NCBI GenBank assembly: GCA_963457665.1 | Contig: OY735209.1 | Span: forward strand, 4,457,081 to 4,521,080 | Reading direction: 5' to 3' | DNA from: Thysanoteuthis rhombus | Lineage: Eukaryota > Mollusca > Cephalopoda > Oegopsida > Thysanoteuthidae | DNA: 64,000 nucleotides | Part shown: piece after piece, positions 1-64,000 of the stretch | Layout: each line of letters opens with the position of its first letter | Numbering within the stretch: the first letter of the stretch is position 1 | Notes under the pieces: model-generated | The model's input: the letters and a program-made list of their open reading frames with translations, nothing else | Databases searched by the model: none | What the model was told of the DNA's origin: nothing | Translations under genes and position numbers: made by a program

Positions 1-570
1 AGAAACTGGCTATTTTTCGTCGAGGGGACCCATACGCATGCCGTTTTAGTTGGCATTACAAACCATCGGCAATATTTTCTACGGAAGATCGTACGAGTAA
101 ATTCCTTCTGCTTTTAAAACAGCGTGGAAAATCTGTTTTGTATAATCAAATGAGTAACGATTTGGTTTGCTCTCGGTGGTAGAATTCCTTTTCACCGGTT
201 ATTGACATGAATTCAATAGGAGGAACGATGTCAGTGATTGAAAAGTGAATTGTTAAATGAAATTTTTTATTGCTAGTTGCGAGTGTTAATCTTAAGATTT
301 GATATCATGAAAAATAAATGTTTTTTGTTACTTGCAACCCTAATCCTAAACCTTACTCAAAACTAACCCTAAATTATATATTCTTTATGATCAAATTTAA
401 TGAAATAAAATTTATTTTAAAATTAATAAAATACACTTTTAAACATTTAAGTTGTTCGCTTTTGTTTATTCCATACTTCAAAAAAAAAAAGTAGGATTTA
501 TCCAATTTATTTATTCAATTATAAAAAAAAAATCTTCTCTTCAATTATGCTTCCTATATAAATGAATACA
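1..570. other. AT-rich intergenic DNA with a degenerate telomere-like stretch
   Basis: No coding region or RNA gene is visible. Positions 336-373 contain spaced CCTAA-type words (for example AACCCTAATCCTAAACC), resembling degenerate telomere repeats. The rest is AT-rich with poly-A and poly-T runs. Confidence 0.5.
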
Positions 571-1070
571 CCTGCTCCCTGACTTATGACCACCTGTACA
601 TATAACCAAAATATCTAGGGATAAAACATTAATGTAAATATAAAAGTTACGCTTCTAAATATGAAATTTGCTTGAGGGTGCTTCTGTATAAGTGTAAGCG
701 TGGTATAAAACTTACACTTGTACATAAACATACCTACTACGTAGATACCATAAATATTATTATTGGTTGTATGTATGTTCTTAAGAGGTTATACAATAGT
801 GTATATGTATGTATATACAATAATTACCCTCCTATATTGAAAAATGTTTTGTATGCTACTCACTGAACCTAGCTATCAAATAGAAAACGATTGTATTCTG
901 AAAAAAAAAAAAGATAGGTGATTAGTAATAAGATAGAATAAAATTTGTCCAACTCAATATTTCATTTATCATTAGTTTTATCTTTATATTTATTGAATCA
1001 ACGTAGCCCAACTAATTGCCCAACCAGCCAGCCAGGCAGAACAGAACCCAATCGTAAGTTTGAGAGCAGA
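571..1070 (+). mobile_element. Non-autonomous DNA transposon (MITE), copy 1
   Basis: A second copy lies at 52377-52836 in the same orientation. Both begin with a CTGCTCC..CACTTAYGACC-type end and finish with its imperfect inverse; here about 14 of 20 positions match between 572-591 and 1050-1069. Internal blocks are shared, such as CACTTGTACAT near 715 followed by a TAC.TAGATACC-like segment and GTAAATATTA-type sequence, and GAACAGAACC near the right end. No transposase is present. The small ORFs inside are not convincing genes. The autonomous parent family is not recognised. Confidence 0.65.
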
Positions 1071-1194
1071 TGTATCTGTTCCTCCAAATCTTTCAAATCT
1101 TTTCTTTTTGTTTTTATTCAATTCTAAAATGATTGCATAAATATTTGTATAAAGAATTTCCTTTAATAATTGTTTTCTTATTTGCTTCATCAGC

Positions 1195-1345
1195 TACTGA
1201 ACAAAGACACTCCCCATCTCCTTCCATGACGAGCATGATTGAGCTAACCTCTACCATGTCTTATTGGCAAACTTTTCTCTATCATCCCTCCATCTCTTGT
1301 CTGATCTTTTCCTACTGCACTTACTGACCTATGGGCACCAATTAG
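1195..1345 (-). repeat. LINE-like 3' tail fragment, copy 1
   Basis: The stretch is homologous to 11575-11716: both share CATCTCCTTCCATGA, CATGTCTTATYRGCAAAC and ATGGGCACCAAT in the same order. Read on the minus strand, the related copy contains a segment like the final codons of some LINE ORF2 genes (a CCTGTGTCCAGAAGTGGAC string). The family name is not certain. Confidence 0.45.
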
Positions 1346-2511
1346 TTGATATTTTGCAATATTATATATATGTATATATAAAGAATAAAATTTTCTAAAA
1401 TCAAATACATAATGAACATTACAGAAAAAATTCAAGGAGGTGATTCTCCTCACACAAATTTGTCATCAGTTATCTCCCTTTTGCAAAAGTTGTGTGTCGT
1501 TTATTATTACAATATCAAGTGAACATGTGTGTGGAAAATCCATAAAAGAAAAGTAATTGTTAATAGAAAATTATATTGGATAATCTACACTATTGCTCTG
1601 TGATGTTAGAAACGATGCATAACTCTTTAGGGGTGATAGATAACTGTGTAATGCTTAAAAGCTGTTTTAATTGATCACCAGAAGATTTAACATTGTAGTT
1701 AAATTGCTTAATTATACAGATGTGATATTACAAAATCTAGAAGAAAACATGGAAAAATCCCATCATTTATTAAATCAGTACAAGATTTTAGTAAATCCAA
1801 TTAATAGTTGATGTTTTGTGATTTGGTAATATCTAGGTGTGTTTGCATGAAAAGGTTTTCACAAATTTCCTAATTTAAATTACTGCAAAAGCTGATGCTC
1901 TGTTTAAACATAAAATTCTAGCAAAGGTTAATGTGTGAATCATGTAAAATTTGATTTTATCATCAAAATAATTATCTCATTAGTAAGAACAGTGATTGGA
2001 GGAAAATCTGAGTAAAAATTGTGTGTACACTTTGATGAATCTGAGATGAAAAAAAAGAATGCAGTAATCTTGACTAAAATTTTGTAAATAAACAAACAAG
2101 GCGTCTGCTGTTGCAGTAATAATTTTTTATCCGGAAATTTGTGAAAACTTTATCCGTTATCAATCCTGACACTGCTTACAAAGACACATCTCTGTGCATA
2201 AAATCTGAAACATATGAAATAGTTAATTGAGCAACTTGTTTGTTTTTGGAACTTGCTCTTACATCTTTCAATTGATGTTTATGGAGGAGGGAATTCATCT
2301 ATTAGTACAGACTGTACAACACCGTCCACATCTTGCCAACCAAAACTACATGGATCCATTGATTCAGGATTTGGTATGTCAGCTCTTTTCTGCATTATTT
2401 GTACCTAATTTTGTACTCAAAGAATTTTGTACTTTGATCCACTTTTTGTTGGTGGCAGTTTCTGCTTGTCTCGTGCTCAACAGATTCTATCAAAGTTCAC
2501 TTTTCATGATT
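1346..2511. other. Intergenic DNA, nothing recognised
   Basis: AT-rich sequence. No coding region, RNA gene or repeat was recognised on either strand, apart from the far end that runs into the retrotransposon relic. Confidence 0.5.
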
Positions 2512-3897
2512 TTACAGACTGTGCAACATTTTGTAGAATCTCATTGTGAACATCTCAAAAGCCTGAAAGATGTCATCACTTGGCATATCGTCAGATTCTC
2601 CCAGTTTTAGGGAAGCAGCCAATTCGTCATCACTTGATTTGATAAATGCTTTTCCGCGAAATGCTTTTCTTCCCCTAAAATTTCTGTCTGGTTGTATGAA
2701 AACCCAGAAGTCCAAAGTAAACTTTAGATTAAGTTCTTCATTAGCCAAAACAACGTCAGTTCCTCTGAGGTGAACCCCACTGTCACTTTTGAAAACTGTG
2801 CCTCTGCATAAATGGGGGTACATACTATTAAAGAGAAGGAAGACATTTAACAAAATTGATCTCTTTCAGTAGTAATATGCAGTGCGTTCATGGAGGTTCC
2901 AGGTATTGGCCTTTGACTGTCACCTTTCTCCCACTGTCCAGGTTTGAGTATCAGAGATTTCTCTTCCTCACTGATTCTGCTGACCAGAAGTCATCGTTGA
3001 CAGAGAATACTCCTGCCATCGTGCTGCTGCCAAAGTATTTGTCTTAATCACTTTGCAGTTTACTTGGTTGGACGACCAGCATACAGAAGTATTTTGGAGT
3101 GTTTGTGGCAATTTGCATCCCTGGCTGGTCGGTTCGTCTGTCTCAACATGGTCAGTTGCCTTGCTGCACCACTTGCATTGTTGTCTATTTTCAACTTGTC
3201 TCTGGCCCTTGTACTTGCTGACTTTGTAACTTCATTAGCTACTGGCTGCTTCCTGTGTAGTTCTGACCATTCTTTGTAAGTATTGCAGTGTTTCTACCAG
3301 TGTGGTTGATTGTTCTAGTCAGCTTTTCTAGCTATTACTTGATAGTTTGTTTTGGAAGTTTTGGCTGCCTCCAGATTGCACTACTTTGTTAAGGTTTGAT
3401 ACTGGTTTCTCCTGTCATGGATGTTCCCTTCCACTTTCGTTTGGAGTGCCAATGATAATCTAATCACAGATGAGGGAGTCTTTTAATGTCTTGCACTCTC
3501 ATGACTATGTGAGTTGTCTGAGAGGGCAGATGTATTTGTCGACTGATTCATTTGCTTTCTGTACAGCAGAGTTGATAACGAATCATTCATACAGGACATT
3601 TTGTTATGGAATAGAATATTTTCCAAATTCCTCTTTGATCCTCTTGGAATCAGGTTTATCCTCCAGAGAAGGGGTTGGGTGGGAGTGCAATATTTTAGAA
3701 CATTCAGCCCCTATTTTCACATATAAAGTGGCAGCAAAAATTTCTCTGCTGCAGGATCTTCCAGTTTCTATCGTGGTTTGGCTGCACAAACTTGACATTT
3801 TCAAGCAATTTGAAATTCTTCCCAACTGTCTACAACATCGCCTTTGAGAGACAAAAGTATGAAGTATGAAGTCATTTTGTTCCAGAAAATTATACAA
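2512..3897 (-). pseudogene. Ty3/gypsy retrotransposon gag relic
   Basis: Read on the minus strand, this is a decayed Gag of a Ty3/gypsy LTR retrotransposon. Near 3540 the segment VQKANESVDKY and then ECKTLKDSL and IIIGTPNES are typical of the C-terminal half of gypsy-type Gag. Around 3090-3160 there is a degenerate CCHC nucleic-acid-binding region, with QCKWCSK and ANCH preserved while later cysteines and the histidine are altered. Upstream (3700-3850) WEEFQIAW and an ATLYVKIG-like stretch match the N-terminal part of the same family. In-frame stops and frame changes are scattered throughout, so it cannot make a full protein. The last 340 bases (2512-2853) hold a 113-codon open frame of uncertain relation to the element. 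No reverse transcriptase, integrase or LTR was found beside it. Confidence 0.75.
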
Positions 3898-6149
3898 AAT
3901 ACCAATGCCAACAGGATTATGTGTAAGAAGGGGAATAATTCAGAGAAAATGAAATTAGAATTACTTCCCTTACATAGCTTTATTTATTCGTGTAACCCAT
4001 AAGGTTGGAATTTTTTTTCCATTGTGAACATAACTCAAAGGTTAGGCTTCCCTTGTTTGTGAATTTGTCTAAATTTTTTCAGTCGTTTACGCATTCCTCG
4101 CAGGTTAAAATTAAGAGATTTTTCCAAACACAAATTTTTAGTGGGGTTCTATGTATCTTTTGATATGCCAAAATATACCCAATAAAATGTATACAAACAT
4201 AATCAATAGAATGTCAAACTGATAGAAAAACTTAGAAAAAATGTTGATAAATGGGTCTCTCGTTTTTGTTTTCTTGGAATTAGTTTATTTTGGTGATTTC
4301 CTCTTCTGTTTCTCAGCTTTTCTGGTTTCTTTATAAATGCTGTGAAGGGTTTTGTATGTTCCTTTTTATTGCTGTCAGCACGATGTATTCAAACAATGAT
4401 CAGGCTGAAACCATCTGCTTTATTCCACCAGAGGAAATGATGTCAGTAAGTGGTACAACAATGGGTTATATCATACAATGTTCCAATATCTTTTTTAGAG
4501 CTGTCAATGTACCAATCAAATATTGGGTACACCTCATTGTATTCTACACTGTTCACCATTGTTCAGTTTTGCTGTTGGGATGTTTTCCTTAATTAAATTT
4601 CTTAAATATTTATAGTAGTTTTCTTTTATTAATCTGGTATCTGAACCATTTTGTAAAAGAATATTTTGGTATGCCATGTTTACAATATTCATGTCCAGAA
4701 CAATTTTGATTGTTCATTCAATTCAGCTTCTACCGAATTGAGAATTTTGATATCTAATATGAAAAGTATTTTCTGTGTTGACCTTTAGTGAATATATCCA
4801 GCATTTCAAATGATTATCAACATTATTCTTCAGTTATCATTTATCTTTAGTCATTAATTTTTAGTGAATATATCCAGCATCTCAAATGATACTCAACATT
4901 ATTTGCTGTTGTATCTGAAGGATTGCAAACTGAATTAAGCCTTGAATTTTGATTTACATTCAAACATTTTATTCCTTGTTCCCTTTATTTTAACTTTGAA
5001 TAACTTGCCTCCTGGAATCTCGTAAATAATAAAACTGTTTCAATCATGAATCATTTGTGAAGAATGTATTTGTTGCACGAAACTCCTAATTTTCTTTGCA
5101 AAAATTGACATCAAAACTTGACTTTTATTACCTTTTAGAATTGGTCAAATACAGAAGACCCTAGAAGCCTACTTTTATGAGAGAAAGTTTGAGTGCAAAA
5201 TTTGTAAACTTTCAGTTCTTCCAATCTACTCTCTCATTTCATGAATTTGACTCTGGTCCACAATTCAGATGGTCCAGAAATGTTTTGATCCAGAAAATAT
5301 TCACCCACTTACCAAAAGAACTTGAATACATTTGCTTTCGATGAATACTTGTATAATCTTTTGAAATGACCAAAAATATTACTTTTAACAAATCATTTGC
5401 TCAGTACAATTGCCCCCATACTATGCTGGTTAAATTTGGCATTTATCTTAGCTGATTCATATTGTTTTGCTTTTTTAAAATTTCCATTTGGTTTAAAATT
5501 TTGAGACTATAACCATGAAAATTTGCAAGAGTTAGGCACCATCTCAAAATGTTTGTTTTTATTTTGTCTTTAAAGTGCTTTTTGGAGCCTTTATGGTCAC
5601 TTTGAACCAACTGTGCTTAAATCTCATGTTTTTTAAAAAGTGATTTTAGATGAAAGATTTTAAAGTAAATTCTTCAGATGATTAATTCTGGTACAAGTGG
5701 GCTACATTGGTTCATTTATACAAGGTATGGATGTATTTCATATATTGCTGATTGGTTGGTTGTAAGAAAATCAAATTGAAATATACTTATATACATTTTC
5801 ACATTATTCTCTACAAGATTTCTTTCAACAAAATGATTGTAAAACCTTTCCTTTCTATGTATTCCCAGAGCTGTCCTCTTCAAAATCAAGTAAAATTCAA
5901 AAAGAAGCTAATCATTTTTATACTGTGCTAATCCTATATGTCCAAATACTTATTTTTTACTGTCATTTTTGTTTATATTTTATTCTGAATTGTATACTTG
6001 GAAATACTTTTTTTTTTCTCAGTAATTATTTATTCTAAATCAAAATTCATCTCCTGTGTTAATCTAAAGTAATTGTATAATAAACTTGCCATCACAATCA
6101 ATAATTGTACAACCATAATGTTGAAAATTGGGATCATAAAAATATTGCT
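3898..6149. other. Intergenic DNA with a short local duplication
   Basis: No gene was recognised. The only clear structure is a direct repeat of about 44 bases, TTTAGTGAATATATCCAGCA and following bases, at 4784-4827 and 4860-4902. Confidence 0.5.
4784..4902. repeat. Short direct repeat, two copies
   Basis: Two near-identical copies of roughly 44 bases start 76 bases apart; both contain GTGAATATATCCAGCAT and end in CAACATTATT. Confidence 0.8.
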
Positions 6150-6790
6150 TTAAAGAATAAATATTGTCAGAATAAATTCTACTTATGACAGGATGTAGAT
6201 TGTAAGGCAACGTTCTCAAAATTTTCCCCAAAGAGACTCTAATTCAGAGTAAATAAACATCTAACAACATCTGCATCCTGTAGAATCTAAATGTTACAAA
6301 TAAACTTGTCAGGATAAGGCTCAAAAAAGCCAAAAAATTTTTTTAAATAAAATTTTTAGAAGTGGTTAATAGAGTAGTGATGCAAATTTCCAAGTCTGTA
6401 GACAAAACGATATGGCCTGGAATGTTGGAAACAAACAAAATCATCAATAAATCCTTCAGAATAAGGCCCCCCAACAGTTGAGATTCACCCCCTCCCCCCA
6501 ATGATATTTTTAGAAAGTGTTTAATGGAGTAATAATGTCAATTTTCAAGTTTATAGTCAAAATGGTATGGCCAGGAGTGCTTAAACATGCAAACAAATAG
6601 AAACCCCTCTGTGTAAGCCCTGATTTTTTTCCGAAAATAGAAAAAAGAAATTTTTCACACTCAGTCTAATGGAGTATTGATGCTAATTCTAAGTCTGTAA
6701 ACAAAACAGTATGGCAATGAGCACTGGAACAAACAAATAAGCAACAAAAACTGACAAACACATGACAGATACACACATATGATAAAAGGA
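6150..6790 (+). repeat. Dispersed repeat family R, copy 1 (three diverged units)
   Basis: A unit of roughly 150 bases occurs three times here. Each has a variant of TAATGGAGTA, then a segment like TTTCCAAGTCTGTAGACAAAA, then a TATGGCCAGGAGTG-like segment. The family recurs inverted at 31900-32150 and in part at 55537-55650, with flanking blocks (CAGAATAAATTCTACTTATGACA) conserved. No coding capacity is visible. The class is unknown. Confidence 0.75.
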
Positions 6791-6866
6791 TAGAACCCTT
6801 TTGCCATCTTTGATGGCTACAGTTGTTCAATGAATATTCTACAAGTGTCCAAATGCTTCTTTTCCC

Positions 6867-6872
<6 letters not shown>

Positions 6873-6924
<52 letters not shown>
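6873..6924. repeat. (AT)n microsatellite
   Basis: About 26 uninterrupted AT dinucleotides. Confidence 0.97.
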
Positions 6925-6929
<5 letters not shown>

Positions 6930-7101
6930 AAATCATGTGATTTATTATTTATTTTGCTGATTCACTGCCCATACTATTTATGACAAAGAATGTCATGCGG
7001 AGAAATCTAAAGTTAATTGAAACCCCAAACTGAGTTGATATATTTCATAACTGTAAATAACAAATGAGTGTATGATCTTTAGTAATGTCTTCTTCTTTCA
7101 G

Positions 7102-7556
7102 AAATTTCAACTGTGGCTGCAAAAACTACTGAACTTCCGTGATGACCATTTGTAAATATTGTATTGAGAAACTATGATGATCAATTCAATGTTGAATATG
7201 GAAATATGTTACCATGATAATGAGTGAATTTGCTGCTTATGAAAAGTTGACAGAACCCCCTGCAGAGAGAATATGAATTCTTATGAAATATAATTCCTTA
7301 TGTTTTAGAGTGTCTACAAAAAATATATTTGAAAAATCAAACTGAAATAAGCTGTGTTCATTTGCTCAATATCAATGTGTGCATTTGAAGAAAATTTTAT
7401 GGGAATATGTACACACAAACACACATTGGAAAAAATATCTATATGAAAGGAGTGAACCAGAATTCACATATAAAAATTCTTGCACAGTGGGGAGAAACCT
7501 TGTTTACTTGAAGTATATGGTTCAGCATTTACTGAGATATCACAGTTGAAAAAAAT
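7102..7556 (+). other. 5' region of zinc-finger gene A, with acceptor and a relic finger
   Basis: A pyrimidine-rich tract ending in CAG (AG at 7100-7101) is a candidate splice acceptor for gene A. From about 7486 to 7556 there is a decayed finger in another frame (HSGEKP, then [16 protein letters not shown]): both zinc-binding cysteines are lost, and a one-base frame change separates it from the open array. No first exon for gene A was recognised. Confidence 0.5.
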
Positions 7557-10004
7557 ATGCCAAAAACACACACTAGAGAGAAATATTCATGTGAAGTCTG
7601 TACTTCAATATTTACATTGAAATCACATTTAAAAACTCATATGCGGTCACACACTGGAGAAAAACCATATTCATGTGAGGTATGTGGTTCAGCGTTTACA
7701 CAGATATCAACTTTGAAAACTCACATACGTACACACACTGGAGAGAAACCATATTCATGTGAAGTGTGTGGTTCAGCATTTTCAAAGAATTCTGTTTTAA
7801 AAACCCATATGCGAACGCACACTGGAGAGAAACCATATTCATGTGAAGTGTGTGGCTCAGCATTCACACAAATATCAACTTTGAAAGCTCACATGCGGAC
7901 TCACACTGGTGAGAAACCATATTCATGTATAGTGTGTGGGTCAGCATTTTCATTGAGATCACATTTAAAACGGCACATGTTGACACACACTGGAGAGAAA
8001 CCATATTCATGTGAAATGTGTGGTTCTGCATTTTCAGACAATTCTAATTTAAAAACCCACATGCGAAGACACACAGGAGAAAAACCATTTTTGTGTGAAG
8101 TATGTGATTCGGCATTTGCATTGAGATCACATTTGAAAAGGCACATGCAGTCACACACCGGAGAGAAACTATATCCATGTGGAGTTTGTGGTTCAGCATT
8201 TTCAATGGATTCAGAATTGAAAACTCATGTGCGAACACATACTGGTGAAAAACCATATTCATGTAGATTGTGTGATTCAGCATTTTCACAGAAGCAACAT
8301 TTGAAAATTCACTTGCGAACACACACTGGAGAAAAACCATATTCATGTTACGTGTGTGGTTTATCATTTTCAGTTAGTTCAAATTTGAAATCTCACTTGC
8401 TAACACACACTGGTGAGAAACCATATTCATGTGAAGTGTGTGGTTCAGCTTTTACACAGTTATCAAATTTAAAAACTCACATACGTACACACACTGGGGA
8501 AAAACCATATTCATGTGAAGTTTGTGGTTCATCATTTTCAAAGAATTCTGTTTTAAAAACCCACATGCGAACTCACACTGGTGAGAAGCCATATTCGTGT
8601 GAAGTGTGTAAGTCAGCATTTACTCAGATATCAACTTTGAAAGCTCATATGCGTACACATACGAGAGAAAAAACATTTTCGCATTTATTGTGTGAGTCAT
8701 TTACATTGAGATCAAATTCAGAAAGACATATGCTGACACATACTGGTGAGCGATATTCATGTGAAATATGTGGTTCTGCATTTGCTTGGATATCAACTTT
8801 GAAAACTCACATGCTAACACACACTGGGGAGAAACCATATTCATGTGAAGTGTGTGGTTCAGCATTTTCGAAAAATTCTGTTTTAAAAACCCATATGAGA
8901 ACGCACACTGGAGAGAAACCATATTCATGTGAAGTGTGTGGCTCAGCATTCACACAAATATCAACTTTGAAAGTTCACATGCGAACACACACTGGAGAGA
9001 AACCATATTCATGTGTTGTGTGTGGTTCAGCATTTACATCAAAATCACATTTAAAAAGACACATGTTGACACATACTGGAGAGAAACCATATCCATGTGA
9101 AATGTGTGGTTCTGCATTTTCAGACAATTCTAATTTAAAAACCCACATGCGAAGACACACTGGTGAAAAACTATTTTTGTGTGAAATGTGTGATTCAGCA
9201 TTCACATTGAGATCACATTTGAAAAGACATATGCAGGCACATGCTGACGAGAAGTTATATTCATGTGAAGTATGCGGTTCAGCATTTACAATGGATTCAG
9301 AATTGAAAACTCATTTGCAAATGCACCCTGGTGAGAAATTACATTTATGTAAATTATGCGGTTCATCATTTTTACAGAAACAACATTTGAAAAGTCACAT
9401 GCGGACACATACTGGAGAGAAACCATATTCATGTTACGTGTGTGACTTATCATTTTCTGTGTGTTCAAATTTGAAATCTCACATGCTAACACACACTGGT
9501 GAAAAGCCCTATTCATGTGAGGTGTGTGGTTCAGCTTTTGCACAGTTATCAAATTTAAAAACTCACATACGTATACACACTGGGGAAAAACCATATTCAT
9601 GCGAAGTGTGTGGTTCATCATTTTCAAAGAATTCTGTTTTAAAAACCCACATGCGAACTCACACTGGTGAGAAGCCATATTCGTGTGAAGTGTGTAAGTC
9701 AGCATTTACTCAGGTATCAACTTTGAAAGCTCATATGCGGACACATACCGGAGAGAAACCATATTCATGTATAGTGTGTGGATCAGCCTTTACATTGAGA
9801 TCACATCTGAAGAGCCATATGCTGACACATACTGGAGAGAGACCATATTCCTGTAAAGTGTGTGGTTCAGCATTTGCAGGAAATTCAAATTTAAAAATCC
9901 ACATGCGAAGACACACTGGTGAGAAACCATTTTTGTGTGAAATGTGTGATTCAGCATTTATATCCAGATCACATTTAAAGAGACACTTGCAGGCACATGC
10001 TTGA
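7557..10004 (+). CDS. C2H2 zinc-finger protein A, 29 fingers (CGSAF subfamily)
   Basis: The 815-residue product is almost wholly a tandem array of 28-residue C2H2 fingers, C-X2-C-X12-H-X3-H, joined by TGEKPY linkers. I count 29, with finger 14 broken (the first cysteine is lost) and 28 intact. Such proteins are normally nuclear, sequence-specific DNA-binding factors; target and effect are unknown, and no KRAB, BTB, SCAN or ZAD domain is present. The first ATG falls where the array has a linker methionine (H-M-x-T-H-T), so it may not be the native start: a relic finger and possible splice acceptor lie upstream. The stop is a TGA replacing the GGA glycine codon of a linker, and relic fingers continue to about 10510. 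Fingers 2-14 and 15-27 match one to one in recognition residues, showing a 13-finger duplication with an offset of 1086 bases. Confidence 0.88.
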
Positions 10005-10510
10005 GAGAAACCATATTCATGTGAAGTGTGTGTTTAAGAATCACTCGCAAACACACCAGAGAGAAATCACTATCAAGTAGACTGTGTGGTTTCTCATTTT
10101 CCGAGAAGTAACATCTACACACAGAAAAAACTTTTTCATGTCCTGGTTCAAAACACTCCCGTGATTCAGCATTTACAAAATTATCAACTTTAAAAACTCG
10201 CACATATGGATGGCATATTTGTGTGATGTGCTTTGATCAGCATGAGTACATATATGTATTGGAAAAGACACGTAAATACACAGTGCATGGAAACTACTTT
10301 ATGCGAATCGTACAGTTCAGTATTTACACAGATTCCTGAAAAATCATGAGCAAACTCAGTGGCAAGATACTCGATACATGTGTGTGGATTAGCATCTTAG
10401 TTTTAAACAAATCAAATGCAAACACACTGGAGCTAAATTATATTTGTGTAATGTGTGCGGATCAGTATTTTCATGGAATTCAATATGAAAAAAAAAACAC
10501 TGAATGCAAG
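10005..10510 (+). pseudogene. Relic zinc fingers downstream of gene A
   Basis: After the TGA, reading continues as [10 protein letters not shown] and then several decayed fingers in shifting frames, the last recognisable one near 10430-10480 (YLCNVCGSVFSWNS). They probably form the 3' UTR of gene A. An AATAAA near 10568 is a possible polyadenylation signal. Confidence 0.7.
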
Positions 10511-11574
10511 GTTAGGAGATAAGGTGCAGAATGGCAAGGAATTTAGTGAAAGTATCAGTAGTGGGTGAATAAAAAAAAAAAAAGTTAGGCCTTTAAAAGA
10601 GATGCTCTAATGAAAAGATTTCCAAATGTTATAAAATCTTTTATTTTACTTACCTTTTAGTTCTCTGGATGCTTCTACAATACTTATATTGTCATCAAAA
10701 GTAGTCAATTAGTATGCAAGCTTGGCATCTGAGCACTGATATTTGATTTTGAAAAGGTCAGATACTGAATGAGTGATTGCTACTTTCAAATCATCTAATT
10801 GGGATAAATTTTCAAGTCAGTTGTTTGCTTCTCAAACTTCGTAATAGATGATTCCTTCATAATCTCACCATATGGACAGCATCATATTTTTCAAATGAAA
10901 ATAGGCATTTGGGTTTGTATTGTTTGTGGTGGTTCATTTCACTTGCACCTGTATATAATGAGTTCCGCATTGTTGTAAAGTATCCACTTTTCATCAACCA
11001 TTACAATTTCTTCCAAAGTTAGGTTAAACAACTGATGATCCAACAAGAAAAAGTCACCCCTAGTACCATACTAACTTATTCTGTGAAAACATAAAACCCT
11101 TTCAAAAGTTCACATTAATTACAATAGCAGATATTTGAAAATAACTGACTGAAATGACATAAAATTTGGAAACTTCATTCACATCTTCAGTGTTCAAAGC
11201 TGTAAATCTTCCTAGACTACACAGAACAATCAAAAAGTAATGTGTAAAAGTATTCAAACAAACACAAACTCTATGTTTCTTGCTATGGTTGCATTCACTC
11301 CAAAATTTGTGCTGGTTTAGTTTAAGGCTATTTAGCTTGCTTAACAACACTTCCCAATAGCTATGTTAGTTAACTTTTTCAATCTCCTTGACCAATTCTG
11401 AACAAGATTTAACCAGCATAGAAAACAAAATTTGGTTTTATTCTATAAACAAAACATGCCCTGTTATGCAGATTGCAATAAAATTTGTTATTTTTTGTGT
11501 TAAGTTCCTATTTACAAGCTATACAAGCAAAGTTCGTCTTTTGCTCAAATCCTTATCATTATCGTACATTATGT
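10511..11574. other. Intergenic DNA, nothing recognised
   Basis: AT-rich sequence with a run of A at about 10569-10582. No convincing gene or repeat was found on either strand. Confidence 0.45.
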
Positions 11575-11716
11575 CCACTTCTGGACACAGGCCTTTCCAA
11601 TCTCCTTCCATGAGGACCATGAACGCAGTAAATTTTCCCATGTCTTATCAGCAAACCTTTCCATTCATCTTGTCTGGTCTTTTTCAACTGCATTTACTGT
11701 CCCATGGGCACCAATC
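11575..11716 (-). repeat. LINE-like 3' tail fragment, copy 2
   Basis: Homologous to 1195-1345. On the minus strand it contains GGCCTGTGTCCAGAAGTGG, resembling the last codons of ORF2 in several non-LTR retrotransposons. No reverse transcriptase remains nearby. Confidence 0.5.
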
Positions 11717-13715
11717 AGTCTTTTGCTCCATTTGTTGTCTTTTCTTCTTGCTAAGTGTCCAGCCCAGCTTTGTCTTTATTGATCGATTGTTTGAACTCCC
11801 TCTGATCCAAGTTAATTTTTTTGTATCTCTTACAGTTATCTCTACACTTGCCTTTTTCATGGCTCACCATGTGACTAAAAGTTTGTTTTGGTAATTTCCA
11901 TATTTTGCATCAATAAGACATGACTGGTATTATGCTTTGATTTATGCTTGCTTCAAATATATTTGCAATAAGCTTTTACTATGTATATGTATACTGGCTG
12001 GGGTAGCTGGCATTGCCTGGGAAAAAAGTCCTCCCATACCCTGAATTGACCGATAGGGCTCACCAGGATTCTGGGGTTAAGCAACTTCTCAGCCCATATG
12101 GTACAATGTACAGTTTGTCAGAAACAAATATACAAACTTTGAAGTTAGAAACATTTGTCATCTTTCTAGTATATATATATAGATAGATAGATAGATACAC
12201 TGGTAAAAATATCTACTTATGTTTCTGTGAATTTTGAGTGTTTTTTTTTCATATTCTCTTACTCTAGAACTTGATAATTTACTCCTTCAGAGTTGTTGAT
12301 AGTTTGAATGAATAATTTTATCGAAAATGATGTCATGACTCAGAGATGTTTCAATGTGTGAGAGTGCAAAAAGAAAGATTTACCTGACCGGCAGACCAGG
12401 TAGGTATTTTAATGAAGGAAGCTGGGAGAAATAAAAAGCTGCCCACTGCTTGCAAAGTGAAGATGAAGATAACACAGAACACATCTTATTCAGTAAATAT
12501 TTATTTCAAGAATATTTAAATCCATGTCTGTGGCCTCATACAAATTAATGAAGAATTGCCAAGTACACATTACATAGGTGTATGATTATCTATTCTGCTG
12601 GCTTAACATGTGTATTATTTACACTATATTATTTATAGACATAAGTTGATTGTGAACTTGATTAAGTGATGTGAAAATTTGAACCTATGAGTACTAATAG
12701 CCTGGTTCATTTGTTCTTTGGATTGATCTGAGCAGATTGAGGTAGCTAGGTGGATACTAGTAAAAGAATATTTGCCAAAATAAATATGAGCAGACTGGGA
12801 TAGGTAGATATGAGTAAATGGAGAGAGATATGTGTAACAAGATAGAAGTCCACCCCCTCTTTTAGGTTACCGAGTACTTTACCAGCATTATCATATTGTC
12901 TAATATAAGTAAGATTATACTTATATTAATTTTATTCTGGCAAAAAGTATAAAGGGACCCTCCTAGGTAAGAAAAAAATTTAGGGGTTAGAAAGAGAAGA
13001 ATAGAAAAAAACATGGCAATTTGGTTTTCTTCAACATTCTGGATTGGCTTTGTCATGTTGCCAAAGATCTAGGAAGTAAGTAATTGTTCTAGAATTTGAC
13101 CTGAGTTGTAATTTGTCAGAAGGGATCACCTCTTGTTGCTCGGGTCTCACTTGGGATTTTGTTCGGCTGAAGATATCCGTAACGAATCTCAATTAGCTAC
13201 AAATTCTGAGAAAAGGTATTTTTCCAAGTCAGTTGGGTCCAGGACTGTCTTAGCAGCCTGATATGTTTTTCTTACCTCTTCCCTGAGAGAATTGGGACAC
13301 TAGTGCCCTTTTTTGTTCATTATAGCAACCCCAGCAGACATCAGAGTGAAAAAGTCTCCCAAGTTATCTTTCCCTGTTGTATGAGTCTGCAACAAGCTAT
13401 TGTTAGAAAACAATGTATCCCTTCAAATATGAATTGATAAAATTCATATTTTTGGGGAAAAGATGGCTGTGTAACTTGATTATGCAAATTCGTGCCAAAT
13501 TTTATATTTCAATCCACAGGAAACATTATCTGAAATTCAGTCAACCGTCTCGTCAAGATAAGATCACTGCAGGTGTAAGTATTGAGAAGCATGCAGACAT
13601 TGTCACTTAAGAACAGACAAATAAAAGAGAGCAGATTTGGATTGATTTATTTGAGAATGATGTACAAGATAGATATATAGATTGATATGAGCAGACAGGG
13701 ATAGATTGACAGACT
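11717..13715. other. Intergenic DNA with a microsatellite and a GGGGTA repeat end
   Basis: A short (AT)n(AGAT)n tract lies at 12170-12197. At 11995-12035 a segment GGCTGGGGTAGCTGGCATTG resembles 14100-14130 (GAGTGGGGTACCCCAGCATT); both follow AT-rich simple sequence and probably belong to a widespread repeat family. No gene was recognised. Confidence 0.5.
12170..12197. repeat. (AT)n(AGAT)n microsatellite
   Basis: Five AT units followed by about four AGAT units. Confidence 0.9.
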
Positions 13716-14072
13716 AGGCTGGTTAACCACTCAATAGAAACTGTCACGTGACCGTTTTTTAGCAGCATACCATGTTGAGGGTGATCAATTGAAAATTTGG
13801 ATGAAGGGGTGAGCAATGAGTAAGCTACTTCTCACCTTTTGTTGGGCAGTCATCACTCAAAAGGTCTGAATTAAGAAAAAAAGCAAGCATGAATGCTGTC
13901 AGACACTAAATGGCCAATCAAACATAAACTTGCAGCCTTTTAGCTTTATTGGCCTGTACATGTGATACATAAATAGCCTGCCTGCCAGACCCACTTAAAA
14001 ACTGGAGAAAAAAGTCTATATTGACAGATTTGGTTGATAGTTTCCAATAGATTTATATAAATACCCTGATAC
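13716..14072 (+). repeat. Dispersed repeat family S, copy 1
   Basis: The block starts GGCTGGTTAACCACTCAATA, includes CTGTCACGTGACC and a GGTGATCAAT segment, and continues through TTTTAGCTTTATTGGCCTGT and GCCAGACC. The same order of blocks occurs at 62434-62822, and the first third at 58406-58545. The TAGCTCAATTG-like word in the 62.7 kb copy resembles a tRNA A box, so a tRNA-derived SINE is possible, but no B box was found. Confidence 0.6.
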
Positions 14073-14093
14073 ATATATATATATATATATATA
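14073..14093. repeat. (AT)n microsatellite
   Basis: About ten AT units, directly followed by the GGGGTACCCCAGCATTGC repeat end. Confidence 0.9.
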
Positions 14094-17000
14094 CACACTG
14101 AGTGGGGTACCCCAGCATTGCTTAGAGAACAAATTCTTAAATCACCAGAGCTCAGTGTTGCCTATCCTATGTCTATCATCAGGTCAAGTTATCTTCGTAC
14201 ACTAATTTGCTGGCCATATGCTGTAGCTGTCTCCTCAAAATTTGAAAATGCAAAGATCGACCTTTAGATTGGAAAATTCAAAAGCTTCTGAACAAAGTAA
14301 ACTGTTGAAATAATCTACGGCTGTGCTGCCAACTCAGAAATATTTTTTCGCTAGTCTGATTTCTAAAACGTACAATATTTAATGATTACGCACCCAAAAA
14401 AGTGCCGAAAATACCATGAAAAAACAAAAAAATGATCTAAATGGCCGTTTTACAACCCATCATAATTTTTGGCTGTCCAAATCAAGGATTACCAAATATC
14501 TTTATAAAACAATTGAAATATTTGATAGAACCATTGGGGTTACTGCCTTTTTGTGGAAACCACTTTTTTTGGTATGATTGTTACCCTAGTGAGAAAATCT
14601 GACTTCCTTGAGGTGTGTCAGAAACAGATGAAATACACTAGGCATGTCCATCATAAAGCGGGGGGACAGGAGGGTCATGGCCCCTCCTTGGAGTCACTTT
14701 CCCCTGCCCCTGTGAATATGATATGAATTAATTTTATTGTGCTAATGTTTACAACATAAACCATCTTTATGATGCAATGCATGAAAGTGCTTCACTATTT
14801 TAATTCGCTTCGTTTTTCTCTCGTTTTTTAAAAAAGAAAAGTAGATAAATGAAATGAAAGATTGTCATGTTGACGTATCAAGCAAATAAGATTTGGGTCT
14901 CCCATCATTCAATTGTGCAATTTTTTTTTCATCAAGATTCATTTCAACATTATGAAAACATAGAATAGTATCAAGATAATTTCATAGATAAAACGCATGA
15001 AAATCTGGAAAATTCTAGGTATAAACTGGAGAAAAAATTGACCAAGAAGATACAAGTGGGGTGAGGGGTATTTTTTGTTTCAGGGAGTTGTCAGGTTGAG
15101 TTGTGTACAGAAATCACTGAGGAGAACATATATGTTAAACTGAAGAGAAGGTACAGACGGGACAAGGGAAGGGGGGGATGGTAATATGAAGGCAAATGAC
15201 GCCAGAAGCAAGCAGCCACCACCACCTTGCACACATACACATTCACAAAGGCAGCAGAAGAAGAGAAATTGAATTGTTGATTTATGTTGAACATTTTTAA
15301 TGATAAAAAAACAAAGATTTTCAAATCATGCCAAAACAAGAAACAAATTAAATTGGCAACACCAATCTAAGCAGATTGCGCTGACATACTTACAGGGAAT
15401 CATCACTTTACAAAAAAAAAAGTCAAAATCATAATGTTTATCTCTCACATTTCTCCCTTTTTTTTCTCTAATGTTTCCTTCAGTTTGGAAGCTGATACTC
15501 ATGCAATAATCTGGTTCTGACGTGTTTATAGTTTTTTCATTTTTCTATTTAATTCTGAAGTATTTGTCAGAACTTTTTTCAGAGTCACATTTTGGGAAAG
15601 AGGAGTGGTTTTGAAAAAGAGCAAAATATGTCATGAATATATCAGAAAAGAACTGAATAGAGATGTATTGTTGAATTCAAATTTAGATATAGCATTGAGC
15701 AGAATTTTATATGATATTACTAACACTGAATCAAGACAGCTTTATTCTACGTTATTAAGGAAAATAATTTTTTTTTTGTTTTTTCAAACTAGTATTTAGA
15801 CTTCTTTCTTTTTAGGTAAAATAAAAAATAACTTGACATTTTGGAAAAATTTCCCTCACTTTTTAAAATAATGTGTCGAATTTTTTCTAAAGCAGTCTGA
15901 GATGCTTATTTGAAAGATAATTATGTCTTCTAAATCCAAAATTCAAAAACTGATAATTCTATTATCTTTTAGTTGAATTCAGAATGTATGAATTTATTAT
16001 ATCTGGAGGCTCCATTAGATAATAACCAGTTTATCTACTCCTTGTTATGTCCAGAAAAAATGATTCATTTTTGATTTTTGAAAATACCCTGTCCAAAGGA
16101 AAGGTATCAATGAGGTGGAGGGTTAATTTAAAATGTAAATTTATGCTAAAAGGTGATTTTGTATTGGGCAGCATTCACGCTTGGTTTTTTCTTTTTCAAA
16201 AATTCAGACTTCTTAGTGCTAAAGAAGTAACTCATTTATTTGATGACTGTTTATATCTATTTTTAGGTACGGTACTTAGTATAGTGAGAATAAAGACATT
16301 TCCATTGCAAAATAATCATAAAATACAATGAAATCTTCGAATAATATATATACACCTTGCATAAATGAATTACCATAGCCGACCTGTGTATCAGAAATAA
16401 TTATCTAAAAAAAATAGATCTTTTATCTGACATTTTAAAAAAATCTGCAATGTAAGATTTCAAGGTTGTGGCTCCCAAAATGTACACTCCCTTTGCTGGC
16501 TGGCCCGGAGGGCTATTTGTGGGGCCACAGAGATTTCATTGCCCACTGATAATTCATACATAGATAATGATTAAAAAATATGCTGATTGAAAAAAATTTG
16601 TGTTCAAAAACATTTTTCATTAATAGGTATAACCTTAGGTGGATAAAGTTTCGAGATGTTTGATAAACTGTTTTGCCCTGAAAAGAGCCATGTTTTTTGG
16701 TTTATGAGGGTCCAGCTTGCAGCTCCGATTCCAAGTTTAGGTTTTTTAAGAAGTGTTCTGTCTAAACTGTGCAGCAAAAAAAATATGCCTCATAGTAAAA
16801 TTTTGAAGCCATGCATGATATAGGATTTAATTATACTGAATGGCTGCAATTAGATAATTTCCATTATCAGATAACAGTATCTGCTCTAAAAACTCTTGCA
16901 ATACCTCTAAAAAGTATAAATATACAATGTATTCATGAAATATTAACATTCACAAATAATCTTCTTCTCAATCTAAAGATCAAAATGTTAAATGTTATTC

Positions 17001-18501
17001 ATGACCTAAAGACACTGTTTTGGGTTTTTTTTTATGTAGGGTGTGTAATGTCCAGAGACCCGAAACCCTTCATGACCCCAGGCTCAAGACATCACTAAGA
17101 ATCTATCCCTCTGCATCCATGAGATGTATTTTAAGAAATATTTATATAAACATATACATACAATGTATTGATCAGTTTTTAACAAAATGATGGATATGAA
17201 ACTTTGTTTCAAGATACACTCAGTTAGCCGTCTGTCAAATAGATTCTTGTATAGAACATGTAGTTCTATGCAACAACATATTCATCTGAAGGATTGAAAT
17301 AAAGTCTTTAAAGTGTATATAACCTTTTTTTAGGCATACAGTTACCTGGAAATGGAATCTAGCCATTTTTTACAAATCAACATGGTCATTTCCCTTGAAT
17401 GTAGCCACTTTTAGATATTTCAAATGGTTGTCCAAGAAATCCAAGAAAATGCATCAATCCAAAGAATGAATAAATAATGAAGAAAAGTCAAAACATTAAA
17501 TAAATCATGTCTTTTATTGAAAGTGACTGACATTTGTTTCATAGATCTAAGGCAAAAGTCAGTGATTGTCTCAAAAGTAAAAATATTTTCTGTACACCCA
17601 ATTATTCGGTTGTGCGCGATGAAAAAATTAGAGGAACATTGGTTCCAAGTATAGTTTTCCAAGTTTAGGGTCCAGAGTCCAAAATCTGTTGTACAACCTT
17701 CAGTATACCACTTCTATTGTCGGAAACCACTATGAAGTATAAAGTACAGACAAAAATTAATTCACATACTCATTTTTTGAGAGAATCTCTGACTTTTGTC
17801 CAAGTTTTATAAAAGAAAGGTCAGTGTCACTGCGCACAAGTTCAGAAATAACCATATTTCTATATTCCTGTGGCTTTGCTTATGTGTGTAGCATGATGGG
17901 GGTTGGGATGAATGGCTACAGGATGTTTACAATGACATTTGTTGACTACTGGTTGGCTCCATTGATCCCTTGCTGTAGGGGAATGATTGGAGAAAGGATT
18001 TTGAATTCTCCTTGGATTTATCTATTAAAAAAGGTAAAAACCTTTCAATTTAAAGAGAAATGGTGATAAAGGTTCATAGAATCAAGTAAATGGGGAATCA
18101 ACTCAAGAACTGAAGAAACTCATTTGACGGTTTCTAATAATCCAAAATTCTAGAAGTCCATTCAAATTGCCTTATTAAATTTGAGAGGAAATCCTTGAAA
18201 AATGTGTTTACTTAGAATAGATTTTATAAATTGGTTCTCATAAAATTAGATAGATGGTCTGGGGGGGGGCATTTATTTCTAAACTATTCCCTCCAATTCT
18301 TTTCAAAAAGTAAAATATTTCCTTTAATCAATGAATACTACCAAATCTCAAAGGAAAAGTTTTCTCACATCAGATTTGTGTATAACATATCAGATGCCTC
18401 TGAGCTTATTGAAGAGTGGTGTGAATTCATATAAAGTAATTGATTTCTTTTTTCAATTACTATATCATCTTTTGAATATAATTTTTTTTCACTTTTTACA
18501 G
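14094..18501. other. Long intergenic stretch, no gene recognised
   Basis: AT-rich DNA with short ORFs that show no family resemblance. It includes a C/G-rich patch at 14660-14710 (GGGGGGACAGG...GGCCCCTCC) and another at 16485-16525 that look like ends of old repeats. The last bases (18482-18501) form a T-rich tract ending in ACAG, a candidate splice acceptor for locus B. Confidence 0.45.
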
Positions 18502-20340
18502 ATCATTCAATGTGATATATAATTTGATGAATTAGACTGGATCATCATCTTTGCATTCTGAAGTGAATTATGGAAAACCACACTGAAAAAATATTCAGAA
18601 CACTGTTGATGTAAATTGTCTGGAAATTCAATTTTAGAACAACACTTAGAGATCCACATTGGAAAAGAACAATATTCTTGTGACCTGTTTGGATATTGTT
18701 CTTTGTTGAAGTTGCTCATAAGCCACAATATGCAAGCACAGTAAAGAGAGAGGCCATATTCATGCAAAGTGTGTAGATTTCTTTCTCACATAAGTCAAGG
18801 GTTGACAGACACATGCGAACACATACTGGAGAAAAACCATATTCTTGTGGAATATGTGGCTCATCCCTCTCTGTGAAGTCAAATTTAGATCGGCAAATAC
18901 ACATTGGAGAGAAATCATACACTTGCAAAGTATATGGCTCTTCCTTTTCATTTAATTCAACTTTGAGCCAGCATATGCAAACACACACTGGAGAGAAGCC
19001 ATTTTCCTGTGAAGTGTGTGGCTTTTCTTTTTTATAAAAGGCTCATTTGGTAGTACATATGCAAACACACTGGTGAGTAGCCATATTCTTGTAAATTGTG
19101 TGGCTCTTCCTTTTTATAGAAAACTCATTTGAATATACATATGCAAACACACACAGGCAAAAAAACCTTATTCTTGTGAAGTGTGTGGCTCTTCTTTTTC
19201 ACAGAAAGCACATATGGAAAGTTATTTATGAACACACACTGGAGATAAACCATATTCTTATAAAGTGTGTAGAGCTTCATTTTCAGAAAAATCAACATTG
19301 TTCCAACATATACAAACACACAATGGAGAGAAATTACATTCTTGTGAAGTATATGGCACTTCATTTTCACAGAAGTCACATTTGACCCAACATATGCAAA
19401 TACACACTGGAGAGAGACCATATTCTTGTGAAGTATGTGACTTTACCTTTTCTGATAAGTCAAATTTCAATCGACATAAGCAAACACATTCTGCAGAAAA
19501 ATCATATACTTGTGAATTGCGTGGCTCATCTCTCATCTAATTCAACTTTGAGCCAGTATATGCAAGAGCACACTGGAGAGAGAGTATATTTTGTGAAGTA
19601 TGTGGTTCTTCCTTTTCATAGAAGATACATTTGATGGTAAATATGCCAACTCACTCTGGAGAGAAGCCATATTCTTGCAAAGTGTGTGGCTCTTCCTATT
19701 CATAGAAAACTCATTTGAATCAACTTATACGAACACATACTGGAGAAAACCCCTATTTTTGTGAGGCTTGCGGCTCTTCTTTTTTACAGAAAGGACACTT
19801 GGTGAATCACGTGCAAACACACACTGGAAAGAAAGCATATTCTTGCAAAGTATACGCCACTTTCCTTTGACAGAAGTCATATTTCACCCAGCAAATGGGA
19901 ACACAGTGAGAAGAAACCATATTTTTGTGAAGTTTTTGACTCTTTCTTTTCACAGATATCAACCTTGAACCATCATATGCAAGCACACTCTGGAGAAAAA
20001 TAATATTCTTGCAAGGTGTACGACTTTCTCTATTTTCTGGAGACATATGAGTAGACACACACTGGGTAAAAGCCATGTTCTTGTGGAATATGTAGTCCAA
20101 GCTGAACTGTCGTATGCAAACACACTGTGGACTGGGACCACATTGTTGTGAAATATATCTCATCTTTTCCCGGAAGTTGCATCTGAAGGGACACATACTA
20201 ATACACACTGGAGAGAACACATGTACTTGTGAAGTGTATTGCTTTTCTTTTCTATAGGTGTCAGATTTGGGCCAACATATAAAAACACTGAAGTGTAATT
20301 ATATTCTTGTGAAATGTGTGTCTCTTGCTCACTTTAGGTA
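18502..20340 (+). pseudogene. Decayed C2H2 zinc-finger gene B (CGSSF subfamily)
   Basis: An acceptor-like site (AG at 18500-18501) precedes a leader ATG at 18570 that begins MENHTEK, the same leader start seen in E and F. About sixteen finger remnants follow to roughly 20340, in changing frames. Fairly intact pieces are at 18813-19037 ([26 protein letters not shown]), 19265-19540 (YSCEVCDFTFSDKSNF) and around 19660-19860. Frameshifts, in-frame stops (for example TAA or TAG within fingers) and lost cysteines break every frame within one to three fingers, so no full product is possible. The finger core, CGSSF or CG-S-F with PYSC or SYTC linkers, places it with C, E, F and G. It may be an old duplicate of C. 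Confidence 0.85.
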
Positions 20341-22858
20341 TTCATATTTAGTGCTGGTGTCTATTTGAATGTTCTCCAAAGAAAAATCATTTTTTTTCCA
20401 GGGTTTGTGATTCTTTGTTTGCTTGGAAGTCAAGTTTCATATTTGTTCTTACAAGTTGTTTTGTTCTATCAGCAAAAGCAGCTATGGACCCTGTCTTCAT
20501 ATGGGAATATCTTGACAATTTTAGAAGTGGTAAAATGCACAATTTTTTGTCAGATTGAAAGCTAATAAATATTTGAAATTATTGTGCTGTTACATTACTA
20601 TTTGAGTATTATTGATTTCTATTTTGCATTTCATACAAATTTAATACTTTAAAAATGAACCATTTTACTTGTATTTAATTTCTTCCCCAAATAATACAAA
20701 AACAATGACATTTCTAACATGCAATAAAATCCGTAATCATATGTCACATTATTCCCTACTGCAGTTTCATAGTATCTTTAGGTATATTCTGGGCTAGTCA
20801 AGTTTATTACCTGAAACATAAAACAAGCTAGCCAATTTCATACCCCACCCAGCCAAGATAATATCCCCTTATGTTTTTCATAAATAAGTCTTCAATTTTC
20901 TTTTATACTTCTGAACTCAGATACACAAAATAATCAAGGATGCTGTATCAAATTCTGATTTTATTTCACCCACTGAGATTCAATGATAACAATTTTGCGG
21001 TATATATAATTTATTGAATTATACAAATTACTGTGAAGGTCAAAAGGAAAAAAACTTATAAAATAAAACAGAATAAATTTCCCAAAACATTTCTGTTTTT
21101 TTATTTATGCTAAAAAAAGTTGAGATACATATAATTTATGTGACATCCTGCTGTTGAAACAAGTCTTCATCAACTGATTTTTCACGTAGTTCTGCATCAT
21201 TCCTATATTTAAATGCTTTTGATTTAATTTCAGATATTTATATTTACTTTATGATTATAAAATATTGTAAATCATTATTTAATTATTGATCTCTACCACT
21301 TCCTTTCATCTTAATTTTAATCATGTTTTTTTTAATCGGAAATTGAGATGAAGGTGGTAAATTGTTTATTTATTTATAGCCCTTTCTATTCTTCAGTGGT
21401 TTAGTTCAATTCCTGAAGAAGGAATCAACAAAAATAGATGAAGAAAAGTAGAATGTCAGAAATGTGTTGTATAATATATGATCGTTTACATTTGAATCAT
21501 TTATGAATTATTGCTATCAATTCAATTAAAGGTCTAAAAAAGCTCTTTGAACTGCAAGATACCAAATTCAAGTTTTAGATGTAAGACATACATAACTTGC
21601 AGTTAGTTTTTATAGAGTATTTAAGATAAATTCCAATTATAAACTTCAAGTTTCAAGTATGAGTTATATAAATAGTGAAAAAAAGTTTTCAAAATGAATG
21701 TCACAAACATTTATTTATACAAAGGAAGTAAAAATACATAAAAAATTCAAGTTTTAGAAACATTTATCCAAATATCCATTGATTTTTTTTTTCCATATGA
21801 ATGGAATCAATATTTGAAAAAATTTATTCAAATTCTCCATTTATTTTGTTACAAAATGGGTCTTTTGCCAAACCTTACATTTTTGTTTGAGTAAATTTTT
21901 TTTTGTTACCTAATCTTTTTGCTATTTTTTTATATATCGAATTATACATCTCAATAAAAATTGGTATTTTGCTGAGAGTCAAGTAAGCTCTGTCAGATCA
22001 GCTGGGTCAGTTTGTTATTCTCAAATATTTAGTTCATTATCTGAAGTTCTGATCTGCCAAGCAACAAACTTTTTGAGCCTCCCACTGTGTCATTGTAACT
22101 TATTCCAAAGTTTTTACTCCTGCTTTAGAAAAGATGATGCAGTTAAAACAGGTGTTTGCTGACATTTATTTATTCTTGTTCTTTGAGACCAAAACACCAA
22201 TTATCTAAAATGAAATGATATTACACTAAACACAAACATCACCAGAAAAGTCTTTTGAATGTACAAGCATGAAGGTTGAATGGATAACAATTACATACAA
22301 TGTGAATCTCTATCCTGGAACTTGAGAGTTGTTAAAATCAAATGATGTTGTATAGATATCTTGGCATAAACTTGAGTGTCTCTTCCTAGATTTAGCCTTG
22401 ACAATGTGACAAAAAAGGGAGAATGGAGATCTCAGAGTAGCCGATTTTTATTTTATATCAACATTCGACAGATCGTGACACATCGAAAAAAATCAGGAAA
22501 GCCTATGTAAAATCACCCAAATTGAAGAATATATATTTGAAAAAGTGCAATTTAATTATTTAATCAATCAAGTATCTCTCTAGTATATTATTTGATTTTT
22601 CACTGTTTGGTTCTATTCAGGTCCATGCCTCTAACATGATCCAAAAATTAATGGAAACGCTTTTTCTCCCAACCAAAAAAATAGCTCATCAAAAAAAGCT
22701 TTTTTTTTTTTTGTTTTTGTTTTTTTTTTTTACTTTTTTTCTTACCAGATTCGTGGTGGTATTATTCTTTATTATTATTTTCCGATGTGGTGCATTTAAA
22801 TATGTCAAACTTTTAAAAAACGTGATTAGAATGTACGAACGGCCACTTGTTCAAAGGA
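20341..22858. other. Intergenic DNA upstream of gene C
   Basis: AT-rich with T-rich runs (22696-22733). No gene, RNA or repeat copy was recognised. Confidence 0.45.
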
Positions 22859-22866
22859 TATAAAAG
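22859..22866 (+). promoter_or_regulatory. Candidate TATA box for gene C
   Basis: TATAAAAG, 37 bases upstream of the first-exon block shared with 47937-48008, about the distance expected for a TATA box driving a start site near 22890. The matching minus-strand site has no TATA box in the same place. Confidence 0.5.
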
Positions 22867-22895
22867 CCGAACGACACCGTCTCATGCATCGAAAG

Positions 22896-22965
22896 CAGTT
22901 AATCCCAATCCATTTCATGTTTTTCAAATACACGACCCCCTAAAGTTTGATCATTCGATCACCTT
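22896..22965 (+). other. Candidate non-coding first exon of gene C, with splice donor
   Basis: This block ends ACCTT|GTAAGTATTT, a strong donor at 22966. It is homologous to the minus-strand block 47937-48008: both contain CAGTTAATCC, AATCCAT, AAATACAC and an ACCCCC-like run, then the donor in the same position. No open reading frame with a good start is evident, so it is read as 5' UTR. The intron would run from 22966 to the acceptor at 25767-25768. Confidence 0.6.
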
Positions 22966-25768
22966 GTAAGTATTTAAGGCTTTATCTTATGAATTAATTT
23001 GAACAAATAGTAACAAACTCGGTCTTTCCGATGACCACTTCATATTCGATTGTACCTCTGTCCCATAATCGTGGCTACATTTGTAAATAGAGACGTCTAA
23101 ATGTATGACATTTATGGGACAGTATCTAATACATCCATTCAGTTTTTTTATTGGTTATAGTTTTAATCCATGTTGAATAATTGAATAAAATTTGTTTGCG
23201 ATAATTTGATAACTCGGTTGGCAAGTTTTCTAATTATTTCCTCCTTTTTGTGTTTAATTGTTTATTTGTGGACATGATGAAAAATCTCAATTGTGTCAAT
23301 CAAAACATCTGTAACTTCGGAATCTCTTTGTAAATATTTATCAATTATAGAATAAATAAATGATTGCAGCAAATCATCAACTAATTTTCTTTTTCTGTAG
23401 ACAATATGAAACTGGAGATAACCGAGTCTAAAAAACTTGTTTTGTTTACATTCGCGAACCGGTGGACTTGTTGAAATTGAATGCGGAAATTTCTGCCCGA
23501 TTTTCACAGACATATGAAAATTCCTCCCAAAATCTTCTATTGGCACCAATTCAACAGAAGCCGTTAATTGATCTTTATCAGATTGAATATTGCACACCAT
23601 GAATTCGTTCTGGTACGACGGAATCGTTGCATTAGACGTGCAAAACATTTTTTTTTAGGCACAACCCGTATAAAGTATATTGATCTCTATACAAATCGTT
23701 ATAAATATCAATGAATCTTTAGAGTTTTTCTCAGACTTATACGGAACAATTGCTTTCATGATATATGATTCAATAACAGAAACAATCAAGAACCCACAGT
23801 TATTGGGAAATCATGATATGGTCTTATTTCAGTTTTCTTGCTTTTAAATATTGCTGATTCTCTTAAAAGATTTCAATTTTGGTGGTTACATTAATGCTGC
23901 AGCCAAATTGATATGACCGTTGTATGTTGGCATGAGTGTCTTTAAGAGGATGCATTTAGAAAACTTCTGCAACTCATTTAATTCACTCATTTACCAAGAT
24001 CAAGTAATATAAGTAATCTACTAAAAAAAAAATCTCTGTGGAATAGAAATTCCAGAATTTTAAAATTATTTTTATTACTATCCTAAACAAAAAACACAAT
24101 CATTGTCAGTTGCTGACAATTTATTGATCACAGATTGAGAGTAGCTAATCATCAATATTTCCATTGGAGAAGTTGCAATTTTTTGATTTGTTGATCCTTA
24201 TTTGACCAAAAATGAGCTGAATTTTTTTCTTGTGCAGCAGTCTCACTGTATAATTTTTCATTTTTGGCTTCGATATAGCGTTTGTTAACATTATAGTTAT
24301 GCGTTTTGCACTGTGACATCTTGATCACTACTTCTTTTTATTTTGTATTTTTACAAGCCTTCTCTCTGGCGGAATTGAAATTCTAAAATTATTTCCCAAT
24401 TTTGAAAATTGATTTTTGTATAAATTTGATTCCTTCGGGCTATTAGGAGAAGAATTCAAAGATTTCTGATCCTCAATCCATGCACTTTAGGAAAATGCAT
24501 TGATTAGGGTCCTACAATCTATGGATGTTTGATTGGAAAAATCAACAATAATTAAAATGAAAAAACAATTTCTCATGTACAAAGGCACAGAAAAAAGTTT
24601 CTTATATTTTAACTTTTAAAATATCTAATTTTCTGTTTCCTTTCACTGAATAAAAATATAAGAAGAAAGTAATTTTGTGTTCAGTTCAAAGAAACTGACG
24701 TACACTAAGTCACAATTTTATGTCCTTTAAAAGTATCTTTTGTTATTGTATTAATGTTTCCCTCACCAATCGCGTGAATGCACTGATTCCATTAATGATT
24801 TTTACTGATTTCTTAAACACACGTACACACACCAGTTTGGTCTCTAAAAACCATATATCATGTATCAGGAACTTTTACAAATCCCAATTATGAAAGTGCA
24901 AATAAATCAAAGATTGCAGATAATTTTCATACTTAACTGGTTTGCAATTGTAAACAAATTTTCAACTATGATAATTTTCAGCTTTATATTGTCCACATAG
25001 ATAGTTTTTATTTATAATTTTCTACTATCATTTTTCTTGTTAATAGCACAAATATCATTCTGATGAAATTGATTTGATCCAGACATTTTTATTGACACGT
25101 CTTTTAGCCAAAAAGTCTGTGGTAGTCACGATAATATAAATATATATAAATATTTATGTTTTCCTAAACTTTTAACGTTTTATTTCTACTGTATAACATA
25201 TTTTCTATGATGCAGATTTCTGCAGTACACTGCCAAACACCCCAAAATATTCCCATGAAATTCTTCATAACTGAACCATAAATAATAGAAACTGCAAATA
25301 ACACGGGAAAACTGTTTATAAAATGCGTGTTCAGTTATTTTCATTTAAAACAACATCAAAGTATCTTATGTCTATGAAAGGTTTAAGGATCTCTTTTTGT
25401 AGTACTTATTAGGATAAAAATGCATCTAATTTCTTTGTCAATGAATAAGATTACATTTTAGGATGTTTAAAGGCATTTTCCATCTATCATACCAGGTTGA
25501 AAGAGTGTCTAGGTGTAAGGCTGATAACTTTTCCACAATATTCAATTGTATAAAATCAGAAGGTGTTGATGAGAAATTATTTCTTGAAGAGGAATATTAT
25601 TGTCAAAATAATGATCATAAAAGGAATTAGTGTACAAAAATTCTGTTGCACTTTAAGGGTTGTTAGAAAATGTGAATTATTATTATTATTATCTAATTAA
25701 TTTCTTGGAATACCATATCACATTTTCAATCTGATTCATTTAAACTTTTTTTTTCTTATTCTTTACAG
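22966..25768 (+). other. Candidate intron 1 of gene C
   Basis: Starts GTAAGTATTT and ends TTATTCTTTACAG. It holds the unrecognised minus-strand ORF at 23262-23648 and an (ATT)n tract near 25675-25693. No other feature was recognised. Confidence 0.5.
23262..23648 (-). CDS. Unrecognised 128-residue ORF
   Basis: The product is not recognised. It has an ATG start and normal composition (no low-complexity runs), with charged and hydrophobic residues mixed as in a folded protein; near the middle it has SPPVRECKQNKFFRLGY and near the end VDDLLQSFIYSIIDKYL, which could be helical. There is no signal peptide, zinc-binding motif or membrane segment. It lies antisense inside the intron proposed for gene C. 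A weak TATTTATAA-like word lies about 90 bases upstream on its strand. It could be a small gene, one exon of a larger gene, a transposon relic, or chance. Confidence 0.3.
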   Translation of the reverse strand: MFCTSNATIPSYQNEFMVCNIQSDKDQLTASVELVPIEDFGRNFHMSVKIGQKFPHSISTSPPVRECKQNKFFRLGYLQFHIVYRKRKLVDDLLQSFIYSIIDKYLQRDSEVTDVLIDTIEIFHHVHK

Positions 25769-26832
25769 AAGATCCAGTTGAAAGAATATTTCCTGAAATT
25801 TGATATATTTGAATGGATCTTCATCTCCCTTGATTTTTTTTCTCCCTGTAAACAACAGCAACAATCCTCACCTAATTTGAATTGACCATCATTTTCTTGG
25901 TGACTTCTTCTAAATAACAACAACAATCCTCGCCTAATGTGAATTGATCATTTTCTTGGTGGCTTGGAATGAAGCAAACATGGAAAACTAGCCTGAAGAG
26001 ATGTTGTGGATGTAAATCATCTAATTGTTCAATTTCAAAAAGAAACTTGAGAACTCTAACTGGTGAGAAAACAACAACATGAACAATTCTCACTTAATTG
26101 AATAATCATTTTCTCAGTGACTTAAAATGAAACAAATATGGAAAACTAGTTGGGAAAAATTGGTCAGTTTTAAAAAAGAAACGGGAAGGAAATATTTTGA
26201 ACTGTTGATTTTTCTTTTCATGAAGTTGAATTGATGGTAAAGGTTATTAGGAAGAAAAGATTCTTGTGAAATATGTCATTTCAATATATTTGTTGGCTCT
26301 TCCATTTTTGTCATTTTATAGAACATATTCCAACACATGCTGAAGAGAAATCATGCGTGTGTGGATCTTCTTTTACGTAATTTTAAGGCAACAACACACT
26401 GGAGATAAATCATATATGAACTTTCCTGATTAAGTTTGTGGTTAGGTTCTTCAAAACCATAATTTCAACTGAAACTAAATTATAAAGTGATTCAATTTTG
26501 CCATAGACACAAATGTAGAATTTTATTTTCTGATTTATTGTAGTGTAGGAATTTAGCAACCAACTTATGTGTAGTCAGAAAAGTCACTTCCACCTACAAT
26601 ATTTCATACCTTTGTATATTCATTTCTTTTCCTTCAAAGACATTATTACAAAACAATGTTGAATGAAACAACATTATTTGGAGAGTTCCTGTATTGTCAA
26701 GTTGATGACTTTCTCTTTCAATGAAATCAACTTTTAGGCAATATATGTAATCGTAAATTGGAGAAAAATCTCTTTTGGGGAATATTTGGTGAATGTGAAT
26801 GTTTCATCAGTTATTCTTATGCAGCCTCAAGA
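25769..26832 (+). pseudogene. Relic leaders and fingers upstream of gene C
   Basis: This exon part holds at least two decayed copies of the family leader: ATG at 25980 and at 26138, each reading Met-Glu-Asn then TAG. The first is followed by KSSNCSISKRNLRTLTGEK-like sequence in another frame. A block CCTAATTTGAATTGA..CATTTTCTTGGTG is present three times (25865, 25925, 26085), so the leader region itself was duplicated in tandem. Relic fingers follow near 26320-26410 and 26640-26760. It may serve as 5' UTR. Confidence 0.65.
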
Positions 26833-28029
26833 ATGGAAAAATGCCCCAAAGAAAATTTATCTGTTGAAACTTGTGAATATAAATTAGCAAATAGTTCTAC
26901 TTCTAAAAATCAGTTAAAATCCTATACTAGAGTGAAACCATATTCCTCTGCTGAAGTATATGGCTCTTCATTTTCAGAGAATTCACTCCTGTATCGGCAT
27001 ATGGAAATACCCCCTGGAGCGAAACAATATTCTTGTGAAGTGTGTGGCTCTTCTTTTTCATGGAAGTCACATTTGGCTGGGCATATGAGGAAACACACTG
27101 GAGAGAAACCATATTCCTGTAAAGTGTGTAGCTCTTCATTTACAGAGAAATCAACTTTGGTGGTTCATATGCGAATACACACTGGAGAAAAGCCATATTC
27201 TTGTGAAGTGTGTGGCTCTTCCTTTTCAAAGAAGTCAAGTTTGAGCCGACATGTTCAAACACATACAGGCGAGAAACCATATTCTTGTGAAGTATGTGGC
27301 TGCTCCTTTTCTGAGAATTCACATTTGAACAGACATATGCGAACACACACTGGAGAGAAGCCATATTTGTGTGAAGTGTGTGGCTCCTCCTTTTCAGAAA
27401 ATTCACATTTGAACAGACATATGCGAACACACACTGGAGAGAAAACATATTCTTGTGAAGTGTGTGGCTCTCCTTTTTTTCTAAAGTCACATTTTGTGGC
27501 ACACATGCGAACACACATTGGAGAGAAACCTTATTCTTGTGAGGTATGTGGCTCTTCCTTTTCAAAGAAATCGCATTTGAGCCAACATGTGCGAACACAC
27601 ACAGGAGAAAAGCCATACTCTTGTGAAGTGTGCACCTCATCCTTTGCACGGAAATCACATTTAGTTGGGCATATGCGAACACATACTGGAGAGAAGCCAT
27701 ATTCTTGCAAAGTATGTAACTTTTCCTTCAAACACAATTCACACTTGAGGCGACATATAAAAACACACACTGGAGAGAAACCTTACATGTGTGAAGTATG
27801 TGGATCATCTTTTCCACGAAAATCAAGTTTAGGGCAACATTTAGAAACACACACTGGTAAGAAACCATACATTTGTAAAATATGTGGCTCTTCCTTTTCG
27901 ATGAATTCAACTTTGAAGAGGCATATGCGAACACATACTGGAGAGAAACCATATTCCTGTCAAGTGTGTGATGCTTCATTTTCACAGAAGTCAAGTTTGA
28001 ATCGTCATATGCAATCACACACCGGATAG
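26833..28029 (+). CDS. C2H2 zinc-finger protein C, 12 intact fingers (CGSSF subfamily)
   Basis: I chose the ATG at 26833, 25 codons inside the longest open frame (which starts at 26758), because MEKCPKE matches the leader of E, F and B. The leader (residues 1-39) has lost a cysteine and histidines of its first finger; one further degenerate finger follows (AEVYGSSFSENSLLYRH). Then come 12 intact 28-residue C2H2 fingers with the core CEVCGSSFS and TGEKPY linkers. The family role is nuclear sequence-specific DNA binding; the target is unknown. Fingers 4 and 5 share the helix SENSHLNRH, a recent duplication. The array ends at a TAG replacing the GAG of a linker (HTG*K), and a relic finger follows to about 28110. 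No other domain is present. A first exon and TATA box are proposed at 22859-22965. Confidence 0.9.
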   Translation: MEKCPKENLSVETCEYKLANSSTSKNQLKSYTRVKPYSSAEVYGSSFSENSLLYRHMEIPPGAKQYSCEVCGSSFSWKSHLAGHMRKHTGEKPYSCKVCSSSFTEKSTLVVHMRIHTGEKPYSCEVCGSSFSKKSSLSRHVQTHTGEKPYSCEVCGCSFSENSHLNRHMRTHTGEKPYLCEVCGSSFSENSHLNRHMRTHTGEKTYSCEVCGSPFFLKSHFVAHMRTHIGEKPYSCEVCGSSFSKKSHLSQHVRTHTGEKPYSCEVCTSSFARKSHLVGHMRTHTGEKPYSCKVCNFSFKHNSHLRRHIKTHTGEKPYMCEVCGSSFPRKSSLGQHLETHTGKKPYICKICGSSFSMNSTLKRHMRTHTGEKPYSCQVCDASFSQKSSLNRHMQSHTG

Positions 28030-28110
28030 AAATGATTTTCATTCATAGTATGTCGATCTACCATTTCATATAAGTTAACTTTTGTAAAACATAAACACTC
28101 ACTCGAAAGC
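28030..28110 (+). pseudogene. Relic finger after gene C
   Basis: Directly after the stop, sequence in the same frame (after a second stop) reads FSFIVCRSTISYKLTFVKH, a decayed C2H2 finger. It probably forms the start of the 3' UTR. Confidence 0.6.
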
Positions 28111-28189
28111 AACCTTACTTTTTCAAATTTCATCTTTAAGTAATTCATGTAGAACAATACTTACCTCACTAAGCATTGAATGAATAATA

Positions 28190-28375
28190 TCTGAAAAATA
28201 TATTAACTCAATTCCTACCAATATGTACATCTGTAAACATCCAATATTATCCTCTCCTACTGGAAGCTTATGTACTGTAGGGAGCCATTGTAGCTCATCT
28301 CTGATTGGCTTTTTGCGCTGACTTAACAAATGTTATGTAAATAAGACATTAGTCCAGCCTTATATGTTCACACAT
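28190..28375 (+). repeat. Direct repeat of about 185 bases, copy 1
   Basis: Matches 28873-29055: both share TCAATTYCTWCCA, GTAGGGAGC/GGAAGGAAGCAA, TCTGATTGGYTTT and GACATYAGTCCAGCCTTATA in order. The ATTGG and CTTATAT words recall a CCAAT box and TATA box, so a promoter-bearing repeat such as a solo LTR is conceivable, but no LTR ends were found. Confidence 0.65.
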
Positions 28376-28872
28376 TCCCCTTTTCTCTCAAGCCAAACCA
28401 AATATCAACAACCCTAAATACTGCACAGAATATCATAATTATGATTCATAAGTTCTCTTATCCCTCGTTCCTCAACGAAACAAGACATCAAAGTACTTAA
28501 TTGTCTGAAATCAAATTCTAAATAATAACTCCTTCACTTAATTTCTTGATTATTCAATTGGACATACTTAATTAATTGGCAGAATTAGCAATGTCTACCC
28601 CCAGGAAAAAATGCACTTTAAACATGTTCTATAATATCTAGCTTTTATCTTCACACTTCAAGTGAGCGTCTCTTTATCAAACATTCATTTTCTCTGAAGT
28701 ACCTTCCACTTGCTTCTTAGTGAAATCTCCACTAACATTTCAATTTCTCTTTGAACAACTATATCAACTCTCATAGTTCACTTTTCTCTCAGACAATTCA
28801 TATATAACATGACCAGGTTTCCGGTAAACTCAATTATATTTTTTCATCCTCCAACTACACTTTGCTACCTTG
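28376..28872. other. Spacer between two direct repeats
   Basis: AT-rich sequence with no recognised gene or element. Confidence 0.45.
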
Positions 28873-29055
28873 AAAAAATATATGAGCTCAATTTCTTCCA
28901 GTATGAATACCTTCGGGCATCTAATAGTGCCTTCCCCAAGCAGAGGTTTATATACGGAAGGAAGCAACTCTAGCTTATTTCTGATTGGTTTTCAGTGCTA
29001 ACTTTACAAATGTTAATTAAATTAGACATCAGTCCAGCCTTATATAATCACAATA
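28873..29055 (+). repeat. Direct repeat of about 185 bases, copy 2
   Basis: Second copy of the block at 28190-28375, same orientation, about 683 bases downstream and clearly diverged. Confidence 0.65.
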
Positions 29056-31899
29056 CCATATTCTTAGACTGAATGTGACAATCACCAGAGTTTGTGTGGG
29101 TCTCAGTCGTTTTGCTGAATGCTGTATCACTAACACACAATCAGCCGACAAAACTTTCGCTGTGCAGCTAATTCAAAGATAACCTTTTTCACAAAGTGAT
29201 GTTTTGTCAACTTGGATTTTGAAATTTTGTGGTGGTCAAACCATAAAAGACCAAATCCATCAAAAATATGTCAGGATTTTGCCAAAATGATTTTTAAATT
29301 TTTAAGCTTCATTTAAAAACATCTAAATTCATTTCCAGTAGCTAAAATCAATATTAACATCTGAAAATCCAACCAAAATTATATGAATTTAGATGTAAAA
29401 CATCTTAGCTTCAAATTTGAAATACAGCACACTCCTCTGCCTTACCATTTCATAATTTTCAGTATATTTTAAGTTTTTTGTAAATCCAGTCATCAATTAA
29501 TAATTGAATTAATTAGTTTTTGGAGACCTACTTGATTTTTGAAATATTTCTCATTAAACATTCTTAACATAAGTTTAATTTTTCTGTTGACAAGAGAGAG
29601 ACACATCCTCTGAATAAATTATTTGTTGTTTTTGACAAAATAACAAATAAGCTTGATTAATCTGTTTATATAACTTATAGGAACGATAAGAGAACTTCTC
29701 TTGACAGAAAATCAGCATCTGATGAGAAAAATCTTTGTATGTTTATGTATGATGCCAATAATGTAAGTAAATGGAAAATATTACTACTTCAAAACAACAT
29801 GATATTCTATTCATTAAATATCGAAAATATGCTTTTTATTTCTTAAGACTAAAATTTGGACAAAAAGTTAAACTAAGAAAAGACTGAAGAACTATTTTTT
29901 TTTTTCCTCAATTCTAATTACTTTATATAGAGTTGATGTCTGTTGGATTTTTTTCTCTGATCATCGGCAAAAATTGATTTTATGTTTTTTATGACCCTGT
30001 TTGTGTTCTTCCAATGTTGAGATGTAAAATAAAATTATTTTTTAAGAAAATTCACTGCTTTTTTTTCATTCATGTTTCTTAAACTCTAAATAATGTGAAG
30101 TATTCATTGACATCAATTAGTGAGAAGCCAAGTGGGTGACACATCATTTCATCAAAAAGGTTGAATAGGCTGCATGGCAACAGTGTTATCAACTGTGTCG
30201 TCATATAACATTTGATGAAATGACTGGATGTGGTTCGTGTGTGCATGTATTAAGTTAAGCTTATGATCGGTCGCATATTGGGTTTGATCAAATCGCTTCG
30301 GTGAAATTTTAGGCTAAAACTTAAAAGTAAATTCTCACAATAATGTGTTTGTATTATTCATACAAATAAATTTCATTGGGTATTGTTATAACTCATAAGA
30401 CAATACAGGTAACTCATACTATTTTTTGATCTACGTCCCTGTTTTGGACAGTTGACCTCCAGACAATTTTGTGCGGAAATTTGTGCCAAGATCACCATCT
30501 GTGATATGCCATGATTTTTGGTAAATCCAGCTAGTTTGAATTCTGCCTGCCCAAGACTGGACATGACCACAGCGTCCCCTAAACTACTACCATGTCTGGA
30601 AACAATAGTCTATTACTACTAAAAACTAACTACCCCTCTAACCTATTTCTCTCCTGTTTTTCCTTGAATGAAGCACTAAAGCTTCTAATTAGCAACAGAC
30701 AACTGGAATGGACTCACAAACCCGCAAGCATTTACCCTTAAGAAAAATATGTAGGTATGTCTTCCTAATATTTATTTTAGGCTTGGCTTGATTTGACTTC
30801 CTCGAAGTTCAAGTCATTAAAGGAAATATATATATATTCAAAATCCCTGCCAAAAGCTTAGCTGAAAAACTTACTTGCCTTCTCCTGTTTACAAATTTAA
30901 TGTTATTTATCGTATTTTGTTTTCTTAGTGAAAACGTATTCTCTGAGATTACATTGTTATTATTGTTTTAATAACTTAATTGATGTTTCTCAAAAGCTTC
31001 ATCCAATTTAGTGAATAGTTTCAGTTTACTTTAATGATTTTTCATTGTCACCTGGACTCTTTGCCAAATATCATTTTCCTGACAAAATTTATAAGCACTG
31101 AAAATAAGAAATTTATGAGAATGATAATCGAAAAAAAATATATAAAAACCAATTCAAGAAGTTGAGAGATGACGTAGGAAGAATTTGTCCAGCTCTGAAA
31201 TATCATTTTCCAAAAATGCCTGACCTTTTTTTTGACCCCACATCAACAAAAGTAGGGACTATGTCAGTTTTAAAATGTCATTTTTTTCTTTTAAGGCTTT
31301 TTAGGCTTTTTCTTCCTAATAAAGCCTGGAAAAACTTGACAATGAGAATTTTAAAATTTTGTCTTTCTGAAATAAGGTGTTGATTGGTAAAAGAAGACTA
31401 AAATTTGTAAATAACATGAAATTCACTTCCAATCAACATATTTTAAGTTTATTTTTTATATCATTATTATTGTTTTAGTGGTTTTCAATGTATAGAAAGA
31501 TAAATAGATATTAAGAAAAAGGTTTGACCAACTGGTGCTAGATATACACCATGTAATGTTCTGACTTACTAACAGACCTAGGAACAGAGCTTGTTTGAAA
31601 CCTTGGGACTCCTTGTATTAGTACCAAAAATTACCCACCAAAATTTGACTGAACCATTTTTTGTGAAACTATACAATCTCTTTGCTACGGAAACCAACAG
31701 CAATTACTGCTCCCTCCTCACATACTCTAGGACCTAGCTGTAAATAACAACTTCCAATATAGATTCTCCATCACTAAACTATTTAGCAAAAAATCTTTCA
31801 ACTTGAAAAAAGATCAATGCCTCTTTTCTGTAATAATAATTTTTATCATTACAATATATAATTGAATAACCTTACCCAATCAAAGATGTCCATCTTTTT
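29056..31899. other. Intergenic DNA with a short inverted repeat
   Basis: No gene was recognised. The only clear structure is a 13-base perfect inverted repeat, TCATTTCATCAAA at 30144-30156 and TTTGATGAAATGA at 30211-30223, which could be a short MITE. Confidence 0.45.
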
Positions 31900-32150
31900 T
31901 CATATGCATTTTTATATGCAAGTTCCAGCACTCCTGGCCATATTGTTTTGTCTAGAGACTTGGAAATGGGCACTAGCACTCCACTAGACCCCTTCTAAAA
32001 ACACTTTTTTGATTTTAGGGGAAAAAATCTTTTTTGTCCTTTTGGGGCCTCATTCTGGTGGTTCTATTAATAATTCTATTTTAGATGTTTTGCAGTGGAA
32101 AATGTCAGCAATGTCATAAATAGAATTTACTCTGACCATATTCATTCTTG
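31900..32150 (-). repeat. Dispersed repeat family R, copy 2
   Basis: The reverse complement matches 6150-6790 in order: a CAGAGTAAATTCTATTTATGACA-like block, then AGTGGAGTGCTAGTG, then TTTCCAAGTCTCTAGACAAAA, then ATATGGCCAGGAGTGCTGGA. Confidence 0.7.
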
Positions 32151-35100
32151 AATGGATAATTTTTTTTACATGGCTTCTAATTTTGAAGTTACAGTCATTC
32201 AATCATTGACAGTAATGACGAGTTTTTACTTATATTTCATTCCTTCCAATAGAGTGGAAGAAAATTAATGTAAGAAAAATTCAGTAGTTGTTGTTAAATA
32301 ATCTGGAGTTTTTCAACTTCTTTGAAAGCTGTTGGCTTTAGTTTTGAGGAGAGTCATTAACAATCAGTTTTAATTGATGGTTGACCATAGTTAGAGAGAA
32401 AAAGACAAACATTTCCTTCTAGAAGAGAAAGCTGTTGGAAACTGAGGAAGGAGACAGTCTATATCAACATGTCAACTGAATGTATAAGTCAGACGAGTGC
32501 AGAGTTCAACCTGATGTGGCTTCCACTACTCAACAGAGACAAGATATGGAAATCCACACATAACAAGGGAAGAAAAAGAAATCAATATTAGCTGAATCCA
32601 ACATCGCATTGTGGCTACCATTGGATTATTCTGTTTACTCTCATTAAATTTAGATGATAAACCTAAAGAAGGCCGTAGAACATATTGGGTGAAACGCCAT
32701 GTTAATTATGCAAATAACAAGAAGGAAATCAATGGTCCAAAAACCTCTTTGAATGTTATTTATGTTTCATAATGTAGAGAGATCTTCCTATTTTGAGGAA
32801 GACATTGTTATTTAATTCACTTGAAATAGTAGCAGGAATTTCATATCAAGTTTTCTAAAAAAGAAACTTATGAACATTTTGTCATAAAAATTTTTCAAAT
32901 GATTTATGGTACTTCATCTAAAAAAATTTTTTCAAAGTAAAAATGTATTTTTTAAAAAACTTTTCATAATAGCAACTTCCTCACAAGAAATTATTATAAT
33001 ATCTTCTTTATACACTAATAAATTGTCTCTGTTAAATTGCATTTCTCACTCATTTTCTTTCACACGTGAATTGTCACATTGTTGATTATCTCTTTTACTA
33101 CAATACCAGAGAGAAAGAGAAGTCGAAGTAATCTCTTTCACTTAGCAGAGTTTATACTTTCTCCACCACCTTATGCTTCTGCTTGATCGACAGAAAGATC
33201 ATCAGCATCATAGTATAGTAACTGGATTGCTTGAAAATTACTACTACAATTACCTCTCTACATTTAGAAATGAACAAACTTATATCAGTTCATGTTGGGA
33301 TTTACAATGGGTCAGACTTGAACCGATAAACCGTGTTATAAATTAAATAATCACATGATATATGGTTTATATAGTTATATCGTCAATCATGTTCAGGGTA
33401 TGTACTTTCCAATATTAATACAGTATTGAACCTAACAAGCTAACAAAGACACCCTTCGCCATTTTAACGAGGGTTCACTTTGTCAGTTCCAATGCTGGTT
33501 CACTTTCTTAATGTTGAATACTTGATTCATGAAGTGATTATGTTTGCAATAATTAAAAATGTCTACAACTGTACAATACAAAAAGGCATCTTATTGATGA
33601 CTTTGAGTTAAAACATTTTGTATTCAATGTGAATTTGATTAAACTCAAGCAAATCCTGACATGACAGACACTGTATGATATCATGTGGAACGTCTTCAGC
33701 CTTACAGAAATGTGAACAAACCAATTCTGAAAATTTCTGGCACAACTTTTTTTTTAATAATTCAATGCAAAAAGAAGTTGGACTTTTCCCGCTCTCTGAG
33801 GTTCCATTGAGTATCACATTACAGATTTGGTGGTTACTTTAGGCAATCTATCCAGAAAAAATTGTGTCATCTGCAAAAGTATTTGTGTGAAAATAAAAGC
33901 TATTACCTTTTATCCCCTGACTTGGTTTACTGAAATAGCAGTGGGGAGTGAACACGCCTACCTTATGTGAATATGGTGGTAGTGCTATTATTGCTACTAT
34001 TAAAGTTTACATTGTGTTATTTTTAACCAAACTAAGTAATTAACTTTGTAACAATTGATTGCTTTTTTGTGATTGATTTTACGTATTTATAAATTCTGAG
34101 AAACACACCATAGAACCAATAAGAAATCTAAAAAGAATAAGGCAGGAGACAATTTTTTACTTGTATTAGACGAACAAAATTATGAATTTTTGTTTTTATG
34201 GTTGATTTTCAATACTTGAAATTATCTAGGTTTTTTTTATTTATAAAATTTCTTTTAATATTTTTTAAACCTTTAAAATTTGAGATACTTTCAAGAAATT
34301 TTAATTGTGCTTTTCCCTGAGTAGGCAATGGGGTCCAGACAACCTAGACCTCCCCCCCTCTTTTGATCCATGCCTGATATACAAACAAATGCAACCAAAA
34401 AAATGAAGCTCTTCTCAACTTCATTCACAGAGTTAAAATGTCATTTCTACACTTTTTATAGAACCATAGACATTAACTTTTGTCTCTGCTGTTTGCATCT
34501 AAAAATGTCAAAATGATAATGATGAGGATTTTCAGGCTCAAATCTTCCACATTTGAAAATTCAAATATTGTGAGTTCAATAAAACTTGCTGTAGTTTATC
34601 CATTAACTGTTTACTTTATCTGAGGATTCTGATAAAATCTTGGGAAATAATTTCTCCCTTCCAAGCAAATACCTAATACATTTTACGAAATCAATAGTTG
34701 ATTGGGGATCGTACTGGAAATATTTTTATATATTTTCAAAGATGATACCTTGAAAAATAAATTCTGTTAATCATCTGGAAAAGATTTCAGGTATCCTATA
34801 TTGAAAACTTCAAAACTGTAAGATAAAAATATTTATGCAATATTTGGAAACTTACTTTAGAATTATTCCAGAATAAAATAAAAAGAAGAAATGCTTTTCA
34901 TAGTTTTTCTCTCAACTAATCTCATAGAATGGGGGTTAAGTGCAGTGAGCCATATACTTACAAAGAAATGAAATTGCTTAGATGTTGTTAGTTGTGGTGG
35001 TTTGACACTATTTATCAAAGCTCAGACCAGATATTCCCACACTAGTTAAAAATCATCAACTTCAAGGTTCACATTAGTAGCAAAAATACATGTATGACTC

Positions 35101-35427
35101 TTTTAAGTAATTTATATCTTAACGAACCTTTTCAATTGCTTTACAGCCATTATCAATTTGAAAATGAGCACCCATCAGAAATTCATTGATATATTTACTA
35201 AAACACCTGGATATAAAGAGAACAGTTTGAGAAGAAAGAAAGAAAAATTTCAGCTTCATTTTCATAGTCATTTGTTGAAGACGGTTGATTCTAGCTTCTC
35301 TGACTAAAAGTACATCTCATTCTCTCTTTTGCATCAATTTGTCAAGAGTGAAATTTAGATGGAAAGATTTTTCAGCTCAATTCATCCTGGACAAGTAAAG
35401 CCACTAAGAATGTGTATGCTAGTAGAG
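32151..35427. other. Intergenic DNA, nothing recognised
   Basis: AT-rich DNA. A 69-codon ORF on the minus strand (33608-33817) has no recognisable family. At 34318-34375 a C-rich string (GGGGTCCAGACAACCTAGAC) echoes 55224-55245. Confidence 0.4.
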
Positions 35428-35800
35428 CACCAGTCGTTAAACTGTATTCCACTGAATCAAAGGTTTCCATAAGACCTTTCCAGGGGTTCTACGTAACAAA
35501 GCGAAATTTTTGCAAAGTACTAATATAATTCTTTATTACAAAATGATTTCTTCACAGCTTTAATATATCTTTATTTTATCCATTTTACATAAACAGTATT
35601 TTTTAAGGTAGGAAAAACAACTACTTTTTGATTTTTGAATAAAAGACATCTTGGTTACAATGTTACATGGATAATGTTCTGTAACTTATTGTTCATTTCT
35701 ATTGTCTATTTCTCTTCAGTAAGCTTTCCTATTTGGGTATTTTCTTTTTGGGTTTAAATTCATTTGGATGATTCCAAAAACAAGGCCTGAATCCATTAGT

Positions 35801-35834
<34 letters not shown>

Positions 35835-35923
35835 GAAGGGAGAGTTGTTTTTTGGAGGGTTTCCCCAAGAAAGTTTGGTTATTGAAAAGTGTTTCCTTGA
35901 ATTGTTGAAGTTTGAAAATCACT
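35428..35923. mobile_element. Non-autonomous hAT-like element
   Basis: The left end (CAGTCGTTAAACTGT) and the inverse of the right end (CAGTGATTTTCAAACTTC) resemble hAT terminal inverted repeats. Internal strings such as CCAGGGGTTCTACG and GGGTTTCCCCAAGAAAGTTTGG are typical of old non-autonomous hAT copies. Flanks share GTAGAG, as an imperfect 8-base target duplication. An (AT)n tract lies inside at 35807-35834. No transposase is present. Confidence 0.5.
35807..35834. repeat. (AT)n microsatellite
   Basis: About 14 AT units inside the hAT-like element. Confidence 0.95.
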
Positions 35924-38089
35924 GCTGTAGAGATATTTCTGGCAGAGGTTGTTCATAATCACTTAGTACTGATGCCCTTGGAAAAAGCATGAATCCAATT
36001 CACCTTGTACTATCTCATTGCCACATACTTTGAGAAAATGTCTGAAGATTGATGGAAATGAGAGAGCATGAGTGAGCCACTCTCCCATAACTACTTGTCC
36101 ATCATGTAGCAACAAAAGAGCTGTTATGACTATTGTCAACCTCAAAATAGATGAAAAAAACATTAAAGCAGTGGCAAAATTAAACAATTTTGTTTTACAA
36201 AATTTAATTGTGTACATGCCACTAGCAATAGCTACTTTGTGCAACTGCATTGACAATTTTTATTTATTTTATCTATACTTATAAAGACAAGTGTCCTCAA
36301 ATTTTTTGGTTTATTTATCTGTGAGTCACATGGAACCAAACTGCATCATAAAATTAACAACATAGATCTGGCATGATTTCAACCTGCATCCTGAGGGTTG
36401 ATAACAGCAAAGTAAGTCTAAGGAGTTTTCAATCATTTTGGTTGCATAGCTAAGTCACATGATCACTTGCCTTTCTGCATCAGAAATCTAGCATGTACGT
36501 GTTGCTGGTGAGGTGGGTGCTAAAAACCTATTTTGATCATCAGGACTTATTGAAGATTTGTTTGAATCAGGTTTCTGGAATTTAATATTTCTAAATTTGA
36601 AGAATTTTTAGAATGAGTGGGACGTAAAAAGATACAAAAACTGCACAGTTTAGCATTCTTGTAAATCATTTTCTACTCATTAAAATGAGAAGGCCAATTC
36701 ATCCTAACATGGGACAAGTTCATCCCTGTGTTACTAAGTCAGCTATGAGACTAACAGTGAGTTATCTTACAATAGTTTTGCCATTTATGGATATCACAAA
36801 TTCAGGCAAGAGAGTGACGTGTAGTTTAAATGAAGAATGTTTTCTTCAGATCTATTGAAATACTCTCGACACTGTTTTGACTTTAGGTGAATTTAAAAAA
36901 CATTTTTCAAATTCTATTCATAGAACTTTATTATTTTTTTTCTACTCCCAGAAGAGTTCTCCTATCAATACAAGCGGTATCTAGCTTTGGAAATGAAGAT
37001 AAACAGTCTGAAGTAAGTATAGTTTTGAAATAGGGACTAATGATTTTTTTATCTGATTTAAGAAGTTTCAGGGATTTAAAGTACGTAAATTAAGTAAGTC
37101 TCCTACTTTTGATTATCTGAACGAAATATCATGGGATGATGAATGTTTATGATTGAAGTCATGACAATCCCCCCCCTCATATCTGTAAGTATAATTTGAT
37201 ACAAAAAATGAATTCAAATTTAAATGGGAAATGGAAGGTTTGTTAGTTTTTCTAATTTCCAAATCAAACAAAAAGTAGATGAATAGCATTTTCTGGTGTT
37301 AAAGTATATTAAAGAAAATGTATTCTTTCCAGAAAATTTTTACTCTTTTATCAAAATTTTAATTCAATCAAAACAAGGATGAGATGTAGAATTCTGACCC
37401 CTTCAACTACATTGGAATATCGTGAAGAAATAGTAGAACAAAATTTTAAAAAAATAATGATCAAAACAACGATCGCGTAATTAAATAAATCACTTCTTGT
37501 GAAGATGGAAAAATTAATCTTTCAGTTGGATCAAATTTGGTCCTTGAAACCGGTATTTTGCCAAAAAAGGGATATTTCTAAAAAATGAGTCTGTTGTTCA
37601 TTCATTGTTTGTGTGTATGATTCAACTCTTCATTCTAAAGGAATCATAAGTAATTCAAGGAGAATAACTTGTAACTTGCACCAGTTTTTATTCCCAATTT
37701 TCTTCAATTCAATACACGAGTGTTCCATATTTTTTATTCTATTCATTGAAGAATTTCACTGCAGTTGCACGCAGTTTATGAATTTAAGAGTTGAAGAGAT
37801 TCAAAATATAAAATCAATCAAAATATCAACAGTGTGTACTTGGATTTACTTCCTTTTTTTCCTCATTATTTTTTATTTTATTGGGTCACCCAAAATATTT
37901 GTTATTTTTGCTCTAAGGTAGCAATAGTAGCATTAAGTGTCAATAGGTGAATCATAATTATCATCCCGCTACTACAACTAGAAATGCTACAGCTGCTTCA
38001 TTTAGGATTTCTCCAAAATATGGATGTAAGGATGGTGGATGCATGCTTGAACTTATGGTTCTTGTTTTTGAACTGGAACTATTTGAAAA
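35924..38089. other. Intergenic DNA 3' of pseudogene D
   Basis: No gene was recognised. Positions 38005-38070 carry a block related to 47270-47330 (GGATGGTGGATGCATG..TGAACTTATGGTT). Confidence 0.45.
38005..38070 (+). repeat. Dispersed short repeat, copy 1
   Basis: Shares about 45 bases with 47280-47325: GAYGGTGGAYGCAT, then TTGAACTTATGGTT and TTGTTTT. Class unknown. Confidence 0.5.
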
Positions 38090-39202
38090 TACAAACCCAC
38101 ACACTGAAATTTCTCTCCAGCATGTGTTCATACATGTTTTCACCAACTTAAACTCCCTGAAGATGCTGATCAACACAAAATGTTTACTACCTAGTGTGTA
38201 TTTGCACGTGTCTTTTCAAATGTGAATTGTGAAAATCCTGATCCACACACTTTACAAGAAAATGGTGTTTCTCCTGTGTGTATTCGCATATGCTTTTTCA
38301 AACAAGAACTCCCTGAAAATGCTGACCCACATACTGTGCATGAATAAGGTTTCTCACCAGTATGTTTTCGCATATGTACTTTTAAATTTGAATTGTCTGA
38401 AAATGCTGATCCACACACTTCACAAGAAAATGGTCTCTCTCCAGTGTGTGTTTGCATACGTCATTTCAGATCTGATCTCTGAAAATGCTGATTTACACAT
38501 TGTGCATGGATAAGGTTTCTCTCCAGTGTGTTTTTACATGTGAATTCCTTGAAAATGTTGATCCACACACTTCACAAGAAGGTTTCTCTCCCATGTGAAT
38601 TTGCATATGTCTTTTCAACTGTGAACTCCCTGAAAATACTGATCCACACATTTGACAAGATAATGGTTTCCCTTTTTTGTGCATTTGCATATGTTTTTTT
38701 GAATTGGAATCATCTAGAAATGCTGACTCACTTTCCGTACACAAATAAAGTTTGTTCCCAGTGTGTGTTCTCATGTAAACATTTAAATTTGATTTGATTG
38801 CAAACGCTGATCCACACACTTCACAAGAATATGGTTTTTCTCCCATGTGTGTTTTCATATGTAATTTTAAATTGTAATTCTTTGAAAATACTAATTCACA
38901 GACTTCACAAGAAAATGGTTTCTCTCTTGTGTGCACTTGCATGTGTCTTTTCAATTTTGTGCCTTGTGGAAAAGTTGCTCTGAACACTTGACAAGCATTT
39001 TTCTGCCTGTTTACTTTGAAATGTGCATTCAATAAAGATGCTGATTTATAGACAATGTAAGAATAAAGGTTATCTTCTTTGTGTGCTTGAAATGTAACTA
39101 CTTGTATATGAATTCTGCGAAAATGCAGATTTACAAACTTAGCAAGAATATACAGGTGTCTTTTCAAATTTGAAAATGGTCGATCTCCCTAACAATTGAT
39201 AT
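38090..39202 (-). pseudogene. Decayed C2H2 zinc-finger gene D (CGSAF subfamily)
   Basis: Read from 39202 leftwards, after an acceptor-like TTTACAG (AG at 39203-39204), this is an array of about a dozen fingers. Reasonably intact ones include [57 protein letters not shown] and [19 protein letters not shown]. Others have lost zinc ligands: a His to Tyr change in NVYMRTH, no CXXC in YLCTESESAF, and a short deletion before RETLSMH. A frame break lies between 38457 and 38493, and another frameshift near 38215 ends the array in relics to about 38090. The CGSAF core and the SDNSNLK helix tie it to gene A, although it is on the opposite strand. A first exon is proposed at 41206-41300. Confidence 0.85.
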
Positions 39203-39526
39203 CTGTAAATGAGAAATAAGCATTATTAAAGAAAACAAGAGACTCATTCATAACTTGGTTTGTTTTGCAATTAACTGCTGTAGATCACAAGATTTGTGTT
39301 CAATCATAAATAGAATATTTGTAATTCAGTTCGACAAATATAATTTAATGGAATATTATTCAAAAACAGGAGTTTTTACTTTTCCCTATTCTAAGCAAGG
39401 TTGTTTGACCACTTTTCACAACAAAGGGCCAGTAAGATGGGAGAATTAAAACCAGAAAAACAATTGTTAAAATGATTTATTGATGCAAAGCTGGAAACAC
39501 TAAAACATGTTTGAATTGAAGACTAA
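39203..39526. other. Intron or intergenic DNA beside locus D
   Basis: Likely part of the first intron of D on the minus strand (39203-41205). Nothing else was recognised. Confidence 0.4.
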
Positions 39527-39576
39527 AAATGAGAGAATTAAAATGACTGTAATGAGTTATTTTAATTCTCTCATTT
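39527..39576. repeat. Near-perfect hairpin (inverted repeat)
   Basis: Arms of 22 bases (39527-39548 and 39555-39576; AAATGAGAGAATTAAAATGA is the start of the left arm) pair with a single mismatch across a 6-base loop. It could be a small foldback element or a hairpin RNA. It ends 21 bases before the ATG of the ORF at 39598. Confidence 0.85.
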
Positions 39577-39597
39577 AGTTAGTTAAAAACAATAAAA

Positions 39598-39936
39598 ATG
39601 GAGAGCAAAAACAAAATTTTAAAAAGACTAACATTTGGTAGAGCACTTGTTCTCTCTGGATTTAAAAATGTCAAGATTGTACAGGAAATAAATTCAGAAA
39701 GGAGTCCATTCCACAAAGCGCATGTTCTTCAGAAGAAGCTATTTGCAGAGTCCTTGGTATATCTAAAAAGTAGAAGATATGCATCAATCGCTGACAGAGT
39801 TCTAACTGAAAATTCACAAAAACAAGAATTTAGTTCATCTGAAAAATTTTCATGGAATGGCAGAAAAGTGCCAAAGTTGCAACATTATGACGATAAGACA
39901 GTGGCTAGAGTGTGCAAAAAGTTAATCACTCACTAG
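39598..39936 (+). CDS. Unrecognised 112-residue basic ORF
   Basis: The product is not recognised. It is lysine- and arginine-rich (for example MESKNKILKRLTFGRA at the start, YLKSRRYASIADR in the middle, FSWNGRKVPKLQHYDD near the end) and has no cysteine pairs, membrane segment or signal peptide. The ATG context (AAAATGGAG) is good. Codon composition looks less biased to A/T than its flanks, which favours a coding origin. It sits inside the intron proposed for D, on the other strand. It may be a small gene, an exon, or a retrocopy or transposon fragment. Confidence 0.35.
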   Translation: MESKNKILKRLTFGRALVLSGFKNVKIVQEINSERSPFHKAHVLQKKLFAESLVYLKSRRYASIADRVLTENSQKQEFSSSEKFSWNGRKVPKLQHYDDKTVARVCKKLITH

Positions 39937-41205
39937 TCAGCGCTTTTACTTCTGTATTCTTTTGATTGTGAAGAGTGCCTGATGAGAGGAGCCTGCCAAT
40001 ATGTGTGCGCAGTACTCTATATTTGGATGGATTACCGGAGATATACTTATCAGAAATGAAAGGACATGTTATTATCGATTGAAATATGACAACAATATTC
40101 ACACAGTAGCATTTAACAATACAAGTGTTTTCGTATAAAACCTTTCATGATTTTAAAAACGAACTTGAAGAATAATTTTTCCTCTTTTTATTTTCTGCAT
40201 AGCAAACTAACAATTCCTCAAGAAATATTCATTCACTTTTTGTTTTAAATGGAGATAAAATGTTGATTTGTTGAACTGCACAATCAAAATTATCATGAAA
40301 TTAATTGTACAATGGTTTATACCTTTATATCTAAAATTGTTTCCTGTTCTGATAATAAAAATTAGTTGGAAAACTTTTTTTCAAAACGTCTGAATAACAT
40401 AACTTGTTCTGACACAAAATGACGATCTTTCTTCAGTTATTTAAAATTTATATAAAAGACGAATCTAGCCACCTTTAGCCATTCAAATATAGCCAATGAA
40501 AAAAATGACCAGTCCTGATGTGTTATCGGAAGGACTGCCAATATTACCTGCACTGAATGAATGTTGAAAAAAATAATGTTGCCAAAATCCTTTCCTTCAC
40601 GGAGAACTGCTAGGTTAAAAAAAATGAAATCTTAAACCGAATATTTTTACAGATAATTTTGTAAAATTAAAAATGACGATGGGCTGAATGAAGAACGATT
40701 AAACAATTTTAGCCAAAAAAAATTAGAAAAAAATGAATTGACAAATAGAAACAGATTTCATAAAATTATTAAATCTCAAAAATTATTCTCCAAACTGGGC
40801 ACCCATTACGTTTTACAATTGTCGAATTTTGTTACGGGGATTCATACATGTAATTATTTTATTTTTTGGATTAGTCATTGTTATTACTCACTGGGATTGA
40901 ATTACTTTTAAAAGTCGTAGTTGTTGTTAGTGGTGGTACTTGATGGTATCCATAAATACTTTTCTTTTCTGTATGTTCAACCAATTGCATTCACTGGCAA
41001 TCGTTACTTTTCCCGTTTTTAAATAGCCATCATATCAGAACGGCATACAAGCCATAAAAATACTGAATAATTTTCAGATTCAGGAAAAAGAAGAAATAGT
41101 TGATCTTAATTCTTCTTCATGAATGAAAGAATAATAAATTAAAGAGTGATTTTTTTTATTCATTTTTATTTCTAAATAAAGAAAATAAGAGAATGTTATA
41201 CTTAC
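39937..41205. other. Intron or intergenic DNA upstream of D
   Basis: AT-rich. No gene or repeat copy was recognised. Confidence 0.4.
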
Positions 41206-41300
41206 TTCTTTCTCTTTTCTTTCATCTGATATCTCTTCCTCAGGGAAATGCAATATTAGAGAAAAACCAGGAAACTATTCAATCTCAAATAAACAAAAAT
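41206..41300 (-). other. Candidate first exon of locus D, with splice donor
   Basis: On the minus strand the block ends AAAGAGAAAGAA|GTAAGTATAAC (donor GT at 41205-41204). It is homologous to the minus-strand block at 56840-56940: GGGAAATGCAAT, TTAGAGAA, GAAACTATTCAAT and CTCAAATAAAC or its variant are shared (given as plus strand). The left boundary is set by the donor; the right boundary is only the end of clear similarity. A plus-strand reading with an acceptor (CTTCCTCAG at about 41237-41245) is possible but is not conserved in the other copy. Confidence 0.5.
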
Positions 41301-42139
41301 GATTTTTATTGCATCAAGTTTCCAAGTATCTTTCGTTTGCGATCGATAAAAAATGTTTTTGAAGAGCGGAGGTCAAGGGAGATAATTGATGGGAAATCAA
41401 GAAAGAAAGATCTGGAACGACATTTTTTCCATTTTTTTTCCAGGAAAATCAAGATCCAATCAAGTATTTCACTTCAAGTATATTAATTCTTTCTTAAAAA
41501 TTCACCTTGTTAGATGATTTAAAGAATGGCAATGATGGCTTAGGTTGAGTTCGGTAACCTAAACTCAACGATCCTACAAATAATGTTCACTTAGCATTAT
41601 GGAAGCACATACAGGATATTTATAAGATAAGATTTTCGGTAAGGAAAATTAAAGAAAAATGAAAAAAACTGTTTTTAAATGCGATTTTCCCTTACTCGCT
41701 ACCTGGAAGGTTATCTGAAATAAGTTACAAAATATTTTTAAAAGTTATAAATAAGGTAAACTGATTTCATGATTGACGCATGAATCAAGATGAGATCGAT
41801 GTTGTTCTCTCATAAATTGCTGTTCAGTTAGAATACGCCTAGGGGAAACCGGGCACAGTGGATCAGAAAAAATAATTGTAGATTGAAGTCAATTTTATTG
41901 ATAGGATTAAGTGAAAAAACAACGATCAACTCTTTCAGCAATGAATAGTTGGTTTGCTATGAAACTACAGATTTTATTTAAGTACATTGTTAAATTGTAG
42001 ACGATGTAACAAAAAAAAGAAGCCTAAAAATCTCTCAAATATTCATCAGCAAAAGTTAGGCACTCTGGGGGAAAGTGGGGGGGTTGACACCGAGATGATT
42101 GCCTGAAAAAAAGTCAAACGTTGTTTCGTGGTAATTTTT
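41301..42139. other. Intergenic DNA, nothing recognised
   Basis: AT-rich. No gene was recognised. Confidence 0.4.
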
Positions 42140-42620
42140 TTTTCTAATGAAGCATCTGTTTGTCCACACCATAACCTCCCCTGCGTCATAGTTACAGGTC
42201 CACACCACATGATATTGCCAAAAGTTACTGTCTGTCCACATATCTCCAAAAGTTATCGCTAAATTAAATTGAAATTCTGTGGAAGGGTGAGCAACGGAGG
42301 TGGGGGTAAGTTGGTTGAATTTTGGGGTGGATCAAGAAATGTCTTTTTGATTGAGAGATATTTTTCCATCAAGTTCCTACTATTTTGTATATGCTCATGA
42401 TTCTTCACACTATATCTCCAAGAGTTCTAAATGAATTTCAATGTAGTTTTGTGAAATCGTGGACATTACAGAACAAAAGAAATGATTGAATTTTGGTACC
42501 ATGCATAAATACATCCCACTATGCCTTAGTTTTATCTCCACACAACATATCACCAAAAGTTCATTACTATCCACACAATATCTCCCAAAGTTCTCAATGA
42601 AAATTTGAGGAAGGGTAGTG
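42140..42620 (+). repeat. Dispersed repeat family T, several units
   Basis: Repeated phrases such as TCCACACAAYATATC, TCTCCAAAAGTT and GGAAGGGTGAGCAACGGAGG occur several times here, with partial copies at 51945-52090 and, inverted, at 56290-56490. They resemble the tail of an old retroelement, but the family is not certain. Confidence 0.5.
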
Positions 42621-44069
42621 AAGAGGGAAGAAAATGAATGTCAGAGGGAATTATGATAATCACTGAATAGATCTTTATCTGGTCTTCTTCATTGTGCAGG
42701 CTGTGATGGATTCCCCAAATGTTTTATGGAGATCTTTCTCAAGGCAGCAGATCCCTTTTCTATCACCATAACACTGCTAGAATGATGTGGACCATAGTTG
42801 CATCAGTTTCCTTTAAAGAGGGTGTGAAGGCTAAGTCTAAATTCATCTTCAAATGCTTGAAAAAAAAAGTGTAACCTTGAGTCTTTGGAGAGTGTTACAT
42901 ATTCAATCAAGATAGTGCACACATCCAATATTACCAAGACATAGAGCATAGAGACAAGCACATCCATCCCATGGATTTTACCACCTGATCCAGTATGGAG
43001 TAGTTGCTAGCCAGTACACTCATGTCAACTACAGCCATCCTTGATAATCTATGTCTCGGCTTGAGATACATAGAATGGTCTAGGAGGCAATAAGCACCCC
43101 AGGTGGCATCACTCACTCAAAAACTCGGAAGAAACTGCACACATATACTGAGAAAAGTCAACCCGAAGAATATGGAAATTAGAAGCTTGTGGGAAGATCT
43201 TGATCTGGAAGGAGAGGACGATAGACTGAGGTTTCCATGGGGGAGGCAACCGGTCAAAAAGTTAGCATGTAGGTCAGGTAGACATTTCTCAAAACATAGA
43301 CATGAACAGACTGGATGTTATGTGCATGAGAGGGGATGTGCGTGCTCCCCTAGGACAAAACTAGACATACATTAAAGAACATAATACCAGAAGGCCAGAG
43401 GATACAAAGCCAAAATATTGTGAAACAAACAACAAAGAAGAGGATATTAGTTTGAACAAACTATACACAATGATCCAATAAAGTCATAAGACACATTTCT
43501 ATCACAACTGCTAAACAGAATTTATAAATTTCTTCTAATCACAAAACTTAAACAACCGTCTTAATCACTATTAATGGACAGTGACACATATTGTCTTCTC
43601 TGGGAAAGCTAATGTACAATAACATCATTTCAAATATATTGCTCGACTGAAAACTTCAGTCAAGCTTTCAAACAGTTTTATTACTATCTATATCTTCATA
43701 ATAGATGTCAGAAGTTACCATATATTTCTGCAGGTAAGACACTTGAAACATCCAATGAACATCCCACAAGATGGGATAATCTGATAGACAAGATGCAAAT
43801 ATATTGATATTTATGATAATAATAGAATTAGCTCAGTCAGAATATATAGATCCACACCCATCATTTTTTATTTGAAACACAAAAAATATGAAAAAATCAA
43901 TAGGATTATGGTTTGTTATCAATGGTAATTTTCATGAATATCAAGTGGACTTCTGCAAAAGATTACAGCCACAAACATTCTAGGGCATTTATAATCTCTC
44001 AGCTTCATTTATATGGCTTTTCAAATCAGATATTTTTTGCTAAATTTTTTTTTCCAGTATGAATTCTTT
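42621..44069. other. Intergenic DNA 3' of gene E
   Basis: ORFs at 42931-43116 (minus) and 43103-43375 (plus) have a less AT-rich composition, so an old element may be present, but no protein family was recognised. Confidence 0.4.
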
Positions 44070-44419
44070 TATTCACAGCATGGACTCTGACTTCTTCATA
44101 AAAAGTGATGCAAAGACTTCACAAGAGTATGTTTTATGTTTAATATCTGTCACAGTATTTGTTGAAGCATCATATACTTGACAAAAACATGGTTTGTCTC
44201 CAGTATATGATCCCATATGGGGCACCTAATGAGATACTTGTTAACATGAAGACTGAAAATTGCAAGAATATGTCACACTAAATTGGATTCAGAAAAAAAG
44301 ATTCACACATTTCACAAGAATATGGTATCTCTCCAGGGCATATTTCCATATGCTGTGCTAAATAAGATTTTAATAAATAAGCAGACCAAAGCATTTTACA
44401 AGTGTGTAAAAGATTAATA
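44070..44419 (-). pseudogene. Relic fingers downstream of gene E
   Basis: After the stop of E, decayed finger pieces remain. Plus-strand signatures of fingers, such as CTTCACAAGAGTATG at 44118 and TTTCACAAGAATATGG at 44307, still occur. The spacer ATTTTAATAAATAAGCAGACC at 44367-44387 is also found downstream of locus F (53367-53387). They likely form the 3' UTR of E. Confidence 0.6.
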
Positions 44420-45199
44420 TCATTTCTTCTCAGAGTGTGTCCGCATATGTTGCTTCAAATATGATTTCTTCGTAAAGGAGGCATGACACACTTCACATGG
44501 ATATAGTTTCTCCTTGGTGTGCCTTTGCATATGTCTATTCAAATTTGACTTCTGTGCAAAAGAACAGCCACATTCTTCACAAGAATATGGTTTCTCTCCA
44601 GTATGTGTTCTCATATGTTCAATTAAATGTGAATTCACTGAAAATGAAGAGCCACACACTCCACAAGAATATGGCTTCTCTCCAGTGTGTGTTCGTATAT
44701 GCCCCAACAAATGTTCTTTTCGTGAAAAAGAGGAGTCACACACTTCACATGAATATGGTTTCTCTCCAGTGTGCGTTTGCATATGTCTGATCAATTGTGA
44801 ATTCACTGGAAAGGAAGAGTCACACACTTCACAAGAATATGGCTTTTCTCCAGTATGTGATCGCATATGTTTGTCCAAATGTGACTTCTGTGAAAAAGAA
44901 GAGTTGCACACTTCACAAGAATATGGTTTTTCTCCAGTGTGTGTTCGCATATGTCTGTTCAATTTTGACTTCTCTGAAAAAGAAGAGCCACATAATTCAC
45001 AAGAATATGGCTTCTCTCCAGTGTGTGTTCGCATATGAACCAACAAATATGATTTCTCTGTAAAGGAAAAACCACACACTTCACAATAATATGGTTTCTC
45101 TTCAGTATGGGTTTTCAAGTGTTTCTTGAAATTTGAACTATTAGACAACTGACAACTACAAGTTTTACAAATGAATTTTTTTTCAGAGTAATTTTCCAT
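44420..45199 (-). CDS. C2H2 zinc-finger protein E, leader finger plus 8 fingers (CGSSF subfamily)
   Basis: The 259-residue product starts MENYSEKKF and has an intact divergent leader finger, CKTCSCQLSNSSNFKKHLKTH (residues 11-31), then eight 28-residue C2H2 fingers with TGEKPYSC linkers and helices such as SEKSKLNR, SQKSHLDK, PVNSQLIR and SRKEHLLG. It ends HSEKK then TGA at a linker. A nuclear DNA-binding role is inferred from the family; the target is unknown, and no accessory domain is present. This is the best-preserved example of the shared leader, so it was used to pick starts for C and F. The upstream exon part (45200-45507) carries a relic finger and an acceptor (AG at 45508-45509); a first exon is proposed at 47937-48008. 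The gene has no internal stop or frameshift, unlike its neighbour F. Confidence 0.92.
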   Translation of the reverse strand: MENYSEKKFICKTCSCQLSNSSNFKKHLKTHTEEKPYYCEVCGFSFTEKSYLLVHMRTHTGEKPYSCELCGSSFSEKSKLNRHMRTHTGEKPYSCEVCNSSFSQKSHLDKHMRSHTGEKPYSCEVCDSSFPVNSQLIRHMQTHTGEKPYSCEVCDSSFSRKEHLLGHIRTHTGEKPYSCGVCGSSFSVNSHLIEHMRTHTGEKPYSCEECGCSFAQKSNLNRHMQRHTKEKLYPCEVCHASFTKKSYLKQHMRTHSEKK

Positions 45200-45507
45200 A
45201 ATTTACTTTTTTGAGGTCATGAAAAAAATTAAACAGTCTAATTTACCAATTTATGAAAGTTCCTAATATTTCATGAAAAGGAAGATCCATACATTACAAA
45301 TGAATTAAATTTTTTTCCCAGTTTGTGATCGCATATATGGCCTCAAAAAAAAGTAAGAAAGTCATCCACTCCACAAAAATATTGTCTCCAGAAGTTTTTT
45401 TAAAATGTTGCCCATGATTTCATGAAAAGAATTTCTCTTTGATGGGAGTTTTTAAGTTTTTCTTTTTTAAACTGAACAGTCAGACAATATGATTCTTAGC
45501 TGGAACA
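45200..45507 (-). other. 5' part of the main exon of gene E
   Basis: Begins after TTTTTCTTACAG on the minus strand and opens with ATGTTCCAGC..GAATCATATTGTCTGA, homologous to 55479-55440 at locus F (both contain a TCTGACTGTTCAGTTT or TCTAATAGTTCAATTT block). A relic finger lies at 45265-45345. The leader ATG of E follows at 45199. Confidence 0.55.
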
Positions 45508-47936
45508 TCTGTAAGAAAAAGAAAAAAAAACTGAAGTTAAATAATGCATAATAATTCAAAAAACTAATTAGATTATATTAATTCACTTTTTGTTTCAATA
45601 GGCTCAGCAGCATCCAATTTTTTTTATAAAATTCCTTTTATCATGATCTGACTTTCTTCAGGGTGAGGTAATAGGAATTTTTCTGAGGGTAGGGAAGGCA
45701 TCAATAAAGTGTTTTGCTGGAATGTCTTTATCAAACAATTTTGGGTGGGGGCTATTCCTAGATTCAAACAATGCTGTTGACCATTTTTTCAAGACATAAT
45801 CCTGTCGTCTAGAGGGCAATGGATGTGCTTTTTTTTTTTCTACATCCGTACAAATAGTTGTGTACAAACATTGCAATCTTGAAATTGAAAGAAGGGCATA
45901 TAACTCTTTTTGGTTCTGAAGGGAAACAGTTAGCTCCTTTGATTTGTTAATCAGTGAGACAAAATGAAAAAATTTTCATGTTATGGAATAAAATGAGGAG
46001 CCAAAGTTTTGAGCATAAATGAGATGGAAAGGTTTATAATAAAAAGATAACTTTTGGGCAGATTGCAGCAATTATAAAAGATCCAGTTTCAATAAGTTGT
46101 CTTAAGAGAAGATACTTGCCAGCACAAATTGAGAGAGGAAAGTAACTGAGCAAATCCACTGGTAATTAAAAAAGAATCACTCGCAGAAGTAAAAAAACAA
46201 ATTTCAATATAGTGAAGAAGAAAAAATTTTGAGTGGGACATTATGTGGTCATTATGGATTAATTTATTTATAAAAAAGAATATATTGAAAGATGAAATTG
46301 TGGAAATAGTCTGTATGTCAATCAACCCATTGTCCATATTCAACCAATGAAATCTCTATAAAACATAATGTGATAATTTTTTTAAATTAAAATATATTGA
46401 AGACGTTGGCATTGGGGGAAAAAATATTCAAAATTATTTTTTAGAAAAGTTCATTTAGCTAGACCTGAATTCATAGACATTTTTTCAAAAACTTGAGAAT
46501 GATTCTTTTCATTGGTTACTAGGGAAACTTTGTTATAAAATAAATGTGTGCTTTCATAATCGTGAAATGTAAGTTGAACAAAATCCTTGTTTTAGAGATT
46601 TTTATTGGAATTAAATACTGAATTATACAAATTTTAGTTTTTTCATCTTTGTTGCAAGAAAAGACAGAATTTTCATTATGCTTTCAAAATGCTGTCAAAG
46701 ATTTTTCAAAAGTGTATGATCATTGCTAATATTCTCTCATTGATTACTTTGTTGAGCCTTTTATAATAATAAGTCCATAAGTTTCTATCATTGAATACCT
46801 AGATTCTTTTAGAAACAATAAAATCTTCCTTAATTTGAAGACTTTCCATTGGGAAACAACATCTGTAGAAATAGAGGTAAAAAATAAACAAAGTATTAAC
46901 TAAAATCAAAATAATAAATTTTTTTTTTGCTCAAATCCATGGGAATTTTTAGATATGTCCACACAGCTCTATGAAATGCTTTTCTGTCAGTCAGTCAATC
47001 CCAGTTAACTTGAACAACAGAAATAGGAATGAAGGAAGAGGTGTGATGTCATTAAAAGGCAAGATATCATTTGAAAGTGTACCCTCTATTCGAATCAATT
47101 CTTTTTAGCAGTAGCAGCAGATCTCATAATAGAATAAGCAAGGTCTGCATAAAAGCTAAAAATGGCCATACTTGATTTATATGGAAAACTATACTTGCAG
47201 AATATTTCCATATCAGAATATTTTAGAAGTATGAGAATCGACTGACAGAAGAAATACTGCTCGCTCTTCTTTCTCCTCCTGTTACCACGGACGGTGGACG
47301 CATCGTTGAACTTATGGTTTTTGTTTTAATGCAATTAAAAATAAGAGCAAGATTACCAAATTTCAATTATCTCGCTTGATATTTCCAAATATCAAGAAAC
47401 CACAAGGGACATGGTTATTACTTGATAAAAAAAAAAGATAGTTTGTGTTTTTTCATTCATAAGATAATTTTTCATAGAAACTTTGACTGAAAAAGAAAGT
47501 GAATAACTTGGAAAATCTTGCCCAAAGCAAAGATAAGATATTTCATCGGTATTTTCTATATCTAAAGAACAAAGTAAGGTTTTGTAACAGTTGAAAAAAA
47601 GACTCTTTTTTCCTGAATTTCTAATTGGTTTGAATCAGCAACTAAACCCTGAAAACTACTCGGAAATATAGATTTTTTATGTCCACAAAAAAAACAAAAA
47701 AACAATTAAACACAAGAAGGAAAGAAAATAAAGAGGAAAGTTGATGACCGAATTATTAAACTATCGCTAATGTTATTCAATCATTCCACATGGATTATAA
47801 CGATAAACAACAAAGTAACTAAATTAATGTATTAAATATGAGTTAATTGCGATCGAATATGAATCGGTCATCATCAAGACTGAGTTTGTTATTATTTATT
47901 CGAGTTAATCGGTAAAATAAAACTTTACGTACTTAC
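45508..47936 (-). other. Candidate intron 1 of gene E
   Basis: From the donor GTAAGTACGT (GT at 47936-47935) to the acceptor TTTCTTACAG (AG at 45509-45508). No gene was recognised inside. A short block related to 38005-38070 lies at 47270-47330. Confidence 0.5.
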
Positions 47937-48008
47937 AAGATAGTCGAATGCGTAAACTCTGGGGGTTTGTGTATTTAAAAAAGATTGGATGGATTAGGAT
48001 TAACTGTG
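47937..48008 (-). other. Candidate non-coding first exon of gene E, with splice donor
   Basis: Read on the minus strand it runs CAGTTAATCCTAATCCATCC, continues through an ACAAACCCCCAGAG segment and ends ACTATCTT|GTAAGTACGT. The block aligns along its length with 22896-22965 on the plus strand, donor included, so the two are paralogous first exons. No coding potential is apparent. No TATA box is seen at the equivalent upstream distance. Confidence 0.65.
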
Positions 48009-48739
48009 ATAATCTATTCAATGCTTTGGGGCCATGATGTTTACATCGCGTCCATTTTGTGGTAGATGACTTTTAGTGTTGCCAAATCTATTTATTTTTT
48101 TACATCAAGAATCGGGGTCGCCAGATTGTTCAGTCAGTTAAGCTCCTCGGCGAAAACACACAAAATGGCCAAAAGCGACAATTGTTTTGTCTGTAAAAGC
48201 AAATATTTTTTCATTTATCTTTATTCGATAGACTCTTGTGAATCATTAATTTTCAAACTGCTATTTACCTTCTTGACTTACCAGTTGGGTTACATCGCCT
48301 GAGTTATTGAAAGGTGCGAGAAAGTTCTGAAAAATTAAGGTTATGGCGTGGAGAATAATAGTACGTACATGGTATAAAATGCTTTTAGTAATAACGAATG
48401 ATTGTTTATGAAACATTGCCATATTGAAGTGCACACCAAAATTAGAAATTTCATTTTCAAAAACCACAGCAACAAAGTCAAGAAGGCCAAAAATTAAAAT
48501 GTAGCCGAACCATAAAGTTCGTGGTCAAAATAATGTTTTCAAAACAGCTAGATTTATCAATTTTAGCCATAAAATAGCAACTCTCTTCAGAATTGAGTCA
48601 AAAACATCCAGCTATATATCATTACATTTCAAGCTCTACTCTAAATCAATATTTAATGTTGATTTTACCGGGCACTTGAAGACATAAACCCATTACACAT
48701 CAGTTATTGTATTATATCATATTGTATTCCCAATTTGTA

Positions 48740-48740
<1 letters not shown>
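48009..48740. other. Upstream region of gene E
   Basis: AT-rich. No separate gene was recognised. It should contain the promoter of E if the first exon is correct. Confidence 0.4.
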
Positions 48741-48821
<81 letters not shown>

Positions 48822-48854
48822 AATACATCGAAACAACTGTCTGTGGATGACACA

Positions 48855-48898
<44 letters not shown>

Positions 48899-48943
48899 AT
48901 AATACATCGAAACAACTGTGGATGACACAATAATATATATATA

Positions 48944-48993
<50 letters not shown>
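48741..48993. repeat. Compound (TA)n(TG)n microsatellite with a duplicated unit
   Basis: Three (TA)n tracts are separated by two copies of a unit (TG)n + TAATACATCGAAACAACTG + GGATGACACAA (48803-48856 and 48880-48931). The first copy has an extra TCTG. The array is thus a minisatellite with dinucleotide tracts inside the unit. Confidence 0.95.
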
Positions 48994-48995
<2 letters not shown>

Positions 48996-51944
48996 AGGTA
49001 AATAGGAAATATATCACACATTGATAAATAAAATGAAATCTGACTTTTTATCATAAAATCTTTATAGGAGTATTACTTTTAATAAAATTATTACTATGAA
49101 CTAAATAAACCAAATATTACTTGTGCTAAAACACAGTCAATACAATGAGTTGAAAAATCTGAATGATTTGTTGTACATAATTTTTGTTCAACAACTTTTA
49201 ACATACTAAATTGTGTTTTAGACTTATGTAAAAAAAGAATTATGTACATTTTTTTAATGAAAATTTTCTAAGAATATTCTTGAAAACCCATTTGAATTGG
49301 TGCTTTATTTTTCAAGGTTGTGTACCTAAACGAAATGCTATTAAATAACATAAGAGTCAATTACTTATAAAAATTACTAATGATAATTATTTATCAAGTA
49401 ATTTAGCATGTATGGAGGCCCATATGTAACAGTCTCTTGTAAATGAAGGTCCACTATTATTGGTGTTCATTTCACAATGAAATCCAACATTAAAACTTCA
49501 CAGTCCATTTTGTCATTTATACCATAAAGTGGGAGAATGATCTTATGGCTCCAGTTTCTAGATGAATGTCCTTTACTTTTTTTATCACAATCTAGAATAC
49601 TCTCAATGTAAAAAAAAATTTACAAGCAACAAACCTGTCACATTCCACTTGAGCTTTCATAAAATTATAGTCACTACCTGACCTACAGGCAGGATTTTTC
49701 AAACTATTACCAACAAAAGGTCTAAACAGGACATCTGGCCCTAATTTGCATAAGACAGAACACACACTTGAAGAGCAAAGCTGGACAGAAAAAAAAAAAG
49801 GAAAAATTATTGTCTTTATCTTATAAAAATTGGATTAATTGTAAATATATACTTTTTAAAGCTTTTTATTTTGATGCATCCAAAAATTGAAAAATGATAC
49901 CAAGAACAATTCGTTCCTGTTTAATTCTTGTATACATCACTCACTTATAGTTTTTGAATAACGTTTCTACTTTTTATAAATAATTTATTGCTTATTTTTT
50001 TTGCACAACACTCGATTTCCTACTTTTTTGGGACGCTTCAAAAAACAGTTCAACGAAGATATATTTACAATATGAGACCAGGTGAAAAAAAGCAGACATG
50101 TAGTTTCTAACCATCGAAATTGGATCATTTGAATCGAACAGATTTTGACACTTCACTTTTTCAAAAACTGGAATGTTCTGTTTTTCTTTCATGGATTTTT
50201 TTTTTTCTTTTTACTTCTGAGAATTTCAAATCTGTGCACACCTGATATTAAAAATGGTACCTAAATAAAGAGAAATAAGAAAATTCATTCCAATATTTGA
50301 AAAAGATATTGAAGTGTCAAAACCAGTTCCATTTAAGTGATCCAATTTTGACAATTTGAAACTCCATTTTTGAATGTCGATGGACAGAGTATGAATGAGT
50401 TGTGATTAAATTAAGATGGAAGATAGATAAGACGAGAGACAAGCCTGTGCTTAGACAGGATACATGTTCAATACTGTATGTTGTATAGGTAAATGATGTC
50501 TCAGCCAAGTGATGTAACTGACTTTTTAGCATTGAGATCATTAGTTATTGTTAGTAGTAGTGGCAGCTTTATCATTCAATAGGATTAATAATATGATTTT
50601 GTAAAATCCATGATGGCCTAGACAGTGAAGTAAAAAAAATAATACTATGTGGCATCATTTTCTTAATTAGTGGGGAAAAAAGTAAAAAAAGTTATTCAGA
50701 GAAGAGTGTTTTATTAAAGAAATGAACAAGAAATTGTCATCTAAAAAAAGTAGAAAAGTTAAAATATGAAACCAGGTAAAAAAAAAAGTTATTCTACTAC
50801 CAACCATTGAAATTTGTATTTTGGGGGTGGATTTCTTCTAACTTTGCACTTCAAGTGTGGGTGTTTTGTCCACACCCTGGCCCTTATATAAACTGTTTAT
50901 TCAGGATACCTTAATTTGGTTCACCGACTGTAGAAGACTACCCAGCCCTGACAACTGAATACTGACTACTCTGTGTACAACTGTTCAGTGCAAGGACCAG
51001 CAAAAACAAAATATGGAATTAAAAACAAATTATACGGATTAAAACAGTCAATTAAAAAAAAGCAAAATTTTTTTTTGTGTTTGAAGGGACAGTCTTACAT
51101 AAAATTCTTTGGAGAATCAAGCAGCTTGTGTATGAAGGAAAATGGTTACACCTACAACCCAAGATACTTATCCACAGCTAAGTATGAAGTTTTGATTGTA
51201 ATGGTATGTTATTATAAATTCTTGACTAGCTTTTACCTTCACTCTTACTTGCAGTTGCTTTTTATCATAAAGAAAATACAAAGAAAGATAAAATAAAATT
51301 CTAACATCACACATTGGAGATCTGAAAAGATGATGCTTTTTTTAAAATGTTCTTTTTTTCAAAAGTTATGGAGGTGAAATATGTGTCCTGACAAGGAAAA
51401 CAAAATATAACTTGAAAGTAACACATTAATGTTAATAAAAAAGAATAATAATACTGATAATAGTAATATTATCAGTAAAAGACTTTGAAAAACTGTCCAA
51501 GTAAAAAGATCTGGAGATTGAGATTAGATGTAGCAACTTAAGACAATACCTGTTATTACAGAAGCCCTTGGGGTCATAAAAAAGGCACCGCCCATATCCT
51601 TCCCAAAGCACTGTCCATGTAAATATTTTGTCTGTTATACAACTCAGTACTGTTTCTTGCATAGCCTCTTGTATTGACCCCCCTTTTGTATATATGAAGT
51701 GAATAAAAAGAATTTCAAAAAATAATGTCAGTGCCTATATTGAGTCACATCATAATTGTCTGCTCTTAGTTTCAAGCCAAAACTCTGTCTGCAATGAAAA
51801 CTACAAGACATCAAAATGGGGGGAGGTGGGGGAGAAGGAGATTATTATTAATATTAATAAAAAAAAGTAGTAGAACAAGATTCATTTATCAAAATATTTT
51901 CTTTGTGTATTTCTGCAGAATAATTTCTTAGAGGAATATATATT
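48994..51944. other. Intergenic DNA, nothing recognised
   Basis: AT-rich DNA with small ORFs showing no recognisable family. Confidence 0.4.
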
Positions 51945-52090
51945 CACACACGACTGTTAATCCACACAATATTTCAAAAAGTTCTGATAGAATTTACCAG
52001 ATATTTTGTAGAAGGTAGGGCCGTGGTGTGAGAAAGAATAGTTTAAAGGTTGGGGCAGATCCAGGTATTTATCTCGATTGACAGAGATTT
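51945..52090 (+). repeat. Dispersed repeat family T, partial copy
   Basis: Contains TAATCCACACAATATTTC, AAAAAGTTCTG and GGGGCAGATCCAGG segments as in the 42140-42620 cluster. Confidence 0.45.
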
Positions 52091-52376
52091 TTTTCACAAA
52101 TAAAGAAGAGATATAAAACAGTCCAAAAATGGAAAATCAAAACAGAGTGAACTCCCATTCATCATAAATATATATGAACTGACTTTCATTCAATTTTCTG
52201 TTAGCATTTGGTGTTGACAGAGGTATGCGCTTTCAGAGTACTTTTTTGTCCCTGTGACAGAACTGACATTTGTATCTGTAGATTTCAAATTTTTAAGTTT
52301 CAGATCAAAATATGCTACCTGTGTTTCAGGCAAATTTAAACAATAGAAGTGTATCAAACATTTTTGTAATGTATAT

Positions 52377-52836
52377 CTGCTCCTCAACTTACGACCTATT
52401 AGACTTGCAATCATCTATACATACAATCAAAATACATCAATATAGAGAACACACGTACACATAAAAATAATGCTTCTAAATTTGCCAAAGCATAAGTAAA
52501 TATTTGCCTGGTCATATGAGTCTTTAAGAGTTGTACACTTGTACATTAAAAAACAAATACATACTTCTACGTAAATACCGTAAATATTAGTCTTTGTTAT
52601 ACCTGTATGAGTTAGATCATCAAAGAGAGTACATACATATGTAAATGTGAAAATCACACTTTCAAATTAGAGAAAATATTATATGCAATTTGCCAAAAGG
52701 GTACGAGTTACATAAAAATAAAAGAAAAGTAATAGATTATGATGAAAATAATGAAATGATATATATATACGACTGATAACCATTTCGTAATATGACTAAC
52801 CATATAGAACAGAACCTGGTTGTAAGTCAAGGAACA
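52377..52836 (+). mobile_element. Non-autonomous DNA transposon (MITE), copy 2
   Basis: Second copy of the element at 571-1070. The left end (CTGCTCCTCAACTTACGACC) and the inverse of the right end (TTCCTTGACTTACAACC) form imperfect terminal inverted repeats. Shared inner blocks include ACACTTGTACAT, CTACGTAAATACCGTAAAT and GAACAGAACC. No transposase is present. Confidence 0.7.
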
Positions 52837-53294
52837 TGTGTATTGTCTTAAACAGAGAAGAATCATTAACACATCAACTTTGTTTCGGACAATTTGATGT
52901 AGTCACAAAGTCCCATTCAGAGTATTTCTACAGCCTTCTTCAGGTGTAAAATGCTATATCTATAAGGACGGAGAGTTGGCTCAAAGCAAAAAAAATTTTG
53001 TCCGATACTGTAGTAACAAATCAGGTGAAATGTTATGCCTACATCAAAGATGAAAAGAAGAAGAGATCAAATTATCTGAAAAAAGCTGATACATTTGTCA
53101 AATATCGCAGTGCTTTTTGAGGTGAACAATTTCTCTCATTTCATAAATCAAACATCAAAGATGACCAGTTACATTGACTTGAGCATCTGCTACTAACGTA
53201 CGGAATGAAGGGAAGCAAACAACTTGAACATTTACAACTGAATTAAATACAAATATTCTTTTACATGTTTTATGTTGCAGTACATTTGATTTTG
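52837..53294. other. Intergenic DNA 3' of locus F
   Basis: AT-rich. No gene was recognised. Confidence 0.4.
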
Positions 53295-54777
53295 AAATAA
53301 ACATCCATATACATCACAAAAAGGTGGTTTCCCTCAAGAGTGTTTCATATATATATGCCAAATAACATTTTAATAAATAAGCAGACCCACACACATCAAA
53401 AGCAGGTTATGGAAAAATATCGTTTCTTTCCAGCATGTGTTTACAAAGGTCGGATCAAACATGAATTCACTGGGAAGCAAGAGTCAACAATTAACATAAA
53501 GATGGCTTCTCCCAAGGGTGTGTATTCATATGTCGGTTTAGATCTGAATTTCTTGAAAAAGATGAGCCACACACTTCACAAGAATATGGTTTGTCTCCAG
53601 TGTGTATTCGCATATGTTTGATCAATGCTGGATTCTCTGAGAAGGAAAAGCAACACACTAAACAAGAATATGGCTTCTCTCAAGTGTGTATTCGTATATG
53701 TCGAATCAGACTAGACTTCTGTGAAAAGGAAAAGCCACACACTTCACAAGAATATGGCTTCTCTCCTGTGTGTGTTTGCACATGTCTGTACAAATCTGAC
53801 TTTTGTGAAAAAGAAGAGTCACACACTTTACAAGAATATGGCTTCTCTCCAGTGTGTGATTGCAAATGCATTAACAATAATAACATTTGAGAAAAAGAAG
53901 AGCCACACACTTCACAAGGATATGGTTTCTCTCCGGTGTGTGTTTGAATATGTTTGTTTAAATACGACTTCTGGGAAAAGGAAGAGCCACACACTTCACA
54001 AGAATATGGCTTCTCCCCATTGTGTGTTTGCATATGCCTGAACAAATTTGGCTTCCTTGAAAATGAAGACCTACACAATTCACAAGAATATAGCTTCTCT
54101 GTAGTGTATGTTGGTAAATAGAGTAATAATGATTTTTGTGCAAAAGAAGTGCCACACACTTCATTTAAATATGGTTTTTCTTCAGTGTGGGTTTTTAATA
54201 TGTTTGTTCAAATGTGACTTCTGTGAAAATGAAGAGCCACACACTCCACAAGAATATGGCTTCTCTCCAGTGTGAGTACACATATGACTAAACAAATGTG
54301 ACTTCTGTGGAAAAGAGGGGCCACACACTTCACAAGAATATGGCTTCTCTCCAGTGTGTGTTCGCATATGCCTAAACAAATGTGGCTTTCGAGAAAAAGA
54401 ATAGCTACACAGTTCACAAGAATATGGCTTCTCTCCAGAGTGTGTTCGCACGTGTCTGTTCAAATCTGACTTTTGTGAAAAAGAGGAGTCACACACTTCA
54501 CAAAATTATGGCTTCTCTCCAGTGTGTGTTTGGATATGTTTGTTCAGATTTGACTTTTGTGAAAAGGAAAAGCCACACACATCACAAGAGAATGCCTTTT
54601 CTCCAGTGTGTGTTAGCATATGTCGGTTCAAATGAGACTTTTGTGAAAAAGAATTCCCACACACTCCACAATAATATGGTTTCTCTCTAGTATGGGTTTT
54701 CAAATGTTTTTTAAAATTTGAAGCATTAGATGATTCATATTCACAAATTTCACATTTTTTTCTGGGCAGTTTTCCAT
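53295..54777 (-). pseudogene. Disrupted C2H2 zinc-finger gene F (CGSSF subfamily), about 14 fingers
   Basis: Read from the leader ATG at 54777 to the left. The leader begins MENCPE and its finger (CEICEYESSNASNFKKHLKTH) is in another frame, because a run of seven A residues has lost or gained a base. Then come two fingers, a TAA in place of the linker tyrosine codon (54508-54510), four more fingers, and a frameshift near 54180. Next are one degenerate finger (NEVCGTSF, cysteine lost), five good ones, and a TGA in place of the linker glycine (about 53680). At least two more fingers follow, then relics to about 53295. Individual fingers remain well conserved ([19 protein letters not shown] and similar), so inactivation looks recent. 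Some of these breaks could be assembly errors, but the two stop codons are substitutions and are unlikely to be. First exon proposed at 56840-56940. Confidence 0.85.
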
Positions 54778-55536
54778 ATCTTACTGTTTTGAAGCCACAA
54801 AAAAATGAAGAAACTGTCTAATTCTACAAATTATCTAAATTCATGAAAAATTTTATGAAAATGATGTTGTACACTCCACAGATACAGAGGCAGATACATG
54901 ATTTTGAATAGGGAAGAGTGCCAAGTGGAAACAAATTTTTTTATGAACACAGAGAAGACAACAAACTTCAAAAACAAGTAAATATATGAGCAAGTATTTC
55001 ACTTACATTCAAGTTATAGCTTTCCAACACAAGAATTGACAAAAAAGTAAAGAATCGATTAAGTAAATTTACCCCAAAACTAATGAATGAGGGAAAATCT
55101 ATGGAGAATAAAACGGAAGACATCTTTCTTGTTTTAAATGTTAATTTAGTATTATTTGGGTTGTTTATTTATAATTTTTAAAAAATCTAAATGCTAAATT
55201 TTTTTATTGTGGTTTGTCCAAGTAGGATGGAGTCCAGACACCCTGATATCCCCTTAGATCTGAATTTTTCCGCAGATTTTGATTGGAAGTGAAAAGGAAG
55301 AGTCACCCTCTCCGCAAGAATATAGTTTGTTTTCAGTGTGTTTTCCATAAATGTTGCTCTTGACTTCACGATAAGGGTGATCCACAAAGTTAAAAAAGTA
55401 TGATTTCTTCCTCCGGTGAGAGTTCTCAAGTTTCTTTTTCAAATTGAACTATTAGACGATATCATTTTTGCTGCAATATCTGTAAAAAAAAAAGGTTAAT
55501 GTCAAAATTTGAAGTCATGTAAAAAAATTTTAATCA

Positions 55537-55650
55537 AAGAATAAATATGGTCAGCATAAATTCTATTTATGACATCACTGGATTCTGGAGAATTTAGATA
55601 ATAAACCCATCAGAATAAGCACCCCCCAAAAGTAAGAAAAACTTTTTTTC
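55537..55650 (+). repeat. Dispersed repeat family R, partial copy 3
   Basis: Shares AGAATAAATATGGTCAGCAT, TTCTATTTATGACAT and CAGAATAAGCACCCCCC with copies 1 and 2. Confidence 0.65.
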
Positions 55651-56289
55651 TAAAATTTGAAAAAAAAACTCTGAATGGATGGAACTCTGATCATTTTTAT
55701 TGGTATGAGTATGATTGCAAACCCCATAATATTATTTTGATAGAGAACTTTCAAAAACTAACTTACAAATAACATGCCGAGAGGTTTATTAGTACACAAA
55801 GAAATTTTCATAGGCATATGTGTGGTTCCAGAGTTATTCAGTCACATACAGACATTTGGTGAATTATAGTAGGAGTAGTAATGTACACGATGTAATGAAA
55901 ATGATAAACACACATTTTTTGCGGGCATTTGCATGATTGAAAGGGATAGTCAGTCAGATGGCATAGAAATTCCAATATTGCCATATTTGAATCCAGGATT
56001 TAATAACTATATAACTGTGGTCGCTATAATTGATATCAAGTAAAATGGAGGCTCCGTCAACACTGAGGAGACCGATATATGAGACTGATACGGAAAATTG
56101 TCTAATATGTGAAACTGATAAAAGAAAAAAACTTACATACATACCTCAAAAGGCATTAAAATGGCTGCACGTGAGAGAATGAAAAGGAATGATACACAGA
56201 GGAGCGATTCAATTGATAAGATCAAAATGATTTCTGAAAGCCTACATTGTTTGAAAACTGTGGAGAATTCCTGGATCCATCCCCAAATT

Positions 56290-56490
56290 TAATCACTTCT
56301 TCTGTAGCCTGTAATCCCTTCTTTCATGAAATTTCGCTGAAATTTATCTAAAAATTTTTGAGATATTGTGAAGCAGGGGTCCTGGATGGACCAAAAATTT
56401 TATTATTTCTTTCAGAGCCTATTGCCCACTCTTCCACAAAATGTCATAGAAATTCATTAAGAACTTCTGGAGATATCGTGTAACCAGATA
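56290..56490 (-). repeat. Dispersed repeat family T, inverted partial copy
   Basis: On the minus strand, AGTTCTTAATGAATTTC and related phrases with GATATC match the 42140-42620 cluster; the phrase appears twice about 85 bases apart. Confidence 0.45.
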
Positions 56491-56839
56491 AACTGATATC
56501 TTTCCAAACACTCATAAAATTTTTGTAAAAAATATCATTGTCTACATAAATTAATAAACATAACATATAAGTTTATTTGATTAATTTTGATACGATCTCG
56601 ACATTTCAGAATACTTCATCCTATCAGGCTACAGCTCTAATCTGCATAGAATAGAATGCATACGTTTCAACAAAGCAATTTAAGCATTTTCGATGATCAC
56701 TCCTGTGATGACAACAAAAATCGAGATAGTTATATTAAAAATTAGGAATCAGCACCTTGAATTATTGTTATATCAAGAGTAAAACAAATTCTTCTTTTAA
56801 AAAAATTAAAAACAAAAACTAGGAGAAAGTTATACTTAC

Positions 56840-56940
56840 TTCTTTCTCTTTTCTTTCGTCTGATTTCTCTTCGGTGGGGAAATGCAATGTTAGAGAAGAA
56901 CACAGAAACTATTCAATTTCAAATAAACTGAAAAATCTTT
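56840..56940 (-). other. Candidate first exon of locus F, with splice donor
   Basis: On the minus strand it ends AAAGAGAAAGAA|GTAAGTATAAC (donor GT at 56839-56838), identical there to the block at 41206-41300 and similar over about 95 bases. No coding frame is convincing. It lies 2.1 kb upstream of the leader of F, as 41206-41300 lies 2 kb upstream of D. Confidence 0.55.
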
Positions 56941-58405
56941 TGGTTGGATTACATTATCTCGATCAAATTATACATTCACTGTGCTGTAACGGGTGATCAT
57001 TTTAAATAAGATTTTCTGTATAATATTACACAATAATTATTCTATTTGATCATATATCCATTTCTTAATAACATAAATATATTGTATCCTTCAAGAACTT
57101 TTCATCTTTCTCAGCTAAAAACTGAAATATATTTTCATGAAGAGAATTCTGTGAAGACTTGTGATAGAAATGTGCAATGTCAGCTGAAGTTAATGGTAAC
57201 AATTTTTGTCTGGCCACCAAAGAGATGTGTGATCTAGCATTACCCTATCCAAAGCTTCCACAACTCATACCTATATTTTAAGGACAAGCCCCAGCACCTC
57301 AATTTTTATGACATTAAATGAAACAATAATTGTTTTAGAGAGAGAATCTATTTATATGAAATAAGTATAATGAATGAAACATTTTTAAAAGAAGAAAAAC
57401 AACACATTGCCCAACTTATTTTGAAAATGGTGAAAACCATTTTTCTATAAAAATTAATTTTTATTAAAAGACATCGTCTTGCAGAACCATAGAAATTTTT
57501 CACTGAACCCATTTTGGGAAATACTTCTCTTATAGAATATTGTGCTCTTTCTTTTATTGCTGTCTTTAATTGGTTTAATTGGGAGCAGTACTTGTTTGAA
57601 TCAATCATTTGATTATCTTGAAGGAGCTCTTAGTTGACTCCCTTTCAATCCCACTCTATACACGCCATCACCTTATTTGCATGGGAGGGACATTTAGTGC
57701 AGTTGATGGTGGTTCATTACTCTTTCTCCAAAATCTCTTGCATTCCATTCTGTTGTAAAATATCCACTTTTCATCTCTTAGCAGAATTTGTTTAGAAAAT
57801 GGAACAATTAAACAGGATCAAGTTGGCTTTTTTTCAACTTATGTAGAAATCACAGATGAAAGCAACTAAAAAAATCCAGTTGGTGCAAATGATTTTCATT
57901 GCTTCATTTGAATGTTATGAGTATGTTGGTTTTTCTCTAGCTTCCTATTACAGTAATGTATTTATTTGATCGTTATCATTTCCGATGGGTCTAACCAGCC
58001 GTGACACCTGATTCTGCAAGAGATCCCCAGTACCAAACTCAGCAAACAACTTTTGACAAATTCGATCATTTACATTCAATCTGAAGCAGAGTCAATCAGC
58101 CAAATACTTTGAGGGTGAGCAACAGATCAAACACACCTGACATACACATTTCATTCTGACATTGGACTGTACTGAATAACCTTCCACATGGTAATTTATG
58201 ATTGCTTAGTAGTTTGAAAAGAATTGTACCTTACGTTGCTGAATAATTTGCATCATCCAAAAAGGCATTGGTCTATATTGCCCAAACCACCAAATACAAG
58301 TGACTTGACCGTGAATTAGACATACTGCATTGGCAGTAATGAAAATGGGTTTTGAGAACTAGGTATGTTGCTTTGAATATTAATATATTTAAGTATTAAT
58401 ATAAC
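56941..58405. other. Intergenic DNA, nothing recognised
   Basis: AT-rich. Small ORFs have no recognisable family. Confidence 0.4.
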
Positions 58406-58545
58406 AGGTCTGGTTAATCCCTCTATGGAAACAGTCACGTGAACAACATCTTTTGGCAGCATGCCATCTTTGGGTAATCAATAATAAAATTAGAAAACAG
58501 GGTGTTCAATGAATGTTTCTTCTCTCACCTTTAAACCAGGTGTGT
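58406..58545 (+). repeat. Dispersed repeat family S, partial copy
   Basis: Shares GGTCTGGTTAATCCCTCTAT, CAGTCACGTGAAC, GGCAGCATGCCAT and GGTAATCAAT with 13716-14072. Confidence 0.6.
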
Positions 58546-58887
58546 AGCTACTTTTCTCCAATAGATATAACAAATCTTTCAAATTATAAGTGTACTGCTG
58601 TGTCTGTCTTAACAGAGAAATGCTACAAAAACTCTCAACACACACTGGTTATTTGCTTAGACTATGCACTGAGCTTTAGGTGTTGGTCACGGGGGAAACT
58701 TCATCTCTGCCACAGTGGTGGAAGACGAATCAATTTCAGAAGCAGTAAATTCATTTCACAAACCAAAAATTATTCAAAAAGACAATTATGGCCGGCTGCT
58801 CCAAACAACATGAAGTTTGGCTTCTTCCAAACATGCATCTTTGGAATGGGCACTGCCTTAATTTATTCAATGATACGAACCTGAATC

Positions 58888-58932
<45 letters not shown>

Positions 58933-59245
58933 TTATGTGTGATAATTGTAGAGACATTTTATAAGGGGACATATATTTAGATCGGTACCAGAATCAGCTG
59001 AGTAGTAGATCAAACAGTCTCGCTCTTCTAATTGGTTTACTGTATGAGTATTTGCAATGAGAAGTCATTGAAATTAAGATGAAAGAAATTATTCAAAAAT
59101 TAATAATGCTTCAATACTTCATCTAAACTACTAAGGATCTTTAGTACAGAAGTGTCGTTTTCATCACTGTTTAACAATGTAGCAAAGAATTGCATGATAC
59201 CAAAATAATGAATCTCTTGGAAGGAAAACAATTTATGAAAATTTA
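58546..59245. other. Intergenic DNA with a microsatellite
   Basis: A 123-codon ORF (58513-58884) overlaps the preceding repeat and has no recognisable family. An (AT)n(GT)n tract lies at 58888-58932. Confidence 0.4.
58888..58932. repeat. (AT)n(GT)n microsatellite
   Basis: About ten AT units followed by about twelve GT units. Confidence 0.95.
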
Positions 59246-60365
59246 CAGTGCTTTGCAAAGGTATTCACCCGTTTGATGTTTTTCCTATTTTGGGTGCCTT
59301 ACAACCAGAAATTAGAGTGGATTTTTGGAGGTTTGTATCATTCGATTTATATGAAATTCCTACCACTTTGATGATGCAAAATATTTTTGTGAGAAAAAAA
59401 AGAGAAAAAAACTTTAAAACTTCAGAATACATAAGTATTTACTCCCACCAAAGTCAATTACCTAGTAGACCAACCTTTTGTAGCAATTACATCTACAAGT
59501 CTCTTGGGGTATGTCTCTATAATCTTGGTTCATCTAACCATTGGGATTTTTGCCCATTCTCCAATGAAAAACTGCTCTAGCTCTAGTTAGATCACTTCCA
59601 CTGATGTACAGTAATTGTCAAGTTGTACCACAGATTTTCAATTGGATTGAAGTATGGACTTTAATTAAGCCATTCCAAGAAAAACATGAAGCTGCCACCA
59701 CTGCCATGCTTCACTGTAAGGATGATGTTCTCACTTTGATGAAAAGTGTTAAGTTTTGCAACAAATATAGCTTTTTTTTTTCTTGGCCCAAAAGTCTTAT
59801 TTCAGCCTCATCTGACCTGAATACCATATTCCATGTCTTTCATATGCCTTTTTATGAACTTTGAAAATATTTTCTCATTCTTTATCCAAGCAATAAGTTC
59901 TTTTTTCTGGCCTTTATTCCATAAAGTCCAGCTCTGCTGGATGCACAGCTCAAAATGGTCTTTCATTGTTTGTGGTGGTGCCATATTGTTTCCATTTTGT
60001 AATAAAGGATATAATGGGGCCCCTGTAGATTGCTGAAGGTTTGGCATATTCTTTTTCAACCCAACCCTTATCAAGGCTTCTCCACAACTTTATCCATGAC
60101 CTGTTTGGAGAGCTCCTTGGTCCCCATGACTTTGCATGTTTGGCAGTGCTTCTTGCTCAGTGGTGTTGCAGAGACTGAGGCTTTATAAACCAATGATTAA
60201 ATACTGAGATCATGTGACATATCACATGACACTTGGATCACACAGAGGTGGATTTCATTTGACTGCTGAAGGTAATTAGATGCACCAGATTTTATTTAAG
60301 GGCTCTATTGCAAAGGGTGGGTGAAAGATAAATAGGTACACACCACTTTTCATGTTTTTTAATCT
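59246..60365 (-). mobile_element. Tc1-like DNA transposon with internal deletions
   Basis: The left end CAGTGCTTTGCAAAGGTATT directly follows a TA dinucleotide (59244-59245), as in Tc1/mariner elements, and the ends and spacer are close to those of Tc1-like elements known from fish. The transposase runs on the minus strand. It starts at the ATG at 60127 (MGTKELSKQVMDKVVEKP, then a stop), followed by the helix-turn-helix region in broken frames (GLKKNMPNLQQSTGAPL), a segment KRHMKDMEYG, a shifted RSDEAEI with the first catalytic Asp-Glu, then KHGGGSFM, and finally FNPIENLW carrying the last catalytic Glu. The linker, the region with the second catalytic Asp and the right terminal repeat are missing. 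It cannot encode an active enzyme. The right boundary is only the end of clear similarity. Confidence 0.85.
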
Positions 60366-60769
60366 TCAGAAATTTTCAATAATTTTTATTTAAACTCACT
60401 TTTCCAACCGACATACATAACAAACAACTGAAAACAAAGAAACAGGAAATGATAGTGACAGATGAATTATTATTTCTGCTCAATAAACAATTTAGTAACA
60501 AAAATTCAGCGCCCTCCCCCCCCCGTCTTCTCTTAGCCCTAATTCAACTGTGATGTCTTATTTGTTGTTATATCAACCAGGTAATCTGCGTGGACTTTTC
60601 ACAGTGAGGTAAGTCATTGGAAGTCTTTGTTTAAGGTCGATATCTATTTTTTGTCTTGATGTTGATTACTCGGATGATGGGCAAAGGCATTGGACTGGAC
60701 ATTAATTTTGATAAAGTTGGAAATTTTGGTTGAAAATCGTGTCTGAAATATAAATGAATAAATATCCAT
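60366..60769. other. Intergenic DNA between two transposon relics
   Basis: AT-rich with a C-rich run at 60515-60530. Nothing recognised, but the C-terminal part of the hAT relic may extend here. Confidence 0.4.
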
Positions 60770-61240
60770 AATGAGTTCTTCAATGAAATACATAGACAGC
60801 CAGGCAGAAAAACATTTGGATCTTTTCCCTTTTTCTATACTTGAACACCATCCTATTCACTACATTACTGATGCATTATTGCTAACAAATCCAATTAAAT
60901 TTTGAAAACGAATATCATTCCCATCAAAAAGACATTCCTTGGGCTTATTTAAGCCTTGTACTGTGGTATCACAAACTTACAAGTCTTTGAATAGCTTTGT
61001 CATAAAAGCAAGCTATAACTACAAGGTCTTCAACTGAGGAAATATCAGTTGACTTATCCATAAAGATAATTCACAGACCTTTAGCAGAAAGATATTTATA
61101 AAATCAAAATATGCCATAAAATTTTTCACAGAATCTTTGTTACAGCAAATTCCAGTTCACTCCCAAGTCTAGAATCAGGACAAACAAAGGTAGAGAGTCC
61201 ATAATAGCGATTGCAAGATCATGTTCTGCTACAAAGGTAA
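60770..61240 (-). pseudogene. hAT-type (DUF4371-like) transposase relic
   Basis: On the minus strand, three motifs of the hAT-derived transposases of the DUF4371/ZMYM-like group appear in order but in different frames: AEHDLAIAIMDSLPLF (about 61230-61180), FMDKSTDISSVEDLVV (about 61065-61015), and GFVSNNASVM (about 60900-60870). After a stop, FFCLAVYVFH sits where the family has a CHSL-like segment. The D of DKSTD corresponds to the first catalytic aspartate of hAT enzymes, and the asparagine in SNNASVM replaces the second (usually SDGASVM or SDNASVM). Several stops and a loss of roughly 50 residues between the first two motifs make it non-functional. Terminal inverted repeats were not found. 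Confidence 0.75.
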
Positions 61241-62433
61241 TTCTGAAGATGAAACTGGAAATTGAGCTTTCAAAAAGATAGGAACCTTTTCATTTTTTTT
61301 TCACTTTGATATATTTCAAATGCTTCTCAGTTTATCATATCTTTCAAGTATTGATTTGATACCTGCAACTTTACCTGCACTAATTACGATATGCTTTGTT
61401 AGAATCATCCATCTATTTACTCAAACTATCAAAAAACAAATTGTTCATTCTGCAACTACCTCACTTGAAATTTATGTTCATGAACATGGTGTCTGTGCTT
61501 TTGGGAGGGTGGCATAGGCTTATTGCTGTTCACTAGAAATTTCTTTGCGGAAAAAAAATTGCCACAATAACGTTGGCAACAATATTTTTCCATAAATCTT
61601 CAGACTAGCAAGTGAGTCAATAACTGAAAGTAATGGGCCAATTCATACAAGTGATGAGTCATGATTGAGCAAGATTTGAAATTGAATGTGACCTAAAAAG
61701 CAAATCAGAAGAAATTTCCACTTAGTGCCTGTTATTCATCTCTGAATAAAATCAATTGTACCAGATTATATGAAAGGTGGAAGGTAAAATGTCCCATCTC
61801 TTAAGAGACAAGTACAATTGGAGTATGACGGCCGGTAACAAAGTCTCAGGTTCTGTTGCATATGTCAGCCTAGTGATCCTACAAGTTTCAAGTCTGGTCA
61901 AAACCAGAAATTTATTTTCATGATGACAATCCCCTTGGCAGGCTGCAAGTCCAACAAAGGGATACTTCCATCCTAATCACACAGATTAGAGCGTACTCAA
62001 TAACCTGTCAAGTGCTCTGGGAAATTTGTCCTATGAAGCATTTTCCACTCTCTCCCTTCATATTGGATATTGTGCATTTGAAAGCGAGGTGTTGATTATT
62101 TCATTTCACAATTGAGACAAGATATCTGAAGGTTATACCAAATGTATCAACTTAGATAATCCTAGAATACAACATGCATTAACCTGACAGACAAATGTAT
62201 GTCAGACCATTTTATATTTTGCTGCTTAGCAGAGAAAGAATTGGAGAGCATCATTGCATTTAAAATATATCTTGTTAAGAATGGAATCACATTTTTGGTA
62301 GAGATGGCTGAGCCAATCAATCACCATATGTCACAATATTCTGGATCAAGAGACCCAACTTTTCCCTTAAGGGTGGGTTTGAAGAATGCTGAGGAGAGGA
62401 TCGGCCAAAAACATTGTGTAGAAACTGAAAAGG
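61241..62433. other. Intergenic DNA, possibly the 5' part of the hAT relic
   Basis: Immediately right of 61240 the minus strand still resembles the family (KAQFPV). No BED zinc finger or other gene was recognised to 62433. Confidence 0.4.
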
Positions 62434-62822
62434 ACAGGCCTAGTAGGTCACTCAATAAAAACCGTCACATGACTTGTCGGGGGTGATCAATAAAAAAATT
62501 GGAAAAACTAGTGGTCAATGAATGAGATACTTCAATCACATTTTGGAGAGCAGTGATCAGTGAGAAGTCTGATCAAGTCAACACCAACAAAGAGATCAAT
62601 TTAGTATACACTTACATGAGCCCCCATCTCTAAAAATGTATTTAGGAGGGGGGATAAAGAATGTTTTTCGAGACATAATAAGGAGTAAACGTTCAAGTAT
62701 TCAGCCCTCTAGCTCAATTGATGTGGCCTGTACACGATACATAGCCAGTCAGACCAATTTGAAAATAGAAAAAACCTATGGTAACCATTCTGGTCAATTG
62801 TTTCTAATACAATATATTGAAT
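62434..62822 (+). repeat. Dispersed repeat family S, copy 3
   Basis: Shares the start (GGACAGGCCTAGTAGGTCAC), the CCGTCACATGAC segment, GGTGATCAATAA and a later TAGCTCAATTGATGTGGCCT segment with 13716-14072. The last segment looks like a tRNA A box, but a B box is absent. An insertion of about 150 bases lies between the shared halves. Confidence 0.6.
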
Positions 62823-62929
62823 AACATTTGGAAGGAAAATGATTCTCCTAGGAATTACAGACGGAAACGAAAGTGACTGTTTCTAAGTCTGTCACAGAAG
62901 GTAAAAGCAATCATCTATGCTACTTACAA

Positions 62930-63071
62930 TAGTATCATTCATATGGTTTTTCAAAATTAAATATTTGTTCCGGTATGAATTATTTCATGGTTTAAAAGTG
63001 AAGATTCTGAAACTTGAAAATTTGCTTTCAGGAGTGTTCACAAAAAAATGTCCATAAGCTACACACGAATA
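62930..63071 (-). pseudogene. Relic finger downstream of gene G
   Basis: After the stop of G, the frame reads YSCVAYGHFFVNTPESK, a decayed finger. The far end (62940-63000) matches 44015-44100 beyond gene E (TATGGYTTTTCAAA, CCRGTATGAATT), showing that 3' flanks were duplicated with the genes. Confidence 0.6.
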
Positions 63072-64000
63072 TCATTTCTCTCCAGTGTGTGATTGCATGT
63101 GACGGTTCAAACTTGACTTCTTTGCAAAGGAAGAACCACACACTTCACAAGAATATGGCTTCTCCCCAGTGTGTGTTCGAATATGAACCACCAAATCTGA
63201 TTTCCGTGAGAAGGAAAAGCCACACACTTCACAAAAATAAGGTTTCTCCCCAGTGTGTGTTCGCGTATGTTGGTTCAACTTTGAATTCTCAGAAAAGGAA
63301 GCGCCACACACATCACAAGAATATGGTTTCTCCCCAGTGTGTGTTCGCATATGTCTGATAGAATCTGATTTCTGTGAAAAAGAAGATCCACACACTTCAC
63401 AAGAATATGGTTTATCTTCTGTATGTATTCTTTTATGCTGCCTTAAATTTGACTTCTGTGAAAAGGAAGAGCCACACACTTCACAAGAATATGGTTTTTC
63501 TCCAGTGTGTGTTCGCATATGTCGATCAACATCTGATTTCCTTGAAAAGGAAGAGCCACACACTTCACAAGAATATGGTTTCTCCCCAGTGTGTGTTCGC
63601 ATATGCTGGTTCAACTTCGAATTATCTGAAAAGGAAGAGCCACACACTAAACAAGAATATGGTTTCTCCCCTGTGTGTGTCCGCATGTGTTGGCTCAAAA
63701 TTGAATTATATGAAAAGGATGAGCCACACACTTCACAAGCATATGGTTTCTCTCCAGTATGTGTTCGTTTATGCTGCCTCAAGTTTGACTTTTGAGAAAA
63801 GGAAGAACCACACATTTCACAAGTATATGGTCTCTCTCCAGTGTGTATCCGTATATGTCGGCTCAAATCAGATTTCTGTGAGAAGAAAGAGTCACACACT
63901 TCACAAGAATATGGCTTCTCTCCAGTATGTATACGCATATGTTGCCTCAAATTTGAATTTTGTGAAAAGGAAGAACCACACACTTCACAAGTATATGGTT
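63072..64000 (-). CDS. C2H2 zinc-finger protein G, 5' end beyond window (CGSSF subfamily)
   Basis: The frame is open from the right edge to the TGA at 63072-63074. It encodes at least 11 intact 28-residue fingers, core CEVCGSSFS, with TGEKPYSC linkers (one [10 protein letters not shown], one HTEDKPYSC). Helices include [32 protein letters not shown] and AKKSSLNR. Fingers 3-6 and 7-10 correspond in order (SQKSNLRQ twice, SDNSKLNQ with SENSKLNQ), a four-finger duplication. A nuclear DNA-binding role is inferred from the family. The start and leader lie beyond position 64000; the first visible methionine codon (63983) is inside a finger and is not the start. The stop replaces the proline codon of a linker (HTGEK*), followed by a relic finger. 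Confidence 0.92.

Follow-up and report, generated by a model that had tools for sequence, protein, structure and literature searches.

Two C2H2 zinc-finger genes lie on opposite strands of a 64-kb stretch of Thysanoteuthis rhombus DNA (the window, analysed at its full length), and each is preceded at a distance of 2.4–2.8 kb by a short block that resembles the other and is followed by GTAAGT. Do these blocks mark untranslated first exons, and were they copied together with the genes? Gene C (26833-28029, plus strand) is an open reading frame of 398 aa with 12 C2H2 fingers, and gene E (44420-45199, minus strand) one of 259 aa with 9. Both carry tandem fingers in open frame and score above the Pfam cut-offs for zf-C2H2 and zf-H2C2_2.

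Extent and edges of the paralogous segments

The block at 22896-22965 on the plus strand aligns without gaps with 48006-47937 on the minus strand (54/70 identical), as the original prediction held apart from a slight shift on the E side. GTAAGT comes next in both, from 22966 upwards and from 47936 downwards. An ungapped 155-base match (22896-23050 and 48006-47852) has a BLAST E of 1.7e-29, and a further piece of 149 columns (23123-23269 and 47838-47694) is 77.9% identical at E 3.0e-26. The best local score of the pair is 158, and the highest that 200 resamplings reach is 41; here and in the comparisons downstream of the acceptors, the controls are first-order Markov sequences and not exact dinucleotide shuffles. 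Judged by these alignments, the blocks at C and E are paralogues.

The blocks had been predicted to end exactly at GTAAGT. The hexamer is indeed next in both copies, but similarity runs on through the following 85 bases (67/85 identical) and into the 77.9% piece. Exon part and intron part do not differ in identity (Fisher p 0.85), and so the edge of an exon is not visible in the conservation even though the donor is common to both. Similarity stops near 23292 in the C copy and near 47665 in the E copy. This delimits segments of 397 nt (22896-23292, plus strand) and 342 nt (47665-48006, minus strand) with approximate 3' edges. The 5' edge is sharp, with 29/100 identical positions across the 100 bases preceding the blocks. 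Farther upstream, a comparison of 20300-22895 with 48007-53300 gives no more than ten short matches with E at or below 1, of which the best has E 0.04. In the remaining parts of the introns (23293-25745 and 45535-47664), eight short matches reach E 1 or better, the strongest covering 26 bases (E 0.004) and 44 bases (E 0.015), which leaves 2.1–2.5 kb of adjoining intron with short weak matches and no clear similarity. The pairwise intron alignment that had been suggested as a check likewise reveals no clear homology past the segment, with 0.30–0.64 identity per 60 columns from 23278 to the acceptor. Because similarity crosses GTAAGT, ends near 23292 and 47665 and is followed by introns that are only weakly alike, the natural unit in these alignments is the whole segment, and the proposed exon makes up roughly its first fifth.

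A third copy was sought in the 64-kb window with a two-copy profile and BLAST, and none was detected. The paralogy of the two copies, their extent, orientation and distances and the lack of a third copy in the window are established.

The main rival to reading the blocks as gene leaders is a low-copy repeat: a short interspersed element, two copies of which landed by chance upstream of C and E with an incidental GTAAGT. Abrupt edges at both ends, beyond which similarity is not carried, fit such an element. Against it, only two copies were detected in 64 kb, and the segments have no terminal inverted repeats and, by eye, no target-site duplication or tail. We found no inverted pairs in 22800-23400 and one internal 15-nt pair in 47600-48100, and end-to-end alignments are weak; the hallmarks of a DNA transposon or MITE are thus absent from the segment, with target-site duplication judged by eye only. 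Rfam gave no match for the whole window at gathering scores or, with the threshold relaxed to E 1, for the C copy by itself, and a tRNA search found none. In our assessment of the sequence, the missing transposon hallmarks and the presence of two copies lower the likelihood of a low-copy repeat, which we regard as unlikely but still worth weighing.

A pattern search of viral contigs returned 18 stretches, in which the strongest segment match covers 18–32 bases at the segment start, the part selected by the pattern. Such matches (best E 2.9e-5, in three contigs) were taken as chance. A search of viral contigs for relatives of the gene E protein gave three pattern matches, none of them confirmed.

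The window also contains other repeats and motifs. A foldback of about 280 bases (50093-50372), with arms of 63 nt and 20 nt at 79% and 90% complementarity, is possibly a small hairpin transposon by its sequence. A repeat family outside the finger arrays (6082-6737, 31911-32225 and 55497-55575) has 71–84% identity, and a direct repeat (41173-41300 and 56807-56936; 130 columns, 84.6%, E 7.6e-34) has the best E among the listed pairs of the window self-comparison, a listing without finger-to-finger pairs. Pfam matched 0 of eight stop-to-stop frames picked by eye from 112. The motif TAATCC, which we take to be an Otx/Bicoid-type homeodomain site, occurs in sense twice in the C copy (22900-22905 and 23164-23169) and three times in the E copy (from 48002, 47996 and 47797 downwards, minus strand), where the whole window has 10 on one strand and 16 on the other; its presence in the copies was noticed afterwards.

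The candidate first exon and its splice sites

The candidate untranslated first exons are 22896-22965 (plus strand) for gene C and 47937-48006 (minus strand) for gene E. Their donor context is identical, CTT|GTAAGT. The common hexamer is only modest evidence for an exon, because GTAAGT occurs 38 times in the window (17 and 21 on the two strands) and, of the 150 hexamers along the ungapped 155-base match, 31 coincide between the copies anyway. No reading frame of the six crosses the 70-nt exon without a stop in both copies, and mismatches in the block pair have no three-base periodicity (phase 14/9/11, p 0.57); a coding role for the block was rejected on both grounds. The prediction of non-coding first exons is accordingly supported, and an untranslated exon is plausible.

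The mismatches also bear on a third reading, in which the segments are what is left of an old duplication or gene-conversion tract and escaped intron turnover, containing no exon and serving no function. They look neutral, being uniform over exon and intron parts, lacking codon phase and comprising 24 transitions to 10 transversions, and there is other decayed finger material in the window. A remnant sits poorly with the adjoining 2.1–2.5 kb of intron, where the best match reaches only E 0.004, and with start-codon regions of C and E that are less alike than the segments (126/187 global, 99/142 local). We consider it improbable, more so than the repeat.

Upstream, a TATA-like motif, TATAAAAG (22859-22866, plus strand), starts 37 bases before the C block. 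It is weak evidence, as the same motif turns up 6 + 2 times in the window, and none was seen at the corresponding place upstream of the E block. A sigma-70 promoter scan found 0 promoters, with a model that is not applicable to a eukaryote.

Downstream, acceptor-like CAG sites at 25769 (C) and 45508 (E) predict introns of 2,803 nt and 2,428 nt. Matching acceptors 2.8 and 2.4 kb away had been foreseen. Acceptor-like sites do exist and are alike locally, but the E site is at 45508 instead of 45507 and the 120 bases directly after the two sites are not related. The two sites have in common a T-rich tract, CAG and, by eye, 7/9 first exon bases; BLAST with the low-complexity filter off, as in the other runs of that BLAST set and in the local second-exon comparisons, matches them over 42 columns at 83%, a stretch that includes the long T run. 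Across the 120 bases after the acceptors, C and E are alike only at chance level (306/500 resamplings reach the score), and the significant pairs among genes B, C, E and F are B-C and E-F (0/500 each). Scores no better than chance were also obtained for the remaining three pairs (253, 347 and 485 of 500). A stretch like C's lies at 18521-18550 (plus strand), 19 bases past the acceptor-like site of B (exon start 18502), and an exon start like E's follows the acceptor of F at 55403-55479 (minus strand) by sequence comparison. Neither has the block upstream.

In the untranslated part of the candidate second exon of C (25769-26832, plus strand) lie a 62-bp tandem repeat and a copy, now decayed, of the start-codon segment, which matches the start-codon region of F. 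The 62-bp unit is present in about two tandem copies and a further partial copy at 25849-26149, just past the candidate acceptor. About 250 bases downstream of the acceptor-like site, this exon also holds a stretch like E (31/39) and F (51/60); the local C/E match spans 39 columns at 79.5%, and a global alignment of a C/E second-exon stretch gives 68/114. The corresponding part of E (45200-45508, minus strand) matches F and includes decayed finger-like sequence. The predicted leaders hold 26 upstream ATGs in 1,134 nt for C (20.8 expected) and 9 in about 380 nt for E (6.3 expected), slightly above expectation.

Relationships among the zinc-finger genes

The original prediction also held that first exon, intron position and zinc-finger exon were copied together. 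Around the start codon, global alignments give 150/194 for E-F, 138/187 for C-F and 126/187 for C-E, with B less alike to the others (73/149 to 89/158); these counts take in poorly alignable flanks and understate identity. Local BLAST gives 161/215 for E-F, 88/117 for C-F, 99/142 for C-E and 97/137 for E-B. By both measures C-E is the least alike pair among C, E and F, and in these alignments the nearest relative of E among the four genes compared is F.

The block was not found by the two-copy profile at F or B, even though their upstream DNA is present as far as the arrays of G and A, respectively. A candidate first exon of F near 58132, a 31-column match at E 0.56, was rejected as the place is absent from the two-copy profile listing. 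No single gene pair is closest at every part: C and E share the block, but after the acceptor C goes with B and E with F. The block is therefore common to two genes that, in these comparisons, do not stand out as a pair anywhere else along their length, and joint copying is not supported; to uphold it, the block would have to have been lost from B and F. The sequences suggest either that loss or separate exchange or insertion of the block.

A block history unlike that of the zinc-finger exons speaks for a repeat. So do the global alignments, in which the block (54/70, 67/85) is more alike than either the start-codon region of C and E (126/187) or their second-exon stretch (68/114). The 39-column second-exon match at 79.5% and C/E finger arrays that match at up to 78.5%, comparable to the block, mean that the block is not plainly the most alike part. 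Its like placement at two genes also weighs against a repeat: two elements placed at random fall 2.0–3.2 kb upstream in sense at two different genes among four with a frequency of 0.001 (200,000 draws), for a distance range and genes chosen after the data were seen.

Presence of the block also parallels gene integrity. Arrays are unbroken in A, with 28 fingers, in C, with 12, in E, with 9, and in G, with 11 up to the point where the window cuts the array; the fingers of B, D and F (18777-20300, 38191-39188 and 53400-54800) are split over frames with stops, so that these three look like pseudogenes from their sequence. Finger type is GSAF in A and D and GSSF in the remaining genes. Among GSSF-type genes whose upstream DNA falls inside the window, the block is at 2/2 intact genes (C and E) and 0/2 broken ones (B and F); the two-copy profile did not detect it at the intact, GSAF-type A. 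The association fits a working leader, with tiny numbers and a grouping made after seeing the data.

A putative leader of C2H2 zinc-finger genes

We propose, tentatively and at a little under even odds, that the blocks are two copies of a unit of 342–397 nt that forms the 5' leader of C2H2 zinc-finger genes. The unit would comprise a probable untranslated first exon with its GTAAGT donor and the first 270–330 bases of the intron, 2.4–2.8 kb upstream of the zinc-finger exon. Transcription may start at the block or a little ahead of it, and splicing would join the leader exon to 25769 in C or 45508 in E. The decayed start-codon-segment and finger copies would then lie in the untranslated part of the second exon, where upstream ATGs may damp translation unless further splicing removes part of that exon. 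Selection or recent exchange could have kept the unit alike while the remaining intron was replaced, in two intact genes of one finger type whose related cluster members B and F are broken.

This leader is favored by the significant match, the sense orientation and similar upstream distance at C and E, the common GTAAGT, the TATA-like motif on the C side, the non-coding exon and the presence of the block at intact C and E but not, as far as detected, at broken B and F. Several observations oppose it. Identity is no higher in the exon part (54/70) than in the intron part (67/85), so the conservation lacks the shape of an exon; similarity begins downstream of the would-be core promoter (29/100 upstream), and no TATA-like motif was seen at the corresponding place at E. 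The block was detected neither at F, the nearest relative of E among the genes compared, nor at intact A; upstream ATGs are many in the predicted leaders, and GTAAGT is common in the window. Overall, the paralogy is real but modest, and the segment is most likely nothing more unusual than the leader region of duplicated zinc-finger genes. A far-fetched variant is that the leader is a separately exchanged 0.35 kb start-of-transcription cassette, moved or converted independently of the finger exons and kept only by intact genes; such a module would begin a few bases past the probable start site.

Comparable architectures are described in part in the literature. An account of the zebrafish FiNZ-ZNF genes describes one domain-encoding exon upstream of the finger exon and likens them to KRAB-ZNF genes (PMC10547256). 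Like both, the genes considered here have the array in a single downstream exon and physically clustered paralogues; unlike the FiNZ-ZNF upstream exon, which encodes a domain, the candidate first exon in the window is untranslated (PMC10547256). Cephalopod C2H2 expansions are attributed, in a second paper, to lineage-specific duplication, as would fit this cluster, with duplicates often in different co-expression modules; its main text never uses the words exon, intron or UTR and is silent on leader exons (PMC12513265). A limited literature search showed no prior report of the C/E leader.

As a repeat, the segment would be just an ordinary low-copy element. Should the leader prove real, gene models based on open reading frames would miss the true 5' ends in such clusters, and the leader itself could be used as a sequence tag for telling live from dead zinc-finger genes.
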